Origin: Pseudomonas triclosanedens
Lineage (GTDB): Bacteria; Pseudomonadota; Gammaproteobacteria; Pseudomonadales; Pseudomonadaceae
Direction of reading: 5' to 3'
Assembly (NCBI RefSeq): GCF_026686735.1
Contig: NZ_CP113432.1
Location: 2,903,001 to 2,967,000, forward strand
DNA length: 64,000 bases
The notes below the pieces were generated by a model, which saw only the letters and a list, made by a program, of their open reading frames with translations, searched no databases and had not been told where the DNA came from. Positions 1-64,000 of this stretch are shown here, one piece after another. The stretch's first letter is position 1. Every line of letters begins with the position of its first letter. The position numbers were made by a program, and so were the translations under genes.

Positions 1-17
1 AATATAGGAGCTGTTAC

Positions 18-491
18 ATGGACGACATCTACATCCCAATCGTATTCCATCGCTACAACCGTTCCCTACGCGGCGTGCTGATCGACAACCAGCCCTGGCT
101 GGTCGCCCGCGAGCTGGGCTACCTGATCCGCGAGCGGGTCGAGCCATATGTCCTGCGTCTGGATGAAGACCTCTTTCGCGAGTCGCGCCTGGCAACGGGC
201 AGCGGCGAGGAGACTGTCCTGCTGGTGAACGACTTCGGAGTCTTCCACGTATTGCAACGCTATCGCGACCCGGAGCACCGGGAGTTGCGCAAGTGGATCA
301 CAAGCCATGTGCTGCCGCTGCTGCGGGACCAGGCGCCGGGTGCGGCCGCCGGCCCCAGGCGAATGCAGGCCAGGGGTGAGGGGCATCAGGTGGTGGTGCT
401 GGACTGGCAGGGGGAGTTGTGGGTGCCGATGAGTGAGGTGCCGCGGTTGATGAGCGACGAGCGGCGCGGCCGGTGGTGGCGGCGGAAGTAG
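18..491 (+). CDS. BRO-N domain protein (antirepressor-like)
   Basis: A 157-residue protein. The first ~100 residues look like a BRO-N (prophage antirepressor N-terminal) domain: an opening beta stretch with FHRYNRSLRGVLIDNQPW, then a helical part with ARELGY and a RKWI...VLPLL segment typical of the C-terminal end of that domain. The rest is short and basic, with another WQGELWVP strand and an Arg/Trp-rich tail. AGGAG lies seven bases before the ATG. It is clearly a paralogue of the protein at 9595-10092, which shares the same order of blocks (decorated R-x-L-R-x-x-L-I-D-x-Q-x-W, L-D-E-D, R-x-W-I). No phage structural genes are nearby, so I regard it as a domesticated or stand-alone regulator-like gene. 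Its DNA target and role are unknown. Confidence 0.7.
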   Translation: MDDIYIPIVFHRYNRSLRGVLIDNQPWLVARELGYLIRERVEPYVLRLDEDLFRESRLATGSGEETVLLVNDFGVFHVLQRYRDPEHRELRKWITSHVLPLLRDQAPGAAAGPRRMQARGEGHQVVVLDWQGELWVPMSEVPRLMSDERRGRWWRRK

Positions 492-547
492 GCCCGCGGG
501 GCAGCCATTACGCCACTCCGCGGGCCTTGCGCGCGAGCCGGCGCCGG

Positions 548-1852
548 TCAGTGTGCCGGCAGTATCCGCCCGCGGCACTCGCCGAAGCCGATCGACGGGT
601 AGCCGTCGCGGCGGCAGCGGGCGCGCAGGATGATTTCGTCGCCATCTTCGAGGAAGCGCCGTTCCTCGCCATTGCTCAGTACCACTGGCTGTTTGCCGCC
701 GTTGGTCAGCTCCAGCAGGCTGCCGAAGCTGTCCGGGGTTTCGCCGGAAAGGGTGCCGGAGCCGAACAGGTCGCCCGGTTGCAGGCGGCAGCCATTGACG
801 CTGTGGTGGGCGACCATCTGCGCAACGGTCCAGTACATGTTCAGGGTGTTGCTCAGGGCGATGCGCTCCGCGCCCTGGTGTTCGCGGCGCATGCGGGCGG
901 TGAGCAGCAACACTTCCAGTTCGATATCCAGCGCGCCGTGGGCCTGGTCGGCCTCGTCGAACAGATACGGCAGCGGCTGCGGGTCGCCTTCCGGGCGGGC
1001 CGGCTGAGCGGTGCGGAATGGTTCCAGTGCCTCGGCGGTGACGACCCACGGCGAGATGCTGGTGGCGAAACTCTTGGACAGGAACGGCCCGAGCGGCTGG
1101 TACTCCCAGGCTTGTACGTCGCGCGCGGACCAGTCGTTGAGCAGGCAGAAACCGGCGATATGGCCGGAGGCGGCGCTGATGGGAATGGCCTTGCCCTGTT
1201 CGTTGCCCTGGCCGATCCAGATGCCCAGTTCCAGCTCCAGGTCCATGCGTGCGCTGGGGCCGAACACCGGTACGTCGACCCCGGCGGGTAGCGTCTGGCC
1301 GTTGGGCCGGCGCACTTCGCTGCCGGAGGGGACGATGGTGGACGCACGGCCGTGGTAACCGATGGGCACGTACTTGTAGTTGGGCAGCAGCGGGTTGTCG
1401 GGGCGGAACAGCTTGCCGACGTTCTTCGCATGGTGGATGCCGACGTAGAAGTCGGTGTAGTCGCCGACCTTCGCCGGCAAGTGCAGCCGGCAGCCGGCTT
1501 GCGGCTTGAGCAGCGCGGCGCCCAGGCTCTCCATGCGCTTGTGCTCGGCGCACCCTTCGGTGAGTAGCGCAGTGAGGGCGTTGCGCAGGGTGCGGCGGGC
1601 GGTGGGGCCGGCGGCGAAGAAGGCGTTGAGGCTGTCGCCGCTGGCCAGCAGGGCGGCCTGGTGAGCGGCGCCGTGGAACAGCCCGGCGTCGCAGGCGGTC
1701 TTCAGGTCGAAAATGTAGTCGCCGATGGCGACGCCGCCCCGTGGCGAGTCGCCGGGCGGGCTGAACACGCCCAGCGGGAGATTCTGCAGGGGGAAGTCCG
1801 GATGGCCGTTGGCCGACTCGATCCAGCTTTGCGCAAGGTGGGAGGCGCTCAT
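548..1852 (-). CDS. fahA: Fumarylacetoacetase
   Basis: A 434-residue fumarylacetoacetate hydrolase, the last step of tyrosine/phenylalanine/homogentisate breakdown, giving fumarate and acetoacetate. The length fits the family. Visible family blocks are GDYTDFYVGIHHA with the catalytic His (about residue 133), the metal-binding acidic stretch MDLELELG, NDWSARDVQAWEYQPLGPF, and the C-terminal SGTLSGETPDSFGSLLEL and IGFGECRG. It begins five bases after the hmgA stop codon, so the two are almost certainly co-transcribed. The maleylacetoacetate isomerase gene (maiA), often third in this operon in Pseudomonas, is not downstream. Instead a gene on the other strand occupies 18-491. The acetoacetate produced could feed the acetoacetate genes at 5-9.5 kb. 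Confidence 0.97.
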   Translation of the reverse strand: MSASHLAQSWIESANGHPDFPLQNLPLGVFSPPGDSPRGGVAIGDYIFDLKTACDAGLFHGAAHQAALLASGDSLNAFFAAGPTARRTLRNALTALLTEGCAEHKRMESLGAALLKPQAGCRLHLPAKVGDYTDFYVGIHHAKNVGKLFRPDNPLLPNYKYVPIGYHGRASTIVPSGSEVRRPNGQTLPAGVDVPVFGPSARMDLELELGIWIGQGNEQGKAIPISAASGHIAGFCLLNDWSARDVQAWEYQPLGPFLSKSFATSISPWVVTAEALEPFRTAQPARPEGDPQPLPYLFDEADQAHGALDIELEVLLLTARMRREHQGAERIALSNTLNMYWTVAQMVAHHSVNGCRLQPGDLFGSGTLSGETPDSFGSLLELTNGGKQPVVLSNGEERRFLEDGDEIILRARCRRDGYPSIGFGECRGRILPAH

Positions 1853-1856
1853 TGGT

Positions 1857-3152
1857 TTACTCCACGGAAGGGGCGAAGGTCTTCTGCATCCCGCTCCAGC
1901 AGGCGTCGTAGTCGCGCTGCAGTTGCGGGCAGCCGAGGGCGAAGCGGCTGGGGCGCAGCACGCGGCCGGTCTCGAACATGAAGGCCATTGTGTGATCGAT
2001 CTTGTGCGGTTTCAGCTCGGCGGCGATGGCCTGCCGGGTGGTGGCGTTGTCCGGGCCGTGGGCGCTCATGCAGTTGTGCAGCGAGGCGCCGCCGGGGACG
2101 AAGCCGTCGGCCTTGGCGTCGTAAACGCCCTGGATCAGGCCCATGAATTCGTTCATCAGATTGCGGTGGAACCACGGCGGGCGGAAGGTGTTCTCGGCCA
2201 CCATCCAGCGCGGCGGGAAGATCACGAAGTCCATGTTGGCCATGCCGTGTGTGTCGCTGGGCGACGTGAGCACGGTGAAGATGGACGGGTCGGGGTGGTC
2301 GTAGCTTACCGTGCCGATGGTGTTGAAACGGCGCAGGTCGTACTTGTAAGGCACGTTGTTGCCGTGCCAGGCGACGACGTCCAGCGGCGAGTGGCCGAGG
2401 TGGGTGGCCCAGAGTTCGCCGAGGAACTTCTGCACCAGTTGTACCGGGCCTTCGACATCTTCGTAGCGGGCCACCGGGGCGAGGAAGTCGCGCGGGTTGG
2501 CCAGGCCGTTGCTGCCGATGGGGCCGAGGTCGGGCAGGCGCAGGGCGGCGCCGTGGTTCTCGGCGATGTAGCCGGCGGCGGATTCGTCCAGCAACTCGAC
2601 GCGCAGGCGCATGCCGCGCGGAATCACGGCGATCTCCAGCGGCTCGATCAGCAATTCGCCCAGTTCGGTGACCAGGCGCAGGCGGCCGGCCTGGGGCACG
2701 ATCAGCAACTCGCCGTCGGCGTCGAAGAACACCCGGCGCATGGAAATGTTGGCGCGGTAGGCATACAGGCTGACGCCACTGGCGGCGTCGGCCTCGGCGT
2801 TGGCGGCCACACATAGCAGGCCGTCGACGAAGTCGGTAGGCTCCTCGGGCATTTCGAAGCTGTTCCAGCGCAGCCGGTTGGGTGTGACCGGGCCGAGGGC
2901 GCCGCCGGTGATCTGGCGTTCCAGGCGTTCGTAGCGCGGGTGCGCGGCGGACGGGCGGATGCGGTACATCCAGGTGCGCCGGGACTCGCTGCGCGGCACG
3001 GTGAACGCGGTGCCGGAGAGCAGCTCGGCGTACAGGCCGTAGGGCACCTGCTGGGGCGAGTTCTGCCCGCAAGGCAGGGCTCCGGGCAGGGCCTCGCTGG
3101 CGAATTCGTTGCCGAACCCGGACAGGTAGGCAGGAGCGCTGGTGGAGGTCAT
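1857..3152 (-). CDS. hmgA: Homogentisate 1,2-dioxygenase
   Basis: A 431-residue ring-cleaving non-haem iron dioxygenase that converts homogentisate to maleylacetoacetate. Family markers are [19 protein letters not shown] at the N-terminus and, near the C-terminus, the iron ligands: [11 protein letters not shown] (His and Glu) and MSAHGPD (His). Length matches the family. It is the first gene of an hmgA-fahA operon on the minus strand and is divergent from hmgR. The ~90-base intergenic region carries a 17-bp palindrome (3172-3188) suited to a repressor. Loss of this enzyme causes the brown pyomelanin phenotype known in Pseudomonas. I see no truncation or missing ligand. Confidence 0.97.
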
Positions 3153-3171
3153 GGTGGTTTCACTCTTTTTG

Positions 3172-3188
3172 TCGTAATTGGATTACGA
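3172..3188. promoter_or_regulatory. Palindromic operator, probable HmgR site
   Basis: Perfect inverted repeat TCGTAAT-TGG-ATTACGA centred in the hmgR/hmgA intergenic region, 20 bases upstream of the hmgA start. A partial copy of the half-site (CGTAAT) follows at about 3194. Its location and symmetry fit the operator of the IclR-type repressor HmgR, which in P. putida is reported to bind a 17-bp palindrome. Binding here is inferred. Confidence 0.65.
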
Positions 3189-3251
3189 TTAACGTAATTT
3201 CGTGTCGTCGGGCCGTCAAGCCCGTCTGGGAGTTCCTTTAAGTTGAAGACC

Positions 3252-3995
3252 ATGAACGATGCGGAAGACTCCGCTGCGACGAAGGGCAAGAAGGTCCAGT
3301 CGGCGGAAGTCGGCACGGAAATTCTCAAGGCTCTGGCGGACCTGGCGCCGAGCACGTCGCTCAAGCGTCTGGGCGAGTACCTGGGCATGCCCGCAGCCAA
3401 GGTGCATCGCTATCTGCAGGCGCTGATAGCCAGCGGATTCGCCGAGCAGGACCCGCTGACCAACCACTATGGCCTGGGTCGGGAGGCTCTCTATGTGGGC
3501 CTGGCGGCGATCCGCCGGCTGGATGTGGTGAAGGTGGCCAGCCCCGCGCTGGCGGACCTGCGCGACCGGCTGGGGCAAACCTGCTTCCTGGCCATCTGGG
3601 GCAGCCACGGGCCGACCGTGGTGCAGGTGGAGCCGGCGCAGGGGATGGTGACGCTGGTGACGCAGGTGGGTTCGGTGCTGCCGCTGCATGGCTCATCCAC
3701 CGGCCTGGTGTTCGCCGCGTTCAAGGATGGGCTGGAGGAGGGCGCGCAGTCAGATGTACTGGAAAATATCCGCGCCGAGGGGCTGCATGCCATTCACGGC
3801 TTGCTGATGCCGGGCGTGAATGCGCTGTCGGTACCGCTGTTCAGAACCGGACGGGAGCTGGCCGGGGTGATTACCGTGGTGGGCTCGCAGGCGAGCTTTG
3901 CCGCTGAGCCGCAGGGCGAGGCTGCGCGAGCCTTGCTGGAAACCGCGCGGGAAATCAGCCTGCGGATGGGCGGCGAGGCTGACGCCGCGCCCTGA
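3252..3995 (+). CDS. hmgR: IclR-family regulator of homogentisate catabolism
   Basis: About 247 residues from this ATG (MNDAEDS...). A TTG at 3243 would add three residues and lies at a workable distance from GGGAG, so the start is uncertain. The N-terminal ~80 residues form the IclR winged helix (ILKALADLAPSTSLKRLGEYLGMPAAKVHRYLQAL). The rest is the IclR effector-binding GAF-like domain, with LGQTCFLAIWGSHGPTVVQ, LPLHGSSTGLVFAAF and PGVNALSVPLFR. It is divergent from hmgA-fahA and is therefore taken to be the homogentisate-responsive repressor HmgR, acting through the palindrome in the intergenic region. Confidence 0.9.
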   Translation: MNDAEDSAATKGKKVQSAEVGTEILKALADLAPSTSLKRLGEYLGMPAAKVHRYLQALIASGFAEQDPLTNHYGLGREALYVGLAAIRRLDVVKVASPALADLRDRLGQTCFLAIWGSHGPTVVQVEPAQGMVTLVTQVGSVLPLHGSSTGLVFAAFKDGLEEGAQSDVLENIRAEGLHAIHGLLMPGVNALSVPLFRTGRELAGVITVVGSQASFAAEPQGEAARALLETAREISLRMGGEADAAP

Positions 3996-4031
3996 GGCTG
4001 CCGGAGATCCGCCGATGGAGCGCGAATCCGC

Positions 4032-4934
4032 TCAATCCCGCTCCATTCCCGCCCAGTCCGTGCCTTGCACCAGCACGTCCCTGAGCGCCTGTGCAGCGCT
4101 GGACAGCTTGTGCTCCGCCAGGCAGAACAGCCCCACGCGGCGCTCGATGCGTGGTTCGTCGAGCGCCACGCAGCGCGCGCCCAGCTCTTCCATCTGCTGC
4201 CGGCACAGGCGCGGTACGGCGCTGACGCCCAGGCCCTCGGCGACCATCCGGCCCACGGTCACCAGTTGGTGGCTCTCGAACGCCACCGGCAACCGCCCAT
4301 GCCGCGACGACACCCGTTCCTCCAGCAGCAAACGCACGGCGGAGGGGCGTTGCAGGGTGATGAAACTGTAGTGCAGAAGCTGCTCCCAACTCACCGATGC
4401 CGCGCCCGCCAATGGCGAGCCCGCCGGCAGTACGGCGAGAAAACGGTCGGTGTAGAACGGGGTGAAGGTCAGCCCGTCGAGGCTGTCCGGCTCCAGGGCG
4501 ATGCCCAGTTCCACCCGGCGGTTGCGCACCATCTCCAGCACCTGCTCGTTGATCACGTCGTGCACCGCCACGTTCACCTTCGGGTGGCGGTCGCGGAAGC
4601 TGCGCAGCACCGCGGGCAGCAGGTTGCCGGCGAAGGAGGGCATGGCGGCGATGGAGACCTTGCCCATCTGCAGGGTGAAGTGCTGGTGCATCAGCTCTTC
4701 GACGTTGTCCCAGTCGGCTAGCAGGCGAAGGGCGAGGGGCAGCAGCGTTTCGCCTTCCGGCGTCAGGGCCACGCTGCGGGTGGTGCGCACCAGCAACTGA
4801 CCGCCGAGGGAATCTTCCAGGCTCTTGATCGCCAGGCTCAGTGCCGGTTGCGACAGGTGCAGGCGCTCGCAGGCCTGGGCGAAGCTCAGGGTCTGGGCGA
4901 CGGTGAGGAAGGCGCGTAGCTGTTTGACGGTCAT
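4032..4934 (-). CDS. dhcR: LysR-family regulator of the CoA-transferase operon
   Basis: A 300-residue LysR-type regulator. The winged helix-turn-helix occupies residues ~1-60 (LRAFLTVAQTLSFAQACERL, SQPALSLAIKSLE), followed by a periplasmic-binding-like effector domain. It is divergent from the CoA-transferase pair at 5074, the arrangement known for PA1998 (dhcR) and dhcAB of P. aeruginosa carnitine breakdown. The symbol rests on that synteny plus family, not on a direct comparison. It ends convergently with hmgR, 36 bases apart. It probably controls the divergent operon and itself from the AT-rich 4935-5073 region. Confidence 0.82.
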   Translation of the reverse strand: MTVKQLRAFLTVAQTLSFAQACERLHLSQPALSLAIKSLEDSLGGQLLVRTTRSVALTPEGETLLPLALRLLADWDNVEELMHQHFTLQMGKVSIAAMPSFAGNLLPAVLRSFRDRHPKVNVAVHDVINEQVLEMVRNRRVELGIALEPDSLDGLTFTPFYTDRFLAVLPAGSPLAGAASVSWEQLLHYSFITLQRPSAVRLLLEERVSSRHGRLPVAFESHQLVTVGRMVAEGLGVSAVPRLCRQQMEELGARCVALDEPRIERRVGLFCLAEHKLSSAAQALRDVLVQGTDWAGMERD

Positions 4935-4948
4935 TCGGGTGGGTTCTT

Positions 4949-4975
4949 ATTGATAAGGAAAACGGATTAATCAAT
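4949..4975. promoter_or_regulatory. Candidate LysR-type operator
   Basis: Inverted repeat ATTGAT ... ATCAAT with a 15-base interior, in the AT-rich gap between the divergent LysR gene and the CoA-transferase operon. Such interrupted dyads are typical LysR recognition sites. No experimental link can be shown. Confidence 0.4.
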
Positions 4976-5073
4976 TGGAAAAACAAACTTAACAAATCAT
5001 TCCCGAGCGGTGAAGCTGCGGACGCTCTCTGACCAAAGAGTCGGATAATCCAAGAACAAGAGGCAGCAGCAAC

Positions 5074-5769
5074 ATGGCAGGACTCGACAAGCGTGTAGGC
5101 AGTTACGAGGAAGCCCTGGCCGGGCTGACCGACGATATGACGGTGCTGGCCGGTGGCTTTGGCATCTGCGGCATTCCTGAAAACCTCATCGCACAGATCC
5201 GCCGCATGGGCGTGAGGGGTCTAACCGTGGTCTCCAACAACTGCGGTATCGACGGATTCGGCCTCGGCGTGCTGCTGGAGGACCGGCAGATCCGCAAGAT
5301 GATCGCCTCGTATGTCGGCGAGAACGCGCTGTTCGAGCAGCAACTGCTGTCTGGCGAACTGGAGGTCGAACTGACCCCGCAAGGCACCCTGGCGGAAAAA
5401 CTCCGCGCAGGTGGCGCCGGAATCCCGGCCTTCTTCACCGCCACCGGCTACGGCACACCGGTTGCCGATGGCAAGGAAGTGCGTGAATTCGAAGGCCGCC
5501 ACTACGTGATGGAGCGCGCCATCACCGGCGATTTTGCCATCGTCAAGGGCTGGAAGGCCGACCACTACGGCAACGTCATCTATCGCCACACCGCGCAGAA
5601 CTTCAATCCGGTAGTCGCCACCGCAGGCCGCATCACCGTGGTCGAGGTGGAGGAGATCGTCGAACCGGGCGAGCTGGATCCCGCCCAGATCCATACCCCC
5701 GGCATCTACGTCGACCGCATCATCCAGGGCTCCTTCGAGAAGCGCATCGAGAAGCGCACGACTCGCTAA
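5074..5769 (+). CDS. dhcA: 3-oxoacid/dehydrocarnitine CoA-transferase, subunit A
   Basis: A 231-residue alpha subunit of a family I CoA-transferase. The nucleotide-binding glycine stretch is visible early ([16 protein letters not shown]), followed by the conserved [12 protein letters not shown] block, the oxyanion-loop region [16 protein letters not shown] and the [11 protein letters not shown] segment. With subunit B it moves CoA from an acyl-CoA (commonly succinyl-CoA) to a 3-oxoacid such as acetoacetate or 3-dehydrocarnitine. The arrangement LysR / subunit A / subunit B / thiolase / fatty-acid transporter matches P. aeruginosa PA1998-PA2002, where the pair is called dhcAB. A plain acetoacetate transferase (scoA or atoD) is the alternative name. 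GAGG-type ribosome binding sequence precedes the ATG. Confidence 0.87.
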
Positions 5770-5843
5770 GGATCGGTTGTGCGTCGGCCAATCGACAGCC
5801 CGCTCGATCTTCAACCGTATTGAACAAGAGAAGAGATTCAGCC

Positions 5844-6500
5844 ATGGCACTTACTCGCGAACAGATGGCTCAGCGCGTGGCGCGCGAGCTGCAGGATGGT
5901 TACTACGTGAACCTGGGCATCGGCATTCCGACCCTGGTGGCCAACTACGTGCCCGAGGGCATGGAAGTGATGCTGCAGTCCGAGAACGGCCTGCTGGGCA
6001 TGGGCGCGTTCCCCGCCGACGATGAGGTGGACGCCGACATGATCAACGCCGGCAAGCAGACCGTCACCGCGGTCAAGGGCGCGTCGATCTTCTCCTCCGC
6101 CGAATCCTTCGCGATGATTCGCGGCGGTCACGTCGACCTCACCGTGCTCGGCGCTTTCGAAGTGGACGTTCAGGGCAACATCGCCTCCTGGATGATCCCC
6201 GGCAAGCTGGTCAAGGGCATGGGCGGCGCGATGGACCTGGTGGCAGGCGCGGACAACATCATCGTGACCATGACCCATGCTTCCAAGGACGGCGAATCCA
6301 AGCTGCTGGAGCGTTGCTCGCTGCCGCTGACCGGGGCTGGCTGCATCCGCAAGGTGCTGACCGACCTGGCCTACCTGGAGATCGAAGACGGCGCCTTCAT
6401 CCTGCGCGAGACCGCGCCGGGCGTGAGCATCGCCGAAATCGCCGAGAAGACCGCCGGCCGCCTGATCGTGCCGGACGATGTGGTCGAGATGACTTTCTGA
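5844..6500 (+). CDS. dhcB: 3-oxoacid/dehydrocarnitine CoA-transferase, subunit B
   Basis: A 218-residue beta subunit. The start MALTREQ was chosen because AGAAGAGA sits just upstream. An in-frame TTG at 5820 is less likely. The active-site glutamate lies in QSENGLLGMG (about residue 50), which forms the CoA thioester intermediate in family I transferases. The downstream blocks VDLTVLGAFEVD, GKLVKGMGGAMDLVAGA and the C-terminal PDDVVEMTF are standard. It is separated from subunit A by about 75 bases and belongs to the same operon. The two subunits are needed together. Confidence 0.88.
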   Translation: MALTREQMAQRVARELQDGYYVNLGIGIPTLVANYVPEGMEVMLQSENGLLGMGAFPADDEVDADMINAGKQTVTAVKGASIFSSAESFAMIRGGHVDLTVLGAFEVDVQGNIASWMIPGKLVKGMGGAMDLVAGADNIIVTMTHASKDGESKLLERCSLPLTGAGCIRKVLTDLAYLEIEDGAFILRETAPGVSIAEIAEKTAGRLIVPDDVVEMTF

Positions 6501-6680
6501 AACATCATTGAACATCCCGTTCCCGGCGCGCTCGCATGTAATGAGCGTACGCCGCCGCACAGCCCGGCGGTCTGCCCTTTCCTTACCGGGGTGGGCAGGG
6601 GGAGGGGCAAGCAGCGTAGGATGGGCGGCAGAAGTAACCCCATCTGCGCAAGCGTGATACCCGATTCAGGAGAGCGAAAC

Positions 6681-7862
6681 ATGCAAGACGTCGTCATCGT
6701 CGCCGCCACCCGCACCGCCATCGGTGCCTTCCAGGGCAGCCTGGCGAACATTCCGGCCCATGACCTGGGGGCGCTGATCATCCGCTCGCTGCTCGAACGC
6801 AGCGGCGTCAAGCCCGAGCAGGTCGACGAAGTGATCCTCGGCCAGGTGCTCACCGCCGGCGCGGGGCAGAACCCGGCGCGCCAGGCCGCCATCAGCGCAG
6901 GGCTGCCGAACAGCGTACCGGCCATGACCATCAACAAGGTCTGCGGCTCCGGCCTCAAGGCACTGTTCCTCGGTGCCCAGGCGATCCGCTGCGGCGACGC
7001 CGAGGTGGTCATCGCTGGCGGCCAGGAGAACATGAGCCTGTCGCCCTACGTACTGCCCAAGGCCCGCACCGGCCTGCGCATGGGCCACGCTCAGTTGCAG
7101 GACAGCATGATCATCGATGGCCTGTGGGATGCCTTCAACGACTACCACATGGGCATCACCGCCGAGAACCTGGCGGACAAGTTCGGCATCAGCCGCGAGG
7201 CCCAGGACGCCTTTGCCGCGCAGTCCCAGCAGAAGGCCAGCGCGGCCATCGAGGCGGGGCGCTTCAAGGATGAAATCACCCCCGTGCTGATTCCGCAGCG
7301 CAAGGGCGACCCGCTGTCCTTCGACACCGACGAGCAGCCGCGCGCCGGCACCACCGCCGAGTCGCTGGCCAAACTCAAGCCGGCGTTCAAGAAGGACGGC
7401 AGCGTCACCGCCGGCAACGCCTCTACCCTGAACGACGGCGCCGCCGCCGTGCTGCTGATGAGCGCCGCCAAGGCCAAGGCGCTCGGCCTGCCGGTCCTGG
7501 CGCGCATCCAGGCCTACGCCAGCAGCGGCGTCGACCCGGCGATCATGGGCATCGGCCCGGTATCGGCTACCCGCCGTTGTCTGGAGAAGGCAGGCTGGTC
7601 GCTGGACCAACTCGACCTGATCGAGGCCAATGAAGCCTTCGCCGCCCAGGCTCTGTCGGTTGGCAAGGAATTGGGCTGGAACGCCGAGAAGGTCAACGTC
7701 AACGGCGGCGCCATCGCCCTTGGCCACCCCATCGGCGCGTCGGGCTGCCGGGTGCTGGTATCGCTGCTCCACGAAATGCTGCGCCGCGACGCCAGGAAAG
7801 GTCTGGCGACCCTCTGCATCGGCGGCGGGCAGGGCGTTGCCCTGGCACTGGCGCGCGACTGA
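6681..7862 (+). CDS. atoB: Acetyl-CoA acetyltransferase (thiolase)
   Basis: A 393-residue type II thiolase that splits acetoacetyl-CoA into two acetyl-CoA or runs in reverse. All signature blocks are present: the nucleophile Cys in [11 protein letters not shown] (about residue 88), NEAFAAQ, the His in [14 protein letters not shown], and the second Cys in LCIGGGQG. The ATG is preceded by AGGAGAG. An in-frame upstream extension from ~6591 has no family similarity and is rejected. It lies in the acetoacetate operon after the CoA-transferase genes, so that acetoacetate becomes acetoacetyl-CoA and then acetyl-CoA. A ~180-base gap with small GC hairpins separates it from dhcB. Confidence 0.95.
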
Positions 7863-7991
7863 GGAATCATTGGCGAGATCCGGCCGGCTTCCCCCAGCCA
7901 GGCCGGGCAGCGTGATGGGAGCCGACAGGCGGCATCAGCGCTGAACCCGCCCGGCGACGTTCTTCCCGGAAGCGCCTGGGCACTTGCGTCA

Positions 7992-8018
7992 CCGCCCGGC
8001 CCACAGTAGGCCGGGCGG
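7992..8018. terminator. GC-rich hairpin between thiolase and transporter genes
   Basis: Perfect 10-bp stem CCGCCCGGCC / GGCCGGGCGG around a 7-base loop, followed by CTTCTC rather than a T-run. It may be a weak terminator, an attenuator or an RNA-stabilising element between the two genes. Confidence 0.45.
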
Positions 8019-8072
8019 CTTCTCATTGCACAATGAGCGATTACAAGAACAACGAGGTAGAGGTAGACCACT

Positions 8073-9512
8073 ATGAATTCCCACGTGCAATCCAACCGCA
8101 CGGCCTTGCAGGACAGTCGCTCCGCGCGCTTCGCGATGGCCTGCTCCAACTGGGCCGAGCGCTGGTTCCCTGACTCCTGGGTATTCGCTGCCCTCGCTGT
8201 CTTCATCGTCACCGTCGCTGCCCTGGCAATGGGTGCGCCGGCTACCTCTGCTGCCAAAGCCTTTGGCGACGGCTTCTGGAGCCTGATTCCCTTCACCATG
8301 CAGATGGCCTTTGTGGTCATCGGCGGCTATGTGGTGGCCAGTTCCGGCCCCGCCTCGCGCCTCATCGACCTGTTCGCCCGCGTGCCGAAGAACGGCCGCC
8401 AGGCGGTGGCCTGGGTCGCGTTGATCTCCATGCTCGCGTCGCTGCTCAACTGGGGCCTGTCGCTGGTCTTCGGCGGCCTGCTGGTGCGTGCGCTGGCGCG
8501 CCGCGAAGAGCTGAACATGGACTACCGCGCGGCCGGCGCCGCCGCCTACCTCGGCCTGGGCGCCGTGTGGGCGCTGGGCCTGTCGTCGTCCGCCGCGCAG
8601 TTGCAGGCCAACCCGGCCAGCCTGCCGCCGTCGATCCTGGCGATCACCGGGGTGATCCCGTTCACCGAGACCATCTTCCTCTGGCAATCCGGAGTGATGC
8701 TGCTGGCCCTGGTGCTGGTGTCGCTGGCCATCGCCTACATGACTGCACCGGGCTCCGGCAGCGCCCGTGACGCCAAGGCATGCGGCGTCGACGTCAGCTT
8801 CACTGCGCCGAGCGCGCCGAAGGCGACCCGCCCGGGCGAGTGGCTGGAGCACAGCCCGCTGCTGATCCTGCTGCTGGTGGCGCTGGCTGCCGGCTGGCTG
8901 GTCAACGAATTCAGCACCAAGCCAGCGATCACCGCCATCTCCGGGCTCAACACCTACAACCTGCTGTTCATCATGGCCGGCGCGCTGTTGCACTGGCGCC
9001 CGCGCAGCTTCCTCGACGCCGTGGCCCGCGCCGTGCCGACCACCACCGGGGTGCTGATCCAGTTCCCGCTGTACGGCTCCATCGCGGCGATCCTCACCAC
9101 CGTGAATGGTTCCGACGGTTCGACCCTGGCGCACCACATCTCCACCTTCTTCGTGCAGATCGCTTCCCACGACACCTATGCGCTGCTGATGGGTGTGTAC
9201 TCCGCCGTGCTGGGCTTCTTCATTCCCTCCGGCGGCGGCAAGTGGATCATCGAGGCGCCCTATGTGATGCAGGTGGCCAACGACCTGCAATACCACCTGG
9301 GCTGGGCGGTGCAGATCTACAACGCCGCCGAGGCGCTGCCGAACCTGATCAACCCGTTCTACATGCTGCCGCTGCTGGGCGTGCTGGGCCTGAAGGCGCG
9401 AGATTTGATCGGGTTCTCATTCGTGCAATTGCTGGTGCATATCCCGCTGGTGCTATTGCTCCTGTGGGCACTGGGCACCACGCTGCAGTACCTGCCGCCG
9501 GTCCAGCCGTAG
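8073..9512 (+). CDS. atoE: Short-chain fatty acid transporter, AtoE family
   Basis: A 479-residue inner-membrane protein with many hydrophobic helices. It starts with a cytoplasmic segment carrying RFAMACSNWAERWFPDSW, the usual opening of the AtoE/DUF401-like short-chain fatty acid transporters, and has the family blocks NWGLSLVFGG, FFIPSGGGKW and NAAEALPNLINPF. GAGGTAG precedes the ATG. It is the last gene of the CoA-transferase/thiolase operon and is likely to bring in acetoacetate or butyrate-like acids. A strong terminator follows within 30 bases. Confidence 0.88.
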   Translation: MNSHVQSNRTALQDSRSARFAMACSNWAERWFPDSWVFAALAVFIVTVAALAMGAPATSAAKAFGDGFWSLIPFTMQMAFVVIGGYVVASSGPASRLIDLFARVPKNGRQAVAWVALISMLASLLNWGLSLVFGGLLVRALARREELNMDYRAAGAAAYLGLGAVWALGLSSSAAQLQANPASLPPSILAITGVIPFTETIFLWQSGVMLLALVLVSLAIAYMTAPGSGSARDAKACGVDVSFTAPSAPKATRPGEWLEHSPLLILLLVALAAGWLVNEFSTKPAITAISGLNTYNLLFIMAGALLHWRPRSFLDAVARAVPTTTGVLIQFPLYGSIAAILTTVNGSDGSTLAHHISTFFVQIASHDTYALLMGVYSAVLGFFIPSGGGKWIIEAPYVMQVANDLQYHLGWAVQIYNAAEALPNLINPFYMLPLLGVLGLKARDLIGFSFVQLLVHIPLVLLLLWALGTTLQYLPPVQP

Positions 9513-9538
9513 CCACGCACTCGGCCCCTCAGGCAGCA

Positions 9539-9572
9539 AGCCCGGATGTCGAAAGACATCCGGGCTTTTTTT
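9539..9572 (+). terminator. Rho-independent terminator after atoE
   Basis: Stem AGCCCGGATGTC / GACATCCGGGCT with a GAAA tetraloop followed by seven T residues: a textbook intrinsic terminator closing the plus-strand operon. It may also work bidirectionally for the minus-strand gene ending at 9595. Confidence 0.93.
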
Positions 9573-9594
9573 ACCCCGCTGCCATCGCCAGGCT

Positions 9595-10092
9595 TCAGCG
9601 CACGCCGATTCCCGAGAGCAGGCGCTTTACCGGGTTGCTGCGGCTGGCGTAGGTCCAGCGCGGCAGTTCATCGATGTCCAGCCAGAGCTTGTTCTGCCAT
9701 TCCAGCACATTGATGCGCCGGGCTTCCCAGCGCAGTTGCGTGCGCCTGGGCGATTCGCTGCGGCTGTCGAACTCGCTGCGCAGGGCGGGGACGACGGTTC
9801 GGCTGATCCACTGGCGCAGGGCGCGCTGTTCGGGGTGAGGGAAATACACCAGCAGGGCATAGATCGCACATTCGCTGATCAGCTCCACGGGGATTTCGTT
9901 GCCGGACTGCGCACGGATGAATGACTCGCGCCATTGGTCTTCGTCCAGCCTGCGGCGGAAGCGTTGTTCGTTGTACTGGCCCATGAGGCGGGCGAAGTCG
10001 GAGGTGACGAACCAGGCCTGATCGTCGATCAGCGTGGCGCGTAGGGGGCGGTTGTTACGGATGAAGACGGAAGGGAAGAAACCATCGTCCAT
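9595..10092 (-). CDS. BRO-N domain protein (paralogue of 18-491)
   Basis: A 165-residue protein (MDDGFFPSVF...). The start is fixed by AGGAG seven bases upstream. It shares with the protein at 18-491 the order FxRxNRxLRxxLIDxQxW, a DFARLM helix, LDEDxWRES, a central beta pair and QWISRTVVPALR, which I read as a BRO-N/antirepressor domain. Its C-terminal third (RINVLEWQNKLWLDIDELPRW) parallels the VVVLDWQGELWVPMSEVPR of the other copy. Both may descend from a phage gene or mark a Pseudomonas family of small regulators. The unusual ~680-base upstream region is described separately. Confidence 0.68.
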   Translation of the reverse strand: MDDGFFPSVFIRNNRPLRATLIDDQAWFVTSDFARLMGQYNEQRFRRRLDEDQWRESFIRAQSGNEIPVELISECAIYALLVYFPHPEQRALRQWISRTVVPALRSEFDSRSESPRRTQLRWEARRINVLEWQNKLWLDIDELPRWTYASRSNPVKRLLSGIGVR

Positions 10093-10773
10093 GGTGAAGC
10101 TCCTTGTGAATGGATTAGAGCTGTCACCCATGTCGCCAAACATAGGGTGGCAGACCGCGCAGGGTTGGCGAACCGGCACAAGGACCCGGCAGACCCGAGG
10201 GTCTCCCCACGCGGCCGGCCATAGAGGGCTTGATGCAGCACTAGAGAGTGCAGCTTCCAGCCACAGGCGTATCGATGCTGGTCAGCACCAATAGCCTTTA
10301 CAGCGCGTGAACCGCGCCTTGTGAATCGAGTCGCCAAACCCGAGTCGCGGGATTGACCGCGACCGGCGCACTCTAGCGAGGCATCGCTCGTTGGGCAACC
10401 CGAGAGAGCGATCGGAGGAATGCTCTTTCTGGTGGCGGTGTGTGGATTTGTTCATGCGTCGCTTCGGGGTTGGTTGGAGGATTTGCGAGTCCCTTCTGCC
10501 AAACGTCGTATAGCCGTCCTCGCCGAAGGAACCAAAAGGTCTTGTCCTGGCACCCAGGGCTTCACGTTGCTCATACTGCACTTGCTCCGGCATTGCTCCG
10601 AGGGTCGGCTTGCAAGGGCTATCCGTGCTCCTCGAACCTCTCGCGGCATCCATTCCTCGCGCCCCTTGCGACCCGGCAAATTCCGCCGCGGCTACTACGC
10701 TTGAGCGTCAGGAGGGGCCAAGCCTCAGTGAATAGAGGCAGGCCCGTTGCGCAACAATGGGGAGAGATCGCCA
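10093..10773. other. Gap without a convincing gene, rich in inverted repeats
   Basis: About 680 bases between the divergent BRO-N gene and the MscS-family gene. Several short frames are open on both strands, but none has both a ribosome binding site and recognisable homology. Features seen: hairpin GTCGCGG-gattga-CCGCGAC (10344-10363), an inverted pair TCGCTC/GAGCGA (10384-10411), and a minus-strand frame (10029-10337) whose translation carries a GRPRGETLGSAGSL...ANPAR pattern reminiscent of phage Ash/Icd-like peptides. It could be a structured leader or small RNA of the BRO-N gene. I annotate no gene. Confidence 0.4.
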
Positions 10774-12402
10774 ATGCGTCGACTCAAGTACTGGATGCTG
10801 CTGGTGTTGACGCTGCTCGCCTGGCCCCAGCCCGGTTTCTGCGAAGCGGCGGGGGGCGAAGCCGCCGATGTCCAGGACGTACGACCCGCCGAGCTGAAAA
10901 TCGAGAACCGCAGCATCATTGTTTTTCGCAGCACCCTGCTCGGCGAAACGCCGGTGGTCCGCGCACACCGGGCCACGGCTTCCATCGAGGAAGCGCTGCA
11001 GAGCGGCGCAGATCCGAAGGTCAGCATCGACCCGATCCAGAACAGCTACCTGGTGCTGCTGGGCTATAGCCGCGCCTTCATCGTCTCGCCGCAGGATGTC
11101 GACCCGCCGGGCTCGTCCGTGCGTGCCGCGGCGGAGCAGGCGGCAGGCAATCTGCGCCTGGCGGTGGAGGAGAACCGGCAGGCACGCAGCCTGCGCTTCC
11201 TGCTCACTGCGCTGGGTTACTCAGCGCTGGCTACGGTCATCTATGTCCTGCTGCTGCGCGGCACTGCATGGGTCAGAAGCCGGTTGTTCAGCCGTCTTCC
11301 CGGGCTGATGAGCCAGCACCGACACTGGCTGAAGCTTGGGCAGACACCATTGTTCGACATCCAGTACCTCTACTACCTGTTCGGCCGGCTGCTGTGGCTG
11401 ATCTACTGGCTGGTGGTGTTCCTGATCAGCTACCAGTGGCTGAGCTTCGTACTCTCGCAATTCCCCTATACCCGACCCTGGGGCGAGAGCCTCAACGTTC
11501 ACCTGCTGGACCTGGTGCGCTACCTGCTGAACGGCATTCTCGATGCGATGCCGGGGCTGGCGGTGGCCCTGGGTATCCTGCTGATCGCGCGGGCGGTGAG
11601 CGGCTTCGCCCGCCATCTCCTGCAACGCCTGGCGCGCCCCGGCACCCTGCGCTGGCTGACCGAGGAAACCCTGCAGCCGACCACCCGGCTGACCTCCCTG
11701 GCGGTGTGGCTGTTCGCCCTGGTGATGGCCTATCCCTACCTGCCGGGCTCGGGGACCGAAGCCTTCAAGGGCCTGTCGGTGCTGATCGGCCTGATGATCT
11801 CCCTGGGCGCCTCCAGCGTGGTCGGACAGGCTGCCGCCGGGTTGATCCTCACCTACTCGCGGACGCTGCGCGCCGGCGAGTTCGTGCGGGTGGGCGAGCA
11901 TGAGGGCACGGTGACTGAGGTGGGCATGTTCAACACCACCATCCGCACCGGCCTGGGCGAGGTGCTGACCCTGCCCAACTCGATGATCACCGGCTCGGTG
12001 ACCAAGAACTACTCGCGCATCGTGCAGGGCAAGGGCTATGTGGTCGATACCGTGGTCACCATCGGCTATGACACTCCCTGGCGTCAGGTCGAAGCGATGC
12101 TGATCGAGGCGGCGCGGCGCACCGAAGGTATCCTGGAGGCGCCAGCGCCGCAGGTCTTCCAGACGGCGCTATCGGACTTCTACCCCGAGTACCGCCTGGT
12201 GGCCCAGGCCATCCCCAGCGAGCCCAGGCCGCGAGCGGTGCTGCTGAGTATGCTGCACGCCAATATCCAGGATGTGTTCAACGAGTACGGCGTGCAGATC
12301 ATGTCGCCGCACTACCTGGGCGACCCGAGCCAGCCCAAATGGGTGCCGAAGGATCAGTGGCACGCCGCCCCGGCGCGCCCCGAGGGGGGCAGCCGCGGGT
12401 AG
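10774..12402 (+). CDS. MscS-family mechanosensitive ion channel
   Basis: About 542 residues. The start at MRRLKYWML was chosen for GGGAGAG seven bases upstream and because it opens a clean signal peptide ending near residue 22 (GFC-EAAG). A periplasmic domain of ~130 residues follows, then about five membrane helices, the last being the pore helix region GLMISLGASSVVGQAAAGLILTYSR. After it comes the MscS beta domain (FVRVGEHEGTVTEVGMFNTTIRT, EVLTLPNSMI) and the C-terminal alpha/beta part. This places it among the larger MscS-like proteins with an extra periplasmic domain. The gate responds to membrane tension. It stands alone, ending 19 bases before the converging lipase gene. Confidence 0.9.
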   Translation: MRRLKYWMLLVLTLLAWPQPGFCEAAGGEAADVQDVRPAELKIENRSIIVFRSTLLGETPVVRAHRATASIEEALQSGADPKVSIDPIQNSYLVLLGYSRAFIVSPQDVDPPGSSVRAAAEQAAGNLRLAVEENRQARSLRFLLTALGYSALATVIYVLLLRGTAWVRSRLFSRLPGLMSQHRHWLKLGQTPLFDIQYLYYLFGRLLWLIYWLVVFLISYQWLSFVLSQFPYTRPWGESLNVHLLDLVRYLLNGILDAMPGLAVALGILLIARAVSGFARHLLQRLARPGTLRWLTEETLQPTTRLTSLAVWLFALVMAYPYLPGSGTEAFKGLSVLIGLMISLGASSVVGQAAAGLILTYSRTLRAGEFVRVGEHEGTVTEVGMFNTTIRTGLGEVLTLPNSMITGSVTKNYSRIVQGKGYVVDTVVTIGYDTPWRQVEAMLIEAARRTEGILEAPAPQVFQTALSDFYPEYRLVAQAIPSEPRPRAVLLSMLHANIQDVFNEYGVQIMSPHYLGDPSQPKWVPKDQWHAAPARPEGGSRG

Positions 12403-12420
12403 CCGAAGGTGGGCAGGGCA

Positions 12421-14634
12421 TCAGAAGATGCTGTCCAGATCCAGAGGCCGTCGGCCCAGCCCCTGGATTGAAGCAAGAACGTCCGTGTAGTCCCGTGGTG
12501 CCATCGCCAGTTGCTCGGCCGCCGTGTTCTGTGCGTGTGCCAGCCAGCGTTCGAGCCCTTCGGCGAGTGTGTCGCCGTCCGCCATGCTGCCGTAGACATC
12601 CGTGGCGTCAGGGTGTCGATACTGCAGGGTGCCCAGACGTTCCCGCGAAGCCTTGAGATTGATGATCTCCCGGGTAAGCGCACCTTCAGCCGCGACATAT
12701 TCCCGATCGTCACCAAAGCGCCAGAAGTTTTCCCGGCTGCTTTGCCGCTGCGCTGCCAGGCGCTGCTGCAGGTGCTCCAGCTCCAGGTCCACCATCTCTA
12801 CCTCCCGCGCCGTTACCAGGGGGCGGCCATTGTCCAGCGCTTCCTTCCAGCGTCGCAGGGTGGCCCAGCAGTGGGGGATGTAGCCGGCGGACATCCGATG
12901 GTTGTTGATCTGGAAGAGTTGCAGCAGGAGAGCGGCGCGATCAGGCAGATCGCCATTGGTGTACTTGGCCAGAACACGGGTGCAGCCGGCTTCTTCCAGC
13001 GATTCGCAACCTGGCCGCCAGAGAATCGCCGACTCTTCCCCGCGGCCCAGCCTGATCGGCATGAAGTGCTGCAACTCGCCCTGGTGCTCGTAATCTTCGC
13101 CTCCGCCGATACGCGTCAGGCCCAAGGCAAAGGCCAGTACGCCCAGTACCGGATTGGCACCTCCGATGATCGCCACCAGCCCGGGCAGCCAGAGCGCCTT
13201 CTTCGTGCTCATCCAAGGGGCCGGTACGCTCGGAATCGGGTCGTTATTATTGACGATGCGGTGATGGACAAGGGCCTGCGCGCCCTTGACGAAGTTCCTG
13301 TCGCCAGCGCGAGGGGCTCCATAGGTGTAGAGCAGGATGTCGTAAGCGCCTTGGTGGGTGTCCCGGCGCAGCGCCTCTGCAAGAATCTGCGCGATGGCAC
13401 CGCCAAGGCTGTGGCCGCAGATGATGATCTTCTGGCCAACATAGAACTTGTCCAGATAGCCGAGAATGAACCCCTTGAGTGCTTGATAGGCCCCGTAGAA
13501 GCCGCTGTGCAACATGCCTTCCCCTTCCTCGAAGCGCACCTGGGCTGCATTCAGGTCGCGGCGGAGGTCGCTCAGGCTGGCGGTGCCACGCACGGAAATC
13601 AGAATGGTCTGCTCGTGGTGGGTGACGAAAGCCTGGGTATCGGTCCCTTGCGGCGCCCTGGTGTCGTCGAAGTAATGCAGGGTATTGGGGTGTTCCTGCT
13701 TGTCGCCCAGTGCCGGGTCGTTGGCAGGGTAGAGCGTGGGGTCGAACGGCAGTATCTCGAAGCGCCGGGAATAGGGTACGTCCTCGTACAGCGGAACGTA
13801 GTGCTGCTTCTGCCCGGAGTCGATGCGCCACGCCTCGTAGCCATTGCCGGCCTGCTCGGCGAAGAAGTTGCCGACCGTTTGGGCAAGGGGAAAGCTCACC
13901 TGGTCCCTGGGGTGCTGTTCCGGTACCTGGCCCAACGGGTCGTAGGACATGCTGGCCATGAGTGCCAACTGGTACAGGTTAAGCGCACAGAAGCGGTTGT
14001 CGGTGGACAACATCGGGCGCAGGGCCCGCAACGGCCGTACCTCCAGCACATGGTGGCGGTTGGGCAGCAGGCCCACGCCGAACAGCGGCAACTCGTCCGG
14101 CGAATGCTGGCTGGCGGCCAGGGCGATGGGGATGCCGCGGTTGGGCGCAAAGGGCGCTGGTACGCGTGGCGGAAGGTGCGCGCCATGTTCCACCAGGTCC
14201 CGCACCTCCACCTGGATGAAATTGTCGCCGGCGTTGACGGCGGGGTTGTGTGCGGTGCGCTGGGCGTTGGGGTTGATAAAGCGGGTTTGCTCGGCGCGGA
14301 CTTGGAGTTCGGTGATGGGGAGGGGGTAGTGTTTGCGGTCCGTTAATTTTTCATAAAGCGTGTCTACGCCGCCTTGGTACGGAACAGAAAGTGACAAACA
14401 AACTGGGCCTTTGAAACAATTTTCTACTTTGCCATTTCCGTCGGCATCAAGCTTACCCTTGTATCGCTGGTTCTCTGCATCAAGCAACTCATATTCCAAG
14501 TTTGAGTAAGGTTTTCCATCGCCAAACTCATTCACTAATTGAAAACTTACCCATCCTCCGCGTATTGGACACGCCAGGACTTTTCGGCTGAATGAAGGGT
14601 GGTCTTTTTCTTCTAGTGGCCTGTATATGCTCAT
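12421..14634 (-). CDS. Class 3 lipase, T6SS Tle-type effector
   Basis: A 737-residue protein. Residues ~1-195 are an N-terminal domain shared with the chimeric gene upstream and probably serve loading onto the VgrG/adaptor. The catalytic domain has the serine elbow IICGHSLGGAIAQ (Ser near residue 404). A plausible Asp lies in NNNDPIPS (about 462), and the His may be in ELQHFMPIRL (about 523). A hydrophobic stretch (LPGLVAIIGG...LGVLAFALGL, ~482-507) sits between Asp and His, and a long helical C-terminus follows. The GxSxG class 3 fold and neighbours (vgrG, DUF4123 adaptor, lipoprotein immunity genes) point to a T6SS phospholipase delivered to rival periplasm. Tle2-like is my best guess at subfamily. 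AAGGAA precedes the ATG. It is last in the island. Confidence 0.82.
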   Translation of the reverse strand: MSIYRPLEEKDHPSFSRKVLACPIRGGWVSFQLVNEFGDGKPYSNLEYELLDAENQRYKGKLDADGNGKVENCFKGPVCLSLSVPYQGGVDTLYEKLTDRKHYPLPITELQVRAEQTRFINPNAQRTAHNPAVNAGDNFIQVEVRDLVEHGAHLPPRVPAPFAPNRGIPIALAASQHSPDELPLFGVGLLPNRHHVLEVRPLRALRPMLSTDNRFCALNLYQLALMASMSYDPLGQVPEQHPRDQVSFPLAQTVGNFFAEQAGNGYEAWRIDSGQKQHYVPLYEDVPYSRRFEILPFDPTLYPANDPALGDKQEHPNTLHYFDDTRAPQGTDTQAFVTHHEQTILISVRGTASLSDLRRDLNAAQVRFEEGEGMLHSGFYGAYQALKGFILGYLDKFYVGQKIIICGHSLGGAIAQILAEALRRDTHQGAYDILLYTYGAPRAGDRNFVKGAQALVHHRIVNNNDPIPSVPAPWMSTKKALWLPGLVAIIGGANPVLGVLAFALGLTRIGGGEDYEHQGELQHFMPIRLGRGEESAILWRPGCESLEEAGCTRVLAKYTNGDLPDRAALLLQLFQINNHRMSAGYIPHCWATLRRWKEALDNGRPLVTAREVEMVDLELEHLQQRLAAQRQSSRENFWRFGDDREYVAAEGALTREIINLKASRERLGTLQYRHPDATDVYGSMADGDTLAEGLERWLAHAQNTAAEQLAMAPRDYTDVLASIQGLGRRPLDLDSIF
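14055..14331. repeat. 277-bp direct repeat, copy 1 (inside lipase effector gene)
   Basis: Matches 15397-15673 over 277 bases with one mismatch that I could see (CGATGG versus CAATGG). It encodes the C-terminal half of the effector N-terminal domain, from the conserved PLPITELQVRAEQ block to GVGLLPNR. Outside it the two genes are only moderately similar, so the identity reflects recent recombination or duplication. Confidence 0.93.
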
Positions 14635-14644
14635 GATGAATTCC

Positions 14645-15973
14645 TTATTCGGTGCAATTTGGGTAAACAGTACAAGTGCGACCGTCTACGCCTGTGTAAT
14701 CAGTGAAGGTCGGCGATGATTGGCAACGAATGGTCTCTTTTGTTTCTTGGCACGGTTTCCAGCCTTTTGAGGTTTTTAACCAGGATCGGCTGTAATATGG
14801 TTCGTCATTGCTCGACATCTCGATCACCAGCCGCACTGTTTTCCCAACTACCTGCTCACGCTGTACCGCACCGCCGGGCATGTGTTTGAGCCATTGGCCG
14901 TGCTCGTCCACGGCACGGCAGTCGAGAATCTTGATCAACTGGCGTTTTGCGCCGGATGTTCGAAACAGCCAGCGGCATTGGCCGTTGAGGACGCGTACCC
15001 CGTCACTGGGTATACCGGGATAGTTGGCGGGCAGTTGCTCGAGAAGCCCGAGTGACGCATAGACATAGCTGGAGCCGGTGAAGTTTGGATGATAGGGACG
15101 CCATTGCCCCATCAATTTGATGCCTACGCCGTCGAGTGTCAGCGGGCAGCCACCGACCCGTTTGCCAAGCGGGATTCTGAAACTGGCGCGGCGCGGTTCG
15201 GGGATGATGTCCGGTGATTCCTGGGGATAGACCGTAGGTCCCTTCGTAGCGCGAAAGAGTGCGCATTCCGGCCCCTCGGCTGGCTCGTATCGCGCCTCGG
15301 CAGTAGCCGCGAAATTGGCGGGCAGGTCGGTCTCCAGCGTGAAATCTTTGCTGGCGCAGCCGCCAAGGGTGAGCAGGGTCAGCAGACCTAGCATGCGGCG
15401 GTTGGGCAGCAGGCCCACGCCGAACAGCGGCAACTCGTCCGGCGAATGCTGGCTGGCGGCCAGGGCAATGGGGATGCCGCGGTTGGGCGCAAAGGGCGCT
15501 GGTACGCGTGGCGGAAGGTGCGCGCCATGTTCCACCAGGTCCCGCACCTCCACCTGGATGAAATTGTCGCCGGCGTTGACGGCGGGGTTGTGTGCGGTGC
15601 GCTGGGCGTTGGGGTTGATAAAGCGGGTTTGCTCGGCGCGGACTTGGAGTTCGGTGATGGGGAGGGGGTAGTGGGGACGTGTCATCAGCCAGCGATAAGC
15701 CGAGTCAGTGCCGATGTAGGCCGCCGGGAGCGAAAGGATAATCGGGCCCTTGAAACAATTGTCGACCTTCCCCCTGCCTTCGGCGTCGAGTATGCCGGAA
15801 TATATCTGTGACTCTTGGTCCACTACTTTAAACGACAAGCCCGCAAAAATTTTGCCGTCGCCAGATTCATCAACTAATTGAAAGGAGACCCGATTACCAC
15901 GACGAGGGCACGCGAGAATCTTGTTGCTGAGAAAAGGGGTGTCTTCAGATTTCAGAGGCTTATAACTTGTCAT
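14645..15973 (-). CDS. Chimeric ORF: truncated lipase-effector N-terminus fused to an immunity lipoprotein
   Basis: A 442-residue frame starting MTSYKPLK with AGGAG six bases upstream. Residues ~1-193 resemble the N-terminal domain of the full lipase effector: diverged for ~100 residues, then identical for ~92. At GVGLLPNR the effector homology stops and, one codon later, an immunity lipoprotein begins (ATG at 15394; MLGLLTLLTLGGCASK, lipobox LGGC), related to the intact gene at 15960-16763. If translated as a fusion, the lipoprotein signal would be internal and the immunity part mislocalised. No ribosome binding site is visible before 15394, so a separate product (249 residues) would rely on coupling or reinitiation. 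I take this as the scar of recombination that removed an effector toxin domain and left its immunity gene. An assembly join error is possible. Confidence 0.75.
   Translation of the reverse strand: MTSYKPLKSEDTPFLSNKILACPRRGNRVSFQLVDESGDGKIFAGLSFKVVDQESQIYSGILDAEGRGKVDNCFKGPIILSLPAAYIGTDSAYRWLMTRPHYPLPITELQVRAEQTRFINPNAQRTAHNPAVNAGDNFIQVEVRDLVEHGAHLPPRVPAPFAPNRGIPIALAASQHSPDELPLFGVGLLPNRRMLGLLTLLTLGGCASKDFTLETDLPANFAATAEARYEPAEGPECALFRATKGPTVYPQESPDIIPEPRRASFRIPLGKRVGGCPLTLDGVGIKLMGQWRPYHPNFTGSSYVYASLGLLEQLPANYPGIPSDGVRVLNGQCRWLFRTSGAKRQLIKILDCRAVDEHGQWLKHMPGGAVQREQVVGKTVRLVIEMSSNDEPYYSRSWLKTSKGWKPCQETKETIRCQSSPTFTDYTGVDGRTCTVYPNCTE
14814..14983. repeat. 170-bp direct repeat, copy 1 (immunity gene core)
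   Basis: Matches 16165-16334 with one mismatch seen. It encodes the conserved middle of the immunity lipoproteins (CRWLFRTSGAKRQLIKILDC and onward to VGKTVRLVIEM). Flanking parts of the two immunity proteins are diverged, pointing to gene conversion or diversification outside a conserved core. Confidence 0.9.
15397..15673. repeat. 277-bp direct repeat, copy 2 (inside chimeric ORF)
   Basis: Second copy of the block at 14055-14331, offset 1342 bases. Its end at 15397 coincides with the fusion point between effector fragment and immunity lipoprotein, three bases before the internal ATG. Confidence 0.93.
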
Positions 15974-16763
15974 GCGAAGCTCCTTGCTCAGTGCAATTGG
16001 GATAAATGGTGCAAGTCCGGCCATCAGGGGCTGTATATGTCGAGAAGTCGGATGTGTTCCCAAAACAGAATCCATATGGGTCCGCCAGTCCCTTGCCTAA
16101 GCAACGTTTCCAGCCCGAGGGAAATCTGATCCAGTTGTCACCCACGGCGGGTAGCTCATCGGGTGACATCTCGATCACTAGCCGCACTGTTTTCCCAACT
16201 ACCTGCTCACGCTGTACCGCACCGCCGGGCATGTGTTTGAGCCATTGGCCGTGCTCGTCCACGGCACGGCAGTCGAGAATCTTGATCAACTGGCGTTTTG
16301 CGCCGGATGTTCGAAACAGCCAGCGGCATTGGCCATCGAACTGCTTAACGCCGGAGGTCGGCATGCCTGTTATTTGTTCCGGCAGTTGGTCAAGAACCGA
16401 CAGCCCCCCAGCGCCTGTTCCGTCCTGCTGAACCCAATATCCTCCCTGGCGCAGATATCCCCATCTGCCACGCACGACGAAGGAGACGCTCATCAATGCC
16501 AGTGGGCAGCCACTGACACGCTGGCTGACAGGAATCTGAAAACTGAGGTGCTGAGGTCTGTCGGTGAAGTCTGATGACTTATGGGGGTACTCAGTAGGGC
16601 CTCGTGTGGCACGAAATAGCGCGCATTCGGTGCCTGGGGCAGGTTCGTAGCGCGCAAGCGCGGTGATTTTGAAATTGGCGGGCAGGTCGGTCTCCAGCGT
16701 GAAATCTTTGCTGGCGCAGCCGCCAAGGGCGAGCAGCAGTAACAGTTGCGTCGCCTGTTTCAT
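15960..16763 (-). CDS. T6SS lipase immunity lipoprotein (Tli-like)
   Basis: A 267-residue protein. It opens with MKQATQLLLLLALGGCASK, a lipoprotein signal peptide with lipobox LGGC, placing the mature protein in the periplasm where phospholipase effectors act. Six or so cysteines in the mature part suggest disulfides. It overlaps the DUF4123 gene by ATGA and its end overlaps the start of the chimeric ORF by 14 bases, so translation is coupled. It shares its signal region, a central block and the C-terminal DGRTCT-YPNCTE motif with the immunity half of the chimeric ORF. The assignment as immunity protein rests on location, lipobox and duplication rather than on a family I can name with certainty. 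Confidence 0.75.
   Translation of the reverse strand: MKQATQLLLLLALGGCASKDFTLETDLPANFKITALARYEPAPGTECALFRATRGPTEYPHKSSDFTDRPQHLSFQIPVSQRVSGCPLALMSVSFVVRGRWGYLRQGGYWVQQDGTGAGGLSVLDQLPEQITGMPTSGVKQFDGQCRWLFRTSGAKRQLIKILDCRAVDEHGQWLKHMPGGAVQREQVVGKTVRLVIEMSPDELPAVGDNWIRFPSGWKRCLGKGLADPYGFCFGNTSDFSTYTAPDGRTCTIYPNCTEQGASHDKL
16165..16334. repeat. 170-bp direct repeat, copy 2 (immunity gene core)
   Basis: Partner of 14814-14983 at an offset of 1351 bases, inside the intact immunity gene. A third near-identical stretch covers the lipoprotein signal region of both genes (about 15311-15369 and 16671-16729). Confidence 0.9.
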
Positions 16764-17605
16764 AAGTCGCTTCCCTGCGGCCGGAAGCGCGCTTCGCCCA
16801 GCGCTCGCTGGAAGTGACTGGTGGGTGTTTCGCCAGGCTGCGGATGCCAGCGCTCCGGAAAGCGGTGATGGCCGTCGTAGAGAGTCTGGATGAGCAGCAG
16901 ATGCAGTGCTTCTGGTTCTTTCCACTGCCACTGCGTGGCTTGGTGGATGATGCTGTCGAGCCATTCCAGCGGGGGCTGCTTTGATGCCAGCCCGGTATAG
17001 GCCTCAGGATGTTCGGCAAGCAGGTAGCGGTGAAGGTTTTCGCGCAGGATGGAGTTTGCTTGCGGGTGGTCTTCCGGGAGTGAAAGCCAGGCGGGGGCGG
17101 CGGGTACGGGCAGGTTGCCGGGGGCGGGATTTCGCGTGGCGCGCCACCCGGAGGCCCAATAGCAGACGGCATGCATTGGCCCGAGGTAAGCGGGAAGGTC
17201 TTGTTCTGCGAGGTGGTGAAGGGCGCGGCCGAGCACGCGGTTGTCGTGGAAGCGGTAGAGCAATTGGCGCGGCGGTTCACCGATCAGCAGGCGCTCGCGC
17301 CAGTGCCGGGCGATGGCTGCGATTTGCCCGGACGGTGCGCTGGCCAACCAACCCCAGTCTTGCCGAGGGGCGTCGTGCAAGGGTGTCAGCAGGTCCAGTG
17401 CTGCTTCGTCCAATTCGAATAGCCAGGGGCCGGCCTGCTGCAGTTCGGCCAGCGGTGTACCGGCGTAGATGGCTTGCGCTCCCGGCAATTGCGTCATCTG
17501 ATTGAGGGCTTTCAGGGTGTCGGGCTGGCACTGCGCATCGAGGATCAGGTACAGCGAATCGCCCCGCCGGCGTTGCTCATGCATCCACTGCTGAATGACG
17601 TTCAT
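16760..17605 (-). CDS. DUF4123 T6SS effector adaptor (Tap/TEC)
   Basis: A 281-residue DUF4123 protein. Seen are the N-terminal YLILDAQCQPD strand, AGTPLAELQQAGPWLFEL, and the WGWLASAP...HWRERL segment characteristic of this family. Members act in the cytoplasm as chaperones that bind the N-terminal domain of a cargo effector and load it onto the VgrG tip. It starts at an ATGA overlap with the vgrG stop codon and ends in another ATGA overlap with the immunity gene, so vgrG-adaptor-immunity form a tightly coupled operon. It is therefore expected to serve the lipase effector downstream. Confidence 0.87.
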   Translation of the reverse strand: MNVIQQWMHEQRRRGDSLYLILDAQCQPDTLKALNQMTQLPGAQAIYAGTPLAELQQAGPWLFELDEAALDLLTPLHDAPRQDWGWLASAPSGQIAAIARHWRERLLIGEPPRQLLYRFHDNRVLGRALHHLAEQDLPAYLGPMHAVCYWASGWRATRNPAPGNLPVPAAPAWLSLPEDHPQANSILRENLHRYLLAEHPEAYTGLASKQPPLEWLDSIIHQATQWQWKEPEALHLLLIQTLYDGHHRFPERWHPQPGETPTSHFQRALGEARFRPQGSDL

Positions 17606-19656
17606 GCTGCACCTCCGAGTTCGCACTGGCCTTCGCGACAGGCCTCGCAAATCGGGCAGAAGTCACTTTGCAGGCGGCGAGACGCAGCCATCAGGCCGAG
17701 TTGGGTAACGCTGATCGCTGCGGGTGGCTCTGGTGGTTGCGGTGGCGCGACAAGTTCGCCGGGCGGCAGGGGGGTTGCGGGCAGGCCGGGAAGTGGGGCG
17801 CCGCCCAGCACGATCGAGGTGCTGCTGAAAATGCCCCCTGGCCCGATGAGGATGTGGTGCCCGCCGGCATGCAGGCTGATGCTGGAGCCTGCGTCGATCA
17901 CCAGTTGCGCACCAGCTTTCAGGTGGATCTGCTGGCCTGCCGCGACGGTAATTACGCCATTGGTGCGGGTGTGCTGATCGCCGCTGACCCACAGATGGTC
18001 GTTGGAGCAGAGGTGAACCTTGCGGTCGCCCTGGATGATGCGGTGCTCTTCGGCGTTCAACTGGCTGAGGCTGTTGCCTTCCACGATCTCGCGTCGTTGG
18101 TTGCCGATGTGCAGCAGGCTATCGTTCTTGATGTCCTGGCGCAGGTCGCGTTCGGCATGCAGGTAGATCTGCTCCTGGCCTGCACGATCCTCGATGTGCA
18201 GTTCGTTGTAGCCAGTGCTACCCGGGCTGCTGTGGCTGCGGAATACGCTGCGTGTTCGATTGGCTGGGAGTTCGTACGGTGGTTTGTGCCGGGAGTCTGG
18301 TATGCAGGCTGTGATGACGGGGTTGTCCGGGTTGCCTTCATAGAAGCTGACCAGCACCTCCATCCCCACGCGCGGGATGGTGACGGCACCGTAGCGGTCG
18401 CCGGCCCAACTGGAGGCCACGCGAATCCAGCAACTGCTGCGGGCACCCAGGTCGCCTTCGCGGCTCCAGGGGAATACGACTTTTACCCGGCCGAACTCAT
18501 CGCAGCAGATCTCATCGTTCGAGTCGCCGGTTACGTGCGCGCTCTGGCTCACCAGCACGCGAGGCCGTGGATGCTTCATCGGCGGTCGGAATGGGACCGC
18601 CCAGGGGGTTACGGTGAATTGATTGCTGTAGCTCTGGCTGTCGTTGTCGCCGGTTGCATCGGCGAGTTCTTCGAGGGCCTGGCTCTGCACGATGGTATGG
18701 CTGACGGAGGTGATGAGCCACAGGTCGTTCAAGGCAGACCGGGGATGGTCGCGCAGGGTCAGGAAATAGCCGCTGCGCAGCAGAGGTTGGTCGCTGTCTC
18801 CTGTGGCCTGATCGCGCTGCAAACGATGCAGGTCGAGGCGTCGCTGGCTGAGCCGCTTACCAGTTGCGCGGTTATCGAAGTGCCCAGGGAAATCATAGTC
18901 TTCGAGGCTGGGCGCAAGATCGGTGGTCGCCTCTGCCTCCAGGGTCAGGCTGGACTGGAGAAAGTTGTAATCGCGTCGGGCAACGTTTGAGCTGGCGATG
19001 GTGGCAATCGGGCTGAAGCGCTTGATGACGGGCTCGTCGGATACCAGGCCATTGCCTTGATGGAAGGAGACCGGAGCGGGCAACAGAGGGAAGGCTGTCT
19101 GGTCATCGCCAAAAACCAGCACGTGATTTTCCGTGGTGTGCTGGAAGTGGTAGTGAATGCCAACCTCCTCACAAATTCTTTGCAAGAAATTGAGGTCGCT
19201 CTCGGCGTATTGCACGCAGTACTCGCGCTCGGGGTAATCGACGGCAAGTTCTGAAAAGCGATAGTCGCCCTGAAGGATGCCGTGCGACTCAAGCAGCGTC
19301 GCTATGATGTCGGGAATACGCAGGTGCTGGAATACGCGGGAATTTCGCCGATGGGCAAGGAGCTGTAGTCGTGGAACCAGGCTCAGCCTGTAGTGGCTCA
19401 GTCGTACGCCTGGTTCGGCGAATTCCGCGCGGTAGATGACGCCGTGAATGCCCTGGTCGGTTCCGGGTAGCTTCAGGTAGGCCGTTTTGCCTAGCAGTCG
19501 GTTCAGGTCTATGTCGGCTCGTTCGCTGACGCACTCGATATCAAATCGATAGGGCTGGCTGATGGCTTCCTCGCCAGTTGCTCGCCAGACCAGCAACTCC
19601 TGGGAAAAGTCATCGATACGCAGTGTGACGCGAGAGGTGATGTCGTTGGCGAACAT
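17602..19656 (-). CDS. vgrG: Type VI secretion tip protein VgrG
   Basis: A 684-residue VgrG spike. It has the gp27-like N-terminal part (residues ~1-370, with FDIECVSE, the PYRF start and YCVQYAESDLNFLQRICEEVGIHYHF). The gp5-like OB domain follows (GRVKVVFPW, CWIRVASSWAGDRYGAVTIPRVGMEVLVSFYEGNPDNPVI). Then comes the beta-helix repeat region with DIKNDSLLHIG, IVEGN and a Gly/Pro-rich end. The last ~25 residues carry a small Cys cluster (FCPICEACREGQC). No extra effector domain is fused. It is first in the effector island, so the downstream adaptor and lipase are its probable cargo system. No structural T6SS genes lie nearby, making it an orphan vgrG island. The upstream gap to 19963 holds its promoter. 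Confidence 0.95.
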   Translation of the reverse strand: MFANDITSRVTLRIDDFSQELLVWRATGEEAISQPYRFDIECVSERADIDLNRLLGKTAYLKLPGTDQGIHGVIYRAEFAEPGVRLSHYRLSLVPRLQLLAHRRNSRVFQHLRIPDIIATLLESHGILQGDYRFSELAVDYPEREYCVQYAESDLNFLQRICEEVGIHYHFQHTTENHVLVFGDDQTAFPLLPAPVSFHQGNGLVSDEPVIKRFSPIATIASSNVARRDYNFLQSSLTLEAEATTDLAPSLEDYDFPGHFDNRATGKRLSQRRLDLHRLQRDQATGDSDQPLLRSGYFLTLRDHPRSALNDLWLITSVSHTIVQSQALEELADATGDNDSQSYSNQFTVTPWAVPFRPPMKHPRPRVLVSQSAHVTGDSNDEICCDEFGRVKVVFPWSREGDLGARSSCWIRVASSWAGDRYGAVTIPRVGMEVLVSFYEGNPDNPVITACIPDSRHKPPYELPANRTRSVFRSHSSPGSTGYNELHIEDRAGQEQIYLHAERDLRQDIKNDSLLHIGNQRREIVEGNSLSQLNAEEHRIIQGDRKVHLCSNDHLWVSGDQHTRTNGVITVAAGQQIHLKAGAQLVIDAGSSISLHAGGHHILIGPGGIFSSTSIVLGGAPLPGLPATPLPPGELVAPPQPPEPPAAISVTQLGLMAASRRLQSDFCPICEACREGQCELGGAA

Positions 19657-19963
19657 TCACAGGGCCTTCTGTTGGAGGTCCGCTGTGCCGCAATGGCTGG
19701 CGGAGAAGGCCTGGATGTTGGGGTTTCATACAAGAGGGGCGCAGTCGGTCAATTCCGGGAATACCTGAGGAAAGATCGCTATCTGTTGGGACTGCCGAGC
19801 AGGTTTATCCGGTGTGCAATTGGTTGCCGGTGTCCACTGTGTCTCTGCGCGGACGCCCTGTATCGATTGGCCTGCTTTACGCCGAACGGGCGCCTATCCT
19901 GAATCCTTTGCCCACTCTTCGGCTGCACGCCGAAGCCATCATCCTCAACGTTGGAGGCATGTG
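19657..19963. other. Promoter gap between vgrG and SDR gene
   Basis: About 300 bases between divergent genes. I see no RNA gene, repeat or strong palindrome. TTGGAGG at its right end is the ribosome binding site of the SDR gene. Small frames here lack support. Confidence 0.5.
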
Positions 19964-20752
19964 ATGAACCTGCACCTGAGAGACAAACTGGCCCTTGTCA
20001 GCGGCTCGACCAAAGGCATCGGCTTCGCCATCGCCCAGGGCCTCGCCCGCGAAGGCGCAGATGTGATCATCAATGGCCGCAGCCAGGCGTCGGTCGATGA
20101 GGCGCTGGGCCGGCTGCGTGCCGCGCAGGCCGATGCCAGGGTGGAGGGGTTCGCCGGTGATCTTGCCGACCCGGTGCAGATTGCCGCGCTGGTCGCGCGT
20201 CATCCGGTGGTGGATGTGCTGGTGAACAACCTCGGTATCTTCGATCCGAAGCCGTTCGAGGAGATTCCGGATGAGGACTGGGTACGTTTTCTCGACGTCA
20301 ACCTGTTGTCGGGAGTGCGCCTGTCCCGGGCCTACCTGCCGGGCATGAAGCGCAAGAACTGGGGGCGCGTGGTGTTCATCAGCAGCGAGAGCGGCGTGCA
20401 GATTCCGCTGGAGATGATTCACTACGGTGTGACCAAGACTGCCCAGCTCGGGCTGTCCCGCGGGCTGGCGGAAAGCTGCGCCGGCACCGGGGTGACGGTA
20501 AACGCAGTGCTGCCGGGGCCGACAGCCTCGGAAGGCGTGGGCGACTTCGTGGAGAAGCTTTCCGGTGGGCAGCCGTTCGAGGAGTTCGAGGCGGAATTCT
20601 TCCGCAGCGCTCGGCCCAGCTCGCTGATCAAGCGTTTCGCCCGTCCCGAGGAAGTGGCCAACCTGGTGGTCTACGTCTGTTCCGAGGCGTCATCGGCCAC
20701 CAATGGCGCGGCGTTGCGCGTGGACGGCGGCGTGGTGCGCTCGATCGTCTAG
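19964..20752 (+). CDS. Short-chain dehydrogenase/reductase
   Basis: A 262-residue classical SDR. The cofactor loop is SGSTKGIG (TGxxxGIG type), then NNLG (NNAG variant), the active-site Ser in ISSESG and the catalytic pair in HYGVTKTA (YxxxK). The C-terminal end ALRVDGGVVRS is usual. The start was set at the ATG after TTGGAGGCATGTG; a GTG three bases earlier is possible. The substrate is unknown. It stands alone between the T6SS island and a small monooxygenase gene that faces it, leaving nine bases between the two stops. NAD(P)-dependent reduction or oxidation of a carbonyl/alcohol is all that can be claimed. Confidence 0.9.
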   Translation: MNLHLRDKLALVSGSTKGIGFAIAQGLAREGADVIINGRSQASVDEALGRLRAAQADARVEGFAGDLADPVQIAALVARHPVVDVLVNNLGIFDPKPFEEIPDEDWVRFLDVNLLSGVRLSRAYLPGMKRKNWGRVVFISSESGVQIPLEMIHYGVTKTAQLGLSRGLAESCAGTGVTVNAVLPGPTASEGVGDFVEKLSGGQPFEEFEAEFFRSARPSSLIKRFARPEEVANLVVYVCSEASSATNGAALRVDGGVVRSIV

Positions 20753-20761
20753 GGCTGGCGC

Positions 20762-21052
20762 TCAGTCGGCGCTGAGGCTTTCGAACTCCAGCCCCAGCGC
20801 CAGGCTGCCGCAGCCGAGGTGGCCGAGCCATTGCTGCGCCTCCGGGCCGGACAGATGGGCGTCCAGCTCACTCTGGCTGATCCAGTGGCTCTGCATCTGC
20901 CAGTGATCGACAGCCAGTGGCCACAGTTCGCAGGACTGGCAGCCGGGCTGGCGCCGGAGTTGGTCGCGCAGGGCGCCCAGATGCTGTTCCAGCATGGCGG
21001 CCCGGCCTGGAGCCGCGCGGACGCGAACGATGGCAATGGCGGGCGAAGACAT
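20762..21052 (-). CDS. Small ABM-like (antibiotic biosynthesis monooxygenase) domain protein
   Basis: A 96-residue protein beginning MSSPAIAIVRVRAAPGR, with the ABM ferredoxin-like pattern: a first strand, a helix with MLEQHLGALRDQLRRQPGCQSCELW, and W-Q-x-Q-S-HW-S-E-LDAHL. Such proteins are dimeric and include quinol monooxygenases and haem-degrading enzymes, but many have unknown roles. The Trp/His pattern is intact. It lies between the SDR gene and a MocR-type regulator gene on the same strand. Function stays open. Confidence 0.7.
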   Translation of the reverse strand: MSSPAIAIVRVRAAPGRAAMLEQHLGALRDQLRRQPGCQSCELWPLAVDHWQMQSHWISQSELDAHLSGPEAQQWLGHLGCGSLALGLEFESLSAD

Positions 21053-21223
21053 GGCGAAGCTCCCTGGGCTGGCGGACACGGTGTCATTGGGCGCCGACGC
21101 TGGGTTTGGGTAAACGCCGGAAACGGCTTTCAAACGATATGATCGATGCTGCAAGCCTGGGTGCCTGCGGCGGCTGCCTGAACCGCCAGCTCCGCGCAAA
21201 AGTGCCTGGCCAATCGCCGCTGC

Positions 21224-22687
21224 TCAGCCCAGTTGCTGCAGCAGGTTGCGTACCTTGTCCAGTGCCGGGTCGATGTCGAGGGTATCGATGGCGCCAAAAC
21301 CCAGCACCAGGCCCTCGCGGGGTGGAACCTGGTCGTAGAACGGGGCGAGCCCGTAGAGGCCGACGTCCAGCTTGCGTGCCAGTTCAATCAGCAGCGGCAC
21401 GCTGACGTCCTTGTGCAGCAGGGCGGTGAGGTGGAAGCCGGCAACCGACGGCACGGCCTCCAGCCACGGCGCCAGATCGCCGGCCAGGCGCGCGAGGATG
21501 CGCTCGCGGCGGCCAGCGTAGATGCCGTGGCAGCGGCGGATGTGCTTGAGCAGGTAGCCCTCGGCCATGAACTTGGCCAGCGCCCATTGCGGCAGGGTGG
21601 AACTATGCCAGTCGCTGAGCTGGCGGGCGCGGATGACCGCCGGGAACAGTGGTGGCGGCAGGATCAGGTAGCCCAGGCGCAGCTCCGGCAGCAATACCTT
21701 TGAGAAGGTGCCGATATAGGCGACCACGCCGTGGCGGTCGAGGCTTTGCAGCGAGTCGCTGGGGCGGCCCTCGTAGCGGAATTCGCTGTCGTAGTCGTCT
21801 TCGATCACCAGCGCTCCAAGTTCCACCGCGCGCGCCAGCAAGGCTTCACGGCGTGCGGGGCTCATCGGCATGCCGAGCGGGAACTGGTGCGATGGCGTGG
21901 TGTAGATCATCCGCGTGCCGTCGGGAATCCGGTCGACGCAAATTCCCTCGGCATCCACCGGGACGCTCGCCACGTCGGCACCGAGCATGCGGAACAGCAG
22001 GCGTGCCGGAGGGTAGCCGGGGTCTTCCATCGCCACTTTGTCGCCGGGCCGCAGCATCACCCGGGCCAGCAGGTCGAGGGCCTGTTGCGCGCCGTTGCAG
22101 ACCATCACGTCGTCCAGTCGGCAGTTCACCCCGCGGGCATAGGCGATGTGCTGGGCGATACCATCGCGCAGTTGGGTGAGCCCCTCGGGGCGGCTGTAGT
22201 GCCCGCGCGGCGTGTTCATCTGGCGCATGGCGTGATTCACGCAGCGGCGCCATTCCTCCTGGGGAAATTGCAATCGGGTAGTGGCGCCGCCGATGAAATC
22301 GGCTCGCGCTGTGCCTTCTGCGCCAGGATGGCTGAGACGTGTGTTCAGGCCAGCCCAGTGGTCGATATTGTCCTGGCTGGCGAAGCGGAAGGTCTCCTGG
22401 CTGCGTTCGTGACGTGGTGCGCGGGCGTTGACGAAGGTACCGCTGCCGACCTTGCCGACCAGCACGCCTTCATAGGTAAGCTGTGCGTAGGTATCGGAAA
22501 TGGTTTTGCGCGAAATGCCCAGTTGCTCTGCCAGGAGGCGGCTGGGAGGCAGCCGGGTGCCCGAAGCGAGACGGCCGGAGTCGATGGCTTCGCGCAACTG
22601 GCGATAGAGTTGCCCGGCCAGGTCCTTCTGGCCGTGGATGATCAGGTGAAGCTCCAAGAACGGACTCCCGGCGGGCATGCAGAACAT
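21224..22687 (-). CDS. MocR/PdxR-type GntR regulator with aminotransferase domain
   Basis: About 487 residues. The N-terminal ~75 residues are a GntR winged helix (DLAGQLYRQLREAIDSGRLASGTRLPPSRLLAEQLGISRKTI...YAQLTYEGVL). A linker leads to a fold type I aminotransferase domain, with VCNGAQQALDLLARVMLRPGD, DPGYP, YTTPSHQFPLGMPM, IEDDYDSEFRY and the PLP-binding Lys in TFSKVLLPELRLGY. These are PLP-sensing transcription regulators. The start is uncertain: ATGs at 22687 and 22678 both lack a good ribosome binding site. It is divergent from the CMD/AhpD-like gene at 22812, which is its most likely target. Confidence 0.88.
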   Translation of the reverse strand: MFCMPAGSPFLELHLIIHGQKDLAGQLYRQLREAIDSGRLASGTRLPPSRLLAEQLGISRKTISDTYAQLTYEGVLVGKVGSGTFVNARAPRHERSQETFRFASQDNIDHWAGLNTRLSHPGAEGTARADFIGGATTRLQFPQEEWRRCVNHAMRQMNTPRGHYSRPEGLTQLRDGIAQHIAYARGVNCRLDDVMVCNGAQQALDLLARVMLRPGDKVAMEDPGYPPARLLFRMLGADVASVPVDAEGICVDRIPDGTRMIYTTPSHQFPLGMPMSPARREALLARAVELGALVIEDDYDSEFRYEGRPSDSLQSLDRHGVVAYIGTFSKVLLPELRLGYLILPPPLFPAVIRARQLSDWHSSTLPQWALAKFMAEGYLLKHIRRCHGIYAGRRERILARLAGDLAPWLEAVPSVAGFHLTALLHKDVSVPLLIELARKLDVGLYGLAPFYDQVPPREGLVLGFGAIDTLDIDPALDKVRNLLQQLG

Positions 22688-22811
22688 CAAGAGTAGCGCC
22701 GGGGTGGAAGGCTGGTGAAGTTGAGCGGCGGGATTTCCCGCAATTGGCCACCGGCAGCATGCCCGGCGCGGCGCACAATGAGTGGGCCATTCATTTATCC
22801 CGGAGCCGGCC

Positions 22812-23252
22812 ATGGAGCCTCGCCTGGACTACTACACCGCCTCGCCAGAGGCCCTGAAGGCTGTACTGACCCTGGAAGCCGCGATCTTCGAACTGTCCGT
22901 CGAGCGGCCTCTGCTGGAGCTGGTCCGCCTGCGGGTTTCGCAGGTCAACAATTGCGCGTTCTGCGCCGACATGCACGCGATGGAGGCCCGCCGTGCGGGT
23001 GAAACGGAGCGGCGCCTGTTCGCCGTCAGCGTGTGGCGCGAGTCGCCATTCTTCACCGCGCGCGAACGGGCTGCGCTGGAGTGGTGCGAGGCGGTGACAC
23101 TGCTGTCGGAGTCCAGGGTGCCCGAAGCGGTGTTCCTGCATGCCCGTGAGCAGTTCAGCGAGCGCGAACTGGTGGACCTGACGGTGGCCATCGGCGCGAT
23201 CAACTGCTGGAACCGGCTGGCCGTTTCATTCCGCCAGTTACCGCCGCCCTGA
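22812..23252 (+). CDS. Carboxymuconolactone decarboxylase / AhpD-like protein
   Basis: A 146-residue all-helical CMD-family protein. The redox motif NNCAFCADMHAMEAR (CxxC followed by His) marks the AhpD-like alkylhydroperoxidase group. The C-terminal VDLTVAIGAINCWNRLAVSFR is also typical. GGAGCC precedes the ATG. It is divergent from the MocR-type regulator and overlaps the 3' end of the MFS gene on the other strand by 15 bases. In many Pseudomonas loci such genes are controlled by the neighbouring MocR regulator; the reaction here is not known. Confidence 0.87.
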   Translation: MEPRLDYYTASPEALKAVLTLEAAIFELSVERPLLELVRLRVSQVNNCAFCADMHAMEARRAGETERRLFAVSVWRESPFFTARERAALEWCEAVTLLSESRVPEAVFLHAREQFSERELVDLTVAIGAINCWNRLAVSFRQLPPP

Positions 23253-24407
23253 TGTGTCTCCGGCGAGGCTGGCGTTGCGGCGCAGCGGCAGGCAGCACAG
23301 CGCGCCGACCAGCAGCGCGCCGGCGGCGGTGCCCAGGGCCGGCACGAAGCTGCCGGTCAGTCCGCGCAGGGCGCTGGCGGCCAGTGGGCCGACGATCTGC
23401 CCGATACCATACAGCGCCGTCATCGCCGCCAGCATGTTGAAGCGCACCTGCCCGGCCACCGCGCGTGCTGCGGGCATGGCGATGGTCACGGTGCCCATGA
23501 AGCTGCCGCCGACCAGCACGGCGCTGCCCAGGTAGAGCAGGGCGGACTGGCCGAGCGCCGGCAGCATCACACCGATGGCTTGTACCAGCAGGTTCAACGC
23601 CAGCGCCATACGGCTTCCCAGCCGCAGGTGCAGCCGGTGCCAGAGGAAGCACGAAGGCACCGCGCCCAGACCGAAGACGGCCCAGACCTGCAACGGGTCG
23701 ACGGCGGCGAGCCCGGACCTCATCAGCAGCGGCAGGTAGGTAGCGGTGATGATGTAGCCGAAGCCCGCCAGGCCGTAGATCAGCAGAATTGCACCGGCCG
23801 GGATGGGCGCGTCATGCGGTGCGGCGGCTGCCGACTGCGCCTGCTGTGGCGTGGGCGCCTGTCGCAGAGCCGGCCCTGCGAGCAGTGCGAGCACCAGCCC
23901 GGCCAACGCCAGGGCACACCAGATCGATGCGCTGCCCAGGCCAAAGGCGTTGCCCGCGGCGATCAGCTCCGCCGAGAGCAGGATGCCCAGCCCGACACCG
24001 GAGAACATCAGCGGCGCGCCGTGGCTCTCGCCCATCGTCTGCAGCAGCCATTGGGCGGCCCCAACCAGGGTCATGGCGCTGAAAATACCGGCGAGCAGAC
24101 GCACGCAAATGGCGAACCAGACCGGTGCGGGAATCGCCATCGCCGCGAGGGCCGCTACGGTACCGGCCAGGGCCAGAATGCAGATGCGCGCGGCGTGGCG
24201 TTCGTGGCTGCGTGCCAGCAGCAGCGCGCCGAGCAGATAGCCGGCGTAGTTGGCCGACGCCGCCAGCGAGCCACCAGTGACGCTGAGCAGGCCGTCGCGC
24301 ACCATCAATGGGTACAGGCCGGTAAAGGCGAAACGTCCAAAGCCCATGCCCACGGCGAGGATCAAGGCCGCCGAGAGTGCGGCGGGCAGGCGTCGCGCGC
24401 TGCTCAT
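23238..24407 (-). CDS. MFS transporter, YbfB family
   Basis: A 389-residue, 12-helix transporter. It opens with [30 protein letters not shown] and [13 protein letters not shown], both characteristic of the YbfB-type MFS group (MFS_1-like, FxYxxILP variants). The central loop at residues ~195-220 is Ala/Gln-rich. The start (MSSARR) overlaps the LysR stop codon in an ATGA, so the two are co-transcribed. The frame continues further upstream inside the LysR gene but without family similarity there. Substrate unknown; the LysR gene probably controls it. Confidence 0.87.
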
Positions 24408-25276
24408 GGGCGTGCCGCCAGGATCTCGCGCCAGCGCCGGAACGCGCCGGTCGCGTAGCCCTCGCGCCAGATCAGCAGCGTATCCACTTCCAGCATCGGG
24501 ACGACCTGCAGGCCGGGCATATCGCGCTGCAGCTCCAGCACCGAGCGCGGCAGCACACCGATGCAGGAACCGGCGTTCACGCAGGCCAGGATGCCGTGGT
24601 ACGAACCGACTTCCTGCACCGCCAACGGCGCGCCGGCCAGCCAGCGTTCCGCCAGCAGGCGATAGGTGCAGCCACGGGCGAACCCGGCGAGAGTACGAAT
24701 GCGCACGTCTTCCGGGCGCGCCACCGGCGGATGATTGGCGGGCAGCACCAGCAACAACTCTTCGCGGAACACCGGCTCGGCGCACAGGCCGCGTTCCAGT
24801 GTCGCTTCGAAGCCGGGCTCGGCCCGCAGGATATCGGGATGGGCGATCAGGGCACAGTCGAGCTGGCGATCGAGCACCTCACCCAGGAGCTTCTGGCTGT
24901 GACCGGTACTGACGCGCAACTCCACCTCGGGAAAGTCGCGATGAAAGCGCGCCAGCGGAATGGGCAGGCGACTGGCGGCGGTGCTTTCCATGCTGCCCAG
25001 GCGCAGTGGCCCGCTGGCAGTGTCGGGGTGCAGCGACTGGCGCGCTTCGGCGGCCAGCGCCAGCAGTCGCTCGGCGTAAGCCAGGAAGTCACGGCCCTGG
25101 TCGGTGAGCGTCATGCGCTTGCCGTCGCGCAGGAACAGCGGCGCGCCGAGGTCGTCTTCGAGCTGGCGGATGCGCGTGGTGACATTCGACTGCACGCGTT
25201 GCAGGCGGGCGGCTGCGCGGGTGACGCTCTGCTCCTCGGCGACGCAGCGGAAGATTTCCAGACTGGAGAGATCCAT
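24404..25276 (-). CDS. LysR-family transcriptional regulator
   Basis: A 290-residue LysR regulator. The start MDLSSLEIF opens the winged helix ([30 protein letters not shown]) and the effector domain follows ([26 protein letters not shown]). Immediately upstream is an AT-rich divergent promoter region with an AGAGAAT/ATTCTCT inverted repeat. The gene is divergent from the nitronate monooxygenase gene and overlaps the MFS gene downstream, so both are candidate targets. Confidence 0.9.
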
Positions 25277-25289
25277 TTGTATCTCTATA

Positions 25290-25317
25290 AGAGAATGTAT
25301 TGCGAAGAATATTCTCT
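25290..25317. promoter_or_regulatory. Candidate LysR operator
   Basis: Inverted repeat AGAGAAT ... ATTCTCT (14-base interior) in the ~97-base divergent gap between the LysR and nitronate monooxygenase genes. It is AT-rich compared with the surroundings and well placed to control both promoters. Confidence 0.5.
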
Positions 25318-25373
25318 GTATGAGATCGTAAGTCAAGCGGCGATCTGCCGTGCCCGACGACGAGGACCCTTCA

Positions 25374-26426
25374 ATGCGCATCACGGAACTGCTAGGCATC
25401 CAGCACCCCATCATCCAGGCTCCGATGGTCGGCGTGTCCACGCCGGCGCTGGCGGCGGCGGTGTCCAATGCCGGCGGGCTGGGCTCCATCGGCCTGGGCG
25501 CGAGCAACCCGGAGCAGGCTCGCTGCCTGTTCGAACAGACGCGCGCGCTGACCGACAAACCGCTCAATCTCAACCTGTTCTGCCATCGCCCGGCGGTCGC
25601 CGATACGGCCCGTGAGGCTGCCTGGCTGGAGCATCTGCGGCCGTTGTTCGAGGAGTTCGGTGCGCAGCCGCCCGAGCGGATCGGCGAGATCTACCGTAGC
25701 TTCCTGGCCGATCCGCAGATGCTGGAGTTTCTTCTCGATGCGCAGCCTGCAGTGGTCAGTTTCCATTTCGGCCTGCCGCCCCAGGCGTGGATCGAGCGCC
25801 TGAAGGCCGCCGGCATTCGCCTGTTGGCTACCGCGACCTGCCTGGATGAAGGCCGTGCCATCGAGGCGGCGGGGATCGATGCAATCGTTGCCCAGGGCTA
25901 TGAAGCCGGCGGCCATCGTGGCGTGTTCGACCCGGAGAAGGACGCGCGCATCGGCACCTTTGCGTTGGTCCGCACGTTGGTCAAGGGCACCGGCGTGCCG
26001 GTGATCGCTGCCGGCGGCATCATGGACGGGCAGGGGATGCGCGCGGTCTTCGAGCTGGGCGCGCAGGCCGTGCAGATGGGCACGGCCTTCATCTCGGCGA
26101 ACGAATCCTCCGCCAATGCCGCCTTCAAGGCAGCACTGCGCGGCGAGCGGGGGGAGCGCACCGAAGTGACCGCGGCGATCTCCGGACGGGCGGCGCGGGG
26201 GCTTGTGAATCGCCTGTTCACCGCTGTGGGCTGTGCAGGCGCACCGTCACTGCCGGACTACCCGATCGCCTACGATGCGGCCAAGGCGCTGACTGCCGCT
26301 GCAGCGGCCAGGGGCAACGCGGATTTCGCCGTGCAATGGGCCGGGCAGGGCGCGCCTCTTTCACGGGAGATGCCGGCGGCAGAACTGGTGGCGACCCTGA
26401 TGCGGGAACTGCGCGCCGGCGCCTGA
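25374..26426 (+). CDS. Nitronate monooxygenase (FMN-dependent)
   Basis: A 350-residue TIM-barrel flavoprotein of the 2-nitropropane dioxygenase/NMO family. Seen are the N-terminal [20 protein letters not shown], the [10 protein letters not shown] block, the catalytic-His segment [11 protein letters not shown], the phosphate-binding [11 protein letters not shown] and [18 protein letters not shown] [14 protein letters not shown]. It oxidises alkyl nitronates or related substrates to carbonyl compounds and nitrite. The start was set at the ATG after GAGGACCC. It is divergent from a LysR gene that likely regulates it. It ends one base before the stop of the converging transporter gene. Confidence 0.92.
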
Positions 26427-26427
26427 G

Positions 26428-27321
26428 TCAGCGCGCGCCGATGGCGGCGGCGGGTTTCTCCCGTGGCCGCCACAGCTCGGCGAGCAGCACGCCGGCCAGT
26501 GTCAGAGCACCGCCGATCAGGTGGTAGCTGGTCAGGCGTTCGTCCAGCACTACGGCGGCGATGGCGGCGGTCAGCACCGGCAGCAGGTTGAAGAACAGCG
26601 CCATGCGGCTCGGCCCCATGCGCGCCACGCCCTGCATCCAGGCCAGCGCACCGACGATGGACGCCAGCAGAGCGGCATACAGCACCAGCGGCAGGTTGGT
26701 GGAGGTCAGGCCGTGATGCGGCGAGGCGATGTACAGCGGCGCCAGCGCGATGATCGCCACAAGCACCTGAAGGTAAAGCATCAAAAGCGGCGGCAGCGGC
26801 AGGTTCCACTTCTTCAGCAGTACGCCGTAGACACCGTAGGCGAGGGTGGCGACGATCATCATGCCGTCGCCCAGGTTCATCCCGTGGCTGAGCAGTTGCC
26901 GCGGGTTGCCCTGGGTGATCACCAGCAGCACGCCACCCAGCGAGACCAGCGCGCCGAGCACGGCGGCGAGGTTCATGCGGTGGTTGAGCATCAGCGCGGC
27001 GAGCGCCAGGGACATCAGTGGCATCAGCGAAAGGATGATGCCCATGTTGGTTGCCGAGGTGAGCGCGGCGGCGTAGTACGCCAGGCATTGGTAGACGGCC
27101 ATGCCGAGCAGGCCGAGGGTGACGATCTTCCCCAGGTTGGCGCGGATCGTCGGCCAGTGGGCGAGGGTGGCACGCAGCAGGAAGGGTGTCAGCAGCAGGC
27201 CTGCCAGCAGCCAGCGGAAGAAGCCGATCTCCGCTGGGGCGATCTGCCCCACGGCCAGCTTGTTGACGACGGTGTTGCCGGACCAGATGGCCACGGCCAG
27301 CAAGGGGAACAGGTAATTCAT
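26428..27321 (-). CDS. EamA/DMT-family transporter
   Basis: A 297-residue protein with ten predicted helices in two EamA repeats. The first begins FPLLAVAIWSGNTVVNKLAVG and contains the PAEIGFFRWLLAG motif; the second ends RLTSYHLIGGALTLAGVLLAELW. Such drug/metabolite transporters export amino acids, metabolites or toxic compounds. The start MNYLFPL follows a weak purine stretch. It is divergent from the AraC-type gene at 27416, which may control it. The substrate cannot be told from sequence. Confidence 0.88.
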   Translation of the reverse strand: MNYLFPLLAVAIWSGNTVVNKLAVGQIAPAEIGFFRWLLAGLLLTPFLLRATLAHWPTIRANLGKIVTLGLLGMAVYQCLAYYAAALTSATNMGIILSLMPLMSLALAALMLNHRMNLAAVLGALVSLGGVLLVITQGNPRQLLSHGMNLGDGMMIVATLAYGVYGVLLKKWNLPLPPLLMLYLQVLVAIIALAPLYIASPHHGLTSTNLPLVLYAALLASIVGALAWMQGVARMGPSRMALFFNLLPVLTAAIAAVVLDERLTSYHLIGGALTLAGVLLAELWRPREKPAAAIGAR

Positions 27322-27415
27322 GGTGGAGCGCTTCCGGGGATAACGGCGCTCATTGTCGGCTTGTCTGTACCTCGACGTATAATGAATTTCGGACAATCCA
27401 CCCCGGCATTCGGAC

Positions 27416-28213
27416 ATGACCCGCCCGTTACCTCTCCCGCTTCCCGACACCGACCGGCTGCCCGGCGACCTGTACTTCCGCTACGACGAGTTCGACGCCG
27501 GCACCCATTCGCCCAGCCATCGCCACGCCTGGGGCCAGTTGAACTATGCGTCTCATGGTGTGATGGAACTGGAGGTGGACGGTCAGCGCTTCCTTTCGCC
27601 ACCGCAGTACGCGGTCTGGGTGCCGCCGGGGCTGCAACACAGTTGCTACAACCGCCAGGCCATCGTCTACCGCTCGCTGTATGTGTCCGCCGAGCTTTCC
27701 CGCAAGTTGCCGGCGACGCCCTGTACGCTGGCTATCAGCGACATTCTCAAGGCGATCCTCTCCGACTTCGCCGCACGTCGGGTCAATCTCCCGCGCAGCG
27801 ATGCCGACCGCCGCCTGGCCGGCGTCGTGATCGACCAGTTGCAGGCTGCCCAGCCCCACGACGATTACCTGCCTTATGCCAGCAGCCCGGCGCTGGCCGA
27901 AGTGCTGGCTGCGCTGCAGGCCGAACCGGGCGACAGTCGCACCCTGGCACAGTGGGCCGAGCGTGTCCACAGCACCGAGCGCACGTTGGCGCGCTGCTGT
28001 CAGCGGGAGCTGGGAATGTCGTTCGGTGAATGGCGCCAGCGCCTGCGCTTTCTTGCGGCGATAGAGGCACTGGCGTCGGGGGAGGGTGTGCAGCAGATCG
28101 CCTTCAATCTGGGCTATAGCAGTCCGTCGGCGTTCATCTCGATGTTCCGCCGGCTGTCCGGCACGACCCCTGAGCAGTACCGGTTGACCTTCCGTGCGCT
28201 GACGGAAGGCTGA
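27416..28213 (+). CDS. AraC-family transcriptional regulator with cupin sensor
   Basis: A 265-residue AraC/XylS regulator. The N-terminal half is a cupin-like sensor (SHRHAWGQLNYASHGVMEL, PPQYAVWVPPGLQHSC). The C-terminal ~100 residues hold the two helix-turn-helix units (TLAQWAERVHSTERTLARCCQRELG and VQQIAFNLGYSSPSAFISMFRRLSGTTPEQYR). It is divergent from the EamA transporter gene, suggesting local control of export. It ends two bases before the stop of the sigma-factor gene on the opposite strand and marks the left border of the siderophore locus. Confidence 0.9.
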   Translation: MTRPLPLPLPDTDRLPGDLYFRYDEFDAGTHSPSHRHAWGQLNYASHGVMELEVDGQRFLSPPQYAVWVPPGLQHSCYNRQAIVYRSLYVSAELSRKLPATPCTLAISDILKAILSDFAARRVNLPRSDADRRLAGVVIDQLQAAQPHDDYLPYASSPALAEVLAALQAEPGDSRTLAQWAERVHSTERTLARCCQRELGMSFGEWRQRLRFLAAIEALASGEGVQQIAFNLGYSSPSAFISMFRRLSGTTPEQYRLTFRALTEG

Positions 28214-28215
28214 AA

Positions 28216-28752
28216 TCAGCCGCGGTTGCCATCCAGGCTCTTCAGGGTTTTACGGCAGTGCACCAGCGCGTCGCGCACCATGAAGTTCACCAGGGTCGGA
28301 GAAACCCCCAGCTCCTCGGCGATTTCCTTCTGCGTACAGCCGTGCAGGCGATACATCTCGAAGGCATAGCGGGTGCGTTCGGGCAGGGACTGCAGGGCGC
28401 TGGAGATGGCTTCCAGAGTCTGGCGGTCTTCGTGCTCGGCTTCCGGCGACGCCGAGGGCGTCGGGATGTACATGCCTTCCTCCTCGCTGCCGGCGTAGCG
28501 CTTCTCCAGCGCCTGGCGCCGGTAGAGGTCGATGGCGAGATTGCGCACCACGCGCATCAGGTAGCCGCTCTGTGACTGGATGCCGGGCGTGAGCACCGAG
28601 CCATTGAGCTTCAGATAGGCATCGTGCACCACGTCTTCGGCATGGCTGCGGCAGCCGAGGATGCGTGCGGCCGCATTGATGAAGGTCTGCCGGTGGGTGG
28701 CGAACAGCTCGTGCAGAGCGGGCCGCGACTCGGCGGGCATTGGCTTGGACAT
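28216..28752 (-). CDS. PvdS-like iron-starvation ECF sigma factor
   Basis: A 178-residue ECF sigma factor. Region 2 has AARILGCRSHAEDVVHDAYLKL and YLMRVVRNLAIDLYRRQALEKRYAG; region 4 has LPERTRYAFEMYRLHGCTQKEIAEELGVSPTLVNFMVRDALVHCRK. These blocks closely resemble PvdS/PbrA/PfrI, the sigma factors of pyoverdine genes, and OrbS of Burkholderia. Start chosen at MSKPMPAES because AGGAAA lies at correct spacing. A strong Fur box sits 62-80 bases upstream, so iron represses it. It is expected to drive the iron-starvation-box promoters at 28973, 62315 and 63855. Confidence 0.92.
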   Translation of the reverse strand: MSKPMPAESRPALHELFATHRQTFINAAARILGCRSHAEDVVHDAYLKLNGSVLTPGIQSQSGYLMRVVRNLAIDLYRRQALEKRYAGSEEEGMYIPTPSASPEAEHEDRQTLEAISSALQSLPERTRYAFEMYRLHGCTQKEIAEELGVSPTLVNFMVRDALVHCRKTLKSLDGNRG

Positions 28753-28813
28753 GCAAGGTTTCCTATGCGGCGGAGGGGGCGTCCACATGGGGTGAGGCGG
28801 CCAATCTAGTTCA

Positions 28814-28832
28814 AATGATAATTATTATCAAT
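28814..28832. promoter_or_regulatory. Fur box
   Basis: AATGATAATTATTATCAAT, nearly palindromic (about 16 of 19 positions match its own reverse complement) and close to the Fur consensus of repeated NATWAT units. It lies in the ~320-base gap between the sigma-factor gene and the mbtH operon, 62 bases from the sigma start. It should give iron-dependent repression of the sigma gene. Confidence 0.88.
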
Positions 28833-28972
28833 TTATTCGAGAGACTCCGACTATCGCTCTGCGACAGGGTTCCCAGGCGGCATGAAGAAAATTCATGCGT
28901 ATCGCGGGGCGCCGCCGGCCAGACGGATTCATCTCCAGGCATTTTATGAGAATTAATCACATACGAGAACAC

Positions 28973-28996
28973 TAACTATTTCTCGATCTCCCTCGT
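28973..28996 (+). promoter_or_regulatory. Iron-starvation (PvdS) box for the NRPS operon
   Basis: TAACT, then exactly 16 bases, then CGT. It matches the PvdS consensus TAAAT-N16-CGT with one change in the -35 part. The extended -10 CTCGTC is shared with the two perfect boxes at 62315 and 63855. It lies 75 bases upstream of the mbtH-like start and faces the operon. Confidence 0.75.
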
Positions 28997-29070
28997 CTTC
29001 ATGGCAGAGCAGGCAAAACCTGGGCGATGGCCCGGTGCCGCCTTTCCATGCAGCGACAGGAGAACGTGCG

Positions 29071-29289
29071 ATGGCATTCGATCGCGAAGATGCGGTGTAC
29101 AAGGTTCTGGTCAACGGCGAGGAGCAATACTCGCTGTGGCCCGATTACAAGGAAGTCCCCGCCGGCTGGCGCGAAGCCGGTCAGCGCGGCAGCAAGGCGG
29201 AGTGCCTGGCCTTCGTGGAGCGTCACTGGACCGACATGCGCCCGCTGAGCCTGCGACAGAAGATGGACGGCCCGGTGGCGGGGCGCTGA
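29071..29289 (+). CDS. MbtH-like protein
   Basis: A 72-residue MbtH protein, a small partner that binds and activates adenylation domains of NRPSs. It shows the family pattern [25 protein letters not shown] and the downstream [23 protein letters not shown] precedes the ATG by eight bases; a longer frame upstream is not needed. It is the first gene of the plus-strand siderophore operon, with the thioesterase gene three bases downstream. Confidence 0.95.
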
Positions 29290-29292
29290 GCC

Positions 29293-30015
29293 ATGCTGCG
29301 GCTGTTCTGCCTGCCGTATTCCGGCGCCAGTGCGATGGTCTATGCGCGCTGGAAACGTCAATTGCCCGGCTGGATCGATATCTGCCCGCTGGAATTGCCT
29401 GGCCGTGGCCGGCGCTTTGGCGAAGCCCTGCAGACCGACCTGCACGCGCTGGCCGATCAACTGGCCGGGGAGATCGAAGAGCGTCTGGACCAGCCCTACG
29501 CACTGTTCGGCCATAGCCTCGGCGCTCTGCTGATCTTCGAGCTGGCCCACGCATTGCGCCGTCGCGGCCTGCCCGCGCCGCAGATGCTGTTCGCCTCCGC
29601 CGCCCCCGCGCCGTCGCGCCGCGAAAGCCACCTGGAGCTGGCGCGGGAACAGACCGACGCGCAACTCATGGAGCGCATGCGGCGCCTGGGCGGTACGCCG
29701 GAAGCAGTGTTCGCCGATAGCGAAATGCTGCGGCTGATCCTGCCGGTGCTGCGCGCCGATTTCCTGCTCTGCGGACGCTACCGCTACTACCGCCGCGCCC
29801 AGCTCGGCTGCCCGATCCACGTCTTCGGCGGCAAGCGCGATCGGTTGTCGGTGGAATCGCTGTCGGCCTGGCAGGACGAAACCCGCGCCGGCTTCTCTCT
29901 GGAGATGCTCGACGGCGACCACTTCTTCATCAACAGCGGCGAAGCGCGCCTGCTTGAACTTCTGCTCGGGCGCCTGCGGCAGCCGGGCCTTGCGCCTAGC
30001 CTGGCGCTGGCCTGA
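29293..30015 (+). CDS. Type II thioesterase (PvdG-like)
   Basis: A 240-residue alpha/beta hydrolase of the external thioesterase group. It has LFCLPYSGASA near the N-terminus, the nucleophile elbow FGHSLGALL (Ser near residue 78), and the C-terminal His in DGDHFFIN (about residue 213). Such enzymes clear misloaded groups from carrier proteins. Because neither NRPS here ends in a thioesterase domain, this protein or the hydrolase at 51922 may also release the product. It lies directly behind mbtH and 22 bases before the dioxygenase gene. Confidence 0.9.
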   Translation: MLRLFCLPYSGASAMVYARWKRQLPGWIDICPLELPGRGRRFGEALQTDLHALADQLAGEIEERLDQPYALFGHSLGALLIFELAHALRRRGLPAPQMLFASAAPAPSRRESHLELAREQTDAQLMERMRRLGGTPEAVFADSEMLRLILPVLRADFLLCGRYRYYRRAQLGCPIHVFGGKRDRLSVESLSAWQDETRAGFSLEMLDGDHFFINSGEARLLELLLGRLRQPGLAPSLALA

Positions 30016-30037
30016 ACGGCTGGCGCGGAGAACTCCG

Positions 30038-31012
30038 ATGTCCCAATCAACCCTGTTCGAAATCGCTCCCCTTGCCGGTGCCCGTGGTGGCCTGCCGCTA
30101 CTGGTGCAGGCGCGCGGCGATGGCATCGACCTGCTCGACGCCCTCACCGAGCTGCGGCCGCTCGTGGATGAGCGCCTGCCGGTATGTGCCGGCATCCTGT
30201 TTCGCGGCTTCCAGGTCGGCGCGGCGGAGCGCTTCCGCGAGTTCGCCGCCGGCTTCGGTCACCCGCTGCTGAACTACGAGTTCGGCTCCACCCCGCGCAG
30301 CAACGTCACCAGCGGCGTCTACACCTCCACCGAGTACCCGCCGCACCAGCACATCCCGCTGCACAACGAGCAGGCATACACCCGCGAGTGGCCGATGAAG
30401 ATATGGTTCTACTGCGTGCAGGCCGCGCACAGCGGCGGAGAGACGCCCATTGCCGACAGCCGCGAGATCTACCGCCGAGTGGACGAAGGCATCCGCCGCC
30501 GTTTCAGCGAGCGCGGGCTGATGTACACCCGCAACTTCGGCAATGGCCTCGACGTGGCCTGGGAACAGGTGTTCAACAGCGACGACCCGGCAGTGGTCGA
30601 GGCCTACTGCAAGGCCCATCGCATCGCCTGCGAATGGAAGGACGACGGCGAGTTGCGCACCCGCCAGGTGTGCCAGGCGGTGGCGCAGCATCCGTTCACC
30701 CATGACTGGGTCTGGTTCAACCAGGCGCACCTCTTCCACATCTCCAACCTGCCTGCGGAAGTGCGCGAAAGCCTGCTGGAAATCGTCGACGAGCAGGACC
30801 TGCCGCGCAACGTCTACTACGGCGACGGCAGCCCCATCGAGCCCTCGGTACTCGACGAAATCCGCGGCGTGCTGGACCAGGCCAAGGTCTGCTTCCCCTG
30901 GTGCAGCGGCGATGTACTGATGCTCGACAACATGCTCGCGGCCCATGCGCGCGCGCCGTTCAGCGGGCCGCGCAAGGTAGTGGTCGCGATGGCCGAAGGG
31001 TACGGGGCCTGA
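30038..31012 (+). CDS. SyrP/TauD-like dioxygenase, probable aspartate beta-hydroxylase
   Basis: A 324-residue Fe(II)/2-oxoglutarate dioxygenase of the TauD/TfdA group, SyrP-like. Iron ligands are readable as HNEQAY (His and Glu of the HxD/E motif, about residue 112) and the distal His in LAAHARAPFSGPRKV (about 306). The Arg of that last segment would hold 2-oxoglutarate. The NVTSGVYTSTEYPPHQHIPLHNE stretch is characteristic of siderophore hydroxylases. Module 2 of the adjacent NRPS reads as Asp-specific, so beta-hydroxylation of carrier-bound Asp is the obvious role; beta-hydroxyaspartate is an iron ligand in ornibactin-type siderophores. GGAG lies seven bases before the ATG. A longer upstream frame inside the thioesterase gene is rejected. 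Confidence 0.9.
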   Translation: MSQSTLFEIAPLAGARGGLPLLVQARGDGIDLLDALTELRPLVDERLPVCAGILFRGFQVGAAERFREFAAGFGHPLLNYEFGSTPRSNVTSGVYTSTEYPPHQHIPLHNEQAYTREWPMKIWFYCVQAAHSGGETPIADSREIYRRVDEGIRRRFSERGLMYTRNFGNGLDVAWEQVFNSDDPAVVEAYCKAHRIACEWKDDGELRTRQVCQAVAQHPFTHDWVWFNQAHLFHISNLPAEVRESLLEIVDEQDLPRNVYYGDGSPIEPSVLDEIRGVLDQAKVCFPWCSGDVLMLDNMLAAHARAPFSGPRKVVVAMAEGYGA

Positions 31013-31184
31013 GCGGCCGCGCGCCGGCCATGTTCCGTTGGAAGGCAGGCAGGACCATTCACCGCAGTGCGCTCCACGTTTGCCAGCCTCCCGCATCGCC
31101 AGGCTCCCGCTCGCGCGCCCAGGTCCATTTCCGAAAATCTTTTCCGGCAGATGCCCACCATTTGCCGACAGCACAGGTGATGTC

Positions 31185-51898
<20,714 letters not shown>

Positions 51899-51921
51899 AT
51901 GCGTTCCTGAAAGAGGTTGGT

Positions 51922-52857
51922 ATGTTGCACCCGGAGATTTCGGCGTTTCTGGACATGGTCGATGACGGCCGCCGTGGCGGTCGCCCGGCGCTGCACGAAT
52001 TGTCGGTGGCGCAGGCGCGGGAGGACTTCGAGGCGTCCTCCGCATCGCTCAGGGCCGGTGCGCCATCGATGCCGGTGAAGGATCTGCATATACCCGCGCG
52101 CGATGGCCGTGAGCTGGCGGTGCGGTTGTATCGGCCGGTGGCGTCCGGAGATGCGGCGATCCTGTACTTCCACGGCGGCGGCTACACGGTAGGCAGCCTG
52201 GATTCCCACGATGGGCTGTGCAGGGGGCTGGCTCGGCATTGCGACTGCGCGGTGATCTCCGTGGGCTATCGACTGGCGCCGGAAGCACCGTTCCCGTCGG
52301 CCACCCACGATGCCCGGGACGCCTGGCACTGGCTGTCGGGCGCCGCGCGGAGTCTTGGGCTGAACCCGCGTCGCCTGGCGGTGGGCGGCGACAGTGCGGG
52401 GGCCACGCTGGCCACCGTGCTATGCGCCGAATTGGCCGGTGAGGCCGCCGATCAGCCTTGCGCGCAACTGCTGTTCTATCCCGCCACGGATGCCGCCGGC
52501 CGCAGCGAGTCCCGGGAACTGTTCGCCGAAGGTTATCTGCTGGAAACCGCCAGCCTGGACTGGTTCCATGATCAGTACGTGCCGGACCTTGCGCAGCGCA
52601 GTGACTGGCGCTGTTCGCCCCTGCATGGGGGCTCCGTCTTGCAGGGCAGCGCGCCGGCGCTGCTGTTCGCTGCACAGTTCGACCCCTTGCTGGACGAAGG
52701 CCTGGCCTACGCGCAGGCCTTGGTAGAGCAGGGCGTGGAGGTGGAGGCCGAGCGCTGTTGCGGCATGACCCACGACTTCCTGCGCATGGCCAACCTGGTG
52801 CCGGAGGTGGAGGGGTATTACCGACGGGTGGCGGAGTTCCTTGCGGCACGCTGGTGA
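51922..52857 (+). CDS. HSL-family alpha/beta hydrolase (esterase) of the siderophore operon
   Basis: About 311 residues from MLHPEISAFLDMV. An ATG at 51895 overlapping the NRPS 2 stop (ATGA) would add nine residues; GAGG stands closer to the inner start, so either is possible. The hormone-sensitive-lipase family marks are LYFHGGGYTVGS (oxyanion HGGG), the nucleophile in VGGDSAGATLA, the Asp in FAAQFDPLLDEG and the His in GMTHDFLRM. Translational coupling to NRPS 2 makes it part of the pathway. Possible roles are release of the peptide from the last carrier domain or hydrolysis of the siderophore; sequence does not decide. Confidence 0.88.
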   Translation: MLHPEISAFLDMVDDGRRGGRPALHELSVAQAREDFEASSASLRAGAPSMPVKDLHIPARDGRELAVRLYRPVASGDAAILYFHGGGYTVGSLDSHDGLCRGLARHCDCAVISVGYRLAPEAPFPSATHDARDAWHWLSGAARSLGLNPRRLAVGGDSAGATLATVLCAELAGEAADQPCAQLLFYPATDAAGRSESRELFAEGYLLETASLDWFHDQYVPDLAQRSDWRCSPLHGGSVLQGSAPALLFAAQFDPLLDEGLAYAQALVEQGVEVEAERCCGMTHDFLRMANLVPEVEGYYRRVAEFLAARW

Positions 52858-52885
52858 ACCGGTGATGCCTCGTCCGCGATTTGCT

Positions 52886-53020
52886 GGTGATCAGCCGTAG
52901 GGCGGGGGGAGCTTGCGATACCCATCAACACAATTGCGCGGGCCTCGATGGGTATCGCTGCGCTCCACGCCATCCTACGAACTTGCCATGCCGGTCATTC
53001 CCGAGCTGGGGTGGCTTTCG
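52886..53020. repeat. ~135-bp intergenic repeat, copy 1
   Basis: Contains the inverted pair GGAGCTTGCGATACCCATC / GATGGGTATCGCTGCGCTCC and the tail ACTTGCCATGCCGGTCATTCC. Nearly the same sequence recurs 163 bases later. It lies between convergent genes (esterase and FhuB-like permease), the usual place for Pseudomonas BIME/REP-like palindromes, and may act as a bidirectional terminator. Confidence 0.88.
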
Positions 53021-53048
53021 TCGGGGCGGGCCTGGTCGGCGATCTGTC

Positions 53049-53183
53049 GGTGATCAGCCGTAGGATGGGTGGAGCTTGCGATACCCATCAACACGATTGC
53101 GCGGGCTGCGATGGGTATCGCTGCGCTCCACGCCATCCTACGAACTTGCCATGCCGGTCATTCCTGAGCTGGGGCGGCTTTCG
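53049..53183. repeat. ~135-bp intergenic repeat, copy 2
   Basis: Second tandem copy, offset 163 bases from the first, with a handful of substitutions (for example GTAGGATGGGTGGAGC against GTAGGGCGGGGGGAGC). Confidence 0.88.
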
Positions 53184-53224
53184 CAGGGGAGGATTTTGTT
53201 CGTGAGCGAATCCGCACGGGTGGA

Positions 53225-55234
53225 TCAGGCCGTGCGCTCGCGGTGCATCAGCCAGAGGAAGTAGGGACAGCCGATGAACGCTGCCAGCAGGCCCGCCGAA
53301 ACCGGCCAGGGGTAGGCGATGTTGCGGCCCAGCCAATCGGCGACCACCATGATCAGTGCTCCGGCAACTGCGCTCAGCAGCAGTTGCGGGGCGGCGCGGC
53401 GAACGCCGAGGTGGCGGGCGATGTGCGGGCCGATCAGGCCGACGAAGCTCAACGGGCCGACGATGATGGTGGCGCTGGCGGTGAGTACGGCGGCAGTCAG
53501 CAGGATCGCGAGGTGGCTTGCGCGCAGGTGCAAACCCAGCGCCGTGGCGGTGCCATTTCCCAGCGTCAGCAGGTCCAACTGACGAGCCATCAGCAGGCTG
53601 ATACCGATCATCACCGAGCCGACCGCCAGCCCGGTACTCGCCGATACCGCATCCACCTGATAGGTCGAGCCGGTCATCCAGCTCATCATCGCCGTCATGC
53701 GTGGGTCGCCGCTGGCCAGCAGCAGGGTGCTCAGCGAGTGCAGCAGGGTGGTCAGGCAGACGCCGGTGAGCAGCAGGCGCTCTGCATTGAAGGTTCTGCG
53801 CCAGGCGAACCACAGCAGCAGGCCGAGGGTGAGCAGGGCTCCGGCGCTGGCCGCCGGGACCATATAGGGCTGCGGCTGCGGCATGACCAGGAACAGCACC
53901 AGCACGGCGATCGCTGAGCCCGAGGTAGCGCCGAGCACTTCCGGGCTGGCCATCGGGTTGCCGGTCAGGCGCTGTACCAGCAGGCCGGCCACGGCGAGCA
54001 TGGCGCCGGCCGCCAGTGCGCCGAGCACGCGAGGCAGGCGCCATTGCATGATGGCTTCGCTGAGCCCGGCATCACCCCAGTGCCAGCCGTTGGCATCGAC
54101 GGCGAAGTAGATTGCCGGCAGGGTCAGCAATGCGAGGAGGATGGCGGCGGCGCCTATCATTCTCCAGGGATGCTCGCGTTGCGGCCTGGCTGCCGCGGGA
54201 CGCGGGAGGATGCCGCCGCTGCGCTGGCGACCGAGCAGCCATAGCAGCAGTGGCACGCTGAATACGCCGGTGAGGATGCCGGCTGGAATTTCGCCAGCCA
54301 AGCGCGACAGTTCGCGGGCGATCTGGTCCACCACGCAGAGCAGTGCGGCTCCCAGCAACGGCGCCCAGACCAGTCTCTGGCGCAGCGTGCGCGCCCCGCA
54401 CAGACGGGCGATGGCGGGTGCGGCCAGGCCGACGAACGCCAGCATGCCGACGGCGCTGGTGACAAAGGCACTGAGCGCCACGGCTACCGCCAGGCCCAGC
54501 ACGCGGGTGCGGCGCAGGTTGACGCCGACGGCGCTGGCACCTTCGTCGTCCAGGCCCAGTGCGGCGAGCGGGCGGACCATGAGCAGCGCGGTGACCAGGG
54601 CTATCGCCAAACGTGGCGCCAGGTACAGCACGCCATCCCAGCCGCTCTGGTTGAGCGAGCCGGCCTGCCAGAGCAGCAGGTCGATCAGGTAGTCGTGGTT
54701 GAACAGCACCAGCAGTGCGTTGAGCGATACGCAGTAGAGGCTGATGACCATGCCGGCGAGGATGAAGCGCAGCGGCGACAGCGTGCGGCCCCAGGCGAAG
54801 GCGAACAGCAGGCCGGTGGCGATGGCGGCGCCGGTCAGGGTAACGGCTTCCAGGCCGTGCACAAGCAGGGTCGGGGCGAAGATGGTGGCGGCCGACAGCG
54901 CGAGGTTCGCGCCGGCGGAAACGCCAAGGGTCACTGGTTCGGCGAGCGGGTTACGCAGGATCTGCTGGAACAGCGTGCCGGCCAGGGCCAGGGCAGCGCC
55001 GGCCATCAGGCTTACCAGCAGGCGCGGGTAGAAGCTGTAGTGCATCAGTACCTGGCGCACGTCATCGAGGTCCGGCGACCACAGCGCCTGCCACCACAGT
55101 GTGCGGGGCAGGGCGTTCTGCAAGCCGTGCACCACCAGTAGCGCGGCGAGGGCGGCGAGGGCCAGCGTGCACAGCGCCGGCCCGGCGGGCAGACGGCGGT
55201 GTGCTGCGGAGAGGCCGAGGGTGGATTCAGGCAT
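53225..55234 (-). CDS. FhuB-like fused double permease for ferric siderophore
   Basis: A 669-residue inner-membrane protein consisting of two FecCD permease repeats in one chain, as in FhuB (about 660 residues). Repeat 1 (residues ~1-335) has PRLLVSLMAGAALALAGTLFQQILRNPLAEPVTLGVSAGANLAL and GMLAFVGLAAPAIARLCGAR; repeat 2 has PRVLGALAAGAMLAVAGLLVQRLTGNPMASPEVLGATSGSAIAV and GPLSFVGLIGPHIARHLGVRR. The GLxxPxIAR loops contact the ATPase. It overlaps the end of the FhuD-like gene by eight bases. No ATPase gene (FhuC type) is in the window, so it must lie further right or elsewhere. Fused permeases of this type usually carry hydroxamate siderophores. Confidence 0.93.
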   Translation of the reverse strand: MPESTLGLSAAHRRLPAGPALCTLALAALAALLVVHGLQNALPRTLWWQALWSPDLDDVRQVLMHYSFYPRLLVSLMAGAALALAGTLFQQILRNPLAEPVTLGVSAGANLALSAATIFAPTLLVHGLEAVTLTGAAIATGLLFAFAWGRTLSPLRFILAGMVISLYCVSLNALLVLFNHDYLIDLLLWQAGSLNQSGWDGVLYLAPRLAIALVTALLMVRPLAALGLDDEGASAVGVNLRRTRVLGLAVAVALSAFVTSAVGMLAFVGLAAPAIARLCGARTLRQRLVWAPLLGAALLCVVDQIARELSRLAGEIPAGILTGVFSVPLLLWLLGRQRSGGILPRPAAARPQREHPWRMIGAAAILLALLTLPAIYFAVDANGWHWGDAGLSEAIMQWRLPRVLGALAAGAMLAVAGLLVQRLTGNPMASPEVLGATSGSAIAVLVLFLVMPQPQPYMVPAASAGALLTLGLLLWFAWRRTFNAERLLLTGVCLTTLLHSLSTLLLASGDPRMTAMMSWMTGSTYQVDAVSASTGLAVGSVMIGISLLMARQLDLLTLGNGTATALGLHLRASHLAILLTAAVLTASATIIVGPLSFVGLIGPHIARHLGVRRAAPQLLLSAVAGALIMVVADWLGRNIAYPWPVSAGLLAAFIGCPYFLWLMHRERTA

Positions 55235-56132
55235 GGTCGGTCTCCGGCCGGGCGTCGAGATAGGTGGCGATGCGCTCGGCCAGGTCGAGCATCGAGGCGG
55301 CCCCGGCGTAGGGGTAGAAGCGCTGCAGGGTCAGGGTGTGGCCGCGGCGCACGGCGGGCAGATTGGCCCACAGGTCGTTGGGTTGGCGCAGCGCCTGCAG
55401 GCGCGCCGAGGTGGTCGGGATGTCGAGGTAGACCAGGTGCGCATCCGGGCGCTCGGCCAGGCGTTCGATGCTGACCATCGCCAGCCCGACCGGGCCGACC
55501 GGCCCCTGCCAGGCGTTGACCAGGCCGAGTTGGTCCAGCACATCCTGGACCATGCTGTTGCGTCCATAGACTGCCGCATGGCGGCCATCCTGGTTGAGCA
55601 CGGCGACGCACACCGGCGGCTGCGGGCGACGCCCGAGCTGGGCGCGCAGCTCGGCCAGGCGTCGCTCGCCGGCCTTGATGTACTGAACCGCGCGCTCCTC
55701 CTGGCCAAGGCGCTCGGCCAGTGCGCGCATGAAGTCGGTGGTGGCGCGCCAGGCGCCATTCGCGGCGGGGTAGATGGCTACTCGCTCGGTGGGAGCGATG
55801 CCGTTGAGACGGCGCTCCAGCGTGGGAGTCATGGGGTCGCTGAGGATCAGTTGCGGACGCAGTTGCTGGATCAGTTCGAGGTTCGGTTCCCAGTACGGTC
55901 CGACGTCGCGCACTGTGGCGGGCAGCGCCTGGGTGGGCATGCGTACGCGGTAGTAGCGGTCGTCGGATACCGCCAGCGGCGCGACGCCCAGGGTCAGCAG
56001 GGTCTCGGCGGCGACCCAGTTGAGCGCGACGATACGGGTCAGGCGTTCCCCGGCGAACGCTGGCAGCCCGGTGGCGCAGGCCAGCCCGCCAATGGCGAGG
56101 TGCTGCAGCAACTGACGGCGGTTGAGGAGCAT
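55227..56132 (-). CDS. FhuD-like periplasmic ferric-siderophore binding protein
   Basis: A 301-residue class III binding protein. The start at MLLNRRQ is decided by GGAG eight bases upstream; an ATG six bases earlier is too close. The N-terminus NRRQLLQHLAIGGLACATGLPAFA has twin arginines and could be a Tat signal, as in E. coli FhuD. The mature part follows the FhuD pattern: RIVALNWVAAETLLTLGVAPLAV, PNLELIQQLRPQLIL, and a long backbone helix. It sits between the TonB receptor and the FhuB-like permease on the same strand and should bind the ferric form of the peptide made by this locus. Confidence 0.92.
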   Translation of the reverse strand: MLLNRRQLLQHLAIGGLACATGLPAFAGERLTRIVALNWVAAETLLTLGVAPLAVSDDRYYRVRMPTQALPATVRDVGPYWEPNLELIQQLRPQLILSDPMTPTLERRLNGIAPTERVAIYPAANGAWRATTDFMRALAERLGQEERAVQYIKAGERRLAELRAQLGRRPQPPVCVAVLNQDGRHAAVYGRNSMVQDVLDQLGLVNAWQGPVGPVGLAMVSIERLAERPDAHLVYLDIPTTSARLQALRQPNDLWANLPAVRRGHTLTLQRFYPYAGAASMLDLAERIATYLDARPETDHA

Positions 56133-56163
56133 GGGCATTTCTCCACGCGGTTGAAACGACGAC

Positions 56164-56187
56164 GGGCCCCCTGCGAACAGGGAGCCC
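56164..56187. terminator. Hairpin between receptor and binding-protein genes
   Basis: GGGCCCCCTG-CGAA-CAGGGAGCCC: 10-bp stem with one mismatch and a four-base loop, no T-run. It likely lowers read-through or stabilises the receptor message, rather than acting as a full terminator. Confidence 0.5.
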
Positions 56188-56221
56188 GGAGTTGCGGCGG
56201 GACGGCCCGCCGCGGGGTGGC

Positions 56222-58618
56222 TTACCAGCTGTACTTCACGCTGGTGAGCACGGTGCGGCGCAGGCCCGGGTAGCAGGAAATGGCGCTGTCGCAGGTAGCC
56301 ACGTAGTCCTCGTCGAGGAGGTTCTGGGCGTTCAGCGAAACGGTCACGTTCTTGTTGATCGGGTAGCTCACGCCGGCGTCGAACAGGGTGTAGTTGTCGA
56401 CGTGGAAGGTGTTGGCGTTGTTGCCGTAGAGCGAGCCGGTGTAGCGCGCGCCACCGCCGATGGAGAGGCCGCCCAAGGTGCCGTCGCGGAAGGTGTAGTT
56501 CAGCCAGCCGGAAGCCATGTGCTCGGGCACGTTGGCCGGGCGGTTGCCCTGGTTGCCGTCGTTGCTCTTGTGGATCTCCGCCTTGGTGTAGGTATAGGAC
56601 GCCAGCAGGTCCCAGTTCTCGTCCAGCCTGGCCTTGAGTTCCGCCTCGATACCGCGCGAGCGCTGCTTGCCGGTGGCTTCGCTGAAGCCGGTGGGGATGC
56701 CGTTGGCGTTCAGTTGCGGGGTCAGCGAATTGCTCTTCATCAGGTCGTAGGCCGCGAGGGTGACCAACAGGTTTTCGGTGGGCTGGTACTTCACGCCGAT
56801 TTCCCACTGGTTGGCTTCGCTGGGCTTGAATGCGTTGCCGGCGGAATCCAGGCCAGTGTTGGGGACGAAGGACTCGGCATAACTGATGTAGGGCGCCAGG
56901 CCGAAGTCGGTCAGGTAGGTCAGACCCACGCGGCCGGTGAAGGCGTTGTCCTTCTGCATGCTGTGCGCGCCGGTGTGGCTGTCGAGGTCGTTGCGCACAT
57001 AGTCGTAGCGGCCACCGGCGGTCAGGATCCAGCGATCGTCGTACTTGATCTGGTCCTGGATGTAGCCGCCGATCTGTTCGATGTTCTGGTCGTAGTTGAT
57101 TGCCTGGCCGCGCAGGGTGGTGTCTTCGGTGGGACGCTGGATGCTCTGGCCGTACTTCGGATCGTTCAGGTTCAGCGATGGGCCGAGCGTGCGCCAGCGG
57201 GCGATGTCGGCGTCCTGCCAGGCATAGTCGCCGCCCATCAGCAGAGTGTGCTTGAACGGCCCGGTCTCGAAGTTGGCCTGGAGCTGGTTGTCCAGGTTGA
57301 AGGTATTCATGTGCTGGTCGAAACGGTCGGCGGTGCGGATCACGTTGCCGGCCACCACGCCCTGGGGCAGGAGGTTGGCGAAGATCAGGTCGACCTGGCC
57401 GTAGCGGGCGTTCTGGCGGAATTCCCAGACATCGTCGAAGCGATGGCGGAACTCATAGCCGAGGGTGTATTGGTCCTGATCGTAGTGGTTGTAGCTGTGG
57501 TCGCCGAGCAGGGTACCGGTGGTGTGGCCGCCCACGCTGTAGTCGAAGATCGAGCCGGCGTTGCGGTCGCGCAGGAAGTCGGCGAGCAGGGTCAGGCTGG
57601 TGTCTTCGTCCGGCGCCCAGGTGAAGGAGGGCGCGAGGTACTGGCGGTCGTCGCGCAGTTCGTGGCCGTCGTCGTATTCGGCCTGGGTGTTGGCGTCGCG
57701 GGCCAGGCCAACCACGCGGTAGAGATACTGGTTCTGGTCGTCCAGCGCGCCGCCGAGGTCGAACTGGCCCTGCTTGCGGTCATGGTTGCCGCCGGTGAGC
57801 TCGACTTCGTTGACGTGGTTGGCGGTGGGCTTCTTGCTCACGCGGTTGATGATGCCGCCGGCGTCGCCCAGGCCGAACAGGCTCGAAGATGGGCCGCGGA
57901 CCACGTCAATGCGCTCGAAGGCGTAGGGTTCGCTACGAAAGTAGGCGTAGCTGTTGTTCTGCTGGCGGAGGCCGTTCAGGTAGTCGCTGGTAGCCTGGGC
58001 ATTGAAGCCGCGAATGTACAGCCAGTCGAAGCCTTTGGGATCGAGGCCGTAGGCTTCGACCTTGACGCCCGGCACGTAGCGCAGCGCTTCGGTGACGGTC
58101 TGCGCGCCCTGGGCATCCATCTGCTTGCGGGTGATCACGGAGATGGACTGGGGAATTTCGAGCAGCGGTGTATCGGTCTTGCTGCCACTGTTGGAGGTGC
58201 GCGGGACGTAGCTGTCTTCGCCCTCGACAGTGCCGGTAATGGTCTGCGCGGACATGTTCAGGGTGTCGCTGTCGCTTGCATCGGCACCCAGCAGGGTCAC
58301 ACGGCTGCCATCCACCTGGTACTTGATGCCGGTGCCGCGCAGCAGGCGCTCCAGGGCCTGGGTCGGCTCCATTTCGCCGCGCACGCTGGCGCTGCGCAGG
58401 TTGCGTACCTGGGTCTGGTTGAAGACGATCTGCAGGTCGGACTGCGCGCCCAGGGTGGTCAGGGCGGACGCCAGCGACTGCGCCGGGATGTCGATGTTGA
58501 CCGGAGCGGCGTAGGCGGCGGTGGCGCTCAGGACCATGCCGAAGGCGGTGGCGCGAACCAGGCGGGCCAGGGGTTTCACCGGGTGCTGGAATTGCGGCGC
58601 AGAGCGGGTGCGACTCAC
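56222..58618 (-). CDS. TonB-dependent ferric-siderophore receptor with signalling domain
   Basis: A 798-residue outer-membrane receptor. A GTG start is proposed because AGGAG lies seven bases upstream and it opens a signal peptide ending near AAYAAPVN. Residues ~45-120 are the STN/secretin signalling domain (VNIDIPAQSLASALTTLGAQSDLQIVFNQTQVRNLRSASV) used by transducers that talk to FecR. A plug domain follows (IPQSISVITRKQMDAQGAQTVTEALRYVPG, DVVRGPSSSLFGLGDAGGIINRVSKKP), then the 22-strand barrel ending in ...TSVKYSW, with the terminal aromatic residue typical of the group. The family is FpvA/FhuE-like. FecR and FecI genes nearby complete a surface-signalling set. An open frame upstream of the GTG has no receptor similarity. 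Confidence 0.94.
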   Translation of the reverse strand: MSRTRSAPQFQHPVKPLARLVRATAFGMVLSATAAYAAPVNIDIPAQSLASALTTLGAQSDLQIVFNQTQVRNLRSASVRGEMEPTQALERLLRGTGIKYQVDGSRVTLLGADASDSDTLNMSAQTITGTVEGEDSYVPRTSNSGSKTDTPLLEIPQSISVITRKQMDAQGAQTVTEALRYVPGVKVEAYGLDPKGFDWLYIRGFNAQATSDYLNGLRQQNNSYAYFRSEPYAFERIDVVRGPSSSLFGLGDAGGIINRVSKKPTANHVNEVELTGGNHDRKQGQFDLGGALDDQNQYLYRVVGLARDANTQAEYDDGHELRDDRQYLAPSFTWAPDEDTSLTLLADFLRDRNAGSIFDYSVGGHTTGTLLGDHSYNHYDQDQYTLGYEFRHRFDDVWEFRQNARYGQVDLIFANLLPQGVVAGNVIRTADRFDQHMNTFNLDNQLQANFETGPFKHTLLMGGDYAWQDADIARWRTLGPSLNLNDPKYGQSIQRPTEDTTLRGQAINYDQNIEQIGGYIQDQIKYDDRWILTAGGRYDYVRNDLDSHTGAHSMQKDNAFTGRVGLTYLTDFGLAPYISYAESFVPNTGLDSAGNAFKPSEANQWEIGVKYQPTENLLVTLAAYDLMKSNSLTPQLNANGIPTGFSEATGKQRSRGIEAELKARLDENWDLLASYTYTKAEIHKSNDGNQGNRPANVPEHMASGWLNYTFRDGTLGGLSIGGGARYTGSLYGNNANTFHVDNYTLFDAGVSYPINKNVTVSLNAQNLLDEDYVATCDSAISCYPGLRRTVLTSVKYSW

Positions 58619-58651
58619 TTGAAGACTCCTATGATCGTGTAATGCTGTTTC

Positions 58652-58668
58652 TAATAAGAATGATTTAG
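58652..58668. promoter_or_regulatory. Weak Fur-like site upstream of the receptor
   Basis: TAATAAGAATGATTTAG, AT-rich in a GC-rich context, 34-50 bases upstream of the receptor start; on the minus strand it reads CTAAATCATTCTTATTA. It resembles degenerate Fur sites and FecI-type -35 regions, but there is no CGT at the PvdS spacing. Confidence 0.4.
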
Positions 58669-58728
58669 CTTTATATGACGCGCAGGACCGGAAAAACCGG
58701 AAGAACTTTTTCAGAAAAAATGAATGTC

Positions 58729-60417
58729 TCAGTGCAGGGCGATGTCCGGGGTGGCGCTGGGCTGCCGCGCGCCATGTTCCTCGATCTCGACGATCTGCCC
58801 GGCGCTCATGCGCAGCAGTCGGTCGGCGACATCGAAGTAGCGGTCGTCGTGGGAGATCACGATCAGCGTCTTGCCCTGGGCGCGCAGCTCCGGCAGCAGC
58901 TCGGTGTAGAAGATGCGGCGGAACTCCGGGTCCTGGTCGGCGGCCCACTCGTCGAACACCAGCACCGGGCGCTTCTCCAGCCACGCCTGGACCAGGGCGA
59001 GGCGCTTGCGCTGGCCAGTGGAGAGGTCGGTGGTGGAGAACTCCTGGCCCTTCAGGCTGACTTTGTGGGCGATCTCAAGGCGCTCAAGGTAGCGATTGGC
59101 TTCGACGGGGATTTCCCCGCTGTCCTTGAGCAGGTCCTCGAACAGGAAGTAGTCCGCGAAGATGGTGGTGAACAACTGGCGATAGTCGTCGCGATTGGCA
59201 TCGCTCACGGCCTCGCCGTTGAGCAGCAGCTCGCCGCCACGCGGTGCGTAGAGGCCCAGCAATAGCTTGATCAGGGTCGTCTTGCCGCAGCCGTTCTCGC
59301 CGGCGATGAAGAGAATTTCGCCACGGAGCAGGGTCAGGTTCAGCGGGCCGACACCGAATCCCCGGGAGCCGTCTTCGGTGGGGTAGTGATAGCTGAGGTC
59401 GCGCAGTTCGATACGCTGCATATCCAGGGCGGCGCGGCCGTCGTCGGCCAGCAGCAGGTTCGGCTCCGGGGAAGAGAAACGCACCGACAGTTCAGCGATA
59501 CGGCGGAACGCCACCTGCGCGCGGCTGACGATGGGCAGTTGGCCGATCAGGTGCTCCAGTGGGCCCTTCATGTACAGCAAGACCAGGATGAAGCCGCTGA
59601 GGGTTGCCTTGTCGGTGCTTGGCCAGAGTGACTGGTAGGCCAGCGCCACGCCGATGACGATGAAGAACAGCGTCGAACCGAAGCCCTTGGCGATGACGAA
59701 CAGGTTGATCGAACGGACCTGTATGTCGCAGATGCGGTCGGCGGTGCCCTGGAGGCGCTCGCTGTAATGCTGGAAGCGCCGGGGCCGGCTGATGCGCAGT
59801 TCCTTGGAGCCTTCGGCCATTGCACGGTAGTGCTTCTGAAGTTCGTCTTCTTCGTCGCGCGCCTCGAAGAAACCCTTGATGCCCTTGCTGCGCGCCACGT
59901 ACTGCACGGCGCTGCCGATGATGATGGCCACGGCGGTGGTGAGGAACATTGGTAGCGACAGGTTGGCGAGGTAGCCCAGGCAGCCAAGGGTCACGGTGAG
60001 GGACACCGCCAGCGGCGCGAAGGCGAAGGCGAAATCGCTGATGGTGTCGATATCGTGGGTCAGCACCGGGATCAGGCGGTGGCTGCGATAGCGCTCGATC
60101 TGCTCGATTGGTGCGGAAATGATCTTGCTGCCCAGCTCCTTGCGCAGCCGCGCGATGACGTGCTGGCCAACGTAGTTGGTGCCGATATCGGAAATGATCG
60201 AGCCCACCAGAGCCAGCGCGCAGAGCCCGGTGAAGCCCAGCAGGAGGCCCGACGGCATGCCGCCTTCGGAGTGCAGGCTGTAGTTGATGGTGGCCAGCAG
60301 GGCGGTGATGCTCGCGCCGCCGAGAATGCCGAGCAGGGTGGCGATGGCGAGGGGCAGCCAGAACGGCCGCAGCAGCTTGAAGAGTTCGCCCAGTGGGCTT
60401 TGCGCAGGCGTGTGCAT
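58729..60417 (-). CDS. PvdE-like cyclic peptide/siderophore ABC exporter
   Basis: A 562-residue fused ABC exporter (membrane domain ~1-320, ATPase ~335-555) of the PvdE/SyrD group. Seen in the ATPase: Walker A AGENGCGKTT, signature DLSTGQRKRLALV, Walker B PVLVFDEWAADQDP, and switch His in VISHDDRYF. DEWAADQDP instead of DEPTSALD is a hallmark of this group. It should move the precursor or finished peptide from cytoplasm to periplasm. It follows fecR on the same strand after ~165 bases and precedes the receptor gene. Confidence 0.94.
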   Translation of the reverse strand: MHTPAQSPLGELFKLLRPFWLPLAIATLLGILGGASITALLATINYSLHSEGGMPSGLLLGFTGLCALALVGSIISDIGTNYVGQHVIARLRKELGSKIISAPIEQIERYRSHRLIPVLTHDIDTISDFAFAFAPLAVSLTVTLGCLGYLANLSLPMFLTTAVAIIIGSAVQYVARSKGIKGFFEARDEEDELQKHYRAMAEGSKELRISRPRRFQHYSERLQGTADRICDIQVRSINLFVIAKGFGSTLFFIVIGVALAYQSLWPSTDKATLSGFILVLLYMKGPLEHLIGQLPIVSRAQVAFRRIAELSVRFSSPEPNLLLADDGRAALDMQRIELRDLSYHYPTEDGSRGFGVGPLNLTLLRGEILFIAGENGCGKTTLIKLLLGLYAPRGGELLLNGEAVSDANRDDYRQLFTTIFADYFLFEDLLKDSGEIPVEANRYLERLEIAHKVSLKGQEFSTTDLSTGQRKRLALVQAWLEKRPVLVFDEWAADQDPEFRRIFYTELLPELRAQGKTLIVISHDDRYFDVADRLLRMSAGQIVEIEEHGARQPSATPDIALH

Positions 60418-60552
60418 CGTCTTTTCCTAGGCTCGGCCCGCGGTTTGGCGGGCCGGAAATCGTGGGCGAGACGGCAGGCGGATCGATGGACTGATCTGCA
60501 AATCCGAATCGTTGCTGTTAAGACGAATGAGCCGGGAGAAAACTGAAAGGAA

Positions 60553-60571
60553 TTTGCGAAAGATTCGCAAA
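60553..60571. promoter_or_regulatory. Perfect palindrome between fecR-like and exporter genes
   Basis: TTTGCGAA-AGA-TTCGCAAA, 8-bp arms and a 3-base centre, 12 bases past the fecR stop and 136 bases upstream of the exporter start. The short loop makes an RNA hairpin awkward, so a protein-binding site is the better reading. The binder is unknown. Confidence 0.5.
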
Positions 60572-60582
60572 AAGGCGGGGAG

Positions 60583-61590
60583 TCAGAGTTGTACGTAGCG
60601 GCTGGAGAGGGTGATGCGCCCTGCGTTGTCCTTGCGCAGCTCTACCGGCAGTACCTTGGGCAGGGAGTCCACCAGTGCCTGCAGGTCGTCGGTGCGGTAG
60701 ATGCCGCCGATGCGCATGGCGGCGGCTTCGGCGTCGTCGAGGCGCACCGGTTGCTTCAGGTAACGGTTTATCAACGGGATGGCAGCTTGCAGGGTGAGGT
60801 CGTCAAGCACCAGCTTGCCCTCGGTCCAGGCGATTGCACCTGCCGGAGCGACCTGCGCCAGTTCTATGTGTCCGCTGCCACGCAGGTAGCGTGCCTGCAT
60901 ACCTGGGGTGAGCTGAGCGCTGTTGCCATCGATGTCGTCCGGCGGGCTGACCACCACCGAGCCTTCAAGAAGGGTTACCAGCATCTGGTTGGCATCGGTC
61001 CAGACGTTGAAGCGGGTGCCGGTGACGCGCACGCTGCCGTTGTCGGTGTGTACGGAGAAGGGGTGCAGTGTGTCATGGGTGACGCGGAAATAGGCTTCGC
61101 CGCCGCTCTTGAGCCAGGCGCTGCGGCGATCGCGGAAGTCGGCATAGATCAGTTGCGAGTCGCTGTTGAGTTCGACCGCGGAGCCGTCGGCCAGATGAAC
61201 TTCGCGTGGCGCGGGCTGGCTGCCGTAGTAGCCGATGCGCGAAGGCAGCCAACCGGCGGACCAGCCCGCCGACCAGGCCGCGCCCAGGGTCACCAGGAGG
61301 CTGGCGGCGATTGCCGCGAACCGGCGCCCGCTGCGTGCTCGACGAGCCCTGGAGCGACGCGGGGCTGCCGGCAATGGCGCATCGCTGGCTGTCGCCGGCA
61401 GCAGTTCGGAGAGCTGCCAGATTTCCAGCATCGCCTGATATTCCTCCACATGCCGGGGATCGGCCGCGCACCACTGCGCGAACGCCGCGCGCTCGGCGAC
61501 GCCGCAATCGGCATCGTGCAGACGAGCGCACCAGTGCGCGGCTTCGTCGCTGATGCGGTCATCGTCGATCGGAGAGGGGGAGGCGTTCAT
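60583..61590 (-). CDS. FecR-type anti-sigma/sigma regulator
   Basis: A 335-residue FecR protein. The N-terminal DUF4880-like part (EAAHWCARLHDADCGVAERAAFAQWCAADPRHVEEY) binds the sigma factor in the cytoplasm. One membrane helix follows at ~93-113 (IAASLLVTLGAAWSAGW). The periplasmic FecR domain has REVHLADGSAVELNSDSQL, FSVHTDNGSVRVTGTRFNV and TLLEGSVVV, and a C-terminal STN-like segment (AIPLINRYLKQPVRL...DLQALVDSLPKVLPVE). It receives the signal from the receptor's signalling domain. Unusually, it is divergent from the fecI-like gene rather than behind it, leaving a 128-base shared gap. Confidence 0.93.
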   Translation of the reverse strand: MNASPSPIDDDRISDEAAHWCARLHDADCGVAERAAFAQWCAADPRHVEEYQAMLEIWQLSELLPATASDAPLPAAPRRSRARRARSGRRFAAIAASLLVTLGAAWSAGWSAGWLPSRIGYYGSQPAPREVHLADGSAVELNSDSQLIYADFRDRRSAWLKSGGEAYFRVTHDTLHPFSVHTDNGSVRVTGTRFNVWTDANQMLVTLLEGSVVVSPPDDIDGNSAQLTPGMQARYLRGSGHIELAQVAPAGAIAWTEGKLVLDDLTLQAAIPLINRYLKQPVRLDDAEAAAMRIGGIYRTDDLQALVDSLPKVLPVELRKDNAGRITLSSRYVQL

Positions 61591-61718
61591 CGAGGGTCCC
61601 GGTTCGAGCCTTTGGCGTGGCTCGTATCACACTTTCTTTTCGAGTTGATGCGAGTGATTATAAATAAGCCTGACTCGGACTGTCAGCAGGCGCCAGCAGC
61701 CTCGACTGTTTTCATGGG

Positions 61719-62225
61719 ATGCCCGACGGGGTGGAGAGCGCGTTGATCCGTTACTACCAGGAACTGGTCCTGTACCTCAATCGCACGCTTGGCGACCGCC
61801 AGGCGGCTGCCGATGTCACTCAGGAAACCTTCCTGCGCCTGCTTGACCGCAAGGGCCACGAGCATATCGAACAACCGCGCGCATTTCTCTATCGCACGGC
61901 CGTCAATCTCAGCATCGATATGCATCGGCGCGCCCGCGTACGTCGCACCGAAGAGCTGGAGGTCCTTGATCGCGAAGGGGTTCTGGACGAACGCTGCCCG
62001 CAGGAGCAGGCCAGCCGCGACCAGCAATTGAACCTGTTGCAGCGTGCCCTGGGCGAGCTCTCCGAACCCTGCCGCCAGGCGTTTGTGTTGCGCAAGGTAG
62101 ACGGTTGCAGCCATACGGAGATCGCCGAGCGCATGGGCATCTCCCGCGACATGGTGGAGAAGCACATCGTCAATGCCATGAAGCACTGTCGCCTGCGCCT
62201 GAAGGCCTGGGGCGGGCAGCGCTGA
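61719..62225 (+). CDS. FecI-type ECF sigma factor
   Basis: A 168-residue ECF sigma factor. Region 2: LVLYLNRTLGDRQAAADVTQETFLRLL and PRAFLYRTAVNLSIDMHRR; region 4: LGELSEPCRQAFVLRKVDGCSHTEIAERMGISRDMVEKHIVNAMKHCRLRL. This is the FecI/FpvI pattern, distinct from the PvdS-like protein at 28216. With FecR and the signalling receptor it should adjust receptor (and perhaps exporter) expression to siderophore availability. The ATG has a poor ribosome binding site; GGAG precedes a TTG at 61743 that would remove eight residues, so the start is open. Confidence 0.9.
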   Translation: MPDGVESALIRYYQELVLYLNRTLGDRQAAADVTQETFLRLLDRKGHEHIEQPRAFLYRTAVNLSIDMHRRARVRRTEELEVLDREGVLDERCPQEQASRDQQLNLLQRALGELSEPCRQAFVLRKVDGCSHTEIAERMGISRDMVEKHIVNAMKHCRLRLKAWGGQR

Positions 62226-62301
62226 CGCAATCGCCTTCGCTTTTCCGCGTCTTTGCCAATACGCGGCATGGCTGTCGGTTTGAGCCGGACTTTCACGCTT
62301 A

Positions 62302-62320
62302 GTGAGAATCATTCTAAATT
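62302..62320. promoter_or_regulatory. Fur-like site overlapping the oxygenase promoter
   Basis: GTGAGAATCATTCTAAATT contains GAGAATCATTCT, close to one half of the Fur consensus, and overlaps the -35 element of the iron-starvation box at 62315. It could add direct Fur control to sigma-dependent expression. Confidence 0.5.
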
Positions 62321-62338
62321 TCGCCGTCCTTGTCTCGT
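62315..62338 (+). promoter_or_regulatory. Iron-starvation (PvdS) box for the oxygenase gene
   Basis: TAAAT-N16-CGT with no mismatch (TAAAT 62315-62319, CGT 62336-62338), preceded by C and extended to CTCGTC at the -10 end. About 150 bases upstream of the ornithine oxygenase start. Confidence 0.88.
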
Positions 62339-62487
62339 CTCTCCAGAGAACGCGCTGTAGATAGCGCAACTCATGGACGACACGCAGGAGCAGCAGGCGA
62401 AGTCGCCGTGCCGCTGGCCGCAGCGGCAGGCTGCCGGCTCCCGCGTCGTCGTGCCCCACGGCCATCGCGACACAGGACATTGGCACC

Positions 62488-63822
62488 ATGACTCAGATGA
62501 TCACTCCGACCTACGACGTGCTCGGCATCGGCTTCGGCCCCTCCAACCTGGCGTTGGCGATCGCCCTGCAGGAACAAGCGCGACGCGAGGGCCGCCACTA
62601 CCACGCGCTGTTCCTCGACAAGCAGGCGGACTACCGCTGGCACGGCAACACCCTGGTGGCGCAGAGCGAATTGCAGATTTCCTTCCTCAAGGACCTGGTG
62701 ACGCTGCGCAATCCCACCAGCCCGTACAGCTTCGTCAACTACCTGCACGCGATGGGCCGGTTGATCGACTTCACTAACCTGGGCACTTTCTATCCGTGCC
62801 GCATGGAGTACAACGACTACCTGCGCTGGGTCAGCGACCAGTTCGCCGAACAGCGTGCCGGTGGCGAAACCGTCACTCGCGTGGAGCCGGTGCAGGGGCC
62901 TGCCGGTATCGAGCTGCTCAAGGTACTGTCTGCCGATGCTCGCGGCCACGAGCGCTTCCGTCTGGCGCGCAGCGTGGTAGTGAGCACCGGTGGCACGCCA
63001 CGAATTCCCTCGGCCTTCAGCCATCTGCGCGACGATGCGCGGGTCTTCCACCATGCGTGCTACATCGAACGTATGGCCATCCAGCCCTGCACCCGCAACG
63101 AGCCGATGCGTATCGCGGTGATCGGCGGCGGGCAGAGCGCGGCGGAAGCGTTCATCGACCTCAACGACAGCTATCCGTCGGTGCAGGTCGACATGATCTT
63201 GCGCGCTGCGGTGCTCAAGCCGGCGGACGACAGCCCCTTCGTCAACGAAATCTTCGCGCCGCGCTATACCGATCTGGTGTTCAACGAGCCGCAGGCCGAG
63301 CGCGAGAAGCTGATTCAGGAGTTCCACAACACCAATTACTCGGTGGTCGACCTCGACCTCATCGAGCGCATCTACGGCATCTTCTATCGGCAGAAGGTGG
63401 CGGGCTCGGAACGCCACGCCTTCCGCTGCCGCCGCACTGTCGAAGCTGCTAAGGCTGATGCGGCGGGCATCGAGCTGACCCTGCGCGACAGCGCTACCGG
63501 TACCGTCGAGACCCACCTCTACGATGCCGTGATCCTCGCCACCGGCTATGAGCGCAAGTCCCACCGTGAACTGCTGGCGCCGCTGCAGGACTACCTCGGC
63601 AACTTCGAAGTGGGCCGCGATTACCGCCTGCGCAGCGACGAGCGCCTGCGCGCCGCCGTCTACCTGCAGGGCTTTACTCAGGACAGCCACGGCCTGAGCG
63701 ACACGTTGCTGTCGGTACTGCCGATCCGCGCCGAGGAAATCGCCGCATCGATGTTCGCGCATCTTCCGCCCCACGAGACCGCACAAACGCCGTCGCGTCC
63801 GCTGGCCGCCGAAAGCGCCTGA
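62488..63822 (+). CDS. pvdA: L-ornithine N5-monooxygenase (PvdA-like)
   Basis: A 444-residue flavin N-hydroxylase, the length of PvdA. Family blocks are the FAD motif YDVLGIGFGPSNLALAIAL, LDKQADYRWHGNTLVAQSELQISFLKDLVTLRNPTSPYSFVNYLH, the NADPH motif IAVIGGGQSAAE, and DAVILATGYERK. It hydroxylates free ornithine at N5 before acylation, giving the hydroxamate unit. Lysine N6-hydroxylase is the alternative, but the DGE-type pockets of A1/A5 and close likeness to PvdA favour ornithine. Start MTQMITPTYD was set by family comparison. It is under an iron-starvation box and is followed by another such promoter and a further gene. Confidence 0.94.
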   Translation: MTQMITPTYDVLGIGFGPSNLALAIALQEQARREGRHYHALFLDKQADYRWHGNTLVAQSELQISFLKDLVTLRNPTSPYSFVNYLHAMGRLIDFTNLGTFYPCRMEYNDYLRWVSDQFAEQRAGGETVTRVEPVQGPAGIELLKVLSADARGHERFRLARSVVVSTGGTPRIPSAFSHLRDDARVFHHACYIERMAIQPCTRNEPMRIAVIGGGQSAAEAFIDLNDSYPSVQVDMILRAAVLKPADDSPFVNEIFAPRYTDLVFNEPQAEREKLIQEFHNTNYSVVDLDLIERIYGIFYRQKVAGSERHAFRCRRTVEAAKADAAGIELTLRDSATGTVETHLYDAVILATGYERKSHRELLAPLQDYLGNFEVGRDYRLRSDERLRAAVYLQGFTQDSHGLSDTLLSVLPIRAEEIAASMFAHLPPHETAQTPSRPLAAESA

Positions 63823-63854
63823 TTCCTGCGTCCGGGTCGAATGATCCGGGCCAC

Positions 63855-63878
63855 TAAATTTTTTCCGGCCCTGCTCGT
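63855..63878 (+). promoter_or_regulatory. Iron-starvation (PvdS) box for the gene at 63920
   Basis: Exact TAAAT-N16-CGT (TAAAT 63855-63859, CGT 63876-63878), again CTAAAT ... CTCGTC, 42 bases before the next ATG. Confidence 0.86.
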
Positions 63879-63919
63879 CATACGAGCGGGGTCATTGCAT
63901 TCCCCGAGGTTGACCCGCC

Positions 63920-64000
63920 ATGACGCATTCCGCTCCGCTTCACTCCCTGCCGTTGCCCGATGGCCGTCGGTTGTCCGCCGACTGCGGGGCCGGCAGCCTT
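63920..64000 (+). CDS. Start of a further siderophore gene, cut by the window end
   Basis: Only 27 codons are visible (MTHSAPLHSLPLPDGRRLS...). GAGG lies ten bases before the ATG and an exact iron-starvation box just upstream, so the gene belongs to the sigma regulon. The opening LPLPDGRRL resembles the N-terminus of GNAT-type acyltransferases of hydroxamate pathways, and an N5-hydroxyornithine acyltransferase is the one biosynthetic step otherwise missing. This identity is a guess from context; too little sequence is present. Confidence 0.6.
   Translation, partial: MTHSAPLHSLPLPDGRRLSADCGAGSL

What the first reader, a model, noticed from the sequence alone, without database searches (positions are those of the whole stretch)
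28216..64000. Possible undescribed acyl-pentapeptide siderophore: acyl-X-D-(OH)Asp-Ser-Gly-D-X
Five adenylation pockets read by eye give X, Asp, Ser, Gly, X. With a PvdA-like N-oxygenase, a SyrP/TauD-like hydroxylase and two epimerases, the product would carry two hydroxamates and one beta-hydroxyaspartate, enough for hexadentate iron binding. The first three residues repeat the ornibactin/malleobactin order, but the Gly insertion, the terminal epimerised X, the FAAL start and the FhuB/FhuD uptake pair form a combination I do not recognise as a named Pseudomonas siderophore.
Basis: partly seen in the sequence, partly recalled or inferred. Interest (0 to 1): 0.85.

Follow-up and report, generated by a model that had tools for sequence, protein, structure and literature searches.

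The report
Bokeelamide-type lipopeptide siderophore with glycine swap
This is an assembly line for an iron-scavenging, fat-tailed pentapeptide in Pseudomonas nitroreducens-group bacteria; it matches the recently described bokeelamides except that one D-serine has been replaced by glycine, and it appears to be these bacteria's only peptide siderophore in place of pyoverdine.

Summary
The five pockets read OHOrn, Asp, Ser, Gly, OHOrn. The fatty-acid loader, Asp hydroxylase, ornithine N-oxygenase, two epimerases and FhuB/FhuD are there. An N-acyltransferase, FhuF and FhuC follow past the window's end. The host most likely belongs to the P. nitroreducens group.

'Undescribed' is only partly right. 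Residue order and accessory genes match the bokeelamide cluster bka of Ectopseudomonas khazarica (PMC11574851), except module 4: bka has D-Ser with an epimerase, this cluster has Gly without one. I found no paper on the Gly form.

Module 4 is a mosaic: its C domain and, less firmly, T domain resemble a D-Ser module's; its A-core is Gly-type; no epimerase follows. Sister genomes carry plausible intermediates.

In 14 of 25 genus genomes the condensation-domain count leaves room for no other NRPS, so no pyoverdine. PvdS-type boxes precede its operons.

Predicted product: acyl-AcOHOrn-betaOHAsp-Ser-Gly-cyclo-D-OHOrn, m/z 760.409 with a C12:0 tail.

The parts
28216..28788 (-). PvdS-type ECF sigma factor (start may be at 28749)
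   Evidence: NCBIfam PRK07037, 229.6 bits, cut-off 190; 57-59% identical to the sigma beside the FAAL-NRPS in 5 genus genomes, G005 G009 G011 G012 G021; in G013 the best match (55%) lies on another contig than its NRPSs
28811..28829 (.). Fur-box-like site before the sigma gene
   Evidence: 15 of 19 match to a recalled Fur consensus, the best in the region scanned; 6 sites of 13 or more found, 0.47 expected
28973..28996 (+). PvdS-type iron-starvation box TAANT-N16-CGT, 98 bp before MbtH
   Evidence: found 67-103 bp before MbtH in 10 of 10 loci in which MbtH was located
29071..29289 (+). MbtH-like protein, the only one in the genome
   Evidence: PF03621, E 1.9e-23, one match; ORF
29293..30015 (+). 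type II thioesterase
   Evidence: GHSLG motif and position read from sequence; weak NCBIfam hit only; 73-81% identical to the counterpart in G230, G304, G342
30038..31012 (+). TauD-type aspartyl beta-hydroxylase
   Evidence: PF02668; 80-81% identical to the counterpart in G230, G304, G342, which have the bokeelamide module plan
31185..43970 (+). NRPS1: FAAL-T / C-A(OHOrn)-T / C-A(Asp)-T-E / C-A(Ser)-T
   Evidence: start read
43970..51898 (+). NRPS2: C-A(Gly)-T / C-A(OHOrn)-T-E, no thioesterase domain
44400..44430 (+). REP-like palindrome inside the C4 coding sequence
   Evidence: 15 exact genome-wide matches, none for the reversed-pattern control; variable insert in relatives
51895..52857 (+). 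Abhydrolase_3 esterase, likely counterpart of bkaP
   Evidence: PF07859; follows terminal OHOrn modules in relatives
53225..55234 (-). FhuB ferric-hydroxamate permease
   Evidence: NCBIfam 719 bits, cut-off 554
55227..56138 (-). FhuD-like periplasmic binding protein
   Evidence: PF01497; PRK10576 169.7 bits, below cut-off 252
56222..58618 (-). TonB-dependent FhuA/FoxA-like receptor with N-terminal signalling (STN) domain
   Evidence: PF00593, PF07715, PF07660; TIGR01783 over cut-off; start GTG 58618
58729..60417 (-). PvdE/SyrD-type ABC exporter
   Evidence: TIGR01194 750.5 bits, cut-off 286
60583..61590 (-). FecR anti-sigma regulator
   Evidence: PF04773, PF16220
61719..62225 (+). FecI-type ECF sigma factor
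   Evidence: PRK12527 229 bits, cut-off 162
62315..62338 (+). PvdS-type box 173 bp before PvdA
62488..63822 (+). PvdA-type L-ornithine N5-monooxygenase, the only strong one in the genome (352 bits, next best 36)
   Evidence: 3s5w 667.6 bits
63855..63878 (+). PvdS-type box 65 bp before the N-acyltransferase
63920..64000 (+). start of the GNAT N-acyltransferase (continues as L002:1521-2513); FhuF and FhuC follow outside the window
   Evidence: PF13523, PF06276, PF00005 on L002

Best explanation
The locus is the only NRPS-made siderophore system of this P. nitroreducens-group genome and makes a glycine-4 relative of the bokeelamides. PvdA hydroxylates ornithine at N5. FAAL loads a fatty acid. Five modules add OHOrn, Asp, Ser, Gly and OHOrn. 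The TauD enzyme hydroxylates the Asp on its carrier. The last OHOrn is epimerised. The GNAT enzyme acetylates OHOrn-1. The chain is released with ring closure of the terminal OHOrn, probably with help from the esterase. The PvdE-type pump exports it. The FhuA-like receptor and FhuBCD bring the ferric form in, and FhuF reduces it. Fur and the PvdS-type sigma switch on synthesis; FecI/FecR with the receptor's signalling domain tune uptake. Shown here: gene content, pockets, domain order, conservation, promoter boxes, no condensation domain elsewhere in the genome. Inferred: every chemical step, the acyl group, ring closure, stereochemistry and the regulatory links. Module 4 arose from a D-Ser module by an A-core change to Gly and loss of its epimerase (inferred from the mosaic).
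For: Pockets and domains. PvdA, TauD, GNAT, FhuF and FhuC, FhuB, FhuD, receptor and exporter. The bka text names L thioesterase, M hydroxylase, P esterase, Q-T and Z transport, W monooxygenase, X acetyltransferase; the window's gene order fits all of these letters if N and O are the NRPSs. All condensation domains of the genome lie here; each of the 14 genus genomes with the close esterase has exactly seven at E 1e-30, this cluster's number. TAANT-N16-CGT occurs three times in 68.7 kb, each just before one of three biosynthetic operons, and is conserved. Module 4 mosaic: C4 61% to the D-Ser module's C of G307 against 27% to its Gly module's C; A4 76% Gly against 58% Ser; T4 76% D-Ser against 63% Gly.
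Against: No chemistry has been done here. Pocket codes do not say whether OHOrn is acylated before loading. The acyl group is not fixed by the sequence: the GNAT's best PDB match is SidF, named an anhydromevalonyl transferase. Bokeelamide's Asp was L-erythro despite an epimerase, so stereochemistry at residue 2 is open. A DCL-type C5 and a GGDS carrier may simply suit glycine rather than record a lost epimerase: all 17 carriers before a DCL-like C without an E in between have GGDS. The T-domain tree has weak support, and G029's Gly carrier (68%) is about as close to T4 as the weakest D-Ser carriers (67-68%). The bka sequence itself could not be compared. G307 and G412 lack the box before PvdA.
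Confidence: 0.85

Rival explanations
1. It is simply a bokeelamide cluster: A4 loads Ser in practice, or the pocket reading is wrong, and the product equals a known bokeelamide.
For: Same gene order and same other modules.
Against: A4 carries a Gly-type pocket in the 13 of 14 genomes in which it could be read (nine of ten letters in G024; L007 does not reach A4), the A-core is nearest to Gly modules and module 4 has no epimerase, whereas bka module 4 does.
Confidence: 0.06
2. An ornibactin/malleobactin-type siderophore.
For: Shared order OHOrn-OHAsp-Ser (recalled).
Against: FAAL start, Gly, terminal OHOrn with an epimerase, an N-acyltransferase beside PvdA, and no formyltransferase among the cluster genes given to the family searches; ornibactin's putrescine end and formyl group are recalled features with no counterpart here.
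Confidence: 0.02
3. NRPS1 is a converted pyoverdine PvdL, so the siderophore grew out of the pyoverdine line.
For: Same domain plan as the PvdL-like proteins of G005, G009, G011, G012, beside a PvdS-type sigma; FAAL is 63-68% identical to theirs against 61% to G029's.
Against: C2, C3 and E1 group with the G019/G029 siderophore lineages, not with PvdL; C1 is also nearer G029's.
Confidence: 0.05
4. The terminal residue is left open or hydrolysed rather than cyclised, giving a linear product 18 Da heavier.
For: The release enzyme is not assigned even for bokeelamide.
Against: Bokeelamide's terminal OHOrn is cyclic by NMR, and a terminal OHOrn-E module followed by this esterase is shared with the bokeelamide-plan loci.
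Confidence: 0.12

Closest known systems
Bokeelamides / bka cluster, Ectopseudomonas khazarica EM133 (PMC11574851, section 2 read whole)
   Same: Lipid loader, five modules OHOrn-Asp-Ser-X-OHOrn, epimerases in modules 2 and 5, TauD hydroxylase, ornithine monooxygenase, N-acetyltransferase, thioesterase plus esterase, ferric-hydroxamate transport genes, and a gene order that fits the published gene letters.
   Different: Residue 4 is Gly with no epimerase instead of D-Ser with one. Host group differs. Product not isolated.
Lactuchelins, Pseudomonas lactucae (PMC12904278; abstract, passages and section 19 read)
   Same: Acylated hydroxamate/OHAsp siderophore in strains without pyoverdine, FhuBCD/FhuF uptake, a transposon hit in pvdS among the siderophore-negative clones.
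   Different: Five NRPS genes, seven residues, two OHAsp, one Orn, ring through 3-hydroxybutyrate.
Formomarinobactin, Pseudomonas lutea group (PMC13037486; passages read)
   Same: Acyl-chain suite reported only from pyoverdine-negative strains.
   Different: Six residues, formylated OHOrn.
Ornibactin / malleobactin (recalled)
   Same: Order OHOrn-OHAsp-Ser at the start.
   Different: No FAAL start, fourth residue Orn with formyl group and putrescine end.
Pyoverdine (PvdL-like loci in G005, G009, G011, G012)
   Same: PvdS-type sigma next to a FAAL-NRPS, PvdE-type exporter and PvdA (family knowledge), OHOrn pocket code.
   Different: No chromophore modules; C and E domains are not close.

Membership tests
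bokeelamide (bka) biosynthesis | fatty-acid loader followed by five NRPS modules | tested here: met
bokeelamide (bka) biosynthesis | residues OHOrn-Asp-Ser-Ser-OHOrn | tested here: not met
   position 4 is Gly-type in the window and in the 12 relatives where it could be read
bokeelamide (bka) biosynthesis | epimerases in modules 2, 4 and 5 | tested here: not met
   present in 2 and 5, absent in 4
bokeelamide (bka) biosynthesis | ornithine monooxygenase, N-acetyltransferase, TauD hydroxylase, esterase, thioesterase, ferric-hydroxamate transport | tested here: met
   gene letters; same set and order in G304 and G342
bokeelamide (bka) biosynthesis | hydroxylase of the TbetaHAsp class | tested here: inconclusive
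   TauD family and 80-81% identity to counterparts in bokeelamide-plan clusters; the class paper was not held
bokeelamide (bka) biosynthesis | L-erythro-OHAsp and cyclic D-OHOrn in the product | not testable with these tools
   needs the compound
ornibactin/malleobactin | putrescine end and formylated OHOrn | tested here: not met
   terminal module is OHOrn-E; GNAT beside PvdA and no formyltransferase among the cluster genes searched; the defining features are recalled
lactuchelin | five NRPS genes, seven residues with two OHAsp | tested here: not met
   two NRPS genes, five modules, one Asp module
pyoverdine | chromophore-forming PvdL | tested here: not met
   condensation domains occur only in this NRPS pair and its pockets differ from the PvdL-like ones

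The most novel reading that the evidence does not exclude
A natural, stepwise edit of a siderophore assembly line can be read across living genomes: D-Ser-4 (bokeelamide plan: G230, G304, G342), then an added Gly module (G307, G412), then conversion of the D-Ser module's A-core to Gly with loss of its epimerase (G019), then the Gly-4 pentapeptide fixed as the sole, PvdS-controlled peptide siderophore of a whole Pseudomonas clade. The esterase that tracks terminal OHOrn modules would be the ring-closing or release enzyme that the bokeelamide authors could not assign.
Probability: 0.5. Interest if true: 0.65.

Novelty: new variant of a known kind. Interest (0 to 1): 0.5.

Why it matters
If right, a clade in the genus of P. 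aeruginosa (placement recalled) has exchanged pyoverdine for a membrane-seeking lipopeptide siderophore while keeping pyoverdine-style control, another such exchange beside lactuchelin and formomarinobactin. The mosaic module 4 shows how nature changes one residue, D-Ser to Gly: it swaps the A-core and drops the epimerase but keeps the flanking C and, probably, T domains. That is directly useful for NRPS engineering. The link between the esterase and terminal OHOrn modules makes the open question of how cyclic OHOrn ends are formed testable by one gene deletion.

Tried and rejected
NRPS1 as a converted PvdL: tested with domain identities and trees and not supported for C and E domains; the FAAL alone is nearer PvdL but its tree is unresolved. 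Ornibactin-type product: no support. The 'four condensation stretches' that Pfam counts in NRPS2 are three domains, one split by an in-frame insert. Mupirochelin was checked and is a salicylate/thiazoline type (passages). The Pseudomonas iron review PMC10393863 does not mention nitroreducens (term count and passages). Reitz 2019 on hydroxylase classes is not held, so the TbetaHAsp class rests on the bokeelamide paper and recall. The strict TAAAT box search alone was not above chance in number (2 found, 0.86 expected); the case rests on placement and conservation. The GGDS carrier motif was first taken as proof of a lost epimerase; one search shows it before every DCL-like C domain seen (17 of 17, many near-identical rows), so I use it only as weak support.

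Esterase as a pure replacement for a missing thioesterase: weakened. Of 20 hand-picked genomes (from the 102 hits, not a random sample), 19 have an OHOrn-type terminal module directly before the esterase, 8 ending in E and 11 without E, and one (G381) has no NRPS domain there. All 11 without E have a GWSLG thioesterase-like tail, as has G012. Controls without the esterase: G005 and G009 end in another pocket before a thioesterase-like tail, but G013 ends in an OHOrn-like pocket with E and a thioesterase-like motif, which is against strict specificity.

Corrections made on re-checking: G019's first module had been cut by my own fetch, not by a contig end; it was fetched and read and is OHOrn. 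Nothing was run with the search for homologous proteins, structure prediction or fold search.
Full report
What is there. The window is G000:C1:2903001-2967000 of a 6.25 Mb single-contig genome. A scan of named genomes with the cluster's esterase gave 7 loci at 84-86%: P. nitroreducens (two strains), P. nicosulfuronedens, P. pseudonitroreducens and three unnamed Pseudomonas sp. (patterns were taken from the query, so only close relatives can appear). The host group is inferred from this. The cluster runs in order: PvdS-type sigma (-), MbtH, TEII, TauD hydroxylase, NRPS1, NRPS2, esterase (+), FhuB, FhuD, TonB receptor, PvdE-type exporter, FecR (-), FecI-type sigma, PvdA, GNAT, FhuF (+), FhuC (-); the last three lie mostly or wholly beyond position 64000.

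Pockets and domains. The domain scan gives FAAL-T, C-A-T, C-A-T-E, C-A-T | C-A-T, C-A-T-E. Pockets aligned to one another are DGEACGGVTK, DLTKVGHVGK, DVWHMSLIDK, DILQFGLIWK, DGEACGGVTK; that these mean OHOrn, Asp, Ser, Gly, OHOrn is recalled from the specificity code. Both E domains and the five C domains keep an HHxxxDG motif (read from the sequence). The C tree puts C1, C2, C4 in one clade, whose motifs are LCL-like, and C3, C5 in another, whose motifs are DCL-like (the LCL/DCL naming is recalled).

The known relative. Bokeelamides from E. khazarica are lipid-L-AcOHOrn-L-erythro-OHAsp-L-Ser-D-Ser-D-cyclicOHOrn (section 2 read whole, supplements not seen). The named letters bkaL, M, P, Q-T, W, X and Z fall on the window's genes in order if N and O are the two NRPSs; that mapping is mine. 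A family-wide search for the esterase (102 of 398 genomes at E 1e-75) led to the six closest loci outside the genus. G230, G304 and G342 have the complete bokeelamide module plan, G104 the visible end of it; G304 and G342 have the same gene order from MbtH to FhuC, while in G230 none of the transport genes was found in the 14 kb fetched after the esterase; G307 has OHOrn, Asp-E, Ser, Ser-E, Gly, OHOrn-E, and G412 its visible second half. G019, in the window's genus, has FAAL, OHOrn, Asp-E, Ser, Gly, Gly, OHOrn-E, with a PvdS-type sigma at 80%. G029, in another genus, has Thr, OHOrn, Asp-E, Ser, Gly, Ser, OHOrn-E.

Module 4 as a mosaic. In 50-column steps along C4-A4-T4, the window follows the D-Ser module of G307 through C (43-88% against 12-40% for the Gly module), is nearer the Gly module through the A-core in the steps at about residues 530-870 (58-88% against 34-72%, clearest from 680), is level after that, and is nearer the D-Ser module in the carrier step at 1061 (84% against 68%). 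Setting aside its own type and G019's first Gly module, the carrier T4 is best matched, by bit score, by the six D-Ser carriers (67-76%), then G029's Gly carrier (68%) and the G307/G412 Gly carriers (63%). The 75-residue tree has weak support and this step is the least secure. No epimerase follows. The simplest path is D-Ser plan, Gly module added, D-Ser A-core converted with loss of E, extra Gly module lost; the order is inference.

Sole NRPS siderophore. Condensation domains in the genome occur only here. In the 25 held genomes of the genus, 14 have the esterase at 83% or more; each of the 14 has exactly seven condensation-family domains at E 1e-30, this cluster's own number, and one PvdA at 90% or more. 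The list was capped, so that all seven lie in the cluster was seen for the window and for the clusters read, not place by place for every genome. Four genomes (G007, G015, G016, G020) have none at that threshold. Absence of pyoverdine is thus inferred from absence of NRPS, not from a chromophore-gene search. Non-NRPS siderophores were not searched for.

Coverage of relatives. Six clusters were read whole (window, G001, G002, G003, G004, G023); G024's NRPS1 is whole but its NRPS2 is in pieces; of the seven named loci, six show all of NRPS2 and L007 only its end. By their coordinates the named loci are G006, G008, G010, G014, G022, G017 and G018. Pocket 4 was readable in 13 of the 14: DILQFGLIWK in 11, DILQYGLIWK in L010, and the first nine letters in G024.

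Regulation. TAANT-N16-CGT, a form of the recalled PvdS box, occurs three times in the 68.7 kb scanned (mean 1.15, maximum 6, in 60 first-order Markov sequences), 98, 173 and 65 bp before MbtH, PvdA and GNAT on the right strand. Across 13 loci it lies before MbtH in 10 of 10 where MbtH was found (67-103 bp), before PvdA in 6 of 8 (not G307 or G412) and before GNAT in 5 of 5; six further hits lie elsewhere. G019 also has one between its sigma and TEII genes. The sigma is 57-59% identical to one beside the FAAL-NRPS in five genus genomes; in G013 the best match lies on another contig. In P. lactucae a pvdS insertion was among the clones that lost siderophore production (PMC12904278, passages).

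Esterase. In 19 of 20 hand-picked further genomes the gene directly before the esterase is an NRPS ending in an OHOrn-type module. Eleven of these also have a thioesterase-like tail, so the enzyme may close the OHOrn ring rather than only free the chain.

Limits. Statements that the Gly form is not in print rest on searches of an open-access library, of which I saw listings and the papers named here. Papers seen: PMC11574851 (section 2), PMC12904278 (abstract, passages, section 19), and passages only of PMC13037486, PMC12971057, PMC12823289, PMC10080011, PMC10393863, PMC11734721, PMC11937826, PMC9059233, PMC8949500.

Noticed in passing
window 44318-44550 (core 44400-44430): A REP-like palindrome family (15 exact copies in the genome, none for the control) sits in frame inside the C4 domain of NRPS2; insert length differs between the window and six relatives compared, and is nil in L006.
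   Followed up: partly
window 51895-52857; L057-L076: The Abhydrolase_3 esterase directly follows an NRPS with a terminal OHOrn-type module in 19 of 20 hand-picked other Pseudomonadaceae genomes, 11 of them with a thioesterase-like tail as well.
   Followed up: partly
G001, G002, G004, G024: PvdA lies about 70, 400, 260 and 340 kb from the esterase, whereas it is about 10-11 kb away in the window genome, G003 and G023: the cluster is split in some species.
   Followed up: no
L033-L034 (G024): NRPS2 is broken into several frames in this genome; degenerate gene or sequencing error, not resolved.
   Followed up: no
L019-L021 (G029), L022 and L084 (G019), L050-L052 (G307, G412): Sister assembly lines predict hepta- and hexapeptide siderophores of the same family that I did not find described.
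   Followed up: partly
window 1-28200: The upstream part of the window was not studied, apart from the ORF listing and printing two ORFs next to the sigma gene, which look like an EamA-type transporter and an AraC-type regulator by eye.
   Followed up: no
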